Virus record (IMG/VR): IMGVR_UViG_3300025087_000039
Location: 1 to 64,000 of that record
DNA from: a virus
Length of the DNA: 64,000 bases
Reading direction: 5' to 3' (one strand)
Shown: positions 1-64,000 of the stretch, piece by piece
How positions within the stretch are numbered: position 1 is the first letter of the stretch
How the letters are laid out: each line of letters starts with the position of its first letter
Program-made: the position numbers and the translations under genes
Notes under the pieces: model-generated
Databases searched by the model: none
Told to the model about the DNA's origin: nothing
The model's input: only the letters and a program-made list of their open reading frames with translations

Positions 1-2
1 TC

Positions 3-587
3 GAGAGCGTCAGCGAGAAGTACCCGGTGGGCACCACCATCGAGTCCAAGATCAAGGCCATGACCGACTTCGGGATCTTCCTCGGCATCGATGAGGGAAT
101 CGACGGCATGGTCCACATCTCGGACATCTCCTGGACCGGGCACATCAAGACGCCCGCTGAGCTTTATCACATCGGGGAAACGATCCGGGCCAAGATCATC
201 CGGATCGATCCCTCTTCAGGGCGGATTGCCCTGGGCGTCAAGCAACTGGAGCCCGATCCCTGGGATACCGTCGGGGAAAGGTTCCCCGTCGGAACGAAGA
301 TCTGCGGCACGGTGACCGGGACCGCCGACTACGGCGTGTTCCTCTCCCTTGAGGGCGGACTGCGAGGCCTGGTCCACGTTTCCGAGATCCCCAAGGACCT
401 GACGAAGAACCTCGCCGGCTCGTTCCCGGTCGGATCTTCCGTGGAGGCCAAAGTGGTCTCCATCAACAAGGAGGAACGGAAGATGGCCTTCTCCATCAAC
501 AAGATGGAGGGAGGAGGGCCGACTTCCAAGGGAAAGCCGGGGTTCAACAAGCCCCGTTTTGTCATGAAGAGAAGCGAAACGAAGTAG
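3..587 (+). CDS. Ribosomal protein S1-like RNA-binding protein (C-terminal part, cut by window edge)
   Basis: The reading frame is open from the left edge, so the true start lies outside the window and about 194 residues are visible. It holds two S1 (OB-fold) repeats with the typical pattern DFGIF...GIDGMVHISDISW and DYGVF...LRGLVHVSEI, joined by GVKQLEPDPW, which is characteristic of ribosomal protein S1. It ends in a basic tail. S1 binds mRNA and helps 30S initiation; viral S1 homologues are known, so a role in favouring phage mRNA is plausible but inferred. The gene is about 57% G+C in a sampled line, unlike the AT-rich phage genes downstream, which suggests recent acquisition. The sequence style resembles deltaproteobacterial S1. 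Confidence 0.85.
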   Translation, partial: ESVSEKYPVGTTIESKIKAMTDFGIFLGIDEGIDGMVHISDISWTGHIKTPAELYHIGETIRAKIIRIDPSSGRIALGVKQLEPDPWDTVGERFPVGTKICGTVTGTADYGVFLSLEGGLRGLVHVSEIPKDLTKNLAGSFPVGSSVEAKVVSINKEERKMAFSINKMEGGGPTSKGKPGFNKPRFVMKRSETK

Positions 588-1041
588 AGATGGGGGATAT
601 TGATAATCGTTAATTTGTGGTCCTCAAGGGCATGAGGGAAAACTGCGGGTCACTAGAAACGGAACTAAGGAATTTTCGGATCTGTTAGTTAAGAAGATCT
701 AGACTTTCCTCTTATCCGTTACGCTTGGGCAACGCCCTGTGATCTCCAGCCACGTTTCATTTAGACAAGGGAAACTTAATTCTGGGAAACCTTGGAATGA
801 ACCATCATCGAAAGGAGACAGGATGAAATACCTCGTGTTGAGGTTTTTCCTGTTTAGAACACGGATAGCTTTTCACTGACCGCCAGAAGTCCGGAGCACC
901 TGGAGTGAAAACCAACCCCAACTTTGAAAGGGCGTGCCATGAAAAAGCGAAAGATGGTCTAAGGCTATCCAATCCCAAACCAAGAGACCTGGGACGCTGG
1001 GCTCTCGTGGATTGGAAGACTTAGATCGCTTCACCGCAGAA
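588..1041. other. Gene-poor intergenic region of intermediate G+C
   Basis: No convincing gene. The G+C content is clearly higher than in the phage genes to the right. A stem TCCAATCC/GGATTGGA pairs 968-975 with 1009-1016. A possible 18-codon leader ORF at 823-879 has a good Shine-Dalgarno (AAAGGAGA) but no other support. The region could hold a structured or untranslated RNA downstream of the S1 gene; no known RNA family was recognised. Confidence 0.5.
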
Positions 1042-1094
1042 AGGCAAAGGCCTGCAGCTGAGAGAAACCCCTTTGCTCTCGCAGGCCTTTGCCT
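1042..1094. terminator. Long perfect hairpin (14-bp stem), candidate bidirectional terminator
   Basis: AGGCAAAGGCCTGC (1042-1055) pairs perfectly with 1081-1094. The loop holds a second small stem, GAGAG (1060-1064) with CTCTC (1076-1080). It lies in the convergent gap between the S1 gene (+) and the gene ending at 1160 (-). No T tract follows on either strand, so it is not a canonical intrinsic terminator. Confidence 0.5.
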
Positions 1095-1102
1095 AGTAAT
1101 TC

Positions 1103-1150
1103 TGGATGGGCCCCAACCGGCGCCGTCATTCCGCCTTTGGGGCCCATCCA
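1103..1150. terminator. Long perfect hairpin (14-bp stem), candidate bidirectional terminator
   Basis: TGGATGGGCCCCAA (1103-1116) pairs perfectly with TTGGGGCCCATCCA (1137-1150), with a 20-nt loop containing CGGCGCCG. It sits 10 bp from the stop codon of the minus-strand gene at 1160 and just beyond the 1042-1094 hairpin, so two strong stems lie back to back in a convergent junction. There is no T tract. Confidence 0.5.
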
Positions 1151-1159
1151 TCCAAAATT

Positions 1160-1711
1160 CTATTTCTTAATCACACTTATATTTTTTAAGAAGTCATCTT
1201 TACTAATCTTATTTTTTTGCTTCTTTTTAGTTTCTTTTTTGATTTTTGTTTTAACTGGTTTTTCCTTCAATAAGCCCAATCCAGAATATATTTCATCTTT
1301 TTCTTCATCTGGTAATTTTAAACAAAGGTCTGATAATAATTCTATATCATCATTTTTTAATAAAGGAATTTTACTTCTTAAACCTTTAAATAATTCTTCT
1401 TGTTTTTTATAAGGTTTATAAAGCATCATATTTCTTTTAATTCTAAAATCAATTACACACTTTTTAATGAATAAGAATAATTCCTTTTTTTCTAAATATC
1501 TTAAATTGATATTATTAAATTTTTTATTTAAAAAATGATTTAATTCAGGACTATTTAAAAATAAAGAAATTACATAGGTATGAGTGATTGGAGAATTGTA
1601 TTTCAAAATATCAGGAATTAAAACTTTACCTTCTTCATTTAATTTAGGTTTTGGAATTTCAGAATTGATTGAATCGTCAAAAAGCCAATTAAAAAAAGTC
1701 TTAAATGGCAT
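1160..1711 (-). CDS. Unknown protein, possible clamp-loader small subunit (gp62-like)
   Basis: 183 residues. It is mainly helical, with a Lys-rich C-terminal tail. Residues 40-110 (HTYVISLFLNSPELNHFLNK, then a run of Tyr/Lys/Arg) recall T4-type clamp-loader subunit A proteins, in which a short conserved block of the form YMVNRFLS is common. That similarity is weak and by eye only. The large clamp-loader subunit is far away at 32.5 kb. An AAAAGAACAAA element lies about 20 bp upstream of the start. If not gp62-like, function is unknown. Confidence 0.6.
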   Translation of the reverse strand: MPFKTFFNWLFDDSINSEIPKPKLNEEGKVLIPDILKYNSPITHTYVISLFLNSPELNHFLNKKFNNINLRYLEKKELFLFIKKCVIDFRIKRNMMLYKPYKKQEELFKGLRSKIPLLKNDDIELLSDLCLKLPDEEKDEIYSGLGLLKEKPVKTKIKKETKKKQKNKISKDDFLKNISVIKK

Positions 1712-1779
1712 ATCTTTTATCCTTTTAAATTTTTGTTCTTTTATTCTAAATATTTTTCTTTTTGTTTTTTAATTTCTAA

Positions 1780-1800
1780 CTATATATATTAATAAACGAG
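1780..1800 (+). promoter_or_regulatory. Candidate phage promoter element, copy 1
   Basis: The 21-nt element begins CTATATATATTAATA and ends ACGAG. It matches copies at 8820-8840 and 53651-53671 except at up to three positions. It lies in the divergent gap upstream of the plus-strand gene at 1842, 41 nt before its start codon. The AT-rich, TATA-like core recalls late promoters of large phages. Promoter function is inferred from repetition and position. Confidence 0.6.
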
Positions 1801-1841
1801 AAGGATTTTTATACCCACTTAATGAAAGGACTATTCTAAGA

Positions 1842-2237
1842 ATGGAAAACCTAAAAAAATATTTTTCACAAATGTTTTTTCAATTGATATTTTTAGGAAT
1901 ATTTATTTATGGTGTTTATTTTAAAAACTATATATTTTTTGATGTGTTCATATTCTATACAATTCTCATTACCTTAGCATTAATCGTTTCTATGCCTATT
2001 TTATTCTTTAAGGAAAATTTATTTGATTTAGCATTTATATATACGAAAAAGAAGCTTGAATTTAAAAAAGATTTTATATTCTATTTTAAAAATATATTAT
2101 GGATATTTTATATAATTAGTTTAGGAACTTTTGGACATACATTCTTAATGTGTATATGGATTTTTAATTCATTGATAAAAATTCTTTATGATACGAAAAT
2201 GGAAAATTTTGAGAAAACTAGAATCACTTCAGATTAA
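1842..2237 (+). CDS. Small integral membrane protein
   Basis: 131 residues with three or four strongly hydrophobic stretches (about 10-33, 34-58, 82-105), then a short charged tail. The start is ATG at 1842, preceded by GAAAGGA. It is the first gene after promoter copy 1. No family recognised; it could modify the host envelope, but nothing in the sequence shows this. Confidence 0.65.
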   Translation: MENLKKYFSQMFFQLIFLGIFIYGVYFKNYIFFDVFIFYTILITLALIVSMPILFFKENLFDLAFIYTKKKLEFKKDFIFYFKNILWIFYIISLGTFGHTFLMCIWIFNSLIKILYDTKMENFEKTRITSD

Positions 2238-2252
2238 AAGGGGGATAAAAGC

Positions 2253-2744
2253 ATGGACCGAGGGGCTCTAACAGAACAAGGTCAAAACCTAATGGAAGGA
2301 ATAATAACAAAAACCAATTTCAGAATATTCAATGACTCAAGAGACAAGGAAAATATTCCTGCGGTCAAAACCGAATTTTTTGTTCTGGATGCAATAAAAA
2401 ATTTGGTGAGATGGGAATTGATGTTTGGGGGAAATATTTCTGAAATTACTGAAATTAAATTGAGCACCAGAGTTTGCGGGTGTAAAGATATAATTTCTTA
2501 TCGTGGCTCAAAAGAATCCATACTGCCTTTGATCCAGACGTCTCTTCTATGGCTAAAGGCATCTGATAAGGTGTCAATGGATGAACTTTCCAAAAAAGTG
2601 GTTGGTCTGACAAACGGCTCTCCATTGTTGATAACTTTGGGGATGGGAATATTCGTGGGAAATGCAAGAAAGGAAAAATTCCTGCATATCCTTAATGAAA
2701 ATCTAAATTTAGTTGGTATTAAAATCGATACTTTAGAAAATTAA
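2253..2744 (+). CDS. Unknown protein
   Basis: 163 residues, no signal peptide or membrane segment. It starts at ATG 2253 after AAAAGGGGGA. Composition is soluble and mixed alpha/beta, with two Cys at CGC near residue 75. It follows the membrane-protein gene by 15 bp and probably shares its transcript. Its base composition is less AT-biased than the minus-strand genes that follow. No family recognised. Confidence 0.65.
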   Translation: MDRGALTEQGQNLMEGIITKTNFRIFNDSRDKENIPAVKTEFFVLDAIKNLVRWELMFGGNISEITEIKLSTRVCGCKDIISYRGSKESILPLIQTSLLWLKASDKVSMDELSKKVVGLTNGSPLLITLGMGIFVGNARKEKFLHILNENLNLVGIKIDTLEN

Positions 2745-2801
2745 TTATTCAAAAAATAATAAAGAATTGAATTGGTTATTCTCTCTAAGAAAGGATTTGA
2801 C

Positions 2802-2930
2802 ATGAAACCAGCCTGTCAAGGGGTTGGGACAATTGCAATTAGTGCCGCAGCAGTTTTGATGTTTCAAAAAGATCCGAGTGAATTCATTCCATTTTTTTGG
2901 TTAGTAGGAATACTTTTCATCTGGAATTAA
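2802..2930 (+). CDS. Small hydrophobic protein (42 aa)
   Basis: ATG 2802 is preceded by AAGAAAGGA at suitable spacing. The 42-residue product has a short polar N-terminus and two hydrophobic stretches, AISAAAVLMF and FIPFFWLVGILFIW, consistent with one or two membrane passes. It ends just before the 2945-2993 hairpin and looks like the last gene of the plus-strand unit that starts at 1842. Confidence 0.5.
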   Translation: MKPACQGVGTIAISAAAVLMFQKDPSEFIPFFWLVGILFIWN

Positions 2931-2944
2931 TGATATTCAGAAGA

Positions 2945-2993
2945 CCTCAAGACAGGGACTTTTGAAATTCCCTTATCCCTGTCTTGAGGTCAT
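2945..2993. terminator. 16-bp perfect hairpin between convergent genes
   Basis: GACCTCAAGACAGGGA (2945-2960) pairs with 2978-2993 through a 17-nt loop. It separates the plus-strand gene ending at 2930 from the minus-strand gene ending at 3013. A few T residues follow on the plus strand but there is no proper T tract. Same architecture as the hairpins at 1103 and 12977. Confidence 0.6.
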
Positions 2994-3012
2994 ACTATGT
3001 TTTAAAGTTTTG

Positions 3013-3966
3013 TTAATTTAAAGTCTCATTTATAACGCTCTCAAAGATTTCATAAAAGTGATCAACCTTATATTGATTATTTAATTCTTTCAACGGTTTT
3101 AATTCTCCTCTAAAAATTTTTTTAATTTTATCTTTTAATTCTTCAATATTATTATATAAATATTCTCTTGGTAATAATTCGGGAAAAGCTAATCTATTTG
3201 GAGCCAAAGGGATACAACCCATTAAATATGCATCTAAAATTGAATAATTAAATGTATCTTCTTTTGAGGAAATTAAAAGAATTTTAGAATTTGCTAAATG
3301 TTGATAATAATCTTTCCATGAGTCAAATGATTTTCTAATAATTTTTGTGTTAAATTCTTTTTCTATTTCTCTCTCTATTTTTTTTGTAGATTTTTGTATA
3401 CAAGATCTAGACACAGAAGTTATGTCAATTATTTTATTTGAATTGAATATTTCATCATTAAAAATATCATATGGTTGTGGAAGTCCTGTGATCATTATAT
3501 TTTTTATGCCTTTTAATTTAAGGGCATGATAAACGCTTCCAACTAAAATATAATCATAATTATTTGCCATGCCCTGTTCAACTAAATATTTTTCTTTTCT
3601 TACTTTTTGAAAATAATCATATTTATTTAATGATGAGCCATGACAAAAGCATAAACTTAACTTTGGTTTTTTATGAAATAAAACTGAATGAAAAACTCCT
3701 GGAAAACTTAAATCAGCATGAAATAAAACATCATTTTTTTCTAGTTTTAAATCAAGATATTCTTCAACTTGAGATAGCTCAAATTTAATAGCCATTTCTG
3801 TATTAGAAAATAATCCCGAATTATCAGCATTTTGAGGAATATTATTTTTTCCTAAAACAATGACTTCGCTAAAAGCATCTTGAACATTCTTTGGAAACTC
3901 TGTAAACCACCATTCGCTATATCTCATCTTTATAGGAAGTTGTGGTACAAAAATCAATCTAGCCAT
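3013..3966 (-). CDS. Glycosyltransferase, GT-B type (probable)
   Basis: 317 residues from ATG 3966, which follows AGGA; an ATG at 3972 is less well placed. The C-terminal half has the GT-B (GT4-like) nucleotide-sugar pattern: LISSKEDTFNYSILDAYLMGCIP, i.e. an acidic residue followed by a 'DAxxxGxxP' segment. The start overlaps the end of the deacetylase gene 3959-4441, so the two are probably co-translated. It likely transfers a sugar to a surface glycan or modified nucleobase; acceptor unknown. Confidence 0.65.
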   Translation of the reverse strand: MARLIFVPQLPIKMRYSEWWFTEFPKNVQDAFSEVIVLGKNNIPQNADNSGLFSNTEMAIKFELSQVEEYLDLKLEKNDVLFHADLSFPGVFHSVLFHKKPKLSLCFCHGSSLNKYDYFQKVRKEKYLVEQGMANNYDYILVGSVYHALKLKGIKNIMITGLPQPYDIFNDEIFNSNKIIDITSVSRSCIQKSTKKIEREIEKEFNTKIIRKSFDSWKDYYQHLANSKILLISSKEDTFNYSILDAYLMGCIPLAPNRLAFPELLPREYLYNNIEELKDKIKKIFRGELKPLKELNNQYKVDHFYEIFESVINETLN

Positions 3967-4441
3967 TTTCATTTCCTAATTCAATAAGCCATTTGTCATA
4001 CCCTGAAAACAAGAAATATTTATAATCATATTCCCATAAAGATTTTTGACTTGGATACAATAAATTTAAAACCTTTTTCTTTTCTTCTGAAAAAGGCGTT
4101 TCAAATATAAAAGGCGCATTCATTATTGTCGAATAAAAAATTACATTGTAACCATTTCTTAAAAGCCTTTCACCATGTTGTCCCAATAATCTATGTTCCG
4201 GATGAGTTTCATAAATCGGATGTGGAAAATAAAAAGTATTTTTTATTGATAAAAAAGCTGGAGGAACAGAATATTGAAAATATATAAATTTAACATCAAA
4301 ATGATTTCTCAAATTCAAACATTCTTCCGCTCTCTCTTTATTTAATTTTGTTGTAAAATTAACTACACAATTTCCTTTTTTTAAAATCTCAAAACAACCT
4401 ATAATCTCATCATCTGGATGTGGAGCCATAATCACATTCAT
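3959..4441 (-). CDS. PIG-L/LmbE-type deacetylase
   Basis: 160 residues. The N-terminus carries the family's zinc motif PHPDDE (residues 7-12), and HPEHR (about 97-101) supplies the second histidine motif. Family members remove N-acetyl groups from GlcNAc-containing substrates. It is shorter than most relatives (about 220), but both metal motifs are present. The ATG overlaps the TGA of the upstream gene, and its own 3' end overlaps a glycosyltransferase, so the pair probably acts on the same glycan. Confidence 0.8.
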   Translation of the reverse strand: MNVIMAPHPDDEIIGCFEILKKGNCVVNFTTKLNKERAEECLNLRNHFDVKFIYFQYSVPPAFLSIKNTFYFPHPIYETHPEHRLLGQHGERLLRNGYNVIFYSTIMNAPFIFETPFSEEKKKVLNLLYPSQKSLWEYDYKYFLFSGYDKWLIELGNENG

Positions 4442-4824
4442 GTTTTCTTCTTTCCGAAATCTATATTGATAATTTTACCTTCCTCTTTCACTTCTTCCTT
4501 TTCTCCAGGATTTATCATTTCATTAAAATCTTCTTCATTTAAAGAACTGATCAAAAGTTCTAATTCATCTTCAGAAGAAACATAAGTCATAAAAATCTTT
4601 GAATCTGTACAAGGTCCGATTTTCCCACTATAATATATCATTCCCACTATTTCTTGTTCTAAAAAATTTTTATCTTCATCATCTTCAATATCGAAAATTC
4701 CCCAAAATAAAATCGGTCTAACCACAACTTGAGGAATCCCATTTTCAAATCCAGAAAAAATGACTGCGTTCATTTTATCATTATTATTTTGAAGAAGGTT
4801 ATTTATAGTTTTATATTTCGCCAT
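4438..4824 (-). CDS. Unknown acidic protein
   Basis: 128 residues, strongly acidic in the C-terminal half (EDD, EEDFNE, GEKEEVKEEG) and ending in a short basic tail. ATG 4824 overlaps the end of the HNH gene by 14 bp; its TGA overlaps the next ATG. No membrane segment or known motif. Confidence 0.6.
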   Translation of the reverse strand: MAKYKTINNLLQNNNDKMNAVIFSGFENGIPQVVVRPILFWGIFDIEDDEDKNFLEQEIVGMIYYSGKIGPCTDSKIFMTYVSSEDELELLISSLNEEDFNEMINPGEKEEVKEEGKIINIDFGKKKT

Positions 4825-5773
4825 TTGTTACCTCTTGCTTTTCAGGACAGCCTTGAATTCGATTTTGTTTTTCGTTTTTGAGATCGTTGTATCCACAGCC
4901 TTCGATAGTTTTATGGACTGATTGATGACATTCTATGCAAAGTGTGATACAAGAATCTATGTCGTTTGCGAAGCCGGGATTAAGAGCGATTGGGTCAATA
5001 TGATGACATTGAAGACTTTCTTGGACATTGCATCTTTGACATTCCCAATTGTCTCTTTCAAAGACGAGTTTTCGGATGAGGGGATTGACTTCGACTGAGA
5101 AATTATGTCCGTGTTCATTTGTTAGATTGGGCGTATCATCTTTCTTAATATTATACGGTTTGTGATTTTTTGGCCACAACACTTGATAATGATCTGGACA
5201 CAATTTTTTGCATTCACCAGAGCAATAAAAATTACAACCTATTCCATTATTTTTTCTAACTGCTCCAATTCTATTATCTAATTCAATTTGTGTTGGAACA
5301 TACCACTTTCCACAATATGTACATTTAACTTCTATTTTCTTATCTTTGTTTTCTCTATTTTTATCTTCTGTTATTTTTGGACTCCAATGTTTATAAAGAC
5401 TATCCTTAGCTCCTTTATAATATGGATTCCTCGGCCCCTTGCGATCTTTAAATATTGGATTATTTGTATGGGTTTCTTTTAATCTTTCTCTTAATTTTTC
5501 TGACCCTTCTTTACTATATAATTCTTCCCAAGTTTTTCCTTTTTGATAAGGAATTCTTTCTTTGCTCTTTAATCCAATTTTTCTCTTTATTTCTTTTGCT
5601 TTTTCTTCACCATGTCGCATTTCTAAAGTAATCCCTAAATTAGCATCTCTTAATTTTTGACGAGTTTCATCAGTAACCACATTCTTATTATGACCCCATA
5701 AATATTTATTAGTTTTTTTAGTAACTTCTTTTCCACACCCACAATCACATAAAGGAAAATTTTCTTCACTCAT
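4811..5773 (-). CDS. HNH homing endonuclease with NUMOD-like repeats
   Basis: 320 residues from ATG 5773, chosen because AGGAG lies 7 nt upstream; an ATG at 5803 lies inside a hairpin. N-terminal CDCGCGKE zinc-like motif; residues about 30-75 contain DETRQKLRDANLG-type repeats seen in nuclease-associated modular (NUMOD3) DNA-binding domains. A central CTYCGKW...CSGECKK zinc pair follows. The C-terminal HNH nuclease is CQRC...LQCHHIDPI...LCIECHQSVHK. Free-standing homing endonucleases of this kind cut phage DNA to spread themselves. A 23-bp stem ends exactly at its Shine-Dalgarno. Confidence 0.85.
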   Translation of the reverse strand: MSEENFPLCDCGCGKEVTKKTNKYLWGHNKNVVTDETRQKLRDANLGITLEMRHGEEKAKEIKRKIGLKSKERIPYQKGKTWEELYSKEGSEKLRERLKETHTNNPIFKDRKGPRNPYYKGAKDSLYKHWSPKITEDKNRENKDKKIEVKCTYCGKWYVPTQIELDNRIGAVRKNNGIGCNFYCSGECKKLCPDHYQVLWPKNHKPYNIKKDDTPNLTNEHGHNFSVEVNPLIRKLVFERDNWECQRCNVQESLQCHHIDPIALNPGFANDIDSCITLCIECHQSVHKTIEGCGYNDLKNEKQNRIQGCPEKQEVTNGEI

Positions 5774-5785
5774 TTTAAAGCTCCT

Positions 5786-5849
5786 TTTCATATCGACACC
5801 CATTATGATTTATATTTTGTTCTTATTCATAATGGGTGTCGATATGAAA
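5786..5849 (-). promoter_or_regulatory. 23-bp perfect hairpin abutting the HNH gene's ribosome-binding site
   Basis: The arms 5786-5808 and 5827-5849 are perfect reverse complements over 23 bp, with an 18-nt AT-rich loop. On the minus strand the 3' arm runs directly into AGGAG, the Shine-Dalgarno of the HNH endonuclease. The 5' arm begins 8 nt after the previous gene's stop codon. It may end the upstream transcript or restrict translation of the endonuclease, as RBS-proximal hairpins do for several T4 homing-endonuclease genes. Confidence 0.55.
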
Positions 5850-5856
5850 TTAATTC

Positions 5857-6471
5857 TTAAATCTTAGCCATCAAATTCAAAGATTCATAAAGTTCCATTC
5901 GACAAGCTAAAAAATTCATCGCGTCGCCTTGAAGTGAACTCAGCAGGAGCTTGTCAGCATATAAAATTATGGATATTGACTCAACACAGCCACGTTTCTT
6001 TTTATCATAATGCGTATTAATTGTATCAGATAAAATTCCAGTAAAATTTCTGAGGGATTGAATATTGTTTCTTAAGATATTATTATCTCTGCAAAAATCT
6101 ATACAGTCATGAACTACATTATCCAAATCATCCAAATTCTCATCACAAATTAAGCTAACAAAAAGTGGAAACCCAATTCGTGTATATTTTCGAATTATCA
6201 TGGGACTAAAATTTTTATCGAGAAGCTTTGTTGCCACATCTCTATCTTCCAAGCCAAACCTTCCATCTCCAAGGTTCAGTTTATTCATATCTCTATCTTT
6301 TGCTATCTCGCCCATATTAATTCCCGCAGACGTTTCCTTCGCTTCATTAGTTTCCATTCCCGATCCAATCTTAATTCCCGTTCCCGGAAAAGAATCCACT
6401 TGCTTTCCCTTATTCATTTTCGCACTCACTTTCTTATCAAAAGATTCCTTAGAAATCTCACCGGATATCAT
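5857..6471 (-). CDS. Unknown protein
   Basis: 204 residues. The first 70 are Gly/Lys/Asp-rich and look disordered; the rest is helical with several Cys. No clear Shine-Dalgarno precedes ATG 6471: the upstream 38 nt are instead a duplicate of the 3' end of the neighbouring gene. The real start could be an internal ATG (residue 19). No family recognised. Confidence 0.55.
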   Translation of the reverse strand: MISGEISKESFDKKVSAKMNKGKQVDSFPGTGIKIGSGMETNEAKETSAGINMGEIAKDRDMNKLNLGDGRFGLEDRDVATKLLDKNFSPMIIRKYTRIGFPLFVSLICDENLDDLDNVVHDCIDFCRDNNILRNNIQSLRNFTGILSDTINTHYDKKKRGCVESISIILYADKLLLSSLQGDAMNFLACRMELYESLNLMAKI

Positions 6472-6474
6472 ATC

Positions 6475-6567
6475 TAAAACTCGCTCAAATACTTGAAGAA
6501 ATCCCCAACAGAGAATTCAAGCCAAAAATTAAAACTCACTCAAATACTTGAAGAAATCCCCGACAGA
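6475..6567 (-). repeat. Direct duplication of a gene's 3' end (two 38-nt copies)
   Basis: 6475-6512 and 6530-6567 are the same 38 nt with two mismatches (period 55). The second copy is the last 12 codons and stop of the gene at 6529; the first is a displaced copy that again ends in a stop codon just before ATG 6471. This looks like the scar of a local duplication or insertion. Confidence 0.8.
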
Positions 6568-6876
6568 AACAACGGTCTTTGTCACGTTATCCAAAAACCA
6601 AAGATTACAAACTTCGGAATCGTCGGGATCAACCGAAACGACTGGCTTGTTCAAAGTCCGAGCGAAATAAATCTGCATTCCTGACATCATCTTATTCAAA
6701 CTTCCTACCAAAAGAAAATCTGCATTCTCAATCTTATTCTTGGACATTTCAATATGATAATCGCCATCTCCCATAATATCATTGATCGCAGAGATGTTTT
6801 GAGTCTTGCCATACTTTTGGATAATTTCTCCAGATTCCTTAGCCGAAAAACCAGTCATGAAAACATTGAACTTCAT
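6529..6876 (-). CDS. Nucleoside 2-deoxyribosyltransferase-like protein (tentative)
   Basis: 115 residues. The pattern ADFLLVGSLNKMMSGMQIYFAR followed by LNKPVVSV resembles the nucleoside 2-deoxyribosyltransferase/TIR-adjacent fold, where an acidic residue and a 'G...E/Q..YA...KPV' segment bind the nucleoside. The catalytic Glu of the family is not evident (Gln is present), so enzymatic activity is uncertain. Its 3' end is duplicated downstream. Confidence 0.5.
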   Translation of the reverse strand: MKFNVFMTGFSAKESGEIIQKYGKTQNISAINDIMGDGDYHIEMSKNKIENADFLLVGSLNKMMSGMQIYFARTLNKPVVSVDPDDSEVCNLWFLDNVTKTVVSVGDFFKYLSEF

Positions 6877-6899
6877 TTCTTTTTTTAAATCCTTTTCTT

Positions 6900-8090
6900 T
6901 TAGTTATTTGACTTCTTTACATCTTCATCATGATCCTGATTCAAATGAAACCCACATTTAATCCAAGCTAAAAAACAATACGTTGCAATTTTCAAAAGAT
7001 CTTTTTCTCTTTTTTGATTCAAGAATCTTCCACAATATTTTACAATTGTTTGAATAATCCAATCGACTCCAGTTTTTCCTGGACTTAAAAGACAAACAAA
7101 ATCTGTATGTTCCATATCATTGATTAATGCATATTTTTCACCGCCATGTTCAAATTGATTTGCAATTAATTTTGCAAAAGCTGCCCAATTTTCTCTTTTA
7201 GCTGAAAGACCAGTATTATACATACTGATATCTTTTCCCTGACTATTTTTAATTTTCATATCATTTGAAGATTTTTTAATTTGTTCCTTGTTAATATTTT
7301 TCATGCTTTCTAAACATGAAACATTAAAAGGGTGTTTTTCTGATTCGGAAGGCTGAGGAAATTCTTTGAAATCTTCAATTTCTGGAAGAAAGTTTAAACA
7401 TTGTTTTACTACGTCATAGGGCAAAAAAGACTTAGCCATATAAAAAGCAATTTTTTCTTCATCATGATCATTCAATATATTATTACATGCTTCACACTTT
7501 TCATTTTCAGAACAATGACAGATTTTAATTTCTTTTTCCTGACTATTTTTAATTTGTTCCTTATCAGTTTTTTCTTTTCTAATTTCTTCAATGATTTTAG
7601 AATCAAATGGCGGAATATAAGCTGTTAAATGATCAACGTTACCATCTTTATTTTCATCTTTTTTATTTAATTGATTAGTAATTGACTTCATAATAAATTT
7701 ACATGATTTGTCAATTTCATGTTGAACTTCTGAACTTTTAGTACAATTTAATATTTCATTATAAATAGTAAAAATCTCATTTAATGTTAAACCTAACCCA
7801 TTAAACATTTTTTTATCATTAAAAATTCCTGATTTTAACATTACATTTTTTTCTTTTTGAAGATTTGAATTTTCTCCGCAATTAGAACATCCATCATCTT
7901 TAGAGCAAGAACATTTTTCTTCTGGTTTTACCGGCTCATTAATAAATAAAGAATCAAAAGCTTTTTTAAAAACCTCAACAATTCTTTCAAGACTTTCTTG
8001 ATTTGTATAAGTTCTATTTTTAATATTTACAATAATTCTAAATAGTTCTTCTGTTAATTCTTTATTTAATAATAGTTCTGTTTTCCACAT
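6900..8090 (-). CDS. Unknown protein with two CxCx5CxxC motifs and a conserved helical C-terminal domain
   Basis: 396 residues from ATG 8090 (AAAGG upstream; an ATG at 8120 overlaps the queC-like gene by 23 nt and is less likely). Two short repeats, CSCSKDDGCSNC and CHCSENEKCEAC, share the spacing CxCx5CxxC and may bind zinc. A repeated KEQIK...NSQ segment follows each. The C-terminal 90 residues (HGGEKYAL...HTDFVCLL...GRFLNQKREKDLLKIATYCFLAW) look like a separate domain, perhaps of the MazG/DUF1599 nucleotide-pyrophosphatase kind, but this is a guess. Confidence 0.6.
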   Translation of the reverse strand: MWKTELLLNKELTEELFRIIVNIKNRTYTNQESLERIVEVFKKAFDSLFINEPVKPEEKCSCSKDDGCSNCGENSNLQKEKNVMLKSGIFNDKKMFNGLGLTLNEIFTIYNEILNCTKSSEVQHEIDKSCKFIMKSITNQLNKKDENKDGNVDHLTAYIPPFDSKIIEEIRKEKTDKEQIKNSQEKEIKICHCSENEKCEACNNILNDHDEEKIAFYMAKSFLPYDVVKQCLNFLPEIEDFKEFPQPSESEKHPFNVSCLESMKNINKEQIKKSSNDMKIKNSQGKDISMYNTGLSAKRENWAAFAKLIANQFEHGGEKYALINDMEHTDFVCLLSPGKTGVDWIIQTIVKYCGRFLNQKREKDLLKIATYCFLAWIKCGFHLNQDHDEDVKKSNN

Positions 8091-8097
8091 TTTTAAA

Positions 8098-8676
8098 CTA
8101 GCCTTTCTTTGGAGGTTCATAACCAGAATAATAGGTATTTTCTTTAATTTGATATTGATTTGAAAGAAGAGATTTAATTAGTTCTTTAGTCATTCCTAAT
8201 AATGGAGCTTCAATATTGATGGGATAAGATGGAGAAATTTGAGATGCATTATTCATTCGTCCAATAAATTCTTGAGAACAATCTGGAAAAGAATTTAGAT
8301 AATCTGAAAAGTCCGGCCCAATCCAAACCGTCTTAATATTCATACTTTCTGCAACGGATAAGGCCAAACCCAAAAAGATTGTATTTCTTCCAGGAACGTG
8401 CATTGGATGAGCATTTCCATATTTTCCTGAAACTAAATTTCCAGTTAAACCACTAGAAATATTTTCTCCTAAATTTACTTTCAAAATCTTATATGGAATA
8501 TTTCCTTCAGATAAATGAGATTCTGCATATTTCAATTCTTCAATATGTTTTTGCCCATAATCAATTAAAACACCAAATGGTTTCTTTTTTGTACCTAAAG
8601 CAAATTCGATCATAAGTCTGCTATCCGCACCACCACTATACAAAATAACCAGATCACATGTGCTATCAGTTCCCAT
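8098..8676 (-). CDS. queC: QueC-like 7-cyano-7-deazaguanine synthase (C-terminal zinc motif missing)
   Basis: 192 residues. The SGGADS P-loop (14-19), DYGQKH and HVPGRN (93-98) are diagnostic for QueC, an ATP-dependent enzyme making preQ0 from carboxy-deazaguanine. Normal QueC is about 220-230 residues and ends with a four-Cys zinc site; here the protein stops at YSGYEPPKKG and no Cys motif follows in any nearby frame. Phages use preQ0 derivatives to modify guanines in their DNA. No queD, queE, folE or dpdA partner is in the window. Preceded by GAAAGG and two AAAGAACAAAT elements. Confidence 0.8.
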   Translation of the reverse strand: MGTDSTCDLVILYSGGADSRLMIEFALGTKKKPFGVLIDYGQKHIEELKYAESHLSEGNIPYKILKVNLGENISSGLTGNLVSGKYGNAHPMHVPGRNTIFLGLALSVAESMNIKTVWIGPDFSDYLNSFPDCSQEFIGRMNNASQISPSYPINIEAPLLGMTKELIKSLLSNQYQIKENTYYSGYEPPKKG

Positions 8677-8708
8677 TTTTTAGCCTTTCACGATTTGAGG
8701 AAAACTAT

Positions 8709-8778
8709 TTTTTAATTTGTTCTTTATCTAAAAAACTTTTTCTTAACCAAAATATTCAAATTTTTAATTTGTTCTTTA
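8709..8778 (-). promoter_or_regulatory. Duplicated leader element upstream of the queC-like gene
   Basis: An 18-nt sequence is present exactly twice, at 8709-8726 and 8761-8778. On the coding (minus) strand each contains AAAGAACAAAT. The same core precedes genes at 31832, 53723 and 60104 on the plus strand and, as a variant, the minus-strand gene at 1711. A regulatory role is inferred from recurrence upstream of starts. Confidence 0.45.
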
Positions 8779-8819
8779 GGTTAAAAATACCTTCTTTTTT
8801 TCATTTATTCTTTTACTTT

Positions 8820-8840
8820 CTATATATATTAATAAATGAG
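8820..8840 (+). promoter_or_regulatory. Candidate phage promoter element, copy 2
   Basis: Same 21-nt element as 1780-1800, differing at one position (ATGAG instead of ACGAG at the end). It lies in the divergent gap between the queC-like gene and the small genes starting at 8898, 57 nt before the first start codon. Confidence 0.6.
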
Positions 8841-8897
8841 TTATGAGTTGTTTATGTGGTTTTCATTCCTATATCAACCCTCAGAGAGGACATAACA

Positions 8898-9104
8898 ATG
8901 TCGGATATAATCGCTGTCGTTCATACCGAGGAAACGGTTGAAGAACTCATTCTCAAAAGCAGTACTTTCATCCTTTCCAAGAGAAACAAAAAAGGTGACC
9001 TCATGGAGGAAAGGGTGGTCTCGGAGAGAGAAGCAGATAAATGGTATAATAAGAATCAGAAGAAGGGAAACCTCTCAGTTCCCTTCGAATGGATGTTTGC
9101 GTAA
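8898..9104 (+). CDS. Small unknown protein (68 aa)
   Basis: ATG 8898 is preceded by GAGAGGA. 68 residues, charged and soluble, beta-like N-terminal half and a Lys/Glu-rich middle. First gene after promoter copy 2. Its base composition is near 45-50% G+C, higher than in most of the window. No family recognised. Confidence 0.6.
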   Translation: MSDIIAVVHTEETVEELILKSSTFILSKRNKKGDLMEERVVSEREADKWYNKNQKKGNLSVPFEWMFA

Positions 9105-9130
9105 TTATCAACCCTCAAATGGAGTCTTCA

Positions 9131-9340
9131 ATGATTCAAAATCCCTGTCTCCAAGGGGCTGGATTAGGGAGATTTCAAGTTCCCTTTTCCAAGGTGGTTG
9201 AATGTAATGACGCATCCCCGCCGGGATGTGCAACCTTTAAAAGAATTGGAACCTGGAAGGGATGGGAATCTTGCCCTTTCGGTGGGAACGCGGGATATCT
9301 GTTGATCGCCTTCCGGAGATGGGAAGAAAACAACAGATAA
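9131..9340 (+). CDS. Small unknown protein (69 aa)
   Basis: ATG 9131 is chosen because GGAG lies 6 nt upstream; the frame stays open back to 9089. The product is Gly/Pro/Cys-rich with a WKGWESCPFGG segment. Its leader repeats the ATCAACCCTCA seen ahead of the gene at 8898. G+C is about 50%. Function unknown. Confidence 0.45.
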   Translation: MIQNPCLQGAGLGRFQVPFSKVVECNDASPPGCATFKRIGTWKGWESCPFGGNAGYLLIAFRRWEENNR

Positions 9341-9346
9341 GCAGAG

Positions 9347-9382
9347 GGGGCCGGATTGGTATTAGGAAATCAATCCGGCCCC
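9347..9382. terminator. 11-bp GC-rich perfect hairpin
   Basis: GGGGCCGGATT (9347-9357) pairs with AATCCGGCCCC (9372-9382); the loop is 14 nt. It begins 7 nt after the previous stop codon. No T tract follows. Another member of the window's set of long perfect 3'-end hairpins. Confidence 0.5.
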
Positions 9383-9413
9383 AGTGGAGTCAATCCCAGA
9401 CATGGAGAAAAAG

Positions 9414-9632
9414 ATGAACAGTTCATCATGTACTGTAAAAGAGATAACAATAAAAGATCTTAAACCTGGAGATAAATTTCGAATCAAAAGAAAAAAAGAT
9501 AAATTCTTGAAAACAGATTTAAAAGATATAGTGATGCATTTGGACACATTTAGATTATATGTGCTTTTGCCAAATATGGTTTGTGAAATTATTAAATATC
9601 AAAACAAAATAGTTTTAGATTTGAGTCAATAA
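9414..9632 (+). CDS. Small unknown protein (72 aa)
   Basis: Start ATG 9414 is favoured by GGAG 6 nt upstream; an in-frame ATG at 9402 is possible. Basic (many Lys in the centre), soluble, with the phrase LKPGDKFRIKR that suggests a small beta-barrel or RNA-binding fold. Its stop overlaps the next start (TAATG). Confidence 0.5.
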   Translation: MNSSSCTVKEITIKDLKPGDKFRIKRKKDKFLKTDLKDIVMHLDTFRLYVLLPNMVCEIIKYQNKIVLDLSQ

Positions 9633-9805
9633 TGGATTTATGTCTCAAAATAATCGCCTTTGTGGTTGAAAGCGTATTTGCTTCAATGGTAACGTTAATA
9701 GGTTTAATTTTAAAAATCTCCCTTGAGATTTTGATAAAAATCTTTGAACTCATATTTCAATTGATAACCAAGGATGATGATAAAAATGAAACTCCAATAG
9801 TTTAA
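9632..9805 (+). CDS. Small membrane protein (57 aa)
   Basis: ATG 9632 overlaps the TAA of the preceding gene. The 57-residue product is almost entirely hydrophobic (about residues 5-46), then ends in a short acidic tail (DDDKNE). It is translationally coupled to its neighbour and followed 11 bp later by the next gene. Function unknown. Confidence 0.5.
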   Translation: MDLCLKIIAFVVESVFASMVTLIGLILKISLEILIKIFELIFQLITKDDDKNETPIV

Positions 9806-9816
9806 GGAGAAAGAAC

Positions 9817-10242
9817 ATGTTAGAGCTGACAAAGGAACAGAATGATATCATAAACCAATTGGGAGTCGATCAAAGAAATGCATTATTTGCGCTATTAGAT
9901 GTCAATAAATTTCCTAATGCAACCATGGATTCAATTAATAAATTGTTTATGATATTCTGTGCACAAAATCATAATGAATTTGCAAATCATCTCTTTTCCG
10001 AAATAATCGAAAATATAAACAAGCTTTTTACTATGGGAAAATGGGAAAAATTATATACAATTTTCGAGCACTTATTAAAACATAGGATTGAAGACTGTAT
10101 AAAGATGAAAAAAGAAATTGAACCTTATGAAGAAATATATTTAGACTTGGTTAAGTATATTAAAATATTCAGAGATGCTGGACTTATCAACCAACTCGCA
10201 ATTCTAAGAATGGCCCGAGAAAAAGGCCTTCTTTCCGAATAG
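9817..10242 (+). CDS. Unknown helical protein
   Basis: 141 residues, predicted mostly alpha-helical, no membrane segment. ATG 9817 is preceded by AAGGAGA. AT-rich codons, unlike the GC-rich gene immediately downstream. A 7-bp stem, AACGCCA/TGGCGTT (10257-10279), follows its stop codon. No family recognised. Confidence 0.65.
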   Translation: MLELTKEQNDIINQLGVDQRNALFALLDVNKFPNATMDSINKLFMIFCAQNHNEFANHLFSEIIENINKLFTMGKWEKLYTIFEHLLKHRIEDCIKMKKEIEPYEEIYLDLVKYIKIFRDAGLINQLAILRMAREKGLLSE

Positions 10243-10326
10243 GAAGTTCATTTACCAACGCCAGATAAAGAATGGCGTTCATTGTGTAATTCACCCAAAA
10301 CAATGTTACATGAAAGCGAGGACACA

Positions 10327-11175
10327 ATGGAAGATGGATGCCAAGTCGGAGAAGAGAAGGGTACGGAGAACAAGAAGGCGAAGGAATACCTGAAACATGT
10401 GGCCAAGAAAACAACCACAAAGGTCCTTCGGACGATGAAGATCACCCTGGTCATGATCCTGGGAATGATCGTTCTCTTCGCGGCCTTCGGGGGCTTCAGC
10501 TCCCAAGGCATGAAGGACGTGGCGAGCTCCGTGGGAAACAGCCTCACCGGGGCCAAGGACATGTATCTGGCCTTGAAGGCGATCTCCGGCGAAAACCAGC
10601 TCGCCAAGGACGTTGTTGAGGAACTCCGGGCTGAGGTGAAGAATCCGGAGTTCCTCGGTTTCAGGTTCGTGACGGTCGATGGGATGCAGGTGATCACCAA
10701 CGAGGAGGGGATGAAGAATCCCCATATCCTCAAGGGCCTCGTTTTCCAGGCCAAGGAGAATGGCCAGGACAGCGTCGTCTTCCCGTGGACGATATACCGG
10801 GATCTGGTGGAGGGAGCAGTGATTGCGCCAATCACCTCTGCCGGCATGGTCCTGGGTCCCGAGACAACCATGTCCTGGCTGATCAAGAGGATGATCAGCC
10901 AGGGCATCAGCAAGCCCTGGTGGGTAGTTGAGAACAGGAATGAAATCGTGGTTCCCCTTGGGACAACGGAGTTTGGCCCCATGGTCTACGGAGAGGAAAA
11001 AACCCTCCTCTCCGGCCTGTTCGGCGGCCCCCCTTCCTTCAAGTCCTGGGTTGACTTCCCGGCTCAGGAAAAAACCCTCAAGTTCAAAGCGGATGGATCG
11101 GTCGACAGCGGAACGAAGTACGTCGACGAGATCCAGGACTTCGCCAAGGACAAGATCAAGGAAGCCGTGAAGTAG
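10327..11175 (+). CDS. GC-rich membrane-anchored protein of unknown function
   Basis: 282 residues from ATG 10327 (GAGGA upstream). The basic N-terminus is followed by one membrane segment, about residues 32-57 (ITLVMILGMIVLFAAFGGF), and a large soluble domain. It is about 58% G+C in a sampled line, with GC-ending codons, flanked on both sides by AT-rich phage genes; this points to recent transfer. Long reading frames on the opposite strand here are by-products of the GC-rich codons. No family recognised. Confidence 0.7.
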   Translation: MEDGCQVGEEKGTENKKAKEYLKHVAKKTTTKVLRTMKITLVMILGMIVLFAAFGGFSSQGMKDVASSVGNSLTGAKDMYLALKAISGENQLAKDVVEELRAEVKNPEFLGFRFVTVDGMQVITNEEGMKNPHILKGLVFQAKENGQDSVVFPWTIYRDLVEGAVIAPITSAGMVLGPETTMSWLIKRMISQGISKPWWVVENRNEIVVPLGTTEFGPMVYGEEKTLLSGLFGGPPSFKSWVDFPAQEKTLKFKADGSVDSGTKYVDEIQDFAKDKIKEAVK

Positions 11176-11787
11176 AATTCTATCATGTCCGAAACCTTCT
11201 GGAGGCCGGCAGGGCACGGAAGGAATTAGGCGAAGTAGAATTTGTGTGGTTTTTCCCGGGCTACGGCCTCAGCCTGGGATTAGCCGCTGGACTTGCCAAG
11301 AGCCCAACGGCCGAAGCAAATGGGGGAAGGGAAGTGCGTCAAGGCGCTTGTATCTTGATGACTTCATGTTAAGGCGACAGCGAATACCCTCACGGGGAAA
11401 GTCTGTAAGTCCACATCCAAACCTTCCCCCATTAAAAGAATGAAGGAAAGGGTTCCCCCAAGTTAACAGATCTTGGGGGAACCACCTTGCTGGCCGGCAA
11501 ACTCACTTACATGGGCCTCTGCCATAAGACCGCATAAAACTTTCCTTCACCAAGGGCTCTTTAGACGTCTAAAGGGTCCTGGGCGGTGGGGTACAAATCC
11601 GAGTGAGTTGCATCGGTCTACCCCACCGCCCAAAAAGAAAAGGGTTGGGCCTGGAGCGGGAACACCAAACCGTGCAAGAAGGCATTGCACACATCACCGC
11701 TCCAGGCCCTAACACAAAAATTTATTTTTTTTAAATCTAATTCTAAATGTTCTAAAAAACTACTAAAAAAGAACCAGAGGAAACCCC
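11176..11787. other. 612-bp GC-rich noncoding stretch packed with hairpins
   Basis: No convincing gene. Four strong stems: GGTTCCCCCAAG 11451-11462 with 11472-11483; 11554-11565 with 11568-11579 (contains the palindrome CTTTAGACGTCTAAAG); GGGCGGTGGGGTA 11581-11593 with 11619-11631; GGGCCTGGAGCGG 11647-11659 with 11697-11709, which encloses GTGCAA/TTGCAC (11672-11690). The last stem is followed by an A/T-rich run. This could be one or more structured RNAs or stacked terminators. Confidence 0.55.
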
Positions 11788-12969
11788 ATGAGCGATCTGA
11801 TCGAGATTTTGTTCAGTTTTGATACGACAGGAAGTATGTATCCCTGTCTATCACAAGTTCGAAGAGTTCTTAAACAAAGTATTGAGAGACTTTTTAAGGA
11901 CATACCAAATTTAAGAATCTCAGTCTTGGCCCATGGAGATTATTGTGATAAAAATAGAACCTATGTTACGACATTTTTAAATCTGAGCAACAATATGACA
12001 AATATTACAAACTTTGTTATGAACATTGGTCCAACTGGTGGGGGCGACAGTCCCGAATGTTATGAAAAAGTTCTAAGGCAGGCAAGAACTGAAATTTCAT
12101 GGACTCCTGGAAGCAAAAAATTGATTGTCATCATTGGAGATGATATTCCACACCCTCCACATTATAATATGAACACTGAAAAAATTGATTGGAGAAAAGA
12201 ATTAGATCTTTTAAAAGAGATGGGAATTCAAGTTTATGGGGTTCATGCAATGCCAGGAATTCGAAGACACTCAAAACCATTCTATATGGAAATTGCTAAT
12301 AAAACAGGAGGGTTCTATTTAACTCTTGAACAATTTTCTGACATTATGAATTTAATTATGGGAGTCTGTTATAATCAAAATAATTCATTAAATCAATTCA
12401 ATGATGAAATTGAAAGATCAGGTTTTATGACAGTTTCTCTTAAAAAATCATTTGATGCCCTCAGAGGAATTTCAATTGAAAAAGATTATTCCGAGTATGA
12501 TTTTGAATATGAAGATCCATATTTTGAAAAACCGAAAAGAACATCATATAGAGATATTCGAAGGGTAACGAAAAAATCAGGAGAATTTAAAAATCTCCCT
12601 GAAGGTCTTGAAATTATTCCTTCAGGAAGATTTCAAGTTATTCCTGTCGATTCAACCATTGATATAAAAACGTTTGTTTCGTCTCAAGGAATTCCTTTTC
12701 AAAAAGGTAGAGGTTTTTATGAACTCTCAAAGTCAGTTAAAGTACAGCAATACAAAGAAATCATTTTAATGAATAAAAGGACAGGAGAATTTTTTGGTGG
12801 AAAAGAAGCTCGACTTATTTTAGGCCTTAAACCTCAAACGGCAAGTGGAGGGATAACTGAAAGACTTCCAAATATTGAACTATCAAATTGGAGGGTATTT
12901 ATTCAGTCAACTTCAAATAACCGAAAACTCATTGCAGGCACGACATTTTTGTATGAGGTTATTGACTAA
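11788..12969 (+). CDS. von Willebrand factor type A (VWA) domain protein
   Basis: 393 residues. The N-terminal 210 residues are a VWA domain with the MIDAS metal site DTTGS (12-16), TGGGDSPE (about 84-91) and IGDDIPH. The C-terminal part is beta-rich and unassigned. VWA domains bind protein partners through a metal ion; role here unknown. ATG 11788 follows AGAGGAAA. It follows the GC-rich hairpin region but is itself AT-rich, so it belongs to the phage backbone. Confidence 0.8.
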   Translation: MSDLIEILFSFDTTGSMYPCLSQVRRVLKQSIERLFKDIPNLRISVLAHGDYCDKNRTYVTTFLNLSNNMTNITNFVMNIGPTGGGDSPECYEKVLRQARTEISWTPGSKKLIVIIGDDIPHPPHYNMNTEKIDWRKELDLLKEMGIQVYGVHAMPGIRRHSKPFYMEIANKTGGFYLTLEQFSDIMNLIMGVCYNQNNSLNQFNDEIERSGFMTVSLKKSFDALRGISIEKDYSEYDFEYEDPYFEKPKRTSYRDIRRVTKKSGEFKNLPEGLEIIPSGRFQVIPVDSTIDIKTFVSSQGIPFQKGRGFYELSKSVKVQQYKEIILMNKRTGEFFGGKEARLILGLKPQTASGGITERLPNIELSNWRVFIQSTSNNRKLIAGTTFLYEVID

Positions 12970-12976
12970 GAAATCT

Positions 12977-13018
12977 TTCGCCAATGGGGTCTATGTCTAA
13001 CCGGACCCCATTGGCGAA
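12977..13018. terminator. 15-bp perfect hairpin between convergent genes
   Basis: TTCGCCAATGGGGTC (12977-12991) pairs with GACCCCATTGGCGAA (13004-13018), loop 12 nt. It starts 8 bp after the VWA stop codon and ends 14 bp before the stop of the convergent glycosyltransferase gene. The plus-strand side is followed by a T-rich but interrupted run. Confidence 0.65.
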
Positions 13019-13031
13019 TAAACATTTTTAT

Positions 13032-14057
13032 TTATTTCCATAATTCTAAATTTTTTTTGCAAATTTTTATAAAATTGAGATTTCCATCTTGAACTTCATT
13101 TGATAAATTTTGTTTTAAAATATCTAAATTTTTTATGGCTTTAAAAATTATCTTTTCAAGATTATTTTCATCGAATATAAAAACCCCTTTTATTTTTTTG
13201 TAAAAATTTAGAAATCTTGTTGTGTCTCTAACAAGCAAAGGTGTTCCAGCCATAAGAACTTCTGTTAAAACTCTTGGACATCCATCTTGCTTATTTGAAG
13301 TAACCAATCCTAATTTAGATTTATTCAATAATTCATTCATAGTTCTTCTATCTATAGATCCAATAAATTCAATATTATTAACGTTATATTTTTTACAAAG
13401 TTGTTTTCCCAATTCTGGTTTATTTCCACAATGAACAATTTGTAATGTTTTTAAATATTTTGAATTTGAAATTTTTTGAATAAAATATTCTTGTCCTTTA
13501 TATCCGATTTGTGTAAAATTACATGGCCAACAAATATCGTATTTTAATTCTTTATTTTTAATAGGATAAAATACATCAGGGCTTGCTGTTTTAAAAAATG
13601 GTAAATGTTTAGGACTTGATAATTCAGAATTATCCTCGACTAAAATATAGTCATAAATTCCCCCATATACAGGGTTGACTCTTTTTGAAGATCCTAGATA
13701 TAATTTTAATCCAAAGAATTTAGGATTCTTTTTTGTAATTTCACAATATGATTTAAATCCTCCTCTAAAAAAACTTATATCAGGTTTTTCTTTTTCTTTA
13801 AAACATTCATCAAAAGACTTAACCCATTTTTGAATATATCTTCGATTATCAAATTCAAAAATTATAGACTCTTTTGGTTTATCAGTTAATCTCCAAATGA
13901 TGACTTCATCGAAAATTCCTTCTTGATAAAAATAAAAAGGCATCATCAAATAAAAGTCATGACAATTTCTAAAAAAATCCAATTGATTGGTATACTTATG
14001 GTAGTATTCTAAATTCTTCAAATCGGTTCTAAACATCCAAAATATTTTTTTTCTCAT
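13032..14057 (-). CDS. Glycosyltransferase, GT-B (GT4-like)
   Basis: 341 residues. The C-terminal Rossmann half shows the GT4 pattern: IEFIGSIDRRTMNELLNKSKLGLVTS, then CPRVLTEVLMAGTPLLV (the 'E...G.P' donor-binding segment). Its ATG overlaps the TGA of the upstream primase-polymerase gene. It is the last gene of the minus-strand glycosylation island. Confidence 0.75.
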   Translation of the reverse strand: MRKKIFWMFRTDLKNLEYYHKYTNQLDFFRNCHDFYLMMPFYFYQEGIFDEVIIWRLTDKPKESIIFEFDNRRYIQKWVKSFDECFKEKEKPDISFFRGGFKSYCEITKKNPKFFGLKLYLGSSKRVNPVYGGIYDYILVEDNSELSSPKHLPFFKTASPDVFYPIKNKELKYDICWPCNFTQIGYKGQEYFIQKISNSKYLKTLQIVHCGNKPELGKQLCKKYNVNNIEFIGSIDRRTMNELLNKSKLGLVTSNKQDGCPRVLTEVLMAGTPLLVRDTTRFLNFYKKIKGVFIFDENNLEKIIFKAIKNLDILKQNLSNEVQDGNLNFIKICKKNLELWK

Positions 14058-14740
14058 TTTATTGTGGCCTTCATGGGTTCAAAGTTTTTAATTTCATTAT
14101 ATTCAACTCTCATACATTTTAAACCCCAAACAGATAAACTATTTAAAGTTATAAAATTTCCATTATATTTATTTGATGCCCATAGATCTAAATTTACAAT
14201 ATCTTTTGTTCTTTTATGACTTATTGTAAATTCTTTTTTTAAATCACTATTTTTCAAATAATGTTCTAATAAATATCTTGATGAATCGATATTTATTTTT
14301 CTTGCTAAATATCCAACTAAATGAAAACTATTTTTTCCTGTGTACCTAATTTCAACCTTTTGAAAAAATGACGCATCTGTTAATGTTTCATATGTTTTTA
14401 TCGCTGCGTATTTTGCCATTGTCCAATTTTCGGTGTCAATATCGACAATGCAAAAATTCTCATGTGTTTCCATAGTCGTATGAATTGAGACGGTTCTTCC
14501 AGACATAATTTTATCATAATTCGAAGATGAAAATTTTATATAATCATTATTCAATTTTCTCTTAACTATAAATTCATTTTCATTTGTAGCTAAAAAAATC
14601 ATAGCCCTATGTCTACTTAATTCTTGTAATAAGTTCACTTTTTCTTTTTGATAATAATTCCAAATATCTATCTCAGTTAAACCTTTTGGATAATATTTAT
14701 TTTTAATAATTATTGTATCTGGATGTTCGGGATATGACAT
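14054..14740 (-). CDS. LigD-type primase-polymerase (AEP superfamily) domain protein
   Basis: 228 residues, equal to a stand-alone polymerase domain of bacterial DNA ligase D. Catalytic motif I is VDID (99-102), motif II TGKNSFH (134-140, the SxH motif), motif III NLD (183-185), followed by an ITLNSLS segment that matches the 'TVAPYSLR' region of LigD. LigD polymerases fill gaps and add nucleotides during end joining. It is encoded between a methyltransferase and a glycosyltransferase gene with ATGA overlap, apart from the replication block. A separate LigD phosphoesterase domain is at 38.2 kb. No ligase or Ku gene is seen. Confidence 0.75.
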   Translation of the reverse strand: MSYPEHPDTIIIKNKYYPKGLTEIDIWNYYQKEKVNLLQELSRHRAMIFLATNENEFIVKRKLNNDYIKFSSSNYDKIMSGRTVSIHTTMETHENFCIVDIDTENWTMAKYAAIKTYETLTDASFFQKVEIRYTGKNSFHLVGYLARKINIDSSRYLLEHYLKNSDLKKEFTISHKRTKDIVNLDLWASNKYNGNFITLNSLSVWGLKCMRVEYNEIKNFEPMKATIK

Positions 14741-14752
14741 TTTTAAGTTTTC

Positions 14753-15340
14753 CTAACTTTTAAATCCAGAAATTAAAAAGATTTTTTTTCCTGGCTTTTT
14801 TGGATTTTCTATTGTGTATCTTTGAATATATCTATTATCAAAAATATTTTTATAACGATCTAGAACTTCTTCAATTGTTTTAAAAAATCTAACATGAGAT
14901 TCAAAATTAGAATTAGGAACTGAAATAATTATGACAGAATTTTTTGGAATTAGACTTAATACCTTTATGTCATCTTGAATGTGTTCTAATGTTTCCAATA
15001 AAATGAAAGTGTTATAATTTTCAAAACCATTCTTTTTATGAAATTCAAAAAGATCTATGTTCTCAAAATTAAATTCTGGATACATTTTTTTAGCTATGTT
15101 AATTGCAGTTTTAGAGAAATCAATTCCTGTGTATTTCTTAAATCCTTTTTTCTTTATTAGACTTGCTATTTTTCCAGTGCCACAACCAACATCTAAAATT
15201 ATTCGTTCTGAACAAATTGTTGGAATAGAGTCAACAGCTTTTTTATACAATTCATAATATCCACTTTCTTCAATATTTTTTAAATGCTTAGGATTTTTAT
15301 ATACCTTATCATAATATTCTGGAGGCATCTCTTTTTTCAT
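14753..15340 (-). CDS. SAM-dependent class I methyltransferase
   Basis: 195 residues. Motif I LDVGCGTGK (about 48-56), the acidic GIDFS at the end of strand 2 and ENIDLFEF support a small-molecule or sugar methyltransferase. Target unknown; the position within the glycosyltransferase cluster suggests a sugar. AAGGAG precedes ATG 15340. Confidence 0.8.
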   Translation of the reverse strand: MKKEMPPEYYDKVYKNPKHLKNIEESGYYELYKKAVDSIPTICSERIILDVGCGTGKIASLIKKKGFKKYTGIDFSKTAINIAKKMYPEFNFENIDLFEFHKKNGFENYNTFILLETLEHIQDDIKVLSLIPKNSVIIISVPNSNFESHVRFFKTIEEVLDRYKNIFDNRYIQRYTIENPKKPGKKIFLISGFKS

Positions 15341-15343
15341 TTT

Positions 15344-16267
15344 TTAGAAAAGCTCCTTTTTTATAATCTTAGTCATTTCTTTTATCCTATAATCATTACT
15401 TAAATATTGTTGTGCAAATTTATTTCCTTCTTTGGCTATTTTAGTTCTCTCTTTTTCATGTTCTAAATAATAAAAAATTTTATTTCTTAAATCAATTAAA
15501 TCAGAATATATAACCAAGTGTTTGCCGTCCTCTAACCCAATTCTTTCTAGATCGGGGGGACGGTCTGCTAAAACAAAAGTTCCACATCCAAGAAACTCAC
15601 TATATTTCATATTAAATGAGCCAAATATATTATTTGAGATCACAGCAATACTTGAGCGATTTATTGCGTTAATATATGCTTGATGAGTGACCCTTCTCAT
15701 ATAAACTTTTAATTTTGTTTTAGAAAGCATTTTATTTATTTTAGATCTATTAGGATAAACATCTGATCTTTGTGTCGAACTTGTAATTACGTCAAAAACT
15801 TTTTCTAACCCAAGTCTTTTATAAACTTCCATATCAGAAGAAAATGGTAAAAAATAAGATGGAACATTTATTCCATTTTTCTTAAGATCTTCAACCTGTC
15901 TATATTGTCTAACAAAAAATAAATCAAATTTATTTTTTTTCATAAATTCATGTTGTCTTGGCCAACTTCCTTTATAACCAGAAGGATGTTTTGGAAAATA
16001 ATCAACAACAAAATGAACCTTTGGAATATGTTTAACATCTTCCAATCCATTAAATTCTAAAGTATATCTTAAGCCACATGTAAAAACAAAATCAAAATTA
16101 TTACCATATTCGTTTATAACATCCATAACTCTTTTTTTTGGATCAAAGTTTGGAAACCCTGAACCATAAAAAACTACATCATGAAATTTAGCTATATCAT
16201 TTCTAAATCTCTGATGCCCCCAATTATAACGCCCAATTAAATTTGGGCTTAAAACTAAAATTCTCAT
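15344..16267 (-). CDS. Glycosyltransferase, CgeB-like GT-B
   Basis: 307 residues. The C-terminus has the pattern KYSEFLGCGTFVLADRP...GLEDGKHLVIYSD, typical of CgeB-like family-1 glycosyltransferases (the 'E...G...L' and 'F.dg.h...y' motifs). It overlaps neither neighbour and is only 4 bp from each. Substrate unknown. Confidence 0.75.
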   Translation of the reverse strand: MRILVLSPNLIGRYNWGHQRFRNDIAKFHDVVFYGSGFPNFDPKKRVMDVINEYGNNFDFVFTCGLRYTLEFNGLEDVKHIPKVHFVVDYFPKHPSGYKGSWPRQHEFMKKNKFDLFFVRQYRQVEDLKKNGINVPSYFLPFSSDMEVYKRLGLEKVFDVITSSTQRSDVYPNRSKINKMLSKTKLKVYMRRVTHQAYINAINRSSIAVISNNIFGSFNMKYSEFLGCGTFVLADRPPDLERIGLEDGKHLVIYSDLIDLRNKIFYYLEHEKERTKIAKEGNKFAQQYLSNDYRIKEMTKIIKKELF

Positions 16268-16270
16268 ATC

Positions 16271-16909
16271 TTAACCTCTTTTTTGAAAATTGGTAGAAAG
16301 CCAGCAATACCGAATCATTTTTCCCCTATTCTTTTCCAAAGTATATTTTTTTATATCATAACTATTATATAAATATGTTTTATCTATAAAAGGCATAATC
16401 TTATCAGTATACCATTTCTTATGAAAATCATCAAAAAGAACAATCGTTTTTTCTGTCACAAAATTTTCTAAAATAATTGGAATGTGATCGGGTCTATTTT
16501 TTGTTTGATCTATATCAATAAATACTAAATCAAAATCTCGTTTTTCATTTTTAAATTTATTCCAGACTGAAAAATTTTCATCTAATAAACCCTTTTTCTC
16601 AACAAATTTTTTTGTCTTCAATAACCAATCTTTATCAGTGTCTATAGACCAAATTTTCATATCTTTGGTTCCATAACGCTTTCGATAAAATCTTAAAATA
16701 TAAGATGAAAAACCACTGCCTAAATCCAATACACTTTTACAATTAAAAAGTTCCATTAAAATCAAAAGAAAAACTGAACATTCAATTGACGCAGCCGCAC
16801 CTCCACTTGAGATGGTTGTAATATATTCATTATATTCATCAATAATCCCTTCAAAATATTTTTCATATAAATCTTTAAAATTATTTTCTATTTTCTTTTC
16901 TATACCCAT
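16271..16909 (-). CDS. Class I SAM-dependent methyltransferase-like protein
   Basis: 212 residues. VLDLGSGFSSYIL (motif I), WSIDTDKDWL and DLVFIDIDQTKNRPDHI fit the Rossmann methyltransferase fold, in the style of O-methyltransferases attached to glycan clusters. FDDFHKKW follows as motif VI. Gene order suggests modification of the same glycan as its neighbours. Confidence 0.7.
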   Translation of the reverse strand: MGIEKKIENNFKDLYEKYFEGIIDEYNEYITTISSGGAAASIECSVFLLILMELFNCKSVLDLGSGFSSYILRFYRKRYGTKDMKIWSIDTDKDWLLKTKKFVEKKGLLDENFSVWNKFKNEKRDFDLVFIDIDQTKNRPDHIPIILENFVTEKTIVLFDDFHKKWYTDKIMPFIDKTYLYNSYDIKKYTLEKNRGKMIRYCWLSTNFQKRG

Positions 16910-16910
16910 T

Positions 16911-17258
16911 CTATCGTTCTCCAGTTATTTTTATTTTCTTTTGAACTTTTATAGCTTGAAAAATAGGAATGATTTTTTTTGATAAAACATACGGATTATC
17001 AGATGTAATTGGACCTTTAATATTTTTTAAAATCAATATTTCTTTGGCTTTAATATTTCTCCAGAAAAATATACTTTTAACTTGACAATAATAAGTACAT
17101 CTTTTTAATTCTTTATTATATTTAAAAAGAATTCGATATGTCATTTCTCCATATCTATTTTTTAGATCTTTATTAATATCAAAAACAATGTCAGATATTA
17201 ACAAATCTGAATATCTAAAAACTCGACCTTTTTTATCAATTCTCTTTTGAACAATCAT
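16911..17258 (-). CDS. Unknown small basic protein
   Basis: 115 residues, rich in Lys/Arg and beta-prone (alternating hydrophobic and charged). No known motif. Lies between the methyltransferase and the second LmbE-like deacetylase. ATG 17258 is preceded by AAGGGCG. Confidence 0.6.
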   Translation of the reverse strand: MIVQKRIDKKGRVFRYSDLLISDIVFDINKDLKNRYGEMTYRILFKYNKELKRCTYYCQVKSIFFWRNIKAKEILILKNIKGPITSDNPYVLSKKIIPIFQAIKVQKKIKITGER

Positions 17259-17273
17259 TGTTCACGCCCTTAA

Positions 17274-17873
17274 TTAAAAAGGATATTGAAGTTTTCTTAC
17301 GATAAAGCCTTCAGCGTATAAATCAGGCTCAGTGGATATTTCACTTGCCCAAAAAGATTCTCTTCTATCTATAAGATTGTGATTAATTGCATTTAACTCA
17401 AGTTGACTTTTAAAACAATCAACAATTTTTCTTTTTCTTTCTTTATCAATTATATTATAAACTGTAGGATAAAAATCATATGTTGAACCGCTGGAATAAA
17501 AGAATGTTGTCAAATTTCTTTTTCTTCCTACCGACCGGCCTATAAAAGCGGCTTGAACATGATGCTGATGGCTATCTTTTTCAAACATTGAAAAAATAAT
17601 ATCTGGCTTAATCAAATCTAATTCACCTATAATATCTGATGGGTCTAAAATATCTCCAGTAAAAAGAAAAATTCTATCTCTTGAAATTTTCATTAAATCG
17701 GAAGCACATATTTGTTCTTGAATTCTTATCTCTGGATCTCCAGTTCTTGTTTCATCACTATTTAAAATTGCTAAATAAACTTCATCATTTTTATCTATAT
17801 GTTTATTTAATGTTCCGGAACATGCAACTTCTATATCATCAAAATGAGCTCCAATTGCTAAAATTCTTTTCAT
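17274..17873 (-). CDS. LmbE/PIG-L-type deacetylase (variant metal motif)
   Basis: 199 residues from ATG 17873, which follows AAGGAG; a GTG at 17879 is the alternative. The zinc motif is AHFDDIE (residues about 9-15) instead of the usual AHPDDE, and DSHQHH carries the distal histidines. The other segments (LNSDETRTGD, PDIIFSMF) fit the fold. It probably deacetylates an N-acetylated sugar. Adjacent to two beta-helix acyltransferases, which together could swap an acetyl for another acyl group on an amino sugar. Confidence 0.75.
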   Translation of the reverse strand: MKRILAIGAHFDDIEVACSGTLNKHIDKNDEVYLAILNSDETRTGDPEIRIQEQICASDLMKISRDRIFLFTGDILDPSDIIGELDLIKPDIIFSMFEKDSHQHHVQAAFIGRSVGRKRNLTTFFYSSGSTYDFYPTVYNIIDKERKRKIVDCFKSQLELNAINHNLIDRRESFWASEISTEPDLYAEGFIVRKLQYPF

Positions 17874-17883
17874 ATTCACTCCT

Positions 17884-18657
17884 TCAAAAATTCCAATTTT
17901 CTATATATTCTTTTTGTTTTTTTAATGGAGTCCCATAATAAATTCCAGACTCCGTAATATTTTTATAAACATTTGATCCCATTCCAATAATAACATTATC
18001 ACAGATAGAAACTTTATTTTTTATATTTGTTCCCACCCCAACCCAACAATTATTTCCTATTCTAACTGACCCAGAAATTATGCAACCATTTCCAATTACT
18101 GTGTTATCTTCAATAATACAATTGTGCCCAATATTAGAAAGGGCTCCAATATATATATTATTTCCAATGATCGTATCATCTAAAACTCCTCTATGTATTA
18201 CAGAGTGAGCCCCAATAATCACATTATCTCCAATAAATAAATTTCCTATATGAATCATTTGAATTTTAATTTTATTTTCGGAATCATCTAATCCAAACGC
18301 TAAATGTAATCCCTCAGCTCCTAACACAGAACTTATATGAATTGAACCATTTTTTCCTATTGATATTTTAGCCCTTGGTTTGTTTCTATTTATAAAATTA
18401 TGTAAAATTGAAAATGAATATAATACATTGGACACAAAATAAAATTTAACAAATTTATGGTTTAAAAAATTGTCATTACTATCTGCTAAATGAAACTCTA
18501 ATTTTTCATCAGCTAAAATATGAACAGGAAAATTTATATCAATTAGATATTTTAAATATGTCAAATCTTTAATATATGAAACGCAGTCTGGTTTCAAAAA
18601 TTTTATTGAGCATGTTTTTTTATCTAATAAATCTTTAAATAATGACATTTCAATCAT
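17884..18657 (-). CDS. Left-handed beta-helix acyltransferase (LpxD-like)
   Basis: 257 residues. An N-terminal alpha/beta part (1-75) is followed by hexapeptide repeats of the form (I/V)G(N/D)(N)xxIG from about 100 to 240, e.g. IGDNVIIGAHSVIHRG and IGNNCWVGVGTNI. The long N-terminal domain recalls LpxD, which N-acylates UDP-glucosamine derivatives, but the acyl donor cannot be told. Start ATG 18657 overlaps the stop of the upstream acyltransferase gene. Confidence 0.8.
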   Translation of the reverse strand: MIEMSLFKDLLDKKTCSIKFLKPDCVSYIKDLTYLKYLIDINFPVHILADEKLEFHLADSNDNFLNHKFVKFYFVSNVLYSFSILHNFINRNKPRAKISIGKNGSIHISSVLGAEGLHLAFGLDDSENKIKIQMIHIGNLFIGDNVIIGAHSVIHRGVLDDTIIGNNIYIGALSNIGHNCIIEDNTVIGNGCIISGSVRIGNNCWVGVGTNIKNKVSICDNVIIGMGSNVYKNITESGIYYGTPLKKQKEYIENWNF

Positions 18658-19195
18658 TTTTATTTATCACTTTCTTTGCAGGAATGCCGATATATGTAGA
18701 GTTTTTGTCACAGTTTTTATTTACAAAACTCATCGCTCCAATAATTGTATTATGACCAATATGAACTCCTGGACCGATCACAGCATTTGTACCTATATAA
18801 CAATTTTTTTCTATCTTTATATATTTTGAATGATCCCCCTTAACATCAGAAAATATTGTCATAACATTTGGAGATAAAAAACAATTATGTCCTATATGGA
18901 TATTTCTACAAATTGTAGAATTAAATCTCAAAGTTGTATTTGAACCAACCACATTATCACCAGAAGATTTCACAAAACTATCGATTGAAACCCCATTAAA
19001 AATACATGTATTTTCTTGTAATAAAACATAATTTTTTAGAGATACATCGTCTCCACAAATCACACCTTCTTCGATAATACAAAATTTTCCAATTTTAAAA
19101 TTTTTTCCTTTGATAAAACTTTTATGAATATAATTTTGCTTAAAGATTCTTTGATAAATTCTCCATAGATGAAAAAATATTTTTTTATCAGTCAT
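18650..19195 (-). CDS. Left-handed beta-helix acyltransferase
   Basis: 181 residues from ATG 19195 (GGAGG upstream, ATGA overlap with the preceding gene). Hexapeptide repeats run from about residue 35 to 165 (IGHNCFLSPNVMT, IGTNAVIGPGVHIGHNTIIG), ending in the IGIPAKKV signature common to sugar O-acetyltransferases. Probably acetylates a glycan sugar. Confidence 0.8.
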   Translation of the reverse strand: MTDKKIFFHLWRIYQRIFKQNYIHKSFIKGKNFKIGKFCIIEEGVICGDDVSLKNYVLLQENTCIFNGVSIDSFVKSSGDNVVGSNTTLRFNSTICRNIHIGHNCFLSPNVMTIFSDVKGDHSKYIKIEKNCYIGTNAVIGPGVHIGHNTIIGAMSFVNKNCDKNSTYIGIPAKKVINKND

Positions 19196-19938
19196 TCTAA
19201 TTTCCTCCATGAAATAAATTGTTCTCTTCCTGGTGTCACCTTAGAAAAATGATTTGCATCTCTCCAATACTTTCCTCTTTTACCCCAAACTAATCTAGCG
19301 TCTCCAGGTTTGCCATAAATACCATATTTCCATTTCATTATAAAATCCGACATTTTTGGATTCTTAAATCTAAATTGTTTTTCTGGGTTTTTATCATCAA
19401 CCATCATGGTTCGTCCTGTTTTGACAAATTCTCCCCTTATCAAAACAGGGTTTAACCCAAATTGTTTTTTTTGATCATCCGCCACAAAAAAACCTTCTTC
19501 GTTATATCTATATTTCGTATTAAATATTCTTGGGGTTAAAACATTTGGAATTGGTTCTTTATAGAGTCTCAAACATGCAAGGTCTTTGTATTTATTCATA
19601 ATTTCTATCATGTGATCAACATCGACTTTTCGGTGAACAATCCAATCATCCTCTAAATGAAAAACCCAAGGTGATTCAACTTGATCCCATGTCCATCTAA
19701 CAGCCTTAGGAAAAGATGGTTCTTTAGATATATTATATACGACCTTTTTGAAATGATTTTTACAAACTTCTAAAACATCATTCGCTGTAGCCTTGCCATT
19801 TCCCAAAGGGTCAATATTTACAATTAATCTATATCTATCTGGATTTTTATAAAACATACTTTTGAAAAATGATTTCAAAGTTCCTCTAACAATTTCCGGT
19901 CTTAACACAGATGTCATAGTGATATCTATTTTATCCAT
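19192..19938 (-). CDS. Glycosyltransferase, GT-A type
   Basis: 248 residues. The N-terminal strand (ITMTSVLRPEIVRGTLKS) and FHLEDDWIV (about 90-98), where EDD replaces the DxD metal motif, place it in the GT-A fold. The protein starts directly at the end of the GT-D gene upstream. Sugar donor unknown. Confidence 0.75.
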   Translation of the reverse strand: MDKIDITMTSVLRPEIVRGTLKSFFKSMFYKNPDRYRLIVNIDPLGNGKATANDVLEVCKNHFKKVVYNISKEPSFPKAVRWTWDQVESPWVFHLEDDWIVHRKVDVDHMIEIMNKYKDLACLRLYKEPIPNVLTPRIFNTKYRYNEEGFFVADDQKKQFGLNPVLIRGEFVKTGRTMMVDDKNPEKQFRFKNPKMSDFIMKWKYGIYGKPGDARLVWGKRGKYWRDANHFSKVTPGREQFISWRKLE

Positions 19939-20793
19939 TTATAAATACCTCTGGAATTTTTTTGCTTTTTTTTTTAAAATGAATTCATATTGATTATCCG
20001 GATTTTTGCCAATAAACTCTTTTAATCTCACAGGAATATCTTTCTTTAGCCAATAGTCATAGACAAAACCTAAATCAAAAGATCTTCCGCCATATTCTTT
20101 TATCACTCCAGAATATATTCTCCCTAATTCTCCAGCTGAAACCAACCACATATCATAATAATTTGCTTTTTCTGAAATCTCTTTAATCACAGTATTAAAT
20201 GACTTTTCATACTGATTTTGCCATTGTGATGGGATTTCTATACATTCTGAGGCGCATTCTAATTCTTGTAAAATGTCAATTATTTTTTTATTTGTTCCTA
20301 TACAACAAACTCGTTTACCTTTTAATAAATCGATTAAATTCATTTTATTTTTACTAATTCTTAAAACAGATAAAAAATTTATTTCTGGATTACAATAATT
20401 TTTATTATCAAATTCAGCATCATTATATATTTCATACCACAATTTTAATTTCATAATGGTTTGTTTATGCATTGGCTTTTTTGGCCCTCTAAGCCTGGGC
20501 CAAAAATATTCCGTAAAATATATTTCTGGGGTATCAATATAATTTGCCGTTCTTGCAGCCCATCCCCACCATTCTAAAATATCACCAGACAGTTCAATAG
20601 GAAAACCTTCTTTTAAAGATATTTCACTTAGTTGATTATGATTTCCTCTTGTAACAGATTCAATAAATTTTAATCCACCGTCACCAAATCTAATCAAAGA
20701 AAAAGGGATTTTATTTTCTATACATTTTTTTAAATCATTTAAAATTTCTTCGATAGAAAAAAGATATCTTCCTTTCATAATTTCTATTGACAT
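19939..20793 (-). CDS. Glycosyltransferase, GT-D type (DUF1792-like)
   Basis: 284 residues. SLIRFGDGG (about 36-44) corresponds to the 'RFGDGE' signature of the GT-D fold first seen in streptococcal glycan glucosyltransferases; the last residue is Gly in place of Glu, which is unusual. Downstream KRVCCIGTNKK and WLVSAGELGRI complete the nucleotide-sugar site. Cooperation with neighbouring transferases is inferred. Confidence 0.7.
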   Translation of the reverse strand: MSIEIMKGRYLFSIEEILNDLKKCIENKIPFSLIRFGDGGLKFIESVTRGNHNQLSEISLKEGFPIELSGDILEWWGWAARTANYIDTPEIYFTEYFWPRLRGPKKPMHKQTIMKLKLWYEIYNDAEFDNKNYCNPEINFLSVLRISKNKMNLIDLLKGKRVCCIGTNKKIIDILQELECASECIEIPSQWQNQYEKSFNTVIKEISEKANYYDMWLVSAGELGRIYSGVIKEYGGRSFDLGFVYDYWLKKDIPVRLKEFIGKNPDNQYEFILKKKAKKFQRYL

Positions 20794-20795
20794 AA

Positions 20796-21779
20796 TTATT
20801 TTAATTCCTCCAAAAGTTTTACAAACTTTTTCATATTATATTCTCGACTTCCTAAAGAGATAATTTCCTCCCTTCCTTTTTTTCCTAATTCAAATCTTTT
20901 TTTAGAATTAATAATTATCTTTTCCACACTTCGTCTAAAACTTTCAAAATTATTTTCTGAAACCACTCCAGAGTGATTATGTATTAAATAATCCTTTGTT
21001 CCAGATAATTCCGCATTTATTCCAACGACACAACATTCTGTCAACATAGCTTCAGCTGGAGGGATATGTAATCCTTCAAGACACGTTGGAGCTAACCATA
21101 CATTTATAGAATTATAAATCTCATTTTTTTCTTCAATTGAAGGAGTTTTTACGTATCGATCAATTACAGAGTCTGTCATTTTATCTGTTCCGTACATATA
21201 TAACTTTGTTTTATATTTATCTTTAAATTCACTTTGAATTTTTAAAATCCAGTCAGATCTTTTTGTTTTATGTTTTGTATGATATAATCCACCTAGAACA
21301 ATTTCATTATTATTTTTTCTTAAATTCATTGGATATTGTTCATTAAAATCATAACCAGGTCTAATAACGAAAGAACGAATATTAAATTTTTCAATATAAT
21401 TTTGTAAGCCTATACTATTTACAACTTTTATCGTTGGAACATTTAATATATTTTTTATGATAACATTTTCATCCATTTTCCATGTTTCCCAGCCTCTTAT
21501 CCAATGTATTTTTTTCCCACACCTCTGAGGAATATTCAATGTCGACTTGACTGTTTTATATCCTGTCGCAATTATAAAATCAGCATCAGGAATTTGATTT
21601 TCTCTTTTTATTGAAAGATAATCGCATTTAATTGGAGTCCAATTATAACCAATTTTTGTATTATCAATAATTGTTACCTCGTTTCCCAACTTAGCCAAAG
21701 TATTTGCAGATCTAACTATAGTATGTGACCCACCATTATTTCCGAGACCACAATTCAACAAATTAAAAATAATTTTCAT
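20796..21779 (-). CDS. Glycosyltransferase family 4 (GT-B)
   Basis: 327 residues. GGSHTIVRSANTLAKLGNEV at the N-terminus and CLEGLHIPPAEAMLTECCVV near residue 245 give the classical GT4 'EG.....EAM' signature. DYLIHNHSGVV follows. Probably adds a hexose to a growing glycan. The gene abuts its neighbours with 1-3 bp spacing. Confidence 0.85.
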   Translation of the reverse strand: MKIIFNLLNCGLGNNGGSHTIVRSANTLAKLGNEVTIIDNTKIGYNWTPIKCDYLSIKRENQIPDADFIIATGYKTVKSTLNIPQRCGKKIHWIRGWETWKMDENVIIKNILNVPTIKVVNSIGLQNYIEKFNIRSFVIRPGYDFNEQYPMNLRKNNNEIVLGGLYHTKHKTKRSDWILKIQSEFKDKYKTKLYMYGTDKMTDSVIDRYVKTPSIEEKNEIYNSINVWLAPTCLEGLHIPPAEAMLTECCVVGINAELSGTKDYLIHNHSGVVSENNFESFRRSVEKIIINSKKRFELGKKGREEIISLGSREYNMKKFVKLLEELK

Positions 21780-22565
21780 TTAAAAAGTTCTCCTGAATAT
21801 TTTTGTCTTCATAGGATTTATTAAAGATATCTGATCATTAGTACATTTTTCATTAATAAGGATTGTTGGTTTTTTAAGCAAAAGACTTAATTTAGTAATA
21901 TCCGAATTTAAGTTTCCAATGCTTAGAGAAGATAATTTTAATGACTCAATAATACAACCTAATTTTGTAAGATTTTTACTTTCTTGAATCTTAGATATTT
22001 GTATATTCTTTCGTTTTATATTTACATTTTCTGAACTATTAATAATAAATCTTTCATTATTTTCTTTAAACATTACTTCAAATACTTTATCTAAAATACT
22101 TATTTTTTTTATAGCATCAAAATCTATAAAAATATTTTTTTTATCATATTTCAATGTGTCATGAATAAAAGCTTCATTGTCTCTTCTTGGTAAAAAATCA
22201 TAAAGCATTTTACTTCGAGGAAATTGCCACTTTACCTTATAATTAAAAGAATGTATTCTTGGAAAAAAATGATTTTCTATTTTAAATTTTCCTGAATATT
22301 TTGACTTAAATTTTTCTGACATTTTTATATATTCATCATTTGTTATTTCCGTATCTCTAAACATCTCAGAATTATTATCATCAAAATATAAAGGGATTAA
22401 AAAATCAACATATCTTCCATATAAATCAAATCTCTCTGGTCTTGTAAAAACAGCTATTTGACTTTTAGGATTTTTTCTTTTTGTATAAATGCAAAACGGA
22501 GCAAAATATAACATCTCCCATTCTAAAGAACCTATAAAAGGGCCAAATAAAAATATCGAATTCAT
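21780..22565 (-). CDS. Glycosyltransferase-like paralogue A
   Basis: 261 residues. N-terminus FLFGPFIGSLEWEMLYFAPF, then FTRPERFDLYGRYVDFLIPL, nearly the same arrangement as the next gene. The C-terminal KLSLLLKKPTILI resembles a GT-B donor region. Tandem duplication with 22565-23455 is clear; the enzymatic call is inferred from context. Confidence 0.6.
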   Translation of the reverse strand: MNSIFLFGPFIGSLEWEMLYFAPFCIYTKRKNPKSQIAVFTRPERFDLYGRYVDFLIPLYFDDNNSEMFRDTEITNDEYIKMSEKFKSKYSGKFKIENHFFPRIHSFNYKVKWQFPRSKMLYDFLPRRDNEAFIHDTLKYDKKNIFIDFDAIKKISILDKVFEVMFKENNERFIINSSENVNIKRKNIQISKIQESKNLTKLGCIIESLKLSSLSIGNLNSDITKLSLLLKKPTILINEKCTNDQISLINPMKTKIFRRTF

Positions 22566-23455
22566 TATTTATTCCTTAGAATTTTTGACATTATTTTCAA
22601 AACTTTTTCAGGTGGGATATTATAATATCTATCATCGATAAAAGTTATAGGAGTCTTTTTATAATTATAATCTAAAGTATGAAATCTTTTTTGATCTCCC
22701 CATTCTAAAACTTCTGTTCCTAAAGATAAAGATAAATTTGGAATAGAGGATTGACTTCCACAAGTCAAAATAGAATTTTTTATGCACTCTATAGTGATGC
22801 CGATTAAAGAAGAATCTTTAGTTAATTTAAAATTATTTATATCTAAAAATCTTTCTTTTGAATCTGGAATATATTCTGGAGCTTTTCCACAAATTATAAA
22901 ATTAAATCTATTATATAAATCGCTTTGATATAATAAATCATAAAACTCATTCCAATATTTCCAGTTTCTTTTAAATCCTCTTCGAAATCTAGAACCCAAA
23001 ACTACATTTTTTTTACCATTTGAAATATATTTATTTACTATAATTAAATTATCTTTTCTTGGCTTAAATTCATGAATCATTTTTCCACGTGGAAATTGAT
23101 GCTTATTTAAATGATGAGGCTTTTCTATCTTCGGATAAAGATGTTCAACAATATCATATTGATTCATATACTTATCATGAAAATTTGTTATTAGTTTATA
23201 ATAACCTGTTAATGGATAACCCTCTAATCTAAAACAGTTTCCTTTATATTTTGTAAAATCTCCATCAATTCTTAAAGGAACAAAAATATCAGAGTATTGT
23301 CCATAAAGATCAAAAGTGTCTTCCCTTGTATAAACGATAAGTTTAACTTTATTTTTATATTTAGAAATTTTATTCCAAATTACAAAAGGGGCAAAACGCA
23401 AAACTTGCCAGCCCAATTCCCCTATAAATGGTCCAGCTAAAATTGCTTTTTCCAT
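22565..23455 (-). CDS. Glycosyltransferase-like paralogue B
   Basis: 296 residues from ATG 23455 (overlapping the previous stop, TAATG). GPFIGELGWQVLRFAPF and YTREDTFDLYGQYSDIFVPL match paralogue A; GSQSSIPNLSLSLGTEVLEWG near residue 245 looks like the heptosyltransferase/GT9-type segment in which a 'S.pshla..lg' loop binds the donor. It probably arose by tandem duplication. Confidence 0.65.
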   Translation of the reverse strand: MEKAILAGPFIGELGWQVLRFAPFVIWNKISKYKNKVKLIVYTREDTFDLYGQYSDIFVPLRIDGDFTKYKGNCFRLEGYPLTGYYKLITNFHDKYMNQYDIVEHLYPKIEKPHHLNKHQFPRGKMIHEFKPRKDNLIIVNKYISNGKKNVVLGSRFRRGFKRNWKYWNEFYDLLYQSDLYNRFNFIICGKAPEYIPDSKERFLDINNFKLTKDSSLIGITIECIKNSILTCGSQSSIPNLSLSLGTEVLEWGDQKRFHTLDYNYKKTPITFIDDRYYNIPPEKVLKIMSKILRNK

Positions 23456-23745
23456 TAATACCAATTCCCTTTGGCTTTTCTAATTTTTATTTCTAAAGAA
23501 ATTTCTGTTCTTAATTTTTGAATACAAGGGTGTTTTATATTACCTGTTCTAAATCCGGTTCCTGTTAAATAATTCATAACGATTCTTAGTTTTTCTTTTT
23601 TAGTAGAACTTAAAGAACCTAAATATTCTCTTAATTTTTTACAATTTTTTTCTGGCTCTTCTGTCCATTTTCCTAAAAGAGATTCACGTACCTTTTGCCA
23701 TACAGGATCTTTTACTAAATTTGATATTGAATCCTTTTTATCCAT
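23455..23745 (-). CDS. Unknown small basic protein
   Basis: 96 residues, helical, Lys-rich. No motif. Sits between glycosyltransferase genes and is translationally coupled to the following one by a TAATG overlap. Confidence 0.6.
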   Translation of the reverse strand: MDKKDSISNLVKDPVWQKVRESLLGKWTEEPEKNCKKLREYLGSLSSTKKEKLRIVMNYLTGTGFRTGNIKHPCIQKLRTEISLEIKIRKAKGNWY

Positions 23746-23748
23746 TAT

Positions 23749-24579
23749 TTACCATCCTTTGACAATATCTCTTCTGGACTCAATAAATTTATAAAAACTA
23801 TCAAAATCCATCTTAGAAATATTTTCATCTGATTCCTGAAATCTTATTCTTTTTAAAGCTTCTTTTTTATCTTTAATTTTAGTTAATTGATTACAAACAC
23901 TTCCGCAAATAGCTCCACAATGATAAGCTAATTTTGTTTGTATTCCAAGAATATAATTTTTTCCGCCTGACTTTTTATCCATCAAATGCCAATACATTTG
24001 ATCATGTTTTTTATTGTGTCCAACTAATGATCTTAAATCCAATAAACCGACATCTTCAAAAAAATTGCTTCTTGTTGTCCATAAACCAGACCCACCTAAT
24101 TTTCCAGTCACGGCAGAAATATCTGTAGTTCCTAAATCCAATGGAATTTTTGGCTTGATCCCACCTGGGCATTGGCTAATAATTTTAATATGATTTAAAT
24201 TTGTTTTATTTACAATTTTCCAAACTCTTTTAATTTTCTCATCCCATTCTGGAGTTACGATCATATCATTATCCATTAATACAAGAAAAGAAAATTCATT
24301 TTTCTTTGGATCTTGCATATGTTGAAGACCAAACATATTACTTGAAACAGCTTTTGAAAAAGCAAAAAATGTGGATGATGGAGTGTTGAAAGTAACCTGT
24401 TTAATAATTCCGCTTTTATATAATTCATTAAAATATGAAAAATGCTCATCAATTCTATAAGAAGTTAAATTATCATAAATATAAATATGAAACTCTTCCT
24501 TAGAATGCTTGACAATGGATTCAATACATTTTTGGGTAATGGCCAAACGGTTTCTACAAGTTATCATAATTTTATACAT
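23749..24579 (-). CDS. Glycosyltransferase family 2 (GT-A)
   Basis: 276 residues. MITCRNRLAITQKCIESI at the N-terminus and LVLMDNDMIVTPEWD (DND as DxD motif, about 100-102) are GT2 features. ATG 24579 follows GAGGAAAA. Transfers a sugar from a nucleotide donor; acceptor unknown. Confidence 0.8.
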   Translation of the reverse strand: MYKIMITCRNRLAITQKCIESIVKHSKEEFHIYIYDNLTSYRIDEHFSYFNELYKSGIIKQVTFNTPSSTFFAFSKAVSSNMFGLQHMQDPKKNEFSFLVLMDNDMIVTPEWDEKIKRVWKIVNKTNLNHIKIISQCPGGIKPKIPLDLGTTDISAVTGKLGGSGLWTTRSNFFEDVGLLDLRSLVGHNKKHDQMYWHLMDKKSGGKNYILGIQTKLAYHCGAICGSVCNQLTKIKDKKEALKRIRFQESDENISKMDFDSFYKFIESRRDIVKGW

Positions 24580-24597
24580 TGAATTATTTTCCTCGCC

Positions 24598-25851
24598 TTA
24601 AGACATATTTTTTTCGATTATTTTTAAAACCTCATTTGAATCTATATTATCATAACAAATCCCAGCACCAGAACGAGAATTTAAACAAGGTTTGTGTCCA
24701 TGACTAAAACAAGGAGAGCAGATACTTTTTCCGTCTATCCATTCTATATATTTGTATGTGGAGAGTCTTATGTGCCCTGGAAAAGCTCCATAAATTCCAA
24801 GGCCTTTTGTTTTAACTGATTCTGCAATATGTATTAAAGAGGAATCTGGAGAAACAACAAATTTGGCTAATTTTGTTAAAGCAATGCTATAAGATAATTT
24901 TTTTGATAATCCAGAAAAGTTTATCACCAAATCTTTAAAATTCAAAGTATCAATAAATTTCTGGACACTACTTTCCATTGGCGGGGAATCTGTGATAATT
25001 ACTAAATATCCTTTTTCATTTACCTTATCAATTATTTCCTTCCATTTAGATAATCTTGGGGATCTTAAAGGCGAGCTGGCTCTGAGCTGAAAAAGTACAA
25101 AAGGTTTATCCTGAGGGTTTAGAGTCTTTAATAGACTTTTTACAATATTTAAATCTTCCTCACTTGGTTCTTGTTCAGGATATAATTTTTCTTTAGGGAC
25201 ATTTAAACCAAGCCATTTTGTAAAAAGCTCATAGGCGTTTGTTGTTTCTGCTTCTTTACATCTTTCAATCACTCCTTCAAAAATTGCATGATAATCACTA
25301 TGAACTAATCGTTGTAAATTAAAAGGTAATTCAATCAATTCATCAATATTTTTCCACGTTTCAACCATACTTTTATATTGTGCTCCGCAAGCAAAAATAA
25401 TTTTAGAGGTTGGATATTTTTCTTTTAAATATTTCAAATTAGGTTGAATGAAACATAAATCGCCTATTCCACCAGTTCGCCAAATTAATAAAGTTTTATT
25501 ATTTAAATCTTGTCCTCTATAAGGTTTATAAATATTCATAAACTTTGACGTAGATGGTTTTAATAATTTTCGATTGCTTATTTTATCATAATGTAATTGT
25601 TCATAAATAGAGCTACTTAAAATATATTTTTGCCCCTTTTTAAATTCTTGTAAAGAAGTCTTGTTAACTATATACTTTGCATTTCTAATTGCTTCGGCAA
25701 TTATAATATTTGGAGGGCTTTTTCTAAGATCTTCAATTTTATCTACAATTCTTATATTTTTTGATAATCCAGAAATTCTATATTCGGTATCAGAAATCTT
25801 TTTACTTTCAATTTTATTTTCTCTTTGTAAAACAAGATTTCCCTGATTCAT
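24598..25851 (-). CDS. Glycosyltransferase family 9 (heptosyltransferase-like)
   Basis: 417 residues. After an extra N-terminal region of about 115 residues, LLIWRTGGIGDLCFIQPNLKYLKEKYP marks the GT9 acceptor domain and FVVSPDSSLIHIAESVKTKGLGIYG the ADP-heptose donor domain. A Cys cluster (CSPC...CLNS...C) near the end is unusual. Heptosyltransferases build LPS inner core; here the acceptor could be phage or host glycan. Starts the glycosyltransferase run at its upstream end. Confidence 0.85.
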   Translation of the reverse strand: MNQGNLVLQRENKIESKKISDTEYRISGLSKNIRIVDKIEDLRKSPPNIIIAEAIRNAKYIVNKTSLQEFKKGQKYILSSSIYEQLHYDKISNRKLLKPSTSKFMNIYKPYRGQDLNNKTLLIWRTGGIGDLCFIQPNLKYLKEKYPTSKIIFACGAQYKSMVETWKNIDELIELPFNLQRLVHSDYHAIFEGVIERCKEAETTNAYELFTKWLGLNVPKEKLYPEQEPSEEDLNIVKSLLKTLNPQDKPFVLFQLRASSPLRSPRLSKWKEIIDKVNEKGYLVIITDSPPMESSVQKFIDTLNFKDLVINFSGLSKKLSYSIALTKLAKFVVSPDSSLIHIAESVKTKGLGIYGAFPGHIRLSTYKYIEWIDGKSICSPCFSHGHKPCLNSRSGAGICYDNIDSNEVLKIIEKNMS

Positions 25852-25882
25852 TTTTAAAGATACCTTTCAAACTTAAAAAAGA

Positions 25883-26167
25883 TTAAGATTTCTTTGTTAA
25901 AGATTTACCACTCTTCACCTTGTTCCAGTCACTATTTACCTCATCAAAAAATTTCTTCCTCTTTTCTTTTTCTAACTGGGTAGGGCTTGAAACTTTATAT
26001 TTTTCAAGCTTCTTCTTAAAAAATTCATTATATGAAATTTTCTCCTGAAGTTCGACCCTAATGCTTTCTAAAATCGATTCAATCTTTTTAAGAGATAAAT
26101 AATCTTTACTTTCAGAAGTCTTAAAAATCTTTTCTATATTTTCTTTAATTTGTTTTCTAGTTGCCAT
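25883..26167 (-). CDS. Unknown coiled-coil protein
   Basis: 94 residues, about 40% charged, predicted as two long helices and likely coiled coil. No motif. Followed by 31 bp before the GT9 gene. Confidence 0.55.
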   Translation of the reverse strand: MATRKQIKENIEKIFKTSESKDYLSLKKIESILESIRVELQEKISYNEFFKKKLEKYKVSSPTQLEKEKRKKFFDEVNSDWNKVKSGKSLTKKS

Positions 26168-26190
26168 TAATAAACTCCCAAATTATATTG

Positions 26191-26781
26191 TTAAATATTT
26201 TTACTCTTTTTATATAGTTCTAAAAAAACAGAAATATAACCCTCTAAAATTTTATTTAGCGTGAAATCATTCATTGGAATTGAAGAATGTTGTTCACCAT
26301 TTAAAATATTTAGAGCTTTAATAATAGTGATTCTTTGTTCTTGAAAGACTAAATTATCAGCCTCTCCAGATGTTCTAATCCATTTAAAAGCGCTATGTTC
26401 TTTTGATAATTTTACCTCTTGATTAGGATCTTTCATTTTACAAAGATAATTCCAACTTGTAGTTTTTCTTGTTTCTCTATCAGCTAAATATTGAAAGGAA
26501 TCAATTAATTCAACTATTTCAATATCTAAATCAGTTTCTTCTTTTATTTCTCGAATTGTGCAGTCTCTTATTTTTTCGTTTTGTCCTTTGTCACATTTTC
26601 CTCTTGGAAATTCCCAAGCGTCAGGCCAATGATCTTCCGATGATCTTCTTATTAAAAGAATAGAAAATATTCCATCTTTATCTTTTTTATAAACTATACT
26701 GGCTCCAACGTTCATTTCTTTTATTACTTTTTTATCATTTCCAGATAAAATAAATTCACATAGGCATTTATTTTTATTCAT
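26191..26781 (-). CDS. Nudix hydrolase
   Basis: 196 residues from ATG 26781 (AGGAG upstream; TTG 26790 also possible). The Nudix box is present as FPRGKCDKGQNE...REIKEETDL, with two extra residues between the Gly and the first catalytic Glu. WEFPRGK and HWPDAWEF suggest an (asymmetric) dinucleotide or NTP pyrophosphohydrolase. Could cap-process mRNA or clean nucleotide pools; substrate unknown. A second Nudix domain occurs in the NadM-like gene at 57.4 kb. Confidence 0.8.
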   Translation of the reverse strand: MNKNKCLCEFILSGNDKKVIKEMNVGASIVYKKDKDGIFSILLIRRSSEDHWPDAWEFPRGKCDKGQNEKIRDCTIREIKEETDLDIEIVELIDSFQYLADRETRKTTSWNYLCKMKDPNQEVKLSKEHSAFKWIRTSGEADNLVFQEQRITIIKALNILNGEQHSSIPMNDFTLNKILEGYISVFLELYKKSKNI

Positions 26782-26786
26782 AATTT

Positions 26787-28007
26787 TCAACTCCTAATTT
26801 TATATACATACAATTCTATGATCATCCCTTTTTCTAATTCCACATAATCTGTCAATTCGATCAAAGTTGTGCTAATTAAATTATAATGATCTCCATAAGA
26901 TAATTCCCCAAACTTTGAATTGATATATAAAAGACGATGATCTGTAATTTCTTCAGGAATTGTAATTTGTAAATTTGCGGTTGAATCGATATCGGTCTGG
27001 GTTACCTCATAATAATATCTATGATTAAAATCTGCGACATATGTATATTCAAATGAAGAGGTTGCATCCTCAAGTAAACTCCAAGCGTCTGGCGTATGTT
27101 CTTCATCATTTATTCCAGAGTTCCAATGTGAACTTAAAAGTTCTCTTTCCAAAGGAGGTTGAAAAGAACTATATCTGGAATATGCCGAGCCATATCTTAA
27201 TTCAAAATCAATTTTCTCAACAAGATAATCTGTCTCTATAACTAAGAATGAAGGAATCGATATTTCATAATTTACATTACATAATAATCTCCAATCTGAT
27301 AATTTATCTGTTCCTCCATATTTTGTGCTTCCATCTGTAATTGATGATAATTTTAACTGGGGTCTTATTTTCACCGGAACAACAAGTTCATTAAGGTTTG
27401 TTGATTTAATTAAAGAAGAATATGCCGACGCACTTTCCCAATCTATAACATAAGATTTTCCTGTGACATCATTTGTATATCTATAATTTACTAATTCTGG
27501 AGGCAAGATTATAAAGGAATTAAAATATTGAGGTTGGATGACCCTATCAATTCCACCAAAAATTGATATTAAAAATAATCTAAGATCTAAATATTCATAA
27601 ACGTTTTCAACCCACATAATAAATTCTACATCTCCAGTTAATCTCATAAATCCTGGGGTAATTTTTATATTTCTATCTTGATAAATTGGATCAAATAAAC
27701 CAGCTGCCATTCCAGGATTTAAATTAGGAAATCTCCATAATTGTTTTCCTGTTGTATTTGAGTCTGAAGGTAAAAATTCTCCAGTTGGATTTAAAGCTAT
27801 AGCCGGAAGATTTGGTTGATCTGTCTCTCTTCCATATTGTTCAGTTTTAGAAATATATTCAACGGCTTTATGATAAGTTCCAATAACTTTATAAGAAAAA
27901 CGTGGATATAAATAATCTGAAAAATAATCTAACATATCTTTATAAAAATGACCTAACGTATTATGAATATAAAAATAATTAAATCTATTTTGACTATCTT
28001 CTAGCAT
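26787..28007 (-). CDS. Probable virion structural protein
   Basis: 406 residues, beta-rich and aromatic, no signal peptide. The sequence NYRYTNDVTGKSYVIDWESA and NELVVPVKIRP resembles structural proteins of large myoviruses; this is recognition by eye and no role is assigned. It has Tyr-rich N-terminal segments. RBS AGGAGA precedes ATG 28007. Confidence 0.6.
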   Translation of the reverse strand: MLEDSQNRFNYFYIHNTLGHFYKDMLDYFSDYLYPRFSYKVIGTYHKAVEYISKTEQYGRETDQPNLPAIALNPTGEFLPSDSNTTGKQLWRFPNLNPGMAAGLFDPIYQDRNIKITPGFMRLTGDVEFIMWVENVYEYLDLRLFLISIFGGIDRVIQPQYFNSFIILPPELVNYRYTNDVTGKSYVIDWESASAYSSLIKSTNLNELVVPVKIRPQLKLSSITDGSTKYGGTDKLSDWRLLCNVNYEISIPSFLVIETDYLVEKIDFELRYGSAYSRYSSFQPPLERELLSSHWNSGINDEEHTPDAWSLLEDATSSFEYTYVADFNHRYYYEVTQTDIDSTANLQITIPEEITDHRLLYINSKFGELSYGDHYNLISTTLIELTDYVELEKGMIIELYVYKIRS

Positions 28008-28015
28008 CCATTCTC

Positions 28016-30013
28016 CTAAAGTGAAATACTATCAGCCCAGTTTTCACTTGGAATATTATTAATCCGATCTTTTGCTTTTAAAAGCGTTAAAACGTTATCT
28101 CTTTTTAAACTTGAATTTTCAATTTTATCTAAAAGATATTTATAATTAGTTTTTTGCTTTTGATCATTTTCAGGATCCCAAATAATCAAAGATTTTAAAA
28201 TATTCTCTGGTAATAATGTTAAATCTATCTCATCTTTTATATCTACTTTTTTATTTTGGAATTGTTTCTTAATAACCAATAATAGGCGATCAACATTCTC
28301 AGAATTCTCTTGACTTTCATTGTTTAACCTTATATACCTTTCGAGCATAGATTCATTTTGATCTTCTTTCTTTTCTTTTTCTGGCTCGATCAATAACGAT
28401 TTAATTTCTTCAGATATTTCCAAGGGAATTTTTCCATGAACAATAAAATTTGTTTCAGAAGGAACGATATCGTTTAAAATTTGTTCTAAAGAAAATGCGT
28501 TCTCAAAAGAAATATGTGCAGTTTTGTTTTTAAAATACTCATCATGTATATCTTTTATATAATCATTATTAGTTTCTAAATGATCAAAAACTCTTTCAAA
28601 AAATTGTCTCATTTCATTTTCTGAAATATTTTTATTATACATTTCTAATTTTTCTTCGATAGATTTAAAAAACCCAAGTTCCTTATATGATCTAAACTTA
28701 TTAAGAAGAATATTAACACCTTGATCTTTATTGAAAAATTTTATAATACTGTAAATCAAAGAATCTGTGACCGTTCGCACCCCTAATAAATCTAAGGAAA
28801 AATTTTCATTTTCATCTGTTATCTTTTGTTCCAATTTTTCTTTTGCTATTCTTATATAAATTGATGAGATTAAAAGATCCATAGATAAATTTTTATTAAA
28901 ATCAGTAAGTTCATTATTTTTCAAACGATACCGTAATAAAGGAATTGTATTTGGGATTGGATTATTACAAGAAAGATAAGAATTTAAAATAATAGAATAC
29001 AACAATTTTGAAAGGTAAAAAATGGATTTTCTTTCTTCTTCAGACGCACCTCGGAAAAAATCTTCTGTATTGTTTCCAGGAGACATTTTTAAGCATGTAT
29101 TCATAAAACTATATATTGGATTATTCGTTGACAAACAACTTTTTGTTAATTGAATTAAATTGGAAATATCATTAGATAAAATATTATCAATCAAAATACT
29201 TTTAACTTTTTGAGAAAAAGTGGGCTGCGCGCTCTTAACGTTCAATTTACTGATTTCTTCTATCTCGATAGAATCCAAATTTTTCTCGATAAAACTATTA
29301 AAATTATCCAGAATATTTTCTTTATTATCCTCAGGATTATTCTCGCGCTCTATACGTAAAACATTCTGAGCCTCTTTTTGGAAATTGTTCTTGGGATTAT
29401 TCTCGCGCTCTATACGTAAAACATTCTGAGCCTCTTTTTGGAAATTATTTTCCCTAGTAATTGAGACTTGAGAAGGCAAAATTTCTATATTTCTAGAAAT
29501 CCTATTATTAACATCTAAAAGCTTTGAAAGAAGCTGACTTTGAATCATCGACAGAAAACTTTGCTCATAATTTTGTATAAAACTTTTTAATCTCATGGCC
29601 AATATTTTAACAAATGTAATCGGTACTATTATGCTATTTGAAGAGGTCTCGGAAAGGAAAATTGAAATGTGAGTTATATACTCGGGATTATTCTCGTCTT
29701 CTAGAAAAGTAAAATTTAGAATTTTATCCTTTATTTTTCTTATTACTTGAAACTTTTCTTTTCCGATCTTGTTTGAATTCTCAAATACATTTTGAAGTGA
29801 TGATAAAAGATTAGTAGCTTCAAAAACATTTAAACTACAATTATTTGAAAAATTATCATTCGAAATTGAAATCGAAAAGAATAATTGGTTGAAATTTTTA
29901 TAATCTATCGTACTCGTAAAAAGAGAACATTTAATATATCCATTTGTACTGTATTTCAAATCTTTAAAAGAAAGGATATTCTGATTGAAAAATTCTGACT
30001 CTTGGTTGGACAT
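28016..30013 (-). CDS. Large unknown protein with an internal 20-residue tandem repeat
   Basis: 665 residues from ATG 30013 (AGAAAGG upstream; a TTG at 30049 is an alternative). Acidic, helical and low in Cys. Near residue 195-230 a 20-residue unit containing FQKEAQNVLRIEREN occurs twice in tandem, from an exact DNA duplication. No catalytic motif. Together with the following gene it may be virion-associated, but evidence is thin. Confidence 0.6.
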   Translation of the reverse strand: MSNQESEFFNQNILSFKDLKYSTNGYIKCSLFTSTIDYKNFNQLFFSISISNDNFSNNCSLNVFEATNLLSSLQNVFENSNKIGKEKFQVIRKIKDKILNFTFLEDENNPEYITHISIFLSETSSNSIIVPITFVKILAMRLKSFIQNYEQSFLSMIQSQLLSKLLDVNNRISRNIEILPSQVSITRENNFQKEAQNVLRIERENNPKNNFQKEAQNVLRIERENNPEDNKENILDNFNSFIEKNLDSIEIEEISKLNVKSAQPTFSQKVKSILIDNILSNDISNLIQLTKSCLSTNNPIYSFMNTCLKMSPGNNTEDFFRGASEEERKSIFYLSKLLYSIILNSYLSCNNPIPNTIPLLRYRLKNNELTDFNKNLSMDLLISSIYIRIAKEKLEQKITDENENFSLDLLGVRTVTDSLIYSIIKFFNKDQGVNILLNKFRSYKELGFFKSIEEKLEMYNKNISENEMRQFFERVFDHLETNNDYIKDIHDEYFKNKTAHISFENAFSLEQILNDIVPSETNFIVHGKIPLEISEEIKSLLIEPEKEKKEDQNESMLERYIRLNNESQENSENVDRLLLVIKKQFQNKKVDIKDEIDLTLLPENILKSLIIWDPENDQKQKTNYKYLLDKIENSSLKRDNVLTLLKAKDRINNIPSENWADSISL
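29334..29446 (-). repeat. 60-nt tandem duplication inside the 28016-30013 gene
   Basis: 29334-29386 and 29394-29446 are identical over 53 nt with a 60-nt period, so the reading frame is kept. The identity at DNA level means the duplication is recent. Confidence 0.9.
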
Positions 30014-30728
30014 ATTTAAAACCTTTCTAAAAGGATTAAAGGAGGACAAATGTGGGAATCATTATCTTTGAAATATTATTTTCTAATACCTTAGTATTCC
30101 GGAAAAAATAATGGTTTAAAAGGGAATATAATCTGTAGGAAACCTGAAATTATAGATTGAAAAATATTTTTCCTAGTTATTTAGTTCTGTAAGTTTTAGA
30201 ACTTTTCCCTTGAATTTTAAATTTTTATAAATAGATGGATTTAAGTTAAAAAGAGGTTTAAGAGTTGAAGGTTGAGCAAAGTGGAGCCCAGCGGAACGGA
30301 GCTCAAAACTTCAACTGATATTAAAAGCTAATAGAAGAATTTTGTTTTATGAAAAATATTTATGAAAAAGAATATCGAAAATGCTTTTTACTCAAGGAGT
30401 ACAAAATGATATTTTGTTATTTTTCTCCAGTAATTTCCCGAAACATATTACGGAAACTTTTTTGTATTTTGTTTTTAATTTTAGGAATTTTTTAAAATTC
30501 CTTATATTAATCTTAGATCATAGATCTAAGATCTATAGAAAAAATAATAACATATTCAATATTTTATATGGTATATTTTTCATAGATAATACTACTGTTA
30601 TGTCTTAAGATATAACTGTTCTTGAATAAAGAACTACAGCATCAAACTTAAATACCATTGTAAAATACTTATTATTTTTTTAATAACAATCGTTATTGAT
30701 AAGGGAATATAAAATTTTAAATCTAAAC
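30014..30728. other. 715-bp AT-rich intergenic region with inverted repeats and a GC-rich hairpin
   Basis: No convincing gene on either strand. Notable: a GC-rich hairpin at 30264-30315 (GTTGAAG..TTGAGC with GCTCAA..CTTCAAC); TATAAATA at 30226-30233 on the plus strand, like a T4-type late promoter; GGAATTTT/AAAATTCC at 30484-30501; AATAAC/GTTATT around 30683-30700; and three tandem AGATC steps near 30515-30535. Possible small-RNA gene, promoter region or replication origin. A plus-strand 14-codon ORF at 30051 with a strong Shine-Dalgarno is noted but unsupported. Confidence 0.5.
30264..30315 (+). ncRNA. GC-rich stem-loop, possible small RNA
   Basis: GTTGAAG (30264-30270) and TTGAGC (30272-30277) pair with GCTCAA (30301-30306) and CTTCAAC (30309-30315), leaving a 23-nt GC-rich loop with GGAGCCC. 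It is the only GC-rich patch in the surrounding AT-rich gap and follows a TATAAATA box by 30 nt. Strand is a guess from that box. Confidence 0.3.
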
Positions 30729-31658
30729 TTAATTTTCTTTATTTTTATTTGGGTAGAATCTTTTTTCTATAGCCACATATTCAAATCTTCTTCTCGAAAA
30801 TTCAAATCCTGAGATCATATTCAATTCTTTTAATTCTAATAAACTATTTTTCAAACTCTCTTTTAATTCGGCTGTTATTAAATAAGAACCTAAAGATAAT
30901 AATATTTTAAGTTCTTTTAATAAGTATGTATTTATTCTCTTTTTAGATCCGTAAATTAATCTTCCTAAAAACTGTGTACTTTCTGGTAAACTATAAAATT
31001 CTAAAGGAAACCAATCTATATTAATTACTGATAAATTGTTCAAAAAACAAAAACCTATTTGATCATTAAAATTTAATCGATATTTTCTAGTATAAACATT
31101 ACCATTTTTTCCGACTTCAATATTTTTAACATCAAGATCAAAAAATGATTGTTCTTTTATAGTATTAATTTTGATATCTTCAAATGTCACTTTCTCTTCT
31201 TTATTGAAAGCTCTAAAAACATATTCTGAACTTATTTTACATTCTGATATATTTTTTAAAATATTATATACATATCCAGAAGAATATTTTTTAAAAATAG
31301 GAAAATCTTTAAAAAGCGTATAATCATCAATACATAATTGGAGATATGGATTTCCATTATTATTAAGATTATTAAAATCTTTTTCATTTTTAAATGTTGC
31401 TTGATTTTTAATTATATAAGGATCTAAGGGATTTCTAGGAATATCTTTATATAGTTTTGTTAGAAAAATAGTTCCTATAATATCCATCATCATATATGAA
31501 TCACAGTTCCAATAATTTGATAATTCAAGGTCAAAATTTGTTTCTTTATCAATTGGATTTATAATTTTTAATACATGAGGAAGTTTTACATTTTTTCCCC
31601 TTCGTTGGGGATTTGAAAGAATGTATCTGTTCATTCCACGTTCAGACGCTAGTTTCAT
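30729..31658 (-). CDS. Unknown protein, possible winged-helix replication initiator
   Basis: 309 residues. The C-terminal half has a run typical of winged-helix initiator proteins (FLGRLIYGSKKRINTYLLKELKILLSL, then ELKESLKNSLLELKELNMI), with a basic tail. The family assignment is weak. It lies alone next to the 715-bp gap that could be an origin. GAAAGGCTT precedes ATG 31658. Confidence 0.5.
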   Translation of the reverse strand: MKLASERGMNRYILSNPQRRGKNVKLPHVLKIINPIDKETNFDLELSNYWNCDSYMMMDIIGTIFLTKLYKDIPRNPLDPYIIKNQATFKNEKDFNNLNNNGNPYLQLCIDDYTLFKDFPIFKKYSSGYVYNILKNISECKISSEYVFRAFNKEEKVTFEDIKINTIKEQSFFDLDVKNIEVGKNGNVYTRKYRLNFNDQIGFCFLNNLSVINIDWFPLEFYSLPESTQFLGRLIYGSKKRINTYLLKELKILLSLGSYLITAELKESLKNSLLELKELNMISGFEFSRRRFEYVAIEKRFYPNKNKEN

Positions 31659-31790
31659 TTTTTAAGCCTTTCATTTTTGTGGTTTAATGTGCCGTGTAAA
31701 TTAAAAACATTTTACTTTAAGTTAGAAAAAATTTTATATTAATTTGTTATATAAAAATAAAAAATGTTCTTAAAGAATTAGTTTCTAGAG

Positions 31791-31802
31791 AAAAGAACAA
31801 AT
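31791..31802 (+). promoter_or_regulatory. AAAAGAACAAAT leader element
   Basis: One of six similar elements (two ahead of the queC-like gene, one variant ahead of 1711, plus 53602 and 60047). It lies 29 nt upstream of the start at 31832. No other consensus nearby apart from AT richness. Confidence 0.4.
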
Positions 31803-31831
31803 TTAAAAACTTTTACTTGAAAGGAAGAAAA

Positions 31832-32101
31832 ATGGAACGAAATCCAAATCCATCATATGAATTTACGGGTACTATTCATTGTTCTGTTTGTGGACTTATG
31901 CATCCTCCTGTGAAAAATGGAGATTGCCCTTTGAAGCCAATTGAAGGAATATCAAATGAAAAGTTAAATCATATTTTATCATCAATCAAGACAATAATTA
32001 AATTCAACTTTGAGAAGAAAAATATAAAAGATTCTGATAAATTCTTGAAAGATTTGATAATTCATTTGACAACATTTTCCGAAAACTATAAGGATGAATA
32101 A
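31832..32101 (+). CDS. Small zinc-ribbon-like protein
   Basis: 89 residues from ATG 31832 (GAAAGGA upstream). N-terminal HCSVCGLMHPP...GDCPLK has the Cys/His spacing of a half zinc finger. C-terminal helices. First gene of the long plus-strand replication block. No family recognised. Confidence 0.6.
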   Translation: MERNPNPSYEFTGTIHCSVCGLMHPPVKNGDCPLKPIEGISNEKLNHILSSIKTIIKFNFEKKNIKDSDKFLKDLIIHLTTFSENYKDE

Positions 32102-32500
32102 ATGGTTAAAAAGAATCTTGATAAAATAAAATCTTTGATGGAAAAATATTATGATAAGGTAAATGTTTCTGAGGTAAAAGATACAAAAAGTATATTATTA
32201 ATGAGTTCAAATATTTATATTCTAATAGAAACGATTACAGATTATTTAATGTTATCTTTTCATATCTCAAGTGATTACAAAAAAGTTACTAATTTTTTAT
32301 TGGATTTAACGACTTTTATTCCACAGAATAAAATTGTAGCAATGGAACCTTTTTATGGAACTGATCAACGTTGGTTTTTATTTGGGAATGAAGCGAAAAT
32401 GGAATATGTTAATTTTTTAGAAAAAGTATTTAGAGCTAAGTTTGAGCAAGAATTTGAAATGAAATCTGTTTTGATTTCCTCTGATGGATTTCATTGCTAA
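32102..32500 (+). CDS. Unknown protein
   Basis: 132 residues, helical N-terminus then mixed. ATG directly follows the previous stop. No motif. Position ahead of the clamp-loader gene suggests a replication role, but nothing shows it. Confidence 0.6.
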   Translation: MVKKNLDKIKSLMEKYYDKVNVSEVKDTKSILLMSSNIYILIETITDYLMLSFHISSDYKKVTNFLLDLTTFIPQNKIVAMEPFYGTDQRWFLFGNEAKMEYVNFLEKVFRAKFEQEFEMKSVLISSDGFHC

Positions 32501-32551
32501 AGAATGTTAAATTATTTTTCATAACAAATATTTAAAAGAGAAAGGTGAAAA

Positions 32552-33526
32552 ATGAAAATCCTTGAAAGTTTATGGGTAGAGAAATATCGTCCGAAGGAAA
32601 TTAAAGATCTTGTAATTCCTAATGATTATATAGAAGATTTTACAAGCTATTTTAAAAAAGGAGAAATCCCTAATTTATTATTTTATGGATGTCAGGGAAG
32701 TGGAAAGACTACTTTAGGAAAAATCATTTGTTCGGAGAATGGAGTTTTACATAGAAAGGTTGATAATCTATTAATTGTCAATGGTTCTTCAAAATCAACA
32801 AGAGGTATCGATTTTGTTGATACAACCATAGAACCTTTTTTAAAGGTTCCCCCATCTGGAACAGATAAATATAAAATTGTTTTTATCGATGAAGCAGATT
32901 ATTTAACAGATAATAGCTTTAGTTCTTTAAGACACATCATTGAAAAATATCAAGTTTCTTATGGAAGATTTATTTTTACATGTAATTATATTTCGAAAAT
33001 TCCCCCAGCAATTCAATCTAGATTTCAATCCTATGAATTTGAGAAAATCCCAACTAATTTTATTTTAAAATACTGCACAGATATTCTTAACAATGAAAAT
33101 ATATCTTTTCAAGAAGAAGATGTAAAATATTTAATAGAACAATTATTTCCGGATATCAGAAAAATAGTTAACACTCTTCAAAGAAATTCAAACACAGGAA
33201 AACTTCGTTTTGATAAAAATGGTATTATAACCTCTGAAAAACTTATTGTCTCAAGTTTTATAAAAGCTTGTGAATCTTTAAATGATAAGAATGAATTAAA
33301 TCGAATGTTAGGGACAATAGTGAATTCATTGAATGAAAGTTTGGATTATAGAAATTTATACACAACAATTTTTCAAATGGAACGAGTCTCTCCAATTGTA
33401 AAAATATTAGTTAATAAATATAGTAATGAACATAAAGATTGTTTGGTTCCCTCAATGAATTTTATGGGAATGGTTTTTGAATCTTTAAAATCTTTAAGAG
33501 AATATGAAACTTTGAGATCTAAATGA
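32552..33526 (+). CDS. Clamp-loader large subunit (T4 gp44-like AAA+ ATPase)
   Basis: 324 residues. WVEKYRPKEIKDL at the N-terminus, Walker A GCQGSGKT (46-53), Walker B FIDEAD (111-116) and the arginine finger SRF (156-158) define an RFC/gp44-type AAA+ loader ATPase. It loads the sliding clamp on primed DNA. ATG 32552 follows GAAAGG. It is followed, with a 4-nt overlap, by the primase gene. Confidence 0.95.
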   Translation: MKILESLWVEKYRPKEIKDLVIPNDYIEDFTSYFKKGEIPNLLFYGCQGSGKTTLGKIICSENGVLHRKVDNLLIVNGSSKSTRGIDFVDTTIEPFLKVPPSGTDKYKIVFIDEADYLTDNSFSSLRHIIEKYQVSYGRFIFTCNYISKIPPAIQSRFQSYEFEKIPTNFILKYCTDILNNENISFQEEDVKYLIEQLFPDIRKIVNTLQRNSNTGKLRFDKNGIITSEKLIVSSFIKACESLNDKNELNRMLGTIVNSLNESLDYRNLYTTIFQMERVSPIVKILVNKYSNEHKDCLVPSMNFMGMVFESLKSLREYETLRSK

Positions 33527-34500
33527 TTTACACTGAAGAATTTAAAAAGTTTCTAGAAAATTATTTTGGGCCAAAGAAAATTGTTTATAAAGCAAAAAAT
33601 ATAATTATTCCTTGTCCGTGGTGTGAATATTTTGAAGAAAAGAAACATTATCATTGTTATATATCTTTAGACTTACCAATCTTCAATTGTTTCTATGCAA
33701 ATTGTAGACAATCTGGATCAATAAAAAAGTTAGTTCAAAAAGTTTCAGGAAATGATAATTCAAATAAGTTAATTGATTATACAAAAATAAAAAAGAATCA
33801 ATTAGATTTTTCTAAATCTGGAAAGGCTTTTAAACCAAAGGAATATAATATCCCAGAAATCAGAATGGGTCGATTTCCTGATAAAGAATTTTATTTAAGA
33901 AAAAGAATTGATTTTTCAGATCTGAATATTCTTAAAATAAAAGGTTTAATTTTTAGCATAAAGGATTTTTTATCTTTAAATTTTATAGAACCTCATCCTG
34001 ATTTTAAAAGGATAGAGGATTATATTGAAGAAAAATTTATTGGTTTTTTAACGGAAAATAAAACTTGTATATTTTTTAGAAATATTGATGCATCTAGCAA
34101 TTTTAGACATTTCAAATTTAAGTTATCAGAATCGACATTTTTGGATTATTATAAAATAAAAGGACCCAAAAAAGATTCTAATCTTGTTATATTAGGAGAA
34201 GGAATTTTTGATATTTATAGTGAAATGATTTTTGATAGTATCAAAGTCCAAGATGAAGCAAATTTGTATGCATGTTCTTTATCTAGCTCATTTGGAGAAT
34301 TAGCAAGAAGTATTGCTTTTAATGAACAAATATATAGATTAAATATAAATATCCTTTCCGATTCAGATGTCCAATTGAATTATTATAAGAAAATGAAAAA
34401 AGATTATAGACATCTAATAGATAAATTATCTGTCTTTTATAATAAGAAAGGAAAAGATTTTAATGTCACACCAGCTATTCCAATAAAATATGTTTTATGA
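33523..34500 (+). CDS. DNA primase (DnaG/gp61-like)
   Basis: 325 residues. Zinc site CPWC (31-34) with CYIS and CFYANC (45-61) is the CHC2-like binding domain; the Toprim catalytic part shows LGEGIFD (about 224) and ILSDSD (about 285). It synthesises RNA primers for lagging-strand replication. The start overlaps the clamp loader stop (ATGA). Smaller than E. coli DnaG and similar to T4 gp61. Confidence 0.85.
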   Translation: MIYTEEFKKFLENYFGPKKIVYKAKNIIIPCPWCEYFEEKKHYHCYISLDLPIFNCFYANCRQSGSIKKLVQKVSGNDNSNKLIDYTKIKKNQLDFSKSGKAFKPKEYNIPEIRMGRFPDKEFYLRKRIDFSDLNILKIKGLIFSIKDFLSLNFIEPHPDFKRIEDYIEEKFIGFLTENKTCIFFRNIDASSNFRHFKFKLSESTFLDYYKIKGPKKDSNLVILGEGIFDIYSEMIFDSIKVQDEANLYACSLSSSFGELARSIAFNEQIYRLNINILSDSDVQLNYYKKMKKDYRHLIDKLSVFYNKKGKDFNVTPAIPIKYVL

Positions 34501-34521
34501 TTTTTAAATAGGAGAAATGGT

Positions 34522-34959
34522 ATGGATGAGAATGAAAATCTAATTCAAGGAAAAGAAGAAACATTAGATAAAAATGAAATCATTATTCAAAGAATTAAAG
34601 ATCATTTCGACTCAACAATAGATTCAGATATGAAAATTGATGGAAACATTTATAATTTAGGACTTTTAGATTATATAAAATTATTTGGAAAAGCTGCGGA
34701 AAGAAATAAAATTTTTCATATTGATGGAAATAGTACATGTATGTTTAATTGTAAACATGATGGAAATGACGCAATAATTATGATATTCAATATTCAACAA
34801 AAAAATAAAGAAGAATCAACTGTGAAATATTCTGCAGAAAAGGTTATGAATATTATCAAGTGGCTTGAAAGTGGTTTTACTTTTTATGAAAAGGTTTTTA
34901 TTCTCCAAATGGAAACAGGGGTTTACATTTCAGTGATTAAAGAAATAGAGAGGGATTAA
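34522..34959 (+). CDS. Unknown protein
   Basis: 145 residues, acidic N-terminus, mixed alpha/beta. AGGAGA precedes ATG. No motif recognised. Lies between primase and the putative sliding clamp. Confidence 0.6.
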   Translation: MDENENLIQGKEETLDKNEIIIQRIKDHFDSTIDSDMKIDGNIYNLGLLDYIKLFGKAAERNKIFHIDGNSTCMFNCKHDGNDAIIMIFNIQQKNKEESTVKYSAEKVMNIIKWLESGFTFYEKVFILQMETGVYISVIKEIERD

Positions 34960-34960
34960 G

Positions 34961-35146
34961 ATGAGAGGAACTGTCGCTAAAAAGATTCGAAAAATGGTAA
35001 ACGCTTTTGATCCAGAACTTTTAGGAACTATTAGAACTATGTATGGGGAAAAAACAAGAACTATGGATAAAAAGTGTATTGGTAAAGTGGCTAAAAAATT
35101 ATATAAAAAGGGCATGGTTAATATCTCAAATCTCGGAGGGAAATAA
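34961..35146 (+). CDS. Small basic protein (61 aa)
   Basis: 61 residues, about 25% Lys/Arg, helical, no Cys. The coding start is 1 bp after the preceding stop. Probably nucleic-acid binding by composition; no family recognised. Confidence 0.5.
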   Translation: MRGTVAKKIRKMVNAFDPELLGTIRTMYGEKTRTMDKKCIGKVAKKLYKKGMVNISNLGGK

Positions 35147-35151
35147 TCTCA

Positions 35152-35910
35152 ATGAATACCGTGACTCTTCAGCAAGAACAATATGATGAATTTATTCGGT
35201 GTCTACAAATTTTAAAAGATTCATGTACGGACGTTGATATTAGAAATGGCCAAATTAGACAAAAGACAAATGATGTTTCTGTAATTTTTGATATGAATTT
35301 ATCTGAGATAATTTCTGAGTTGAATTTTCCCTTAAGTAATTTAAAGCAAAAGCTTGATATTTTGAAGTGTTTTATTAATCAAGAGGTTACCCTTTCAGAA
35401 TTACCGGAAGAAAGATCTTTTGGTTTTTCAGATCAATTTTCAAATTTAAAAATTAAGAATACGTCTTTGGATTTTTTAGATAATAAATTTATTACCAATG
35501 ATGATTTAAATGCAATGTTTACATTACAAGAAGAAGATCTTATTTTAGAATGCACAATTAACAGAACTATCTCAAATCGAATGAAGGTTATCTCTCAAAA
35601 TTTTAGCTCAACATCTTTTGAAGTTTCCATTGAAAATAATGAAGCGAAAATTTCTTCTAAGACTCAAGCCAAAGATCAATCGGTTGTCTTTATACAAAAT
35701 ATAACGACGAATAAATCTATCGAGTCTTCAATTTGTAATTTGGTTCCAATTCCTTTCATTGTAGAACATGATGGTGATATTGAATTTAAAATGTATATTG
35801 TGGATTATGAAAGAAAGACAGTGCTTTGTAAATTTAAAACTCTCATTGGCTCCATAGATATTGTAATGTACTCAAGAGGTTCTCTTATAAGTTCTGAAGA
35901 TGAGGAATAA
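35152..35910 (+). CDS. Putative DNA sliding clamp (gp45/PCNA-like)
   Basis: 252 residues, beta-strand rich with acidic surface, no catalytic motif. Length, a pair of similar halves (domain boundary near residue 120) and position immediately after primase match T4-type sliding clamps. The sequence itself is divergent. It would tether the polymerase and be loaded by the 32552 protein. ATGA overlap with the next gene. Confidence 0.6.
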   Translation: MNTVTLQQEQYDEFIRCLQILKDSCTDVDIRNGQIRQKTNDVSVIFDMNLSEIISELNFPLSNLKQKLDILKCFINQEVTLSELPEERSFGFSDQFSNLKIKNTSLDFLDNKFITNDDLNAMFTLQEEDLILECTINRTISNRMKVISQNFSSTSFEVSIENNEAKISSKTQAKDQSVVFIQNITTNKSIESSICNLVPIPFIVEHDGDIEFKMYIVDYERKTVLCKFKTLIGSIDIVMYSRGSLISSEDEE

Positions 35911-37046
35911 TGAATCCGACAACCCTTTTACCTTATTATCCAACTTATAATATTTTAGATGAGGTCGTTAGTTCAAAAAATTATAAAAATATTAATATTT
36001 TTATAGATTTAAAGAACAATCTTCAGACAACATTTTTAGAGTTCGCTGTCAAAAATATCATAGAGAATTCTAAAGCTTCAAATTATTATGATACATCTAT
36101 TTTTTCATCAGTTATTTCTTTTTTGGGATTTCATAAATTATATGCATTAAAAAGAGGGTTGAATATAAATTTTTATATATTTTTTGAAACGGGTCAATCA
36201 TATTATCATATTCATTTACATAAAGATTATAAAAAATCAAGACATGTTGGTGGGAATTTATTTGGACTGGATTTAGAAGATAGAGATCTTTTTAAATCTG
36301 TCTTGTATTCAAATTTCTTAATGACAGAAAAAGCATTAAATAGAGTTCCTAATGTTTTTGTTGTTCATCTACAAAATTTAGAAGCAGACTTTGTTCCTTA
36401 TTATTTAATCAAAAGAAAAAAGATTTTACAAGATGAAAACACAGTCAATTTAATTTATTCGACTGATCATGATCTTTATCAGTGTGTTGACGAAAATACC
36501 TTTGTTTTTTTCAGACATTATAAAACAAAAAAAATTATCAAAAAAGGACAAGTTTTATCTGAATATTTAAAAATAGAATCTGATATTCCAGATGAATATC
36601 TTCCATTTGCGATGAGTATTATTGGAGATTCTGGAGATGATATTGATGGCATAAAAGGAATTGCCGCTGGAAGATTTATTCCGATTTTTAATGATTTAAA
36701 AAATATAATTGGAGATATGACCTTATTATATAAAAATATTGAAGAAGGTTCAAATCCTTTTTCATTGTATCAGGAAACAAAACTGAACAAAAATATAGAT
36801 AAAATAATTGAATCTGAAAAAAACAGTTCATTGATTTCTAGAAATATGAAATTAGTATCATTTGAACTTTTATCAAGAAAATTAGATAATCCTGATTGTA
36901 CTGAAATAATTGATAAAAAGAAAAAACTTTTAGATCCATTCAAAATTAAAGAAATTGTGTCATATGATTCAATTCTTAACGCTCTCGTAAAAAATCATGT
37001 AATTCTTGAAGAAGAATCTTTAAATGTTTTATACTATGGGAGTTAA
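35910..37046 (+). CDS. 5'-3' exonuclease / RNase H-like (PIN/FEN fold)
   Basis: 378 residues. LEADFVPYYL (about 167-176, acidic pair), LIYSTDHDLYQCV (about 195-207) and SIIGDSGDDIDGIKGIAAG (about 241-259, the FEN helix-hairpin-helix segment) are the hallmarks of T4 RNase H-type nucleases that remove RNA primers. Slightly longer than T4 RNase H (305). Belongs to the replication operon. Confidence 0.7.
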   Translation: MNPTTLLPYYPTYNILDEVVSSKNYKNINIFIDLKNNLQTTFLEFAVKNIIENSKASNYYDTSIFSSVISFLGFHKLYALKRGLNINFYIFFETGQSYYHIHLHKDYKKSRHVGGNLFGLDLEDRDLFKSVLYSNFLMTEKALNRVPNVFVVHLQNLEADFVPYYLIKRKKILQDENTVNLIYSTDHDLYQCVDENTFVFFRHYKTKKIIKKGQVLSEYLKIESDIPDEYLPFAMSIIGDSGDDIDGIKGIAAGRFIPIFNDLKNIIGDMTLLYKNIEEGSNPFSLYQETKLNKNIDKIIESEKNSSLISRNMKLVSFELLSRKLDNPDCTEIIDKKKKLLDPFKIKEIVSYDSILNALVKNHVILEEESLNVLYYGS

Positions 37047-37052
37047 AGGATA

Positions 37053-37775
37053 ATGCTAAATGATAATCAAGTTATTCAATTTATAAAAAGAAAATTAGGG
37101 TTTCCTCATGTGGGAATAGAGTTGACTGATGAGGAAATTATGTATGATGTTAAAAATTTTTCATTGAAAGAATTTTCATATTATATTCCAAGTAAGGCAA
37201 TTACAGTTTTAAATACAACTTTAAATTCTTCTAAGGTTGCAGGAAAAGGAAATGAGTTTTATATTACCGAACCCGATGGTTTGGAAATTTTAAATGTTAA
37301 AGAAATCTATGGTTCTGACTCTCAATTTTTTATTCATGGACACCCTATTTGGGGTGCTTTAAGTCAACCGACTGATTTAAGAAACTTTGCTTTGGATGTT
37401 GCCACAAGTATGATGATAAAGCAATTTTCTATGTTTGATAGAACCTTTGAATTTAAACATCCAAATATAGTTAGAATTTCTCCAATTCCAAATAATTCAG
37501 AAACTTATTTAGCCATCGAATACGAAAGACAACAGCCACAAGATTTTAGAGATATACCAAATGATCTTCAAATGTTTTTTTGTGATTTTGCTTTAGCAGA
37601 TATAATGATTGTTTTAGGAAATATTAGAAGAAAATACAGTGGAAATATGAGAACTCCTTTTGGAGAAATTCCTATAGACGCTGATGTCGGTGAAAAAGGA
37701 GAAACTAAAAAAAGGGAATTATTAGATAAACTTTCAACAAATCGACTTTTAAATGTGGTGGTAGATTTTGGATAA
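37053..37775 (+). CDS. Probable virion (neck/connector) protein
   Basis: 240 residues. NIRRKYSGNMRTPFGEIPIDADVGEKGETKKRELLDKLS is a pattern I associate with neck/connector proteins of T4-like and jumbo myoviruses (gp13/14-type). The assignment is moderate. It is unexpected in the replication block and is followed by the RuvC-like gene with 8-nt overlap. Confidence 0.5.
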   Translation: MLNDNQVIQFIKRKLGFPHVGIELTDEEIMYDVKNFSLKEFSYYIPSKAITVLNTTLNSSKVAGKGNEFYITEPDGLEILNVKEIYGSDSQFFIHGHPIWGALSQPTDLRNFALDVATSMMIKQFSMFDRTFEFKHPNIVRISPIPNNSETYLAIEYERQQPQDFRDIPNDLQMFFCDFALADIMIVLGNIRRKYSGNMRTPFGEIPIDADVGEKGETKKRELLDKLSTNRLLNVVVDFG

Positions 37776-38244
37776 AGAATATTTTATAGGCTTAGATTTA
37801 TCAATGACCGGAACAGGGATGATTATCATTGATAATAATTTAAATATTATAAATCAGGAATTAATATCTTCTTCTCCCTCTGATGGCTCCAATGAAAAAA
37901 GAATAATAAAATTAAAAAATAATATTTTCTCATTTCTTCCTGAAGATCTGAAAATGATAAATAAAATTGGAATTGAAGGAATTTCTTATGGAAGCAAAGG
38001 AAGATCAATTGCTGAAATGTCGGCATTGAATTATTTTATTAGAATAAGCTGTTTAGAAAATAATCTCTCTTATATGGAAATACCCCCAACCACATTAAAG
38101 AAGTTTATAACTGGAAAAGGAAATTCTCCTAAAGATTTAATGCTTTTAAAAACATATAAAAAATTTGGTGTGGAATTTGATAATAATAATTTATGTGATG
38201 CTTATTGTTTAGCAAGATTTGTTTTAGAGGAATCTAAAAAATGA
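37768..38244 (+). CDS. RuvC-like Holliday junction resolvase
   Basis: 158 residues. GLDLSMTGTG (8-17) provides the first catalytic Asp, GIEGISYGSKG (about 70-80) the central acidic, and LCDAYCLARF (about 141-150) the C-terminal pair. The start is TTG 37768: no ATG precedes the first catalytic Asp. It resolves recombination/replication junctions. The stop overlaps the start of the next gene (ATGA). Confidence 0.75.
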   Translation: MDKEYFIGLDLSMTGTGMIIIDNNLNIINQELISSSPSDGSNEKRIIKLKNNIFSFLPEDLKMINKIGIEGISYGSKGRSIAEMSALNYFIRISCLENNLSYMEIPPTTLKKFITGKGNSPKDLMLLKTYKKFGVEFDNNNLCDAYCLARFVLEESKK

Positions 38245-38663
38245 GTCAACCATCTGAATTTATAATTGTAAAACATGATGCTATAAAAAGAGGATTACAT
38301 AATGATTTAAGATTTAAAAAACCATCTGGAAATATGTGGATATCTTTTTCTGTAAGAGATCAAATTCCATTAGTTCCAGGGAAAAAGATTGTTATAATTG
38401 AGACCACAGAACATACGAGAGAAGAAGCGTTATTTATAGGAAAAATTGAATCCGGCTATGGAGCAGGAACCATTGAAAAATATGATAAGGGGGCATGTGA
38501 AATAATTTCATGTTCAAATAAACATATTAAAATTATATTTCATGGTTCCAAAATAAAAGGGTTATATCATATAATAAACACAAGTACGTTTGGAAAAGGT
38601 GATAAAAATTCAAAAACATGGTTGTTTTTTAAGGCTTCAACCCAGGAGAATAATAATGAATAA
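38241..38663 (+). CDS. Stand-alone LigD 3'-phosphoesterase (PE) domain
   Basis: 140 residues, equal to the PE domain of bacterial LigD. KHDA (11-14), GLHNDLRF (18-25) and GYGAGTIEKYDKG (72-84) match the catalytic His, Asp and Arg motifs. PE domains trim 3'-phosphates and terminal ribonucleotides at broken ends. Encoded between a RuvC-like resolvase and a DUF5661-like protein; the polymerase part is found at 14.0-14.7 kb on the other strand. Confidence 0.8.
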   Translation: MSQPSEFIIVKHDAIKRGLHNDLRFKKPSGNMWISFSVRDQIPLVPGKKIVIIETTEHTREEALFIGKIESGYGAGTIEKYDKGACEIISCSNKHIKIIFHGSKIKGLYHIINTSTFGKGDKNSKTWLFFKASTQENNNE

Positions 38664-39063
38664 TAGAAAATATTCTAAAGATTTATTTAAAATGTTATAT
38701 GAAAATGTTTTAGAATATGGGCAAGAAGAAAAAATTAGAAGTTATATTAAAGATCTATTTTTATCTAAAGCTAATCTAACGCATGAAGCCGCAAGAGAAT
38801 ATGCTTTAAATGATCTTAAAATCGATTATAAAAGATTCGATGAAATTGTTTATAATTTATATCATGAACTTTTAATGAATATTGGAAAACATAATCATGT
38901 TCCTGATGAAGAATTTGATCAAGAACAATTAAAAATGGGAATCAATGTTGAGTTAGAACATACGAATTGCCCAATTATAGCAAAGAATATTGCTAAGGAT
39001 CATTTGAGTGAACCGGGGCTAGAAAAATCTTATTATTCAAAATTGAAGAAGATGGAAAAATAG
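38656..39063 (+). CDS. DUF5661-like protein
   Basis: 135 residues from ATG 38656 (CAGGAGA upstream). The ending EQLKMGINVELEHT..PIIAKNIAKDHLSEPGLEKSYYSKLKKMEK (split for length) has the 'MG..VE.EH......A..IA.DHL.e...YY..L' pattern I associate with DUF5661, a family found in phages and bacteria with unknown function. Starts within the 3' end of the PE gene. Confidence 0.6.
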   Translation: MNNRKYSKDLFKMLYENVLEYGQEEKIRSYIKDLFLSKANLTHEAAREYALNDLKIDYKRFDEIVYNLYHELLMNIGKHNHVPDEEFDQEQLKMGINVELEHTNCPIIAKNIAKDHLSEPGLEKSYYSKLKKMEK

Positions 39064-39150
39064 GGAAAAAAAGAAATTGAAAATGAACAAAAAATTATAG
39101 GAAAAGTTGAATACGCTACTTTCGATAGATTAAAAAGGAGTTATTAAATA

Positions 39151-41514
39151 ATGAGCAAAAAGAATATTCTGTCTGAAAATTCAGAGAAGATCGCAATTTC
39201 TAGATATTTTGAACCTGGAGAAGATTGGGAAAGTGCCACACATAGAGTAGCTAAAAATATTGCCTCTGTAGAAAAAGAAAAAGATAATTATACCCGGGCA
39301 TTTCATGAAATACTTTATAATCAAGATTTTCTTTGTGCTGGAAGAATTTTAAGAAATGCTGGACATGCCAAGGGTTCATTGATTAATTGTTTTGTTTTAC
39401 CCATCGGAGACTCAATTGAAGAGATAGGACAATATTATAAAGAAGCACTTATTCTTTGGTCTGAAGGGGGTGGAGTTGGATGCGACTTTTCTCCTCTTAG
39501 ACCAAAAGGAGATTTGATAAAACAAAAAGGTGGAAAATCTTCTGGACTTTTATCTTTTTTAAAAGCTGGAGATACAGTTGCCTCAACAATCGAAAGTGGA
39601 GGGGCTAGACGAGCGGCTGGATTGGCTGGGGTGGATATATATCATCCAGAATGTATGGATGTTATTAATGCAAAACTCGTTGATAAAGAAATTTCCCATT
39701 ATAATATTTCAATAAGAATTAACGGTGAATTTCTGGAGGCAGTTGAAACAAATTCTGAATGGGAATTTCGTTTTAATCAAAGAAATTATCATAAAATGAA
39801 GGCAAAAGAAATTTGGTATAAAATTTTAGATAATATGATTAAATGTGCTGAACCTGGTCTTTTAAATTTGGATAATCTTTTAAAGAATAATTCATATTAT
39901 TATGACCCGGTTTCAAGTTGTAATCCTTGCCATACTGGGGACACATTAGTTTTTGTTGCGGATGGAAGAGGGCTAGTTCCTTTTAAACAATTGGCTGAAG
40001 AAGATGCTGATGTTCCTGTTTTTTCTTATAATGATAAAACAGGAAAAGTTGAAATTAAAATTATGAGAAGGCCAAGAAAGTCTGGAAAAAATAAGGTCAT
40101 TCTAAAAGTCAATTTAGAAAATGGATTATTTTTTAAAGCAAATGAAATTCATAAAGTCACACTTCAAAACGGAAAAAGAATTAAGATCAATGAATTAAAA
40201 GTTGGAGATTCTTTACATAGCCTAAAAGAAAATATTTTTTCAATAAATTTTCCAAATAAATTTGTAGAGATTGAAAAATCTAATTTAGAGAAAAAGTGTG
40301 AATATTGTGGAACGACTTTTTTAACTGATCAACTCTCAAGAGAAAAATGCTTTTGTAGTTTTCCATGTTATGTCAATAGTAAAAAAGAGAATGAAAATTC
40401 AGTGGAGTCTAAAGAAGGAATAAAAGTTGTTAGTATAGAGACGTTAGAAAAAGAAGATGTTTTTAATGGAACTGTTGATGATAATCATAATTATTATGTT
40501 TTTGTTGGTAAAGAAGATATAAACGATAAAGAGAAAAATTTATTTTTTATTAATAGCCGAAATTGTGGTGAAGCTATTTTAGAGCCGCATGGAATTTGTG
40601 ATCTTGGATCAATTGTTTTACCCAATTTTATCACAGGATCTGTAAATACAAATTGGAGAAAACTCGAAGCCACTATAAAACTTGCAGTTCGGTTTTTAGA
40701 TAATGTCATTGATGTAAATAAATATCCATTAAAAGAGGTTGATATAAAAGCCCATAATTCAAGGAGAATTGGTCTTGGGGTTTTGGGGTTAGCAGAATAT
40801 CTTTTTGCTAAACAACTTAGATATGGCAGCAAAAGAGCCAATGAAGAAGTTGAAAGATTAATGAAATTTTTTAGGGATTGTGTTTATCAATCTCTTGTTG
40901 AGTTAGCCTCTGAAAAAGGAGCTTTTCCAAAGTTTGATGCAATCCCATATCTTCGGGCATCTTTTATCAAAAAGCTTCCACCAAAACTTAGACTTGATAT
41001 TAAGAAATATGGAACGCGTTGTGTGACTGGAATGTCCATAGCTCCAACGGGAACAATTTCTCTTTTGACATCTTATACTGGAGGGATAGAGCCTCTTTTT
41101 GCAAAGGCATATAGGCGTGAAGATCGTGTTGGAGAAAGAATTTATGTTCATCCTCTTTATAAAAAGTTATTGGAAAATAATGAAGAAATTCCAGAATGGT
41201 TTGTTGATACCTCAGAATTAAAACCTGAGGATCATTTTGAAGTTCAATGCGCGGTTCAAAGATATGTTGATGGAGCTGTTTCTAAAACAATTAATATGCC
41301 GAAAGGCTCAACAACTGAACAATTAGATAATCTTCTTTTAGAATATATTAAAGATCTTAAAGGGGTTACGGTTTATGTCGATGGGTCAAGAGAGGGTCAA
41401 ATATTAAATATTGTTTCTGAAAAAGATGCAAGAGAATATATCAAGAAAGAACAGACAAATTCAAATCTTACAGAAAAAGATGTTTCTTGCATTTCAGGAA
41501 AATGTGAGATATAG
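39151..41514 (+). CDS. Class II (B12-dependent) ribonucleotide reductase with intein
   Basis: 787 residues as encoded, 575 after intein removal. The extein has NAGHAKGSLINCFVLP, GGGVGCDFSPLRP and IAPTGTISLLTSYTGGIEPL, typical of adenosylcobalamin-type NrdJ; no ATP cone and no R2 (NrdB) gene nearby. The C-terminal CISGKCEI looks like the redox Cys pair. It reduces ribonucleotides for phage DNA synthesis, perhaps in low oxygen since class II needs no oxygen. The intein interrupts the conserved NPCGE site (residue 260). AAGGAG precedes ATG. Confidence 0.9.
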   Translation: MSKKNILSENSEKIAISRYFEPGEDWESATHRVAKNIASVEKEKDNYTRAFHEILYNQDFLCAGRILRNAGHAKGSLINCFVLPIGDSIEEIGQYYKEALILWSEGGGVGCDFSPLRPKGDLIKQKGGKSSGLLSFLKAGDTVASTIESGGARRAAGLAGVDIYHPECMDVINAKLVDKEISHYNISIRINGEFLEAVETNSEWEFRFNQRNYHKMKAKEIWYKILDNMIKCAEPGLLNLDNLLKNNSYYYDPVSSCNPCHTGDTLVFVADGRGLVPFKQLAEEDADVPVFSYNDKTGKVEIKIMRRPRKSGKNKVILKVNLENGLFFKANEIHKVTLQNGKRIKINELKVGDSLHSLKENIFSINFPNKFVEIEKSNLEKKCEYCGTTFLTDQLSREKCFCSFPCYVNSKKENENSVESKEGIKVVSIETLEKEDVFNGTVDDNHNYYVFVGKEDINDKEKNLFFINSRNCGEAILEPHGICDLGSIVLPNFITGSVNTNWRKLEATIKLAVRFLDNVIDVNKYPLKEVDIKAHNSRRIGLGVLGLAEYLFAKQLRYGSKRANEEVERLMKFFRDCVYQSLVELASEKGAFPKFDAIPYLRASFIKKLPPKLRLDIKKYGTRCVTGMSIAPTGTISLLTSYTGGIEPLFAKAYRREDRVGERIYVHPLYKKLLENNEEIPEWFVDTSELKPEDHFEVQCAVQRYVDGAVSKTINMPKGSTTEQLDNLLLEYIKDLKGVTVYVDGSREGQILNIVSEKDAREYIKKEQTNSNLTEKDVSCISGKCEI
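39928..40563 (+). other. Mini-intein with an embedded zinc finger
   Basis: 212 residues, from Cys1 (CHTGDTLVFVADGRG, block A) to Asn before Cys+1 (INSRN|C). Block B is NEIHKVTLQNGKRIK. There is no LAGLIDADG endonuclease; instead a CEYCG...CFCSFPC zinc-finger insert (about 40296-40365). The last intein residues are SRN, with Arg where His is usual. The extein rejoins as NPCGE. The ends are clear from RNR alignment. Confidence 0.85.
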
Positions 41515-41526
41515 GAGATAAATAAA

Positions 41527-41736
41527 ATGTTGGTTTTAATGCCCAATGAAGTTTGTAAATTAGTTTGTCAATATTCAGAAAGATGCAATGGAACTAATCC
41601 AAATAGAAATGTAAAGTTTACTTGTGAATTTCTTCAGGAAGATGGCTCAATAAAAGACAGAAAAATGAAAGGGCGAAATTCCTTAGATCAAACGGGTAAA
41701 ATGGAAGTTTTGATGGAGACCCCATGTCTGAAGTAA
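41527..41736 (+). CDS. Small Cys-rich protein
   Basis: 69 residues. CKLVCQYSERC and a further CEF give a zinc-like cluster. ATG 41527 follows GGAGA. Stop overlaps the next ATG. No family recognised. Confidence 0.5.
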   Translation: MLVLMPNEVCKLVCQYSERCNGTNPNRNVKFTCEFLQEDGSIKDRKMKGRNSLDQTGKMEVLMETPCLK

Positions 41737-42155
41737 ATAATAATATTAATGAAAAACTAATTTCTGAGTTTTCTATTCAAAGAGATGAATTAGTAAAGAT
41801 GATTCAGGAATTAGAAGTTTTAAAACAAAAAATTGATAGATTATTTGGTGATAATTTAGATCATAAATATATGAGATTTTTTGAAGAAAAAGTTAAATCA
41901 GCGACTGAATTATTTAAAACTATTTTAGATATTAGAAAAGAGATTATCAAATCATTAAAAGATGAATTAGAATTTAGAAGAAAAATTGATCTTAATAATA
42001 ATAATAATAATAATGATAATCCTGATAATATAAATTATGATGATTTAGCTAAAAAGGTTGAATTATTAAATATAGCTAAAGAAAGATTTAAGAACAATAA
42101 AAATCTTAAAAAGATTGAGAGTTTTGATGAAGGAAAAAAACAAGAAGTTGGGTAA
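41724..42155 (+). CDS. Unknown coiled-coil protein
   Basis: 143 residues, long amphipathic helices and an Asn-rich linker (seven AAT/AAC codons in a row). No motif. ATG is within the last codons of the upstream gene. Confidence 0.55.
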   Translation: MSEVNNNINEKLISEFSIQRDELVKMIQELEVLKQKIDRLFGDNLDHKYMRFFEEKVKSATELFKTILDIRKEIIKSLKDELEFRRKIDLNNNNNNNDNPDNINYDDLAKKVELLNIAKERFKNNKNLKKIESFDEGKKQEVG

Positions 42156-42191
42156 CAAATATAAAAGTTCACTTTTATAAAGGAGAAAGTA

Positions 42192-43469
42192 ATGTCTGAA
42201 TTAGAGAATGGTGAAGAGAAAGAAATTATTCCTAAGGACAATGAAGAAAAAGGTGAGACGTTTAATATTCTTCCAGATGAGCCGGCGCCTTCTTCATTCC
42301 AAGAGGTATCTGAGTTTATTGATATCATGTCTGATATTAAAAAGAATGCTGTGCCCATAGAAGACACTTTTATTGAGGAAAAGCCAAAGAAAAGATCGAA
42401 AACAGAAAATGTTGAAACATCAGAGCAGCAAAATTTATTTGAAGAATTTTCATCTTTCCTCAAGAAGACAAAAGAAATAACTCAAGATTTTGAAGATCGA
42501 GGAACCATTCCAACTGGAATTGATATTTTAGATGCCATTCTTGGTGGAGGGTTTGCGATTGGAGCGATCAATGTTTTAGTTGGACAGCCTGGCTGTGGAA
42601 AGTCAATGTTAGCGGCTCAATGTTTAGCCAATGCCCAAAAACTTAATCCAAATATGTTGAGTGCATATTTAGATTCTGAAGAGTCTATGACAAGAAATCG
42701 TTTAATTAATCTTGGAATTAATTCTCCTCCAATTACCCCATATAATGAAATAACAATTGAAAAGGTTTTTAAATTTATTGAGGGTCTTTGTGTATTTAAA
42801 GAAACTAAAAAAATTATCGAAACTCCATCAATGGTTATTTGGGACTCGATTGCAAATACCTCAACGGATAAAGAAAAGGATCCAACTATTGATGTGAATC
42901 AAGTCATAGGGTATAAAGCAAGATTGTTAAGTTTTCTTTTGCCAAAATATATTACGAAACTTAGAAAACATAATATTTGTTTATTATCTGTAAATCAGTT
43001 GAGAGATGTGATGGCAATGGGACAATTTGCTCCTCCGAGGGATTTGAAGTTTCTCTCATCGACAAAAGATATGCCAAGTGGAAATTCTCTAAAGTTTAAT
43101 AGTTTTCAACTTTTAGAAATCAAGGTTCGTGGTGAGGTAAAAGAAGAAGATTATGGCTTCAGAGGATTTTTAGCTGAGATAAAGTGTGTTAAGAATAAGT
43201 TATTTACCCCAAATATTCCAGTTCCTATTTGTGGAAATTTCGTCAGAGGTTTTTCGAATTTCTGGACAAATTTTAATTATCTTCATACAACAAAAAGACT
43301 GACTGGAGCTGCTGGTTGGTGGAAGTTAACAGATTATCCTGAAATTAGATTTAGACGAAAAGACGCAGAAGAACAATATGAAACAGATTTAGCTTTTAAA
43401 GAGACATTTGATAAATGTGCTAAAGAAGCCATAAAGATAGATTTTATTGATAAATATGGCGATGCATAA
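42192..43469 (+). CDS. RecA/UvsX-like recombinase
   Basis: 425 residues. After a disordered, acidic 95-residue N-terminus comes TGIDILDAILGGG (about 108-120), Walker A GQPGCGKS (131-138), AYLDSEESMTRNRL, Walker B MVIWDSIA and LSVNQLRDV. It resembles T4 UvsX, which forms filaments on ssDNA for strand exchange and recombination-dependent replication. AAAGGAGA precedes ATG. Confidence 0.9.
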   Translation: MSELENGEEKEIIPKDNEEKGETFNILPDEPAPSSFQEVSEFIDIMSDIKKNAVPIEDTFIEEKPKKRSKTENVETSEQQNLFEEFSSFLKKTKEITQDFEDRGTIPTGIDILDAILGGGFAIGAINVLVGQPGCGKSMLAAQCLANAQKLNPNMLSAYLDSEESMTRNRLINLGINSPPITPYNEITIEKVFKFIEGLCVFKETKKIIETPSMVIWDSIANTSTDKEKDPTIDVNQVIGYKARLLSFLLPKYITKLRKHNICLLSVNQLRDVMAMGQFAPPRDLKFLSSTKDMPSGNSLKFNSFQLLEIKVRGEVKEEDYGFRGFLAEIKCVKNKLFTPNIPVPICGNFVRGFSNFWTNFNYLHTTKRLTGAAGWWKLTDYPEIRFRRKDAEEQYETDLAFKETFDKCAKEAIKIDFIDKYGDA

Positions 43470-43549
43470 AAGTTCTGATAATCTTTTTTGTTGAGAACAA
43501 AATAAAAATTTAAATCTTTTTATTGTGAAACAGGCGGAGGAAATTGAAT

Positions 43550-43861
43550 ATGAGTTCTTCAATGGCTGATATTTTAAAAGATTACGTAAAAGAATCTATT
43601 AAAAATCTTGTCGATAAACCATCTGAAGTTTTTGTCAATGTTTCAATTTCAACCAAAACAATTATTGTTCAAATCTCTGTTGATAAAAGTGATTGTGGTA
43701 AAGTCATTGGAAAGAAAGGCAGAACAATAACGGCTTTAAATATTATCGTGACTGCGATAAAAAATACAAAATTTATAAATGATTCAAGAAAAGTATCATT
43801 GGTAGTTTTAGAAGATGAAACCAATGAAAGACCCAGTAAAAGACATGGAGGAAAAGAGTAA
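43550..43861 (+). CDS. KH-domain RNA-binding protein (KhpA-like)
   Basis: 103 residues from ATG 43550 with GGAGG upstream (a TTG at 43544 is possible). CGKVIGKKGRTITALNIIV carries the GxxG loop (IGKKG) of KH domains, in the arrangement of bacterial KhpA. Such proteins bind RNA and can affect translation or mRNA stability. Rare in phages; combined with an S1 protein and an RNA polymerase subunit it suggests phage control of RNA. ATG of the next gene overlaps its stop. Confidence 0.8.
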   Translation: MSSSMADILKDYVKESIKNLVDKPSEVFVNVSISTKTIIVQISVDKSDCGKVIGKKGRTITALNIIVTAIKNTKFINDSRKVSLVVLEDETNERPSKRHGGKE

Positions 43862-44427
43862 TGTTAAGCCCTACTTCAAAAGAAAGAATTCTTGAAAATT
43901 TTTATAGTATAGATTATATATTTTTTGGAAAGCCTGTTAGGGAAATGAAAACTTGTTGTGAAGCATTGATGGAAGAATATTTGACTATTAAAGGGTCTCT
44001 TTTAAGTGTTTTGTCTGAAATGTATAAAGTGACAAAACATTCTCCAAAACCAATTGGTCAGAAATTAACGGAGAAGAGACTACACATTTTAGCCGCAGAA
44101 AGTGCAAAAATTGCTAGGCAAAATAGTAAGGCAATTTTAGTTACAGAAAAGTCTGAAAAGGATATTAAAAAGGCTGTGAAATCCTTGATTCAGGAATCAA
44201 AGAAAGTTAAAATTAATGAGGCGGTTGAAAAAACTATTAGGAAAAAGGGATTCTCTTTGGCTATCGATAATCTTTTAATTTCAAGAATGTTAAATGAATC
44301 AAAGTCTCCCAAATCTTTAAATGAAATGGATGGAAGAATTATTGAAGAAGCTTATAAAGTTCTTAGAGAATCTCTCGTGGACTCAGCTATTTTGATTGCG
44401 GAATCTAATGAGTCTAAAAACAAGTGA
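43861..44427 (+). CDS. Unknown helical protein
   Basis: 188 residues, mostly alpha-helical and Lys/Glu-rich, no membrane or zinc motif. Overlaps the KH gene stop by one base (TAATG). Could be a partner of the KH protein by gene coupling. Confidence 0.6.
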   Translation: MLSPTSKERILENFYSIDYIFFGKPVREMKTCCEALMEEYLTIKGSLLSVLSEMYKVTKHSPKPIGQKLTEKRLHILAAESAKIARQNSKAILVTEKSEKDIKKAVKSLIQESKKVKINEAVEKTIRKKGFSLAIDNLLISRMLNESKSPKSLNEMDGRIIEEAYKVLRESLVDSAILIAESNESKNK

Positions 44428-45310
44428 TCTAAAAGATCTTTTAACTTATTTAGAAACGAATAAGGGGAAGTCCCAAGAAGATTTAAAAAGTGGGACTTCC
44501 CCTTATTTCCAACAAACAGAAATAAAGAAAAATGAATCAAAAGAAGATTTTAAAGATCTTCAACAAAATATTAAAACAACATATAAAGAAACAAGTTGTT
44601 TTGATGTAGAACTATTTGAAAAAATAATAAGAAAAAAATTATTACAAGAAAAAAATAAACCTCAAGAATATGAACGACCGTATATTTCTGTAACTGAATT
44701 ATTTTCATGTTTGAGAAAAATTTATTATGCCAGAATGAATTATCAAATCAATGAACAAAAAGTTTTTATTTATCCTTATAGTTATTTAATGAGAGAAACT
44801 GGATCTTTTATTCATAAGATGATTCAAGAGATTTACCCTTTTGATGAAGTGGAAAAAACAATAATAAGCGAAAAATATAAAGTCAAGGGAAAAGTTGATG
44901 GAATTATTAAAAATAATGTTATAGAAATAAAAACTATAGATCCTGATAAATTTGAAAATAAATATAGAGAAAATGATTTAATACAAGGATTAATATATTC
45001 TGAGATTTTAAATAAGGAATATGGATATAATATCACAAATGTGACTTTGATATATATTTTAAGAACATTAAAAAAGCCAGTTATTTTTGATCTTCCTTGT
45101 AATGAGGAGATTTCTTTAAAATATTTAAAATATGGACCCATTCTAAAAAAGCATTTAGATGAGAAAACTGTTCCTGAAAAAATAGGAAAGACAAAAGAAC
45201 AATGTACATATTGTGAATATAAAGATTTTTGTATAAAAGATGGAGGCGATGATATTCAATCTCCGCCAAAGGAAAAAAGAAATAAGAAAGATTCTATCTT
45301 TTTGTTTTAG
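44408..45310 (+). CDS. Cas4/RecB-like PD-(D/E)XK nuclease
   Basis: 300 residues from ATG 44408 (a TTG at 44396 is upstream). The nuclease domain starts near residue 85: SVTELFSCLRKIYYARM, then GKVDGII (the D), VIEIKTID (ExK) and, at the end, CTYCEYKDFC, the Cys pair that with the first Cys holds an Fe-S cluster. It probably degrades DNA ends during recombination. Residues 20-34 are encoded by a 15-bp perfect hairpin, so the true start may lie further downstream. Confidence 0.75.
   Translation: MSLKTSDLKDLLTYLETNKGKSQEDLKSGTSPYFQQTEIKKNESKEDFKDLQQNIKTTYKETSCFDVELFEKIIRKKLLQEKNKPQEYERPYISVTELFSCLRKIYYARMNYQINEQKVFIYPYSYLMRETGSFIHKMIQEIYPFDEVEKTIISEKYKVKGKVDGIIKNNVIEIKTIDPDKFENKYRENDLIQGLIYSEILNKEYGYNITNVTLIYILRTLKKPVIFDLPCNEEISLKYLKYGPILKKHLDEKTVPEKIGKTKEQCTYCEYKDFCIKDGGDDIQSPPKEKRNKKDSIFLF
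44461..44505. terminator. 15-bp perfect hairpin at the start of the Cas4-like gene
   Basis: TAAGGGGAAGTCCCA (44461-44475) pairs with TGGGACTTCCCCTTA (44491-44505), loop 15 nt, located 34 bp after the preceding gene's stop. Same architecture as the intergenic hairpins, but inside the apparent N-terminal coding part of the nuclease gene. Confidence 0.45.
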
Positions 45311-45321
45311 GAGATTTCGAT

Positions 45322-46611
45322 ATGCCTATCGTAATATATCCGATGTTATTTCCACAATCAATATCTTCTAATATTATTCCTGGCATTGTTAAAGCCTTGG
45401 AAGTTTATACGTTAGTTTATAAGCAAGATGAAATTATGAGGAGAGTTAGCCCACAATGGGCTAAGCAATGGATGGGAATTAATGATTCTGAAATGATCTC
45501 TATAGACGGACATTTAATATCTGAAGTTGAGGGAACTGTCCCAGGTGGAGATTTTAAAATTCCAGGTGGAGAGGCAGGAAAAAAATCACAAGCTCAACGA
45601 GATGAAGAAAATGCTGAAGAATTTTTTCGAAAACAAAGAGAGTTTGAACAAAGAGAAAAAGAACATGAATTAAGACAAAAAGAATTAAAACATAGAATTG
45701 AAGATTTAAAACAAAGACAAGATGAAATGAAATGGCAAAAAGGTGAAAGAGCTTCTAAAGATTTTGAAAAAGAAAAAGCTCAAATTGAAAAAGATCTTCA
45801 AAGAGCTGAGGAACAAGGAAGAAAAGAAAAAAGTGAAATTTTAAAAATCATTCAACAAAGAGAAGAATTAGAATTAAAGAAAAAAGAATCTGAAAGAAAA
45901 GAAGCTGAGTGGGAAGCAAAGGGCAAAGGAGGGACTGTTGATGTTAGCCCTATCTCAACTGGGTTGACTCTTGAGCCCACATGGGTTAAAATGACGATAA
46001 AAACCAGAGATGGTGGAGAGACGACTGGTTTATTAGGAATAAAAGTTATCCCTTATATGGTTAAATCAGAAGCCGATTTAGCACAACTTCTTTTATATGA
46101 TAGACAAATTAGTAAAATTGAAAGTTATATTTTAAATAAAGGAAGACAGGTATTAAAACTTTTGTATAAGTTTTGGGATCGGGGAATTTGGAGATCAAAG
46201 GGCAGTACTGTTAAAGGCGATGTTCGTCATGATATAATTATGGCTAGAACATCCTTTAGAGATTTATATGCATCTATAAATTTTTCATCTTTAAATGATG
46301 ACTTTTTTAAATCTGCAGGAAGAATAAATAGATTATATAAGATGGGGTGGTCTTCATTGATTTTCTTAGATGATGTTAATCGACGGGTAATGTTTTGTAT
46401 GAAAGAATTTAAAGGGATGTGTTCAATTACAAATTATAGTTTTTTGTACTCAAGCGTTGGGGTTGGAACTCATTCTAGAGTTTTTGAAAATATGGAAGAA
46501 GTTAAAGCCAGTGCAAGTTCTATTTTTAAAACTCAAATTAAAGAAACAAAATTATTAGGAGAATCAGTTGCACAAAATAAATTAATAGATTATAAAGCTG
46601 GGAGAATTTAA
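45322..46611 (+). CDS. Unknown protein with long coiled coil
   Basis: 429 residues. About residues 85-205 are a continuous charged coiled coil (REFEQREKEHELRQKELKHR type), flanked by globular N- and C-terminal parts. The C-terminal part (KMTIKTRDGGETTGLLGIKVIPYMVKSEADLAQLL) is beta-rich. Gene position at the head of the virion block suggests a structural or scaffold role. Confidence 0.6.
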   Translation: MPIVIYPMLFPQSISSNIIPGIVKALEVYTLVYKQDEIMRRVSPQWAKQWMGINDSEMISIDGHLISEVEGTVPGGDFKIPGGEAGKKSQAQRDEENAEEFFRKQREFEQREKEHELRQKELKHRIEDLKQRQDEMKWQKGERASKDFEKEKAQIEKDLQRAEEQGRKEKSEILKIIQQREELELKKKESERKEAEWEAKGKGGTVDVSPISTGLTLEPTWVKMTIKTRDGGETTGLLGIKVIPYMVKSEADLAQLLLYDRQISKIESYILNKGRQVLKLLYKFWDRGIWRSKGSTVKGDVRHDIIMARTSFRDLYASINFSSLNDDFFKSAGRINRLYKMGWSSLIFLDDVNRRVMFCMKEFKGMCSITNYSFLYSSVGVGTHSRVFENMEEVKASASSIFKTQIKETKLLGESVAQNKLIDYKAGRI

Positions 46612-46613
46612 TA

Positions 46614-47273
46614 ATGGCTAAAACTATAATTCAAGAATATTTAGAGAATATTTATTTACAAGAATCTCTACTAAATGAAGGGTTATCTGATTTTATTGGA
46701 AAATTAACTCCAGAAAAAATTAAGGATATTTTTAAAAATTTACAAGGAAGTATTTCTAAAGGGAATTTAGAAAACGCATATGCACATTTGAAATCTATAG
46801 GAATAAAAATGACTTCGATTGATAAGATCGAAGAACTAGGTGAAAAGATTGATCCAAAATATAAAGAAGTTTATCAGGACTCAAAAGCATTATTATCATC
46901 AAAAGTTCCAAAGTTAAAAGATGATTATTTAAATATTGGATCAATAGCGGTTTCATTATATTCAATTTATCAAGATAAAGAAAATCCTAAGAAATCTTTA
47001 CATGATAACGTAAATAAATTTTCTAATACATTTTTAGGTTTATTTAAAGAGAAGAGTGAAGAAAAAGTTGATATGCCAAAAGGTGTATTTTTAGAGTTTG
47101 CAATAGGGTGGGCTTTATTACTTTCTATCGTAATACTTTACGGAAAGGCAATTTTTTATATTGCGATTGCCGCTTTGGTTTATTGGAAGGTAACGATTTT
47201 TGGTTTGGTATTAATTTTAATTGGTTATCTTGTAAATAAACTCCTTGATATGATTGATAAAGGGAGTAGATAA
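46614..47273 (+). CDS. Membrane-anchored protein, paralogue A
   Basis: 219 residues. The N-terminal part (EYLENIYLQESLLNEGLSDF) is closely related to that of the next gene; the C-terminus has two hydrophobic segments (about 163-190 and 194-212). Such N-termini occur in packaged virion proteins of some large phages. Tandem duplicate with 47275. Confidence 0.6.
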   Translation: MAKTIIQEYLENIYLQESLLNEGLSDFIGKLTPEKIKDIFKNLQGSISKGNLENAYAHLKSIGIKMTSIDKIEELGEKIDPKYKEVYQDSKALLSSKVPKLKDDYLNIGSIAVSLYSIYQDKENPKKSLHDNVNKFSNTFLGLFKEKSEEKVDMPKGVFLEFAIGWALLLSIVILYGKAIFYIAIAALVYWKVTIFGLVLILIGYLVNKLLDMIDKGSR

Positions 47274-47274
47274 T

Positions 47275-47904
47275 ATGAAAGAAACTAAACTTATTCTAGA
47301 TTTTTATCTTGAAAATATTTGTACTGAAAATGTTTTACAAGAAGATATTTCTGATTTTTTACAAAAAAAAATACCTATTGAATATATTAGCTCTTTAAAA
47401 AATTCAGTGTTAAATTTTTCAAGAGAAGGGAAGCTCGATAAGGTTTTAAATTTATTCAGGTTTATACCAAAGGTTTTAAGTTACGATAATTTAATACAAA
47501 AGGCAGAAAAATATAAACCTTCTTTTCAAACTGATTATAAAAAGAATTTATCAATTTTAGAAGATTCTTACGGAGATAATATTCATAAATCTATCTTAGA
47601 ACCCGTGGCGGCAATTTTATCTTTAAGCCCTTTAACCAGAAATGACACAATAAAAGGGTTCTCTAAAAATTTTAACAATACATATTCAAAAAGTTTTGAA
47701 ATTGGATGGTTAGAAGATCTTCAAAAAACTGGATTAATTGAATATACCATAAAATTTGTTTATGCATCTTTAGAATGGTTTTATGATGTTTTTACACAAG
47801 CTGGAATCTCAGAATTTGTCATTTTAAATATTTGTTTAATGCTAATTATTTATTTGATTTTAAATGCTATTAAATATATCAAAGATAGGAAAAGGGAAGG
47901 TTAA
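47275..47904 (+). CDS. Membrane-anchored protein, paralogue B
   Basis: 209 residues from ATG 47275 (AAAGGGAG upstream). The start DFYLENICTENVLQEDISDF aligns with paralogue A, and similar helical spacing continues. One C-terminal membrane segment (about 178-200). Function unknown. Confidence 0.6.
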   Translation: MKETKLILDFYLENICTENVLQEDISDFLQKKIPIEYISSLKNSVLNFSREGKLDKVLNLFRFIPKVLSYDNLIQKAEKYKPSFQTDYKKNLSILEDSYGDNIHKSILEPVAAILSLSPLTRNDTIKGFSKNFNNTYSKSFEIGWLEDLQKTGLIEYTIKFVYASLEWFYDVFTQAGISEFVILNICLMLIIYLILNAIKYIKDRKREG

Positions 47905-48501
47905 ATGGGTGATAATATTGAATTAAGATCAAATATAAAAGATCTTGAATTATATAGCGATACAGTTCCATTTCGTTTAAGTTTAAAAATTGAAAATTTT
48001 GAAGATGAAAAAGCCTATGTTCAATTTATAAGATCTTGTGAAAAATTAGTTAGAATTTCCTTAGAATATAAACAATGGAAAAATTATATTATAGATGTGA
48101 TAGGGATGAATCATTGTTTTATAACCAATGAATTAATAGATGAAGTTTCTATCGAAGTTCATCATCATGTTCCTTCTTTATATATTTTAATAAAAACTTT
48201 GATAAATAAAAAAATTGAAGAGAAGGAAAAGTTTTCATCTTTTGATATATCCGATGAGGCAATAAGATTACATTTTATGAATAAGATAGGATATATTTGT
48301 TTGGTAAAAACACTTCATGAAAAATTTCATAATGGTTTTTTAACAATCCCACAAAGTTTGATTAAAGGAGATTATAAATATTTTATCGAGAAATACTCAA
48401 AATATATTGAGGATTCTGACTTACAATTAATACAACAAAGATTATCGATAAATGAAAGTAATTGTACATGGTCTAAAGATGATTATAGGAAAATAGCATA
48501 A
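47905..48501 (+). CDS. HNH/Endo VII-like nuclease-fold protein (tentative)
   Basis: 198 residues. EVHHHVPSLY (about 86-95) and TLHEKFHNG (about 137-145) recall a His-metal nuclease core found in proteins of T4-type phages near baseplate genes. No typical CxxC pair except C72. Function uncertain. Confidence 0.45.
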   Translation: MGDNIELRSNIKDLELYSDTVPFRLSLKIENFEDEKAYVQFIRSCEKLVRISLEYKQWKNYIIDVIGMNHCFITNELIDEVSIEVHHHVPSLYILIKTLINKKIEEKEKFSSFDISDEAIRLHFMNKIGYICLVKTLHEKFHNGFLTIPQSLIKGDYKYFIEKYSKYIEDSDLQLIQQRLSINESNCTWSKDDYRKIA

Positions 48502-48890
48502 TGATAACAATCGATCAAGATGTCAGACAATTAATAAGAATGCCTTTAGATATTTCTAATATGTCTGAAAAATATGTTACGTCAAATGAAATATTTATTT
48601 TCCAATCTCCATCCCTCTGGACATTGGAAAAGAATTTATTTTTTCTTTTAAGAAATTCTTCAGAAAAACCATTTAATAAAAAATATAAGTTTAAACCTAT
48701 GGATTTATCTTTTGATGAATATGGAACTATAAATTATGGGCAGATTCTTATGTACGTAAATGGCGTTATGTCGAGGGAAGAATTTGATTTGGATAAGGTT
48801 GTTATTCCTACGAGTTGGGCTTTAACTGAAATTGTTCAAGATCTTTTTCCCTTAAAAGACGTTGATTCTTTAACAAGGGTAAATTTATAA
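48501..48890 (+). CDS. Baseplate protein, gp53-like (tentative)
   Basis: 129 residues. FKPMDLSFDEYGTINYGQILMYVNGV is the form 'pdllayd.yGtt.yw.lil.lNgi' that characterises the LysM-like N-part of T4 gp53 baseplate wedge proteins. The spike and PAAR genes nearby support this. Start ATG overlaps the preceding stop. Confidence 0.5.
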   Translation: MITIDQDVRQLIRMPLDISNMSEKYVTSNEIFIFQSPSLWTLEKNLFFLLRNSSEKPFNKKYKFKPMDLSFDEYGTINYGQILMYVNGVMSREEFDLDKVVIPTSWALTEIVQDLFPLKDVDSLTRVNL

Positions 48891-49786
48891 TGATAGATTA
48901 TAAAAAGTCTTTTGACCTATTGAGAGGAACAACAAATTTAATTGACCTTACAAAAAAAGATTTAGATTTTTATTCTATCCCAGAAAATTCAACAAAAAAT
49001 CTTTTTGCTTTTTTAAAAATAAATGAAAAAAGAATTTTACATATTGCTAAAGAACCTATTTTTAAACTTTTTAAAGAAGAAAATTTAGACATGTTTAAAA
49101 TTGTTGAATTTGAAAATTACTTATTACCAATCACTTTAAATATTAAAACTGAGCAAATAATTTTAAATTTAAAACCATTTCATGTATCTGAGTTTAGTCG
49201 AATAAATATTCAAACTCTTTATGCTATGATTTTATATGGGGTATCCTTTCATAGATTTATTTATGGCATTTCTCCGATAAAACCTTTGTACGCATCGGCT
49301 ATTATAAATTATTATTTATCTGTTATGATCAGATTATTTGGAAAAGATTATGGACTTTTAGGTATTTATTCTTCTGAGATTCCAAAGTTGAAATTTCTTT
49401 TAGGGGTATATATTTATCAATCATTTTTTCATGAGAAAGCTGAGAAGTCTTATATTTTATCTTCTTCATTATCTTTGGTTAATTATAAGGAAATAAAAAA
49501 GGAATTAGACACTTTAGATTTTTCTGATATAAGGGCTTTGATAATTTCCTTATCAAGATTTAAAGTCATGCCAGGTTTAGATCAATATAAATTTACATCT
49601 AAATTTTTAAAATTATTTGGGGTAAATTTTTTACCAAGTCTTGAAGATCTTAGCAGATTTTGTTCATCAATTTTTGCTTCCACTGTTAAAAGTTCAAATT
49701 TAATTCCTAATTTTATTTCGAAATATAATGAGAATGAATATATTAAAATAGGTCTATTACAAAAAGAGGTTTTTAAAATAAAATGA
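48890..49786 (+). CDS. Unknown, probably virion or baseplate-associated
   Basis: 298 residues, alpha-helical, with several hydrophobic Ile/Leu stretches but no clear membrane segment. Coupled on both sides by 1- to 4-nt overlaps to gp53-like and peptidase genes. No family recognised. Confidence 0.55.
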   Translation: MIDYKKSFDLLRGTTNLIDLTKKDLDFYSIPENSTKNLFAFLKINEKRILHIAKEPIFKLFKEENLDMFKIVEFENYLLPITLNIKTEQIILNLKPFHVSEFSRINIQTLYAMILYGVSFHRFIYGISPIKPLYASAIINYYLSVMIRLFGKDYGLLGIYSSEIPKLKFLLGVYIYQSFFHEKAEKSYILSSSLSLVNYKEIKKELDTLDFSDIRALIISLSRFKVMPGLDQYKFTSKFLKLFGVNFLPSLEDLSRFCSSIFASTVKSSNLIPNFISKYNENEYIKIGLLQKEVFKIK

Positions 49787-50556
49787 AAGATAATAGAGAA
49801 ATACAAAATGAATCCTTAGTTTTGGTGGTTGGATCTATCGCTGTGTTGTCAAGTATTATTGGCATGATATCTTTTATTTTAACTTTATTTTCAAGTAAAA
49901 AAATAAGTCCAGATAAAAATCTAACTGATCAATTAAATAAAGTTTTAGTTCCTTTAGGAAAGAAATTTGAGGTTAGAATTGTAAAAGAAAAAACTCCAAA
50001 CGCCTTTATTATCGGGCCTAAAGTAATTTTTGTAACATCTGGCCTTGTGGATATTTTAACCCCAAGGGAAGTCATTTCAGTTTTATTACATGAGGTTTGG
50101 CATGTCTTAGATTTACATATATATAAAGATTTATCTTATAAATATATAATTTTTTATTTGGCAGCATTTGTAGCAATTTCTTCGAATGCAGTTATCCCCT
50201 TTTCTGGAATAATAGCTTTTTCACTTTCTTGTTTTATATTTGAAATTCCATATAAATTGATTTTTGGTCGAAAATATGAAAAGATGTCTGATAGTTATGC
50301 TTCCAAATATGGATATGGAGATGAGTTAATATCTTCACTTAAAAAACTTGATAAGGTTTATACAAGATTGATAAATAGTCAACAATGTGGTTTTATTTGT
50401 AAAGTCGAATCAAAAATAACAAATGAGTTAGGAGAACACCCTTCATTACAAACACGAGTTGAAAATTTGTTAAAATCAAAAGAATTAGAGGAGGCTGCAA
50501 AAACAAATAATTTAAGCAAATTTAAAAACATAGCCATAGGTTTTTTTAAGAAATAA
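49783..50556 (+). CDS. M48-type metallopeptidase, membrane anchored
   Basis: 257 residues. Zinc motif HEVWH (103-107); hydrophobic segments at about 12-38 and 120-155; EHPSLQTRVENLL near residue 230 is the M48 C-terminal signature. M48 peptidases (HtpX, Oma1) cleave membrane proteins. A role in virion maturation or host membrane attack is inferred from its place beside baseplate genes. Confidence 0.75.
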   Translation: MKDNREIQNESLVLVVGSIAVLSSIIGMISFILTLFSSKKISPDKNLTDQLNKVLVPLGKKFEVRIVKEKTPNAFIIGPKVIFVTSGLVDILTPREVISVLLHEVWHVLDLHIYKDLSYKYIIFYLAAFVAISSNAVIPFSGIIAFSLSCFIFEIPYKLIFGRKYEKMSDSYASKYGYGDELISSLKKLDKVYTRLINSQQCGFICKVESKITNELGEHPSLQTRVENLLKSKELEEAAKTNNLSKFKNIAIGFFKK

Positions 50557-50559
50557 AAA

Positions 50560-51510
50560 ATGAAAAAACTAGATATTAAACAAGGGGTTTATGGGTTTTA
50601 TAGAGCGAGGGTTGTTAATAATAAAGATCAACAAAAATATGGAAGAGTGTTAGTTTGGATTCCAGATTTAATGTCAAATATTCCTGATGATCAAGGGATA
50701 TTTGCCAGACCCGCAAATAATCCGATGGGAGGGCGAAACACAGAATCTTCAAGTGATTGTTATTATTCAGGAACTTCATATAATCCTAAGGTTGGCTCAT
50801 GGGTTTGGATATTTTTTGAAGGAGGAAATCCTTCTAATCCTTTTTATTTTGCATCTTTAGATTTAGAAAATGCTAAAGTTTTACCGGAGTGTCAAGTTGG
50901 AACAAATTACGAAGATAAGTGGGTTATTTTTAAAAGTTCAAATGGAAGATGCATTGTTGTATCAGATGACCCATATGATCAAAGAGTTGAAATAACTGGA
51001 AAGAAAAGAAATATTTCAAATCCTCCTTCTGGAGATACAAATTCAGTTTATGAAATTGATGGAAATCAAACCACAATTTTATTAGATGAAAGAACAGGAA
51101 AAGAAAAAATTTTGGTAAGAACTTATAAAGGAGATTTTATAAATATTAATGTTTCAGATAGAAAATTGGAAATGTCTTTTGATAATGACATTACAATTAA
51201 AACCAATGGAAATTTAAATATTATAACTGGGAAGAATTTAAATATTAAATGCAATCGAAATATTCAAATACAATCTATATTAAATATTGGAATTAGAGCT
51301 GGGTTAAATTGTTTTGTCCAGGGAACATCGGGAATGAATATTAAAAGTTTATCAAGTTTAAATATTCAATCAACTACAAATGTCGATGTTTTGACAAGTG
51401 GAATTGTTAGCTTACAAGGTTCTTTAGTTCGAGAGCAAATGGGAGCGACTCCAGCTTTATCTCCTTCGACGGTAACCATAAATAATCCAGAAGGGGATAG
51501 GGATTCATAA
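50560..51510 (+). CDS. Baseplate spike protein (gp5/VgrG-like)
   Basis: 316 residues. N-terminal OB-fold KYGRVLVWIPD (about 27-37) and ARPANNPMGG; C-terminal beta-helix built from repeats such as ITIKTNGNLNIITGKNLNIK (about 205-270). This is the cell-puncturing spike of contractile tails. No lysozyme domain is present between the two parts, unlike T4 gp5. The PAAR tip protein follows directly. Confidence 0.85.
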   Translation: MKKLDIKQGVYGFYRARVVNNKDQQKYGRVLVWIPDLMSNIPDDQGIFARPANNPMGGRNTESSSDCYYSGTSYNPKVGSWVWIFFEGGNPSNPFYFASLDLENAKVLPECQVGTNYEDKWVIFKSSNGRCIVVSDDPYDQRVEITGKKRNISNPPSGDTNSVYEIDGNQTTILLDERTGKEKILVRTYKGDFININVSDRKLEMSFDNDITIKTNGNLNIITGKNLNIKCNRNIQIQSILNIGIRAGLNCFVQGTSGMNIKSLSSLNIQSTTNVDVLTSGIVSLQGSLVREQMGATPALSPSTVTINNPEGDRDS

Positions 51511-51512
51511 AA

Positions 51513-51815
51513 ATGAATAGAGCGACATTATCGAGCATAGGAACGGGAACGTGTTGTTGCCACTCAGACCCTCCTTGCATTCCTATGACCGGTTTTATAA
51601 TTTCAGGAAATTCTTCGGTTCTTGTTCAGGGCCTTCCAACTGGGGTAGTTTCAAGTATTATTATAGGAACTTGTGGACATGTGGGCGTTGTTGTTTCAGG
51701 GTCAAATTTAGCCATAACTGGTGGGGTGCCAATTGCTAGAATCAGCTCAACTTTTGTTGGGTGTTTTACCGGATTAATTGTGACTGGAGCGGCGAATGTT
51801 TTGGTTGGAGGCTAA
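51513..51815 (+). CDS. PAAR-repeat spike tip protein
   Basis: 100 residues of Gly/Ser/Val-rich PAAR-like repeats (SGNSSVLVQGLPTGVV, TGAANVLVGG) with a CCCH...PPC cluster near residue 14 that may bind the metal ion at the tip. PAAR proteins sharpen the spike of contractile injection machines. Confidence 0.85.
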   Translation: MNRATLSSIGTGTCCCHSDPPCIPMTGFIISGNSSVLVQGLPTGVVSSIIIGTCGHVGVVVSGSNLAITGGVPIARISSTFVGCFTGLIVTGAANVLVGG

Positions 51816-53057
51816 ATGGCTGTTATTAGAAATCAAGATAATTTCACAGACCCTCTTCAATATATAAGAGACCAATTATTTATTTTAGATTATAATAATT
51901 CTTCAGATAAAGAAATTTTAAAGATGAAAATTTGGGTATTGGATGGTTTATTTTTAGAAGAGGATGGAGGCATTTTATCTGACATTGATATTCAAAATCC
52001 AAAAAATCATTTTGAGTGGCTTTTAAATGAACTTTCTTTTTTAGATTCATATATTAAAACAACCGAAGGAACTTTGACAGATGGAGAATTAAATTTTACT
52101 GAATTAAAGCAATCAAGAATTGACTCAATGTCGAATTGGGTAATTACAATTAATCCTTCGACTGGGCAATATTTTAAAGATTATGAAATGCCATATAGTA
52201 ATAGACCGACCCTTTTATCTGATCTTCAATTTCAAGAATTATATCAACTATTTATTTTAAAAAGAACTAGTGGAGAATGGACAACAGCAAATAATATTAT
52301 AGATTTGATAACGACATATTGTATAGACCAAGAATCTTTTCAAGCCGAATATATGTATTTAAATTATGAAGATCCAGCGGATACATATCAAAAAATTTTA
52401 GATCAAGCCTCTGATAATAAAGAAAAAAATGATTATAATTATGTTTTGAATATGAATGAGATCTATGATGAGATGATGGGGATAATCAATTTTGTTTATG
52501 AGGACTCAACTTCTTTTGATGAAATATATTTAGTTAACACCCCACAAATTAGAAATCAAATTGCTTTGGTTGCGGGAAGTCCAACACATAAAGGAATTAT
52601 TTTAGCCGGCGGCGGATATAGATTTCAATGGATGGATATTTTTGGAAATGTCATTTCTGAACCTCATCCTGGAATGACAATTTCAGCAACAGATTGGCTT
52701 ATGGGAACTGTTGAATGGAATTTTGATTATTTTAAATTTGTTGGATATACGACGTTAACAAATACGATAGAAGATTTTTCTCCAGTTTGTGGAAAGGATA
52801 GATTGCCAAATGGAGAAGACACTTCTGGGTCTTTAACCATTGAAAGATTTGAAGAATTGAATAACAGATGGAAAAATATAAATAATTTAAGAGAAGATGA
52901 AATTACAAATATAGGAACTCGTGTTATAATTGAGTCAATGGTAAATGCAGTTATTCCAGATCTTCTTCCTGATCGTTTGCAACATTTTAATGACAAAAAG
53001 ATTCAAAAAACTTATTATACAAATATTATAAAAGAAAAACGTTCTGAGTTTTCTTAG
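51816..53057 (+). CDS. Baseplate or tail-associated structural protein (tentative)
   Basis: 413 residues, beta-rich with helical C-terminus, no recognised motif. It is located between the spike tip and the endolysin, in frame with the same transcript (ATG directly after PAAR stop). Probably a virion component. Confidence 0.5.
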   Translation: MAVIRNQDNFTDPLQYIRDQLFILDYNNSSDKEILKMKIWVLDGLFLEEDGGILSDIDIQNPKNHFEWLLNELSFLDSYIKTTEGTLTDGELNFTELKQSRIDSMSNWVITINPSTGQYFKDYEMPYSNRPTLLSDLQFQELYQLFILKRTSGEWTTANNIIDLITTYCIDQESFQAEYMYLNYEDPADTYQKILDQASDNKEKNDYNYVLNMNEIYDEMMGIINFVYEDSTSFDEIYLVNTPQIRNQIALVAGSPTHKGIILAGGGYRFQWMDIFGNVISEPHPGMTISATDWLMGTVEWNFDYFKFVGYTTLTNTIEDFSPVCGKDRLPNGEDTSGSLTIERFEELNNRWKNINNLREDEITNIGTRVIIESMVNAVIPDLLPDRLQHFNDKKIQKTYYTNIIKEKRSEFS

Positions 53058-53066
53058 AGGTATAAT

Positions 53067-53585
53067 ATGAAAATTCCTTTTAAGCCCAGCTTGATGAAAA
53101 CTAGATATCGTAAACCACGATGGATAATTATACATCATACTTCAGAAATATATGATATTCCCTCTTCCAGAATAGACAATGGAAAATATCAATTGCCTGG
53201 AGTTTTAAAAGGCGTTTTAGAAAAAAAGCAAGCTGATATAAATTATCATTATATTATTGAAAAGATTGATGATGATTATCAAGTTTTAGCTGGGAGGCCT
53301 TTTGTTTATATTTGTGAGTGGGATGATATTCCTTTTAATATCAATGAAAATTCTATTCATATTGCATGTTTAGGTTCATATGATTTTAAAATTCCAGAGC
53401 CTCGCCTTTATGAAGTTTTGGCTTATCGTTTAATCAATCCTCTCATTCGAGTATTTCACACACTCCGTCCAGAAAAAATCCTCCTTCATAACGAAGTTAG
53501 CACTAATGAAAAAATTACTTGTCCTGGAGAATTTTTTGATAAAGCGATTTTGATTTCAATGGTTAAACGTTTTATCATTAAATAG
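53067..53585 (+). CDS. N-acetylmuramoyl-L-alanine amidase (Amidase_2-type endolysin)
   Basis: 172 residues. IIIHHT (20-25), NYHYIIE (59-65) and LLHNEVS...CPG (139-154) are the zinc ligands and catalytic residues of PGRP/Amidase_2 enzymes. It cleaves the bond between MurNAc and the peptide stem. No signal peptide. Likely the lysis enzyme; the adjacent genes do not include an evident holin, although the 49-aa double-hydrophobic protein at 55153 is a candidate. Confidence 0.85.
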   Translation: MKIPFKPSLMKTRYRKPRWIIIHHTSEIYDIPSSRIDNGKYQLPGVLKGVLEKKQADINYHYIIEKIDDDYQVLAGRPFVYICEWDDIPFNINENSIHIACLGSYDFKIPEPRLYEVLAYRLINPLIRVFHTLRPEKILLHNEVSTNEKITCPGEFFDKAILISMVKRFIIK

Positions 53586-53722
53586 ATATTTTTTTTCATA
53601 AAAAGAACAAATACAATATCCCCTTTATTTCTTCTTTGACCTCCCGTCTTCTATATATATTAATATTTGAGATCTATATTTATCCATTTCTTTTTTTTTG
53701 AACCCAAAAGAAGGAGGCTAAT
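53586..53722 (+). other. Short regulatory gap with both leader element and promoter copy 3
   Basis: 137 nt between the amidase and the 53723 gene. It holds AAAAGAACAAAT (53602-53613) and the promoter-like element (53651-53671). AT-rich elsewhere, with no terminator hairpin seen. Confidence 0.6.
53651..53671 (+). promoter_or_regulatory. Candidate phage promoter element, copy 3
   Basis: CTATATATATTAATA plus TTTGAG, matching the first 15 nt and final GAG of copies 1 and 2. Located 51 nt upstream of the TTG start at 53723. Confidence 0.6.
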
Positions 53723-55156
53723 TTGTTCGAATTTGATCCCAAAGAAAAAGTTGTTAAAATCAGTGATGGATCAACCGAAAGACAAGTTCAATTAATTAGC
53801 TCAACTGTAACCAACAAGTTTTTTATTGTGGAAAATTTTATAAACAATCTTTTAAAGATGTTTGGTGATGAATTTTCAAAATGGTATTTTAATATGATTT
53901 CTGAATATCAAGATAATATGGAAAATAGATTGGAAATTCTTGAAAATAATATTCCAATCATAAAAAAATATGTTGATGATTATATTTTAAATTCTGGTTT
54001 GGATTTTAATAAACATGTTGATTTATCTAAAGCTAAGAAAACAAGTATTTTATTTATGCCTGACGAGATCGAAAAAATAATTAAGCTATCTTCTTATTTA
54101 AAACTTATAGCGATTTTTTCTAATTCAAAAGATAAGTTGAATCAAAATCAATATAAAAAGATTTATAATTTGGTAGCCGATGATGTTTCAAAATCAGATA
54201 TTGCCGTAAAGATTTTTGACTTAATAAAAACAAAAACATTTAGATATAATTTGACAGATAAATCAATGTGGGATTATATTATGGCAATTCGTTGTAAATC
54301 AATTGATATTCATGTAGTTGAGATTTTTAATTTTGTTATGAATAGTATTTTAATTCTTTGTGAAGAAGATAAAAACCCAATCACTTATTTTATTGGGGTT
54401 ACAGATGAATCGGTAAAATGGTTTTTGAGATCAGTTTATAAAGACACAATCGTTTATGAGGATAGTATTTCAACTGAAGATATTTATACCCCAAGTACAG
54501 ATAATTTAAAAACCTATACATATAATAGTGGACTTGGAAGAATTAAGGGCGTTTCATATGAATTGATTTATGACACGATTGAAAAAGAATCAAGTTCTCA
54601 TTTTGATAGCAAGAATGAAGATTTAAAATTATTAGAATTTCAAACAAGAATAGGAAAGTCTGAATTTATTTCTCCCTTGTGTGAATGTTTGACTTTTCCA
54701 GTTCTTTCAAAAATTACAAATATTCCTTATGTACATTTCAAAACTTTATCTCCAGAACATTCTGCGGTGGTTTCAATCTTGGTTAGTAAAATTCTTCAAA
54801 AAGTTTTTGATAATGAATATAAAAATCTCTTTACATTATTGGAATATTATCCAACCGCTTCTCCGGCATTGATGACAACCTATACAATAAAGTCAGTTAA
54901 AGAATATATAGAAAAACAAAATGATTCAACCTTTTTTGGATTTAAAACCAAAGTCTTTTTATATAATACTTTAAGTTATTTTATAGGAAGAATTTCCAGA
55001 GCTGGCTTTTATCATACGATCACAGGCGCTCCTTTACCAGGTATTCCTTTAACAAAAATTGAGTCTGAGATGATAGAATATTTTAGTGATTATTTCTCTG
55101 GAAAATTAGATGATAAATTTGATAAAATGAAATATATTTTGAATTCATATTTATGA
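53723..55156 (+). CDS. Unknown protein
   Basis: 477 residues from TTG 53723, justified by the strong Shine-Dalgarno AAGGAGG 5 nt upstream. Mixed alpha/beta, hydrophobic stretches near the C-terminus (FYHTITGAPLPGIPL). No recognised motif. First gene downstream of promoter copy 3. ATGA overlap with the next small gene. Confidence 0.65.
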   Translation: MFEFDPKEKVVKISDGSTERQVQLISSTVTNKFFIVENFINNLLKMFGDEFSKWYFNMISEYQDNMENRLEILENNIPIIKKYVDDYILNSGLDFNKHVDLSKAKKTSILFMPDEIEKIIKLSSYLKLIAIFSNSKDKLNQNQYKKIYNLVADDVSKSDIAVKIFDLIKTKTFRYNLTDKSMWDYIMAIRCKSIDIHVVEIFNFVMNSILILCEEDKNPITYFIGVTDESVKWFLRSVYKDTIVYEDSISTEDIYTPSTDNLKTYTYNSGLGRIKGVSYELIYDTIEKESSSHFDSKNEDLKLLEFQTRIGKSEFISPLCECLTFPVLSKITNIPYVHFKTLSPEHSAVVSILVSKILQKVFDNEYKNLFTLLEYYPTASPALMTTYTIKSVKEYIEKQNDSTFFGFKTKVFLYNTLSYFIGRISRAGFYHTITGAPLPGIPLTKIESEMIEYFSDYFSGKLDDKFDKMKYILNSYL

Positions 55157-55302
55157 CTGGTTGTTTATTTTTTGTTGGACTTTTGTTTATAATTATTGGG
55201 TTAATTATTTCGTTAGGGTTTGAAATTGGAATCGGAATATTTTTAATAGGTTGTTTTATATTTTTTCCAATTTTATTGATCTCAGGAATAGATGATTTGT
55301 GA
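55153..55302 (+). CDS. Small two-helix membrane protein (49 aa), possible holin
   Basis: 49 residues. Starts within the stop of the previous gene (ATGA). Two hydrophobic spans separated by LGFEIGIG; short acidic end DDL. Its stop overlaps the start of the first Cys-rich gene by the sequence ATGATTTGTGA. Holin-like length and topology, but there is no direct evidence. Confidence 0.45.
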   Translation: MTGCLFFVGLLFIIIGLIISLGFEIGIGIFLIGCFIFFPILLISGIDDL

Positions 55303-55693
55303 TAATTGCATTTTAAATAAAATATGTGAAAAAAATTGTATAAATTTGCTAAATCAAATATCTGAAGAATATATTAGTAAAGATAATTTTAATATTTGTC
55401 CTTTATGTGGAATAAATTTTTATGAAAAAATTCATGATATAAATTGTATTGTTTTTACAGATAATAAATTTGTTGAGTTAAAAAGAGACTACCACTCAAG
55501 AGTTAGTTTTACAAGTTTTATTATTGGAATGAAGGAAATTCATATAGGCAGAATGAAAATAAACAATCCTTGTGAAAAGTTTGATAAAAATAATCCAAAA
55601 AATTGTTGGAAATGTCTGAATTATATAGAATATAGTTCAATAACATTGTATTTAATAAATGAAAATAATAATAAAATATACATGGTATTTTAG
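55292..55693 (+). CDS. Cys-rich small protein, family member 1
   Basis: 133 residues. MICDNCILNKICEKNC at the N-terminus, CPLCG in the middle and PCEKFDKNNPKNCWKCLNY at the end: three Cys pairs, probably zinc-binding. The same arrangement occurs in three neighbours (56239, 56634, 57019). No outside family recognised. Confidence 0.6.
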   Translation: MICDNCILNKICEKNCINLLNQISEEYISKDNFNICPLCGINFYEKIHDINCIVFTDNKFVELKRDYHSRVSFTSFIIGMKEIHIGRMKINNPCEKFDKNNPKNCWKCLNYIEYSSITLYLINENNNKIYMVF

Positions 55694-55732
55694 AAGATGA
55701 GAATATAAAAGATACAGAAGGGAACCTTTTTC

Positions 55733-55858
55733 ATGGGAAAAATAATTAAATGTAACCATTGTGAAAAAGAAGTTGAAGAAAATTTTGGAAATTTGGTTCC
55801 TTCTTTTGATAATATTTTAGATCTTGGGATTGTCCCAATAATGTTAGAATTGATATGA
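55733..55858 (+). CDS. Small protein with one CxxC (41 aa), possibly the first half of a split zinc ribbon
   Basis: 41 residues from ATG 55733 (AAGGGA upstream). CNHCEKE gives one CxxC. Its stop overlaps the next ATG (ATGA), and the following 55-aa protein carries a second CxxC, so the two could be one zinc-ribbon protein split by a frameshift. Confidence 0.45.
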   Translation: MGKIIKCNHCEKEVEENFGNLVPSFDNILDLGIVPIMLELI

Positions 55859-56022
55859 AATATATTTATCTCTGTTTTCATTGTTACATGAAAGCGTCAA
55901 AGATGGCACAAGACCTGCAAAAATTTATTGGTGGTGAAGTCACAAACCCAATGCTTCTTCCATTTTCCGGTTTATACAAAGGAGTTAAATTTAGGTTGGA
56001 ACAGAAAGAAAAAAAATTATGA
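55855..56022 (+). CDS. Small protein with one CxxC (55 aa), possibly the second half of a split zinc ribbon
   Basis: 55 residues from ATG 55855: YLCFHCYMKASK then a helical tail ending EQKEKKL. -1 frame relative to the previous ORF; TGA overlaps the next gene's ATG (ATGA). No other motif. Confidence 0.45.
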   Translation: MKYIYLCFHCYMKASKMAQDLQKFIGGEVTNPMLLPFSGLYKGVKFRLEQKEKKL

Positions 56023-56249
56023 AAATATCTAAAAGAACAAAAGAAGTTTTGAGTAATGTTATGGAAGAATTTTTATTTGAGCCAGTCAATAAGATAACAA
56101 TTGAAAATATAAAAGATTATATTAATTATATGACAAATATACCCAAATGTTTTATTGAAGTACGAGTGAAAGATATTAATAAAATTTTGGTTGGATATTA
56201 TGTTTCAGAATTTAAATATCAAGAATTCATTTTATTTTATGATTTGTGA
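56019..56249 (+). CDS. Small unknown protein (76 aa)
   Basis: 76 residues, amphipathic helices then beta. Start overlaps the previous stop. Ends FYDL, with its TGA overlapping the next Cys-rich start through the same ATGATTTGTGA junction as at 55292. Confidence 0.5.
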   Translation: MKISKRTKEVLSNVMEEFLFEPVNKITIENIKDYINYMTNIPKCFIEVRVKDINKILVGYYVSEFKYQEFILFYDL

Positions 56250-56634
56250 TAATTGTATCTTAACAAATGTTTGTGGTTTTGAATGTGAAAACTTTATTGA
56301 TAGTATTGAAAAAATTGAACTGATGAGATTAGAAAAAGGAAAATGTCCATTTTGTAATCATATAATATCTAATGGATTTTGTTCATGTGGAATTTTTGTA
56401 TCAAGACTTATTCTTGATTTACCTTATCATAGAGAATGTGGGATTGAACGACGATACCATTTTGGTATTAGATTTAATAATCGAGAGGTTGAAATTTACC
56501 TCTTATATATTGTAAAACCATGTAAAAAGTTTGAAAAAAATAATGCAAAAAAGTGTTTTGACTGTTTAGGTTTTGAGTTTGATATTTATTGTAGATTTTT
56601 AAATTATAAAAATATAATTTCGGCTGTTTTTTAA
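56239..56634 (+). CDS. Cys-rich small protein, family member 2
   Basis: 131 residues from ATG 56239. MICDNCILTNVCGFEC, then CPFCNHII, and PCKKFEKNNAKKCFDCLGF. Between the second and third Cys pairs LPYHRECGIERRYHFGI has a His that recurs as HS in the other copies. Probably zinc-binding. Confidence 0.6.
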   Translation: MICDNCILTNVCGFECENFIDSIEKIELMRLEKGKCPFCNHIISNGFCSCGIFVSRLILDLPYHRECGIERRYHFGIRFNNREVEIYLLYIVKPCKKFEKNNAKKCFDCLGFEFDIYCRFLNYKNIISAVF

Positions 56635-57017
56635 TGATTTGTGATAATTGTATTTTGAAAAAAGTATGTAAAAAAAGTTGTATAAATTTTTTAGAACAAT
56701 TATCTCAAGAATATATTTTTGAAGAAAAATATGTATTATGTCCATTTTGTGGACAACCATTTAAAGAAATATCACCAAAAAACTGTAAGGTTTTTACATC
56801 ATTATTTTCTAGCCTTCGAGATTGTCACTCTGATATAGTTTGTACGCGTTTTCTAGGACATATGCTATTACGTATTTATAGAATAAATATAGAAAAACAT
56901 TGTGTTAATTTTGATAAAAATGATCCAAAAAAATGTTGGAATTGTATAGGTTATATATTGAGTGATAAGACAACTTTATATTTAAAAAATAAAAATAAGT
57001 TATATATGATATTTTAA
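56634..57017 (+). CDS. Cys-rich small protein, family member 3
   Basis: 127 residues. MICDNCILKKVCKKSC, CPFCGQPF and the closing KNDPKKCWNCIGY. The ATG overlaps the stop of the previous copy (TAATG). Most similar to member 1. Confidence 0.6.
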   Translation: MICDNCILKKVCKKSCINFLEQLSQEYIFEEKYVLCPFCGQPFKEISPKNCKVFTSLFSSLRDCHSDIVCTRFLGHMLLRIYRINIEKHCVNFDKNDPKKCWNCIGYILSDKTTLYLKNKNKLYMIF

Positions 57018-57018
57018 A

Positions 57019-57426
57019 ATGCAATCAAACTTCTTTTGTGATAAATGTATTTTAAGAATCAATTGCTTCTCTTTTTGTGATTTATTTTTTGACCAAATTT
57101 CCGATAAATGGTTATTTAACAAAAATTTTAATATTTGCCCCCTTTGCGGAAAGAGAATAAAAATTGATTGTCAATGTATGAAAGATGTATATGAAAGTGC
57201 CATTAGTAATCCGAAAGGGAATTGTCACTCTGGAATAATGCAGGCTGTCTTTATATTAAAACATCATAATCGAATAAAAATTTATTATTCTGAAATAGTG
57301 AGACCATGTAAAACATTTTTTAATAAAAATTCAGAAATAAATTGTTGGAGATGTTTTGGATATACATCATTTGGAAGACCATTTAAATTTCTAAAAAATA
57401 AAAATGAAATATTTATCATTTCTTAA
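57019..57426 (+). CDS. Cys-rich small protein, family member 4
   Basis: 135 residues. The start is longer (MQSNFFCDKCILRINCFSFC) but the pattern is kept: CPLCGKRI, NCHSGIM, PCKTFFNKNSEINCWRCFGY. Most divergent member. It is followed 26 bp later by the NAD-salvage gene. Confidence 0.6.
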   Translation: MQSNFFCDKCILRINCFSFCDLFFDQISDKWLFNKNFNICPLCGKRIKIDCQCMKDVYESAISNPKGNCHSGIMQAVFILKHHNRIKIYYSEIVRPCKTFFNKNSEINCWRCFGYTSFGRPFKFLKNKNEIFIIS

Positions 57427-57452
57427 AACAAATATATCTTTGAAAGGATAGG

Positions 57453-58325
57453 ATGAAAAACACCGTTGGAGTTATAGTCGGAAGATTTCAAGTTGATAAA
57501 CTCCATGAAGGACATGAAGAATTGATTCGATTTGTATTTAATGAACATACGAAAGTTATTATTTTTATTGGAATTTCTCAAGCTAAAAGTTCATTTCGAA
57601 ATCCATTAGATTTTGAAAATCAAAAACAAGTGATTTTAGAAAAATTTCCAAAAGCTATCGTTTCATATATTAGAGATGAATATTATGATAAAGTTTGGTC
57701 TAAAATCTTAGATGAAAAAATCTATGATATTATTGGCCCAAATGAGGAGCCTATTTTATATGGGGGCAGAGATAGTTTTATTTCTTTTTATTCCGGAAAA
57801 TATTCTCATGTAACAGTCGATAGTAATTCTAAAAAATCAGGAACTAAAATTAGAGCACATATAGGAAAATCAATTCTACAAGATTCAGCTTTTCGTTCTG
57901 GTATAATTTGGTCTTCACAAAATAGATATATCAATCCAATCCCTACTGTAGATATTGCAATTTTAAATGAAGAAAATACAGAAATTCTTTTATGTCGAAA
58001 ACCAAATTTAGATAAATTTCAATTTATTGGTGGTTTTGTTGACCCAGGAGAAACAATCGAATCTGCGGCAAAAAGGGAAACTTTTGAAGAAACTGGTCTT
58101 GAAGTTTCCTCTATTCAATATATTGGAAGTTGTGTAATTGATGATTGGAGATATAGAAATGAGCCTACAAATATTATAACGACATTATTTAAAACAATTA
58201 GACTTTTTGGGAAGGCAACCCCAAGGGATGATGTTGAAGAATTGAAATGGTTTAAAATTGAAGATTTTGAAAAATATGTAATTCCATTTCATTTTCCCCT
58301 TGTTGGACTTTTGAAAGGACTTTAG
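57453..58325 (+). CDS. Bifunctional NMN adenylyltransferase / Nudix hydrolase (NadM-like)
   Basis: 290 residues. N-terminal nucleotidyltransferase: GRFQ (10-13) and HEGHEEL (18-24), then GTKIRAHI (about 130-137, the ISxxxxR-type end). C-terminal Nudix domain with GGFVDPGETIESAAKRETFEETGL (about 193-216, shown in parts). It makes NAD+ from NMN and ATP; the Nudix part may hydrolyse ADP-ribose. Directly followed by a nicotinamide phosphoribosyltransferase gene: together they recycle nicotinamide to NAD+. Confidence 0.85.
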   Translation: MKNTVGVIVGRFQVDKLHEGHEELIRFVFNEHTKVIIFIGISQAKSSFRNPLDFENQKQVILEKFPKAIVSYIRDEYYDKVWSKILDEKIYDIIGPNEEPILYGGRDSFISFYSGKYSHVTVDSNSKKSGTKIRAHIGKSILQDSAFRSGIIWSSQNRYINPIPTVDIAILNEENTEILLCRKPNLDKFQFIGGFVDPGETIESAAKRETFEETGLEVSSIQYIGSCVIDDWRYRNEPTNIITTLFKTIRLFGKATPRDDVEELKWFKIEDFEKYVIPFHFPLVGLLKGL

Positions 58326-58327
58326 AC

Positions 58328-59692
58328 ATGAGAAATATAACAACCTTATCTGATTCCTATAAAATGGGACATTATGGAATGTATCCAGATGGAATTACAA
58401 ATGTTTATTCATATTTTGAGTCTAGAAGTGGCGCAAAATTCAATGCAACAGTTTTCTTTGGACTTCAATATTTAATTAAGAAAAATTTGTTGGGTCAGGT
58501 CGTGACAAAAGAAAAAATTAAGATGGGAAAAGAATTGATCGATCAACATTTGGGCCCAGGTATTTTTAATGAAAAAGGTTGGAATTATATATTGAATAAT
58601 TTTGATGGAAAATTGCCCGTAAGAATTAAGGCAGTTCCTGAAGGAATGGCAATTCCAACAAATAATGTTATAATGACAGTTGAAAATACCGATCCAAATT
58701 GTTTTTGGTTGACAAATCATTTAGAAACTTTATTGACTCATGTTTGGAGTTCAAGTACATGCGCGACTCTTTCTAGAGAAATTAAAATTCTTTTTAAATA
58801 TTATTTAGATCTTACAGCGTCTTCCAATTTTCAAGGAATTGATTTCATGCTTCATGATTTTGGTTATCGTGGAGTTAGCTCAGTCGAAAGTGCGGGAATT
58901 GAAGGGGCTGGTCATCTTGTAAATTTTAAAGGCACAGATACAATTAGAGGCATCGAAACAGCGATCAAATATTATCATTCTGATGTTTGTGGATATTCAG
59001 TCCCCGCTACCGAACATAGTATTATGACAAGCCGTGGTCAAGAAGGTGAAAAAGAATTGTTAAAAGATCTTTGTAAAAAGTATAATTCTGGAATTTTAAG
59101 TATTGTCATTGATAGCTATGATTTTGAGAATTTTATTTCTGAGGTTTCAAAATCTTGTAAAGAAGAAATTTTAAATAGAAATGGAAAAACTGTATTTCGT
59201 CCTGATAGCGGTGAGCCAGTATCTACGACAATTTTAGTTCTTGAACTTTTGAAATCTATTTTTGGATGTCAAGTTAATGATAAAGGCTATAAAGTTTTAA
59301 ATGAAAAAATTGGTGTTTTGTGGGGAGATGGCATTGATTATCTTGGAATAAGAAATATTCTTCATGCGATGAAAGCAGCCGCTTGGAGTGCTGAGAATAT
59401 TGTATTTGGAATGGGTGGTGGTCTTTTACAAAAAATAAATAGAGACGATCAAAGGTTTGCTTTTAAATGTTCAGCACAATGTGTAAATGGAGAATGGAGA
59501 GAAATTTTTAAGAAGCCAAAGGATATAAGCAAAATGTCTAAGAAAGGTAGATTTTCTTTAAATAAAGAAGGAGAAAATTATATTACTGTAAAGGAAGGAA
59601 CCGGCGTAGATATTTTAGAAACAGTTTTTGAAAATGGAGAATTGTTGATAGATCGAACTTTTGAAGAAATTAGAAGAAACGCAGCTATTTAA
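58328..59692 (+). CDS. nadV: Nicotinamide phosphoribosyltransferase (NadV/NAMPT)
   Basis: 454 residues. SDSYKMGHYGMYP, YFESRSGAKF, HDFGYRGVSS (about 175-184), ATEHSIM and VFRPDSGEP are signatures of nicotinamide phosphoribosyltransferase, which makes NMN from nicotinamide and PRPP. Length is typical for bacterial/phage NadV. Stop and start are 2 bp apart from the NadM-like gene. Expected to restore NAD+ after host depletion. Confidence 0.95.
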   Translation: MRNITTLSDSYKMGHYGMYPDGITNVYSYFESRSGAKFNATVFFGLQYLIKKNLLGQVVTKEKIKMGKELIDQHLGPGIFNEKGWNYILNNFDGKLPVRIKAVPEGMAIPTNNVIMTVENTDPNCFWLTNHLETLLTHVWSSSTCATLSREIKILFKYYLDLTASSNFQGIDFMLHDFGYRGVSSVESAGIEGAGHLVNFKGTDTIRGIETAIKYYHSDVCGYSVPATEHSIMTSRGQEGEKELLKDLCKKYNSGILSIVIDSYDFENFISEVSKSCKEEILNRNGKTVFRPDSGEPVSTTILVLELLKSIFGCQVNDKGYKVLNEKIGVLWGDGIDYLGIRNILHAMKAAAWSAENIVFGMGGGLLQKINRDDQRFAFKCSAQCVNGEWREIFKKPKDISKMSKKGRFSLNKEGENYITVKEGTGVDILETVFENGELLIDRTFEEIRRNAAI

Positions 59693-59704
59693 GGAGGATT
59701 AAAA

Positions 59705-59959
59705 ATGGATTATAATATCATAGTCGAGATAGCAAAAGTTGGAAATTATACCGATAAACAAATTGAAGGGCTTTTGACAGGTATATGTGATGATTTACAT
59801 TCGAATGATTGTCGTAGTTGTCCCATGGTTGAAATGGAATTAGTTAAAATCGATGAGAATTATAAATTTTCTTCTGATCTTTTCAAAGATGAAAAAGGAA
59901 ATTGTCCTTTTCATAAATTTGGAAGAAGAATGCTTGAAGCAATTAGATATCACGGATAA
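59705..59959 (+). CDS. Small Cys-containing protein
   Basis: 84 residues from ATG after AAGGAGG. Cys at CDDLHSNDCRSCP and NCPFHKF gives a zinc-like set. Last gene before the terminator at 59984. No family recognised. Confidence 0.6.
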   Translation: MDYNIIVEIAKVGNYTDKQIEGLLTGICDDLHSNDCRSCPMVEMELVKIDENYKFSSDLFKDEKGNCPFHKFGRRMLEAIRYHG

Positions 59960-59983
59960 TAGACTACAAGAAAATATTAAAGA

Positions 59984-60023
59984 AAAATGGGTTGGGGCAT
60001 GGTTTATCCCGATCCATTTTTTT
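59984..60023 (+). terminator. Intrinsic terminator
   Basis: AAAATGGGTTGGG (59984-59996) pairs with CCCGATCCATTTT (60008-60020) with two G-U pairs and an 11-nt loop, then continues as a run of seven T (60017-60023). This is the only classic Rho-independent terminator recognised in the window. It ends the Cys-rich/NAD-salvage transcription unit. Confidence 0.75.
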
Positions 60024-60046
60024 GCACTTTTTCTTTAAACTTTTTT

Positions 60047-60057
60047 AAAGAACAAAT
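60047..60057 (+). promoter_or_regulatory. AAAGAACAAAT leader element
   Basis: It lies 46 nt upstream of ATG 60104, just after the intrinsic terminator; probably part of the promoter or leader of the RNA polymerase transcription unit. Same core as at 8715, 8767, 31792 and 53603. Confidence 0.4.
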
Positions 60058-60103
60058 ATTAAAATGGGGTTGAAACATTCATATTTTGGAGGATTAAATA
60101 ATT

Positions 60104-60532
60104 ATGAAGGAAAAGGAAAGCATCACAGAATTGATCAAAAAGATTCATGACATTTTACAACCTGATAGTTATAAGGAGTTTCTTGAAAATATGATGGATC
60201 CATCTTATGTTAAAAATATGTATGAAAAAAATCCTAAATGTTTTATTAAGATTCAACATGGGGAAGGAGAGGAAGGTCCAGTTTTTCCAATCTGTAATGT
60301 TCAAGGAATTCATGATCCAAAGGTTATTTCATTCTCTTTAAAATTAGCGATCGCAATAAGCAAGCTACATAAATTTTCTCCAGTTGAGGTTGCAAAAGTT
60401 ATCGCTTATCTTGTAAGAAAATATAATGTTTATAATCAAGAGATTCCTAAGCCTCAAGATATGGCATATTTAAAAGGTAGAGAAACCATGTCCTTAAATA
60501 AGATTCGTGAAGAGATGAAGGAAATAAAATAA
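60104..60532 (+). CDS. Unknown protein
   Basis: 142 residues, helical. GGAGG precedes ATG 60104. PVFPICNVQGIHDPKVISF in the middle. Two bp upstream of the RNA polymerase gene, so possibly functionally linked to transcription. No family recognised. Confidence 0.6.
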   Translation: MKEKESITELIKKIHDILQPDSYKEFLENMMDPSYVKNMYEKNPKCFIKIQHGEGEEGPVFPICNVQGIHDPKVISFSLKLAIAISKLHKFSPVEVAKVIAYLVRKYNVYNQEIPKPQDMAYLKGRETMSLNKIREEMKEIK

Positions 60533-60533
60533 T

Positions 60534-62879
60534 ATGGCCAATCTTAATTTTTTAAATGTTGAAGAATTTTGTAGAAAACTGACTCCAGTTTTATCTACAG
60601 AATTTTTTTCGAGAAGTGGTGGGTTTAATCAAGAAGGGTTATTTTCTGAAGATATTTTTGGACCTGAAGGATCTTTTGAAAGAAGGCAAAAGTTTTCTTA
60701 TATAGATCTTGGAGCTTATGTTTTACATCCAACCGCGTATAAAATTTTAAAACAAATACATAGAAAATTTGAGAAATATATATCTACAGAAGAAAAATAT
60801 ATTATAACCGATGGAAAAATAGAAACAGCAGAAGAAGGGAGAACTGGATTACAAAATTTTATGGAAGATTTTGATAAAATTGAATTTAGAGGGGAAACAC
60901 GTACAAGAGAAAAATTAATCTTTTTATTAAAAGAATCTAATAAAAAGGGACTTTTATTTATTAGAAAACTTCCAGTTATTCCCCCTGATTTAAGACCTAT
61001 CTTCAAAGATGAATCAAATCAATGGATTCATGATAGTTTAAATGATATTTATTTATCAGTTATGTATAGAGCCTCACAAATAAAATCTGTTGGCTCAAAA
61101 GGTGAACTTTTTGATTTATTAAATTTTAGTCTTCAAACTTCGGTAAATTCTCATGATGATTTTATACGCACAAGAGTTCAAAAAAAGGATGGAATTATTA
61201 GAAATCAATTATTGGGAAAACGTGTCGATTTTTCTGGGCGAGCGGTTATCACCCCTGGACCAGATTTAAAAGTAAGTGAGGTTGGACTTCCATTTAAAAT
61301 GGCTGTAAAACTATTAGAGCCATTTATAATTCATATTCTTTTACATACAAATCTTATAGATAAAAATCTTTTATCAAGAGAAATAAAAAAATATACAAAA
61401 AGTGAATTAAATGTTGATACAATTCTTCAGGTTATAAAATCTATAAAAATAGGTGATGAAGTTCCTAAAGAATTGTATGATATATTTTTTCAAGCCACGG
61501 AGATCGCCTCAAAAGATAGAGTTGTTTTATTAAAGCGAGATCCAGTTCTTCATGATCAAGGTTATGGGGCGTTTTATATAAAAATTCATCATGGAAATAC
61601 CATGCAATTATGTGCTTTAAGAGTCGGTGGGTTTAACGCCGACTTTGATGGAGATGCAATGGGTGTTTTTCTTCCTTTGAGTAAAGAGGCTCAGGAAGAA
61701 GCAAAAATGAAAATGATGAGGCTAACAGCCGGTTCATCAACAAATAGTATGACCTTTGAATTATCAAAAGAAATGGCTCTTGGACTTTATAGTTTAACAA
61801 AAGATGTAAAAGTAAATAAATCCCCAGTTTCGGTTTCAAAGGAATTATTAGAAAAAGGAACAAATCCATATTTACCTGTAATATTTAAAAAAAGACAAAC
61901 CACTCTTGGAAGAGCAATTTTTAATTATTGTTTTCCAGAAGATTTTAGATTTGTCGATGGACAAATAAACAAGAAAATTGTCAACAATTTAATTCAAGAA
62001 ATATATCAAAAATACGGAAAAGAAATAACTCTAAATACATTTTTAAAGGTTGAAAATATAGGATTTAAATGGGCTACGATTTTTGGAGATAGCCTTCCCC
62101 TAGATGAATTAACAATTCCTGATTCTATAATTCAATTAAAGAAAAAAATGAGTGGGGCCACTATAGAAGAGGCTTCAGACCTTTTAGAAAAAATGAAAAA
62201 AATATTAATCGAACATTTAAAAGATACTGGATTATATGAAATAATTGAATCTGGTGCTGGAAAAGGATGGGATTCTCCTATGCAAATTTTAGTGGCAAAG
62301 GGTATCATCGCTGATCCAAAAGGAAACGTTTTGCCCCCAATTGAAAGTTCTTTTTCTGAAGGGTTAACAAATAAACAATATTTTGAAGCATCCTCTGGAT
62401 CAAGACATGGCATCATTTCACGGGTTATATCGACTAGTCAAACTGGCTATTTTGCAAGAAAATTAGTTTATCTTTTAAACTCTGTTGAAGCTGATCCTAT
62501 ATTAAAGGATTGCAAAACAAAAAGAACTTTAAATATTAGACTTACCAAAGAAATGGTCTCTAGATTTATGGGCCGTTATATTTTAAAGAATGATAAAATT
62601 ATAAAATTTGAAGAATCTGGTTTGAAAGAAGGCGATATAGCAAATATCAGAACACCGATTTTTTGCGAATCTTTAAAAATTTGTCATACATGTTATGGAG
62701 ATTTATTGAAGGTTAACAAAACCCCGTACATTGGAATTTTTACTGCTTTAAAATTGGGACAAATGAGTACTCAAAATATTATGAGAGTTTTTCATACTGG
62801 AGGCAAAGTAACAATCGCAAAAAGAAATATGCTTAAAGATATTCTTGAAAACAACCCGTCTGACGATTTGGAACTTTAA
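60534..62879 (+). CDS. Phage multisubunit RNA polymerase beta' subunit, N-terminal and catalytic part
   Basis: 781 residues. GLFSEDIFGP (about 35-44), RKLPVIPPDLRP (144-155), LGKRVDFSGRAV (227-238), catalytic NADFDGD (368-374) with its Mg-binding Asp residues, then a bridge-helix/trigger-loop region (WDSPMQILVAKGI...GLTNKQYFEASSGSRHG) and CHTCYG...FHTGG (about 715-757). These match bacterial beta' in order. It lacks the N-terminal zinc ribbon/clamp and ends at FHTGG; the C-terminal part is the separate gene 63215. Likely transcribes phage genes. Confidence 0.9.
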   Translation: MANLNFLNVEEFCRKLTPVLSTEFFSRSGGFNQEGLFSEDIFGPEGSFERRQKFSYIDLGAYVLHPTAYKILKQIHRKFEKYISTEEKYIITDGKIETAEEGRTGLQNFMEDFDKIEFRGETRTREKLIFLLKESNKKGLLFIRKLPVIPPDLRPIFKDESNQWIHDSLNDIYLSVMYRASQIKSVGSKGELFDLLNFSLQTSVNSHDDFIRTRVQKKDGIIRNQLLGKRVDFSGRAVITPGPDLKVSEVGLPFKMAVKLLEPFIIHILLHTNLIDKNLLSREIKKYTKSELNVDTILQVIKSIKIGDEVPKELYDIFFQATEIASKDRVVLLKRDPVLHDQGYGAFYIKIHHGNTMQLCALRVGGFNADFDGDAMGVFLPLSKEAQEEAKMKMMRLTAGSSTNSMTFELSKEMALGLYSLTKDVKVNKSPVSVSKELLEKGTNPYLPVIFKKRQTTLGRAIFNYCFPEDFRFVDGQINKKIVNNLIQEIYQKYGKEITLNTFLKVENIGFKWATIFGDSLPLDELTIPDSIIQLKKKMSGATIEEASDLLEKMKKILIEHLKDTGLYEIIESGAGKGWDSPMQILVAKGIIADPKGNVLPPIESSFSEGLTNKQYFEASSGSRHGIISRVISTSQTGYFARKLVYLLNSVEADPILKDCKTKRTLNIRLTKEMVSRFMGRYILKNDKIIKFEESGLKEGDIANIRTPIFCESLKICHTCYGDLLKVNKTPYIGIFTALKLGQMSTQNIMRVFHTGGKVTIAKRNMLKDILENNPSDDLEL

Positions 62880-63214
62880 TGGATAGATTTGAAGTAAAAA
62901 AATATTTTTTAGAAAAGAATATTAAAAATCCTGGGTCTTTTAGACAAACTATTAAAAAGTATGATAGAAAAATATATGATTTCATCATTAGTGAAACTAA
63001 GTATCTAAAAAAAGATAATTTTAGTGAAAGAATATATCATATTTTAAATGATTTATATGAAATACCTAAATGTGAATGCGGAAACATATTAAAATATATT
63101 AATTCTTCATTGACATACAGAAAATTTTGTGGAGTTAAATGTTTTTTTAAAAATGAAGAAATGAAAAGAAAATTAAAAATTACACTATTTATATTAAAAA
63201 CGAGGAGATCATAA
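62879..63214 (+). pseudogene. Truncated homing-endonuclease-like gene between the beta' halves
   Basis: 111 residues. FSERIYHILNDLYEIPKCECGN...FCGVKCFF is the zinc-binding N-terminal domain that I associate with many phage homing endonucleases; no HNH, GIY-YIG or other catalytic domain follows. ATG overlaps the stop of the beta' part 1 gene (TAATG). It may be a remnant of the element that split the beta' gene, or a real small DNA-binding protein. Confidence 0.55.
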
Positions 63215-63877
63215 ATGTATAAAATCTCTGATTATTTAACTCAGGAAAATAATTTTTTAATAGCAAAAAAAGATTGTTCTTTAATATTAAATTTAGATGA
63301 CTACGAAATTGACAATAATATACAATTTTTAGAAAATCAAATTTGGCTAGGATCTTTAATCAGTCGTATTCAATTTAGTGACAAAAATAAATTTGATTTA
63401 ATTCTCGACTACTCAGTTGAAATAAATGGTTCCAATATGGAAAAAACTGAGAATTTAATTATATTGACATTTTCTGAGGGTGAAATTATTTTATCAACTA
63501 GTTATGGGACTGATAACATAAAAGAACAGGTCCAATATGTAGAGAGACTTTTAGGCGGAAAAGAGATTTATAAAGACGTGTCTCATCTTTATAATAAACT
63601 TTTTAAAATATTTGAATCTTCTGGCTCGGATTCAGTTCATATTGAAACTTTAATTTCTCAAGTTTTACGTGATCAAGCAAATACAGCTTTTCCCGCTAGA
63701 ATGGGAAAAACTTGGAATCCAATTATGATGAATATAAAAGAATTAGTTTTTCAAACAGGATTCTTACAGTCCTTAGCTTTTGAAAATGTGAATAAAGCTA
63801 TTGTCACCGGGTTAATAACTGAGGAACAATTAGAAGCGTCTCCTCTTGAAAAAATTCTGACTGGAGAATTGAAATAA
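63215..63877 (+). CDS. RNA polymerase beta' subunit, C-terminal part
   Basis: 220 residues. HIETLISQVLRD (bacterial HIEVIVRQMLR), then NIKELVFQTGFLQSLAFENVNKAIVTGLI and SPLEKILTGEL correspond to the ITKASLATxSFISAASFQETTRVL...GLKENVIVG region at the C-terminus of beta'. The N-terminal 120 residues are the equivalent of the jaw/trigger-loop area and are divergent. Together with 60534 it would rebuild a minimal beta'. GGAGA precedes ATG. Confidence 0.7.
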   Translation: MYKISDYLTQENNFLIAKKDCSLILNLDDYEIDNNIQFLENQIWLGSLISRIQFSDKNKFDLILDYSVEINGSNMEKTENLIILTFSEGEIILSTSYGTDNIKEQVQYVERLLGGKEIYKDVSHLYNKLFKIFESSGSDSVHIETLISQVLRDQANTAFPARMGKTWNPIMMNIKELVFQTGFLQSLAFENVNKAIVTGLITEEQLEASPLEKILTGELK

Positions 63878-64000
63878 TGCTTTGGATAGATAAGTTTAGA
63901 CAATATACACAAACTACCGATGTGGTTCGTTATAAAAGGAGCAAAATTAAACCTTATCTTATTGTGTATTTTCCTGAAAACTCCATGTTAATAGATGATT
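63877..64000 (+). CDS. Unknown protein, start only (cut by window edge)
   Basis: ATG 63877 overlaps the stop of the beta' C-terminal gene (TAATG). 41 codons are visible, starting MLWIDKFRQYTQTTDVV, basic and without recognised motif. It may continue the transcription module. Confidence 0.55.
   Translation, partial: MLWIDKFRQYTQTTDVVRYKRSKIKPYLIVYFPENSMLIDD

Follow-up and report, generated by a model that had tools for sequence, protein, structure and literature searches.

What would a phage do with two pieces of a DNA end-joining enzyme that lie on opposite strands of its genome? This question is raised by a 64,000-nucleotide stretch of viral DNA (positions 1 to 64,000 of the 125,597-base IMG/VR record IMGVR_UViG_3300025087_000039; hereafter the window), in which a preliminary description had located the polymerase and phosphoesterase domains of bacterial DNA ligase D (LigD) as separate genes about 24 kb apart. 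Both open reading frames were found as described, with ~23.5 kb between them. These genes and their motifs are as follows (Pae, P. aeruginosa):

14054..14740, minus strand: P0001, a stand-alone LigD-type primase-polymerase (AEP) of 228 aa, identified by BLASTP intermediates, alignment and AlphaFold fold
14435..14446, minus strand: P0001 motif I, VDID, residues 99-102, with metal ligands Asp100 and Asp102 (26-AEP alignment)
14321..14341, minus strand: P0001 motif II, TGKNSFH, residues 134-140, with Thr134 at the position of LigD Ser172 and His140 at that of His178
14186..14194, minus strand: P0001 motif III, NLD, residues 183-185, with Asp185 at the position of LigD Asp227
38241..38663, plus strand: P0002, a stand-alone LigD-type 3'-phosphoesterase (PE) of 140 aa, identified by Pfam, TIGR, and PDB sequence and fold matches
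38274..38312, plus strand: PE metal/phosphate motif H12...H20-x-D22-x-R24 (H42, H48, D50 and R52 of Pae LigD), with a two-residue insertion
38412..38426, plus strand: PE H58, the retained counterpart of Pae LigD H84, and E62, a Glu where Pae LigD has Tyr88 (by alignment)

The split genes belong to a lineage of very large, uncultured phages with their own RNA polymerases. On balance we favor the reading that they are the disassembled polymerase and PE modules of a LigD-like, Ku-independent DNA repair toolkit in such phages.

The VDID, SFH and NLD motifs reported in the preliminary description are present in P0001, which holds the catalytic set of D100 and D102 (motif I), H140 (motif II) and D185 (motif III); in the alignment of 26 phage AEPs, the first three do not vary, and conservation of D185 is 90% or higher. 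When P0001 alone was searched against Pfam, the only match was to AEP-TOTE at a sub-threshold E of 0.0016, and the LigD_Prim-Pol profile (PF21686) gave none; a close relative scored 24.0 bits against the latter, for which the cut-off is 27.4. BLASTP connected P0001 with the AEP half of an AEP-PE fusion protein (E 1e-10), which in turn matches LigD_Prim-Pol with an E of 1e-13, so the intermediate sequences settle its identity as LigD-type despite its own sub-threshold Pfam score. Among PDB structures, the AlphaFold model (pLDDT 95.8) is closest to the LigD polymerase domain of P. aeruginosa (2fao; E 6.7e-11, TMq 0.79), and ranks 1-4 of the fold search, with E from 7e-11 to 6e-10, include the LigD/NHEJ polymerases 2fao, 5dmu and 2r9l; the highest TM-score was to Prim-PolC (6sa0; TMq 0.83). 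Other AEPs matched much more weakly (human primase, 1.5e-4; CAPP, 2.6e-4; S-2L PrimPol, 0.02; NrS-1, E 0.1). Through intermediate sequences and fold, P0001 is thus confirmed as a LigD-type AEP, within the superfamily to which the preliminary description had assigned it. Both lines of evidence favor a LigD polymerase over an AEP-TOTE conflict-system primase, the sole weak Pfam suggestion, which was rejected.

LigD polymerase domains are ~280-300 aa long. P0001 falls ~60 residues below this length and could not be aligned with confidence at the 5'-phosphate pocket (Lys16) or synapsis loops 1 and 2. The ribose-contacting His of LigD is apparently kept as His87 (our own assignment), a position occupied by Tyr or Phe in a number of relatives, and by homology ribonucleotide-tolerant synthesis by P0001 is plausible.

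P0002 was recognized directly by LigD_N (PF13298; E 7.9e-13, 48.9 bits against a curated cut-off of 31.1) and TIGR02777 (E 6e-15), so that of the LigD profiles proposed as a check in the preliminary description, the one for the PE was matched above cut-off and PF21686, for the AEP, was not. Its best PDB match is 3p43, both by sequence (E 1e-16) and by fold (E 1.8e-9), and its model also matches 3n9b (fold E 6.5e-9); the scores identifying the AEP and the PE are far beyond chance. The gene had been called a complete LigD-type PE. Profile and fold uphold the type, but of the six catalytic PE residues (H42, H48, D50, R52, H84 and Y88), which are reportedly invariant among cellular PEs, only five are kept, with Glu62 in place of the phosphate-contacting Tyr88; Gln40 is also changed, to Val10. 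Most close relatives have Glu at the Tyr88 position too, and across the P0002 clade it is Glu, Asp, Asn or Ser, in contrast to the cellular PEs aligned in PMC4797286, which retain the tyrosine. Because Tyr88 is gone and its point mutation inactivates the P. aeruginosa enzyme (PMC8656161), the activity of the clade PE may differ or be lost. The substitution could even mean that the clade PE is catalytically altered or dead and now acts as a DNA-end-binding or inhibitory protein, which we consider very improbable given that the H42/H48/D50 metal triad, R52, S61 and H84 are invariant in every aligned phage PE, as expected of a working enzyme. The Tyr88-to-Glu change offers a natural test of the accepted PE mechanism.

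That the two genes are linked is supported by their joint presence as separate genes in divergent large phages and by their fusions in other phages. Stand-alone AEP homologs were found in 21 viral contigs; of these records, found by AEP alone, 15 contain a PE, including all 11 longer than 125 kb, and the six lacking one are pieces of 39-124 kb. Starting from the PE instead, its closest homologs in phage records of sufficient length are those of G004, G006 and G007, and each of these three records encodes an AEP (42-46% identical). A syntenic phage contig of 211 kb, assigned to a Woesearchaeota MAG by binning, also has both genes. A PE was found with no AEP in the clade-mate record G005, where the end of the record can explain the absence, and in G050 (92 kb) and G051 (87 kb). 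A control with the neutral marker gene A11 retrieved only 9 records, 3 of them new, all three being pieces of 87-102 kb. Pattern scans that used P0001, P0002 or the clamp loader as single sequences gave no matches, and profile alignments were required. Neither the PE nor the stand-alone AEP had a significant match when 50,697 annotated phage genomes of INPHARED were searched by tblastn, and a literature search returned no description of a stand-alone AEP or of this PE in phages.

The separation of AEP and PE in relatives is mostly 10-55 kb, and only in G042 are they close (1.1 kb); the PEs of G042 and G045 fall on a different branch from those of the other split-AEP phages. This raised the idea of two separate PE acquisitions by split-AEP phages, which we do not adopt, since the data do not reject a single clade (AU p = 0.23). 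Elsewhere the modules are joined. In L023, L024 and L027, AEP and PE form one protein (LigD_Prim-Pol E 8e-13 to 3e-15, plus LigD_N), and in other phages the PE is fused to a ligase (L007, L014, L015, L021, L025 and L026) or to Pol X (L006 and L022). In G006, G035 and G041 the AEP gene overlaps or adjoins that of a ligase (PF01068 E 3e-10, with PF04679 matched below threshold); the distance between them is 141 bp in G032, a single gene intervenes in G044 and G046, and a similar ligase-like ORF, read from the sequence, is directly beside the AEP of G052. Genes can also be co-inherited in one phage lineage without cooperating.

The genomic setting of the two genes in this record differs. P0001 is among glycosyltransferase genes, and co-transcription with the PE is unlikely given this location, the distance and the opposite strands. 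P0002 sits in a run of replication and recombination genes beside RuvC, an arrangement conserved in about ten records. Other genes noted in the window are:

32552..33526, plus strand: clamp loader (RFC-like), in the gene run of the PE (context)
33523..34500, plus strand: DNA primase (phrog_19847 'DNA primase', E 3e-17)
35910..37046, plus strand: 5'-3' exonuclease/flap nuclease, in the gene run of the PE (context)
37768..38244, plus strand: RuvC-like Holliday-junction resolvase (phrog_159, E 3e-26), sharing its last 4 bases with the PE start
42192..43469, plus strand: UvsX/RecA-like recombinase (phrog_97, E 6e-47; context)

Many phage AEPs are primases. This common role, together with the wide separation of AEP and PE on opposite strands in most records, would suit an AEP that acts as a replication-restart primase or primer maker for recombination-dependent replication, with the PE a separate clean-up enzyme that is co-inherited but not a partner. 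Since the window encodes another DNA primase, however, priming need not rely on the AEP, which in fold belongs with LigD and Prim-PolC rather than with replicative primases; AEP-PE fusions and AEP-ligase adjacency also exist, and we regard this role as improbable. A replicative polymerase role for the AEP was rejected on the finding of a family B DNA polymerase in 9 related phage records and in the phage contig of G052.

The preliminary description saw neither a ligase domain nor a Ku gene. For the ligase this holds within the window but not for the record, in which an ATP-dependent DNA ligase is encoded at 99912-101027 (PF01068 E 1e-16); the AEP-linked ligase family of the relatives is absent from this record. 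Also present in the record are two RNA ligases, RlaP and a kinase/HD protein, and RNA repair systems against host nucleases are known in large phages (PMC7824862). With such a set, the PE, and perhaps the AEP, could heal the 3' ends of cleaved tRNAs for the phage RNA ligases together with RlaP and the HD-kinase protein. We give this a low probability: the PE lies beside RuvC and RNR, away from the RNA-repair region, and its fusion partners in other phages are LigD-type AEP, DNA ligase and Pol X domains.

As for Ku, none was detected in this whole record or in 28 other PE-bearing records, most of the 29 being fragments. This bears on whether the AEP, PE and ligase carry out true NHEJ, mending double-strand breaks such as those made by host restriction or CRISPR nucleases with the help of Ku from the host or an as yet unrecognized synapsis factor of the phage. 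Apart from Ku, the domain set equals that of NHEJ in archaea and bacteria (PMC4797286), and the ligase adjacency and PE fusions of the AEP in other phages fit such a pathway. Against it stand the lack of Ku in the 29 records, the absence here of a single operon for AEP and PE, and the phage's own homologous recombination set, and we consider it rather unlikely. For a set that lacks Ku, repair of gaps or excision intermediates in the manner of LigC/Prim-PolC fits at least as well as double-strand-break repair.

The favored toolkit is most likely a viral, disassembled variant of LigD and the archaeal Pol-PE-Lig set, for Ku-independent gap-filling and 3'-end cleaning. Bacterial LigD, with POL, PE and LIG in one protein (PF21686, PF13298 and PF01068/PF04679), shares the AEP fold and motifs and the PE fold, and relatives of this phage have an ATP-dependent ligase beside the AEP; unlike in LigD, the phage genes are separate, no Ku was found, the AEP is shorter, Tyr88 of the PE is Glu, and the ligase of this record is outside the AEP-linked family. 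The preliminary description took the split parts to suggest a phage-specific pathway. LigD-type and linked they are, with no Ku found, but separate genes are not unprecedented: many organisms encode Pol, PE and Lig separately and co-express them from an operon, and the PE gene of Methanocella paludicola shares its operon with those for the polymerase and ligase (PMC4797286). The discrete Pol and PE of that archaeal NHEJ system share the folds of the phage proteins, 5dmu and 5dmp ranking among the top structural matches, whereas the phage set is viral, has no Ku found and no shared operon, and has an altered PE active site.

Mycobacterial LigC/Prim-PolC excision repair likewise employs a stand-alone Prim-Pol, which works there with a separate ATP ligase (PMC5663958, PMC7442782). 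The phage AEP resembles Prim-PolC closely in fold, with ligase adjacency in only some phage relatives. We know of no PE partner gene of this kind in the mycobacterial pathway, in contrast to the PE that is co-inherited with the phage AEP and fused to it in other phages. Stand-alone archaeal PEs (3p43 and 3p4h; Asgard, Bathyarchaeota and Nitrososphaerota loci L109-L116) are short single-domain proteins like P0002, but 3p43 and 3p4h keep Tyr88; among the archaeal genomes with stand-alone PEs that were tested, only one had an AEP match. The two-residue insertion between the metal-binding histidines of P0002 is found in most phage PEs and also in L109-L116, so it was rejected as a phage-only clade marker. 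Phage replicative AEPs (S-2L and NrS-1 PrimPol) have the AEP superfamily in common with P0001, with a far weaker fold match, and P0001 has no helicase fusion.

In the toolkit we favor, the AEP would add a few nucleotides, probably ribonucleotides as its relatives do, at gaps, nicks or broken ends of phage DNA, and the PE would trim 3' ends that carry ribonucleotides, phosphates or some other block back to a clean 3'-OH. Sealing of the strand would fall to a separate ATP-dependent DNA ligase; some relatives would use the AEP-linked one, and in this phage the ligase at 99912-101027 may take the role. Because no Ku is used, the substrate is more likely to be gaps, excision intermediates or ends held by the phage recombination machinery (UvsX, RuvC and SbcCD) than freely diffusing double-strand breaks.

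In the literature we found, LigD-type repair is presented as a cellular pathway. Huge phages co-inherit the LigD polymerase and PE modules and have recombined them into AEP-PE, PE-ligase and PE-Pol X proteins. This suggests that LigD chemistry serves the phages' own genomes, perhaps through a repair toolkit without the usual Ku, and LigD-like modules may have their reservoir or source in phages. More tentatively, large phages may possess an autonomous, Ku-free, RNA-using system of DNA gap and end repair built from interchangeable LigD parts (AEP, PE, ATP ligase and sometimes Pol X), which here are separate, with the PE active site remodeled by the Tyr88-to-Glu change and its substrate preference altered, perhaps to suit modified phage DNA or the ends that a host defense nuclease leaves. 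Being small, each of the modules is a candidate for direct assay. A chimeric origin of the record was rejected, as the GC-rich stretches of the window all lie before ~12 kb and both genes are in its unbroken low-GC part.

The record, which is classified in IMG/VR as linear and possibly a fragment (125,597 bases), carries in the window (its first 64,000 bases; 29% GC) large-phage genes for a clamp loader, DNA primase, 5'-3' exonuclease, RuvC, UvsX and RNA polymerase β', and an intein-bearing B12-dependent ribonucleotide reductase is also encoded there. The two genes considered here are:

14740->14054, minus strand: P0001, stand-alone LigD-type primase-polymerase (AEP), 228 aa
38241-38663, plus strand: P0002, stand-alone LigD-type 3'-phosphoesterase (PE), 140 aa, with unambiguous LigD_N similarity

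Alone, P0001 is a remote case, matching Pfam AEP-TOTE at an E-value (0.0016) under the cut-off. We assign it to the LigD polymerases despite this weak score because AEP-PE fusion proteins from other viral contigs bridge the gap: P0001 is 27% identical to fusion L023 across 215 residues (E 1e-10), and fusions L023, L024 and L027 match LigD_Prim-Pol at E 8e-13 to 3e-15. The P0001 model, built from 26 phage sequences (pLDDT 95.8), had as its top PDB matches the P. aeruginosa and M. tuberculosis LigD polymerase domains, the NHEJ polymerase of M. paludicola and Prim-PolC of M. smegmatis (E 7e-11 to 1e-7), with the AEPs ranking after this group at E near 1e-4 and worse. In the alignment, the catalytic Asp/Asp/His/Asp set is conserved in the phage AEP family. 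Genes resembling those for glycosyltransferases, methyltransferases and acyltransferases flank the AEP in a long series (13032-24579, mostly from sequence reading), and the adjoining 341-aa glycosyltransferase was found again near the AEP in several relatives.

The P0002 model (pLDDT 92.4) matched the fold of 3p43 at E 1.8e-9. The preliminary description of LigD-like polymerase and phosphoesterase genes is thus borne out, for the former by fusion intermediates and fold match and for the latter by LigD_N similarity and fold. Mapped on P. aeruginosa LigD, for which residue roles were taken from PMC8656161, P0002 keeps H42, H48, D50, R52, S61 and H84, while Q40 and Y88 are replaced. At the Y88 position the split-gene phage PEs have mostly Glu, with single cases of Asp, Asn and Ser, and two members of another PE branch (records G042 and G045) have Trp; because all six catalytic residues are reported to be strictly conserved in the cellular PEs aligned in PMC4797286, the Y88 replacement is a real departure. 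The PE and RuvC genes share four bases, and the ribonucleotide reductase follows the PE; RuvC lies near the PE in about ten records. In G044 (L089, from 1486) the PE reading frame continues into the ribonucleotide reductase with no intervening stop, possibly encoding a fusion protein, and G004 has a tandem pair of PE genes (L009, 9992-10762), the second with a shorter segment separating its metal-binding histidines and with Ser in place of Y88.

A profile scan of viral contigs identified 28 PE loci, on contigs of up to 312 kb, comprising stand-alone genes and fusions to Pol X (L006, L022), ATP-dependent ligase (L007, L014, L015, L021, L025, L026) or AEP (L023, L024, L027, and L072, found later). 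The P0002 group of 16 rows forms one clade in the PE tree (support 100/99). The insertion between the metal-binding histidines also occurs in archaeal stand-alone PEs, and the phage PEs are therefore not an isolated invention. All four AEP-PE fusion genes directly follow a gene for a protein of 1450-1800 aa which, as read, resembles an RNA polymerase β subunit; a similar large gene is upstream of L021.

When the 28 PE records were searched with P0001, full-length AEPs were found, besides three fusions, in exactly the three records with the closest PEs (G004, G006 and G007; 46%, 44% and 42% identity). In a fourth record with a close PE, G005, which begins near the PE, no AEP was found; judging from coordinates, it would end short of where the AEP lies in G006, a near-identical relative. 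An independent AEP-side scan of viral contigs gave 21 stand-alone loci, and a PE was present at E 2e-34 or better in 15 of these records, including all 11 above 125 kb; the six others are pieces of 39-124 kb. Since identity between these AEPs and P0001 is only 39-54%, the pair has persisted through long divergence. Some of this co-occurrence follows from the shared descent of the phages, and a marker-based control yielded too few records. The AEP-PE fusions indicate that both modules can work within a single protein. In most records, including the window phage, the two genes lie on opposite strands and commonly have 23-55 kb between them; those of G042 share a strand, 1.1 kb apart. A 211-kb contig that is in synteny with the window and was assigned to a Woesearchaeota MAG (L108, BPGB01000002.1) also has both; it is either a phage placed in the wrong bin or a hint of an archaeal host.

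An ATP-dependent ligase gene (PF01068 match; PF04679 match sub-threshold) overlaps or directly abuts the AEP gene in G006, G035 and G041 and lies 141 bp or one gene away in G032, G044 and G046. Sequence reading places a similar ORF immediately beside the AEP of G052, and G004 has a ligase of this type away from its AEP. A ligase was not found in every AEP record searched; the records bearing one are scattered on the AEP tree, three early-branching rows among them, a pattern that an old AEP-ligase unit, lost in some lines, could have produced. The initial statement that no ligase was seen holds for the window only: the window phage record lacks this ligase family but encodes another ATP-dependent ligase at 99912-101027. 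The absence of Ku withstood checking, with none found in the record or in the 28 PE records.

We propose that the AEP would fill gaps or extend ends, the PE would clean 3' ends and a ligase would seal the strand. The genes had been read as a possible split end-joining enzyme; co-inheritance, and fusion elsewhere, link the two. Because Ku is missing, gap/excision-type repair, for which LigC/Prim-PolC (PMC5663958) is the comparison system, or repair of ends that recombination proteins already hold, is favoured over classical NHEJ. A role in RNA repair is possible given the RNA ligases and RlaP of the record, although PE fusions with AEP, DNA ligase and Pol X point to DNA. That the AEP is the replicase is unlikely, because nine records of related phages carry a family B DNA polymerase, as does the G052 phage contig, and the window encodes a separate DNA primase.

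Separate Pol, PE and Lig genes are known in cells (PMC4797286), and structures of stand-alone archaeal PEs have been solved (3p43, 3p4h). Their presence in phages appears to be new, and so do the fusions of PE with AEP or with Pol X, the setting without Ku and the change at Tyr88. The annotated phage genomes of INPHARED gave no significant match to the PE or the stand-alone AEP and, among open-licence PMC papers, the passages found in a comparison of 224 jumbo phages bring up NHEJ solely with regard to SbcCD (PMC7824862).

GC-rich stretches (up to 58-61%, against 29% overall) at window 1-1000, 9000-9500 and 10250-11750 resemble cellular DNA or assembly joins; an S1-domain protein is encoded at 27-587 (PF00575, E 7e-31), and the ORFs tested in 10250-11220 had no Pfam match. 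There are apparently two sets of multi-subunit RNA polymerase β' and β genes (window 60534-62879; record 63877-67977, 92685-95411 and 95419-98427), the two β' genes confirmed by Pfam and the two β genes from sequence reading only. Outside the window, a gene run at record 83562-92269 with Prok-E2_D, Prok-JAB and ThiF (E1-like) matches, and a further ThiF-like ORF as read, resembles a phage module for ubiquitin-like conjugation. The RNA repair set comprises two RNA ligases, RlaP and an HD-kinase protein (record 106250-106882, 111808-112719, 116779-117957 and 124321-125496). NAMPT and an adjoining Nudix-bearing gene, possibly for NAD+ rebuilding, a NADAR domain and a weak macro-domain match (window 57453-59692; record 111319-111798 and 119878-120321) are together likely to serve counter-defence against NAD+ depletion and ADP-ribosylation. 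QueC, QueD-like (PTPS) and FolE2 genes (window 8098-8676; record 76531-76959 and 98574-99419) may provide 7-deazaguanine modification of phage DNA.
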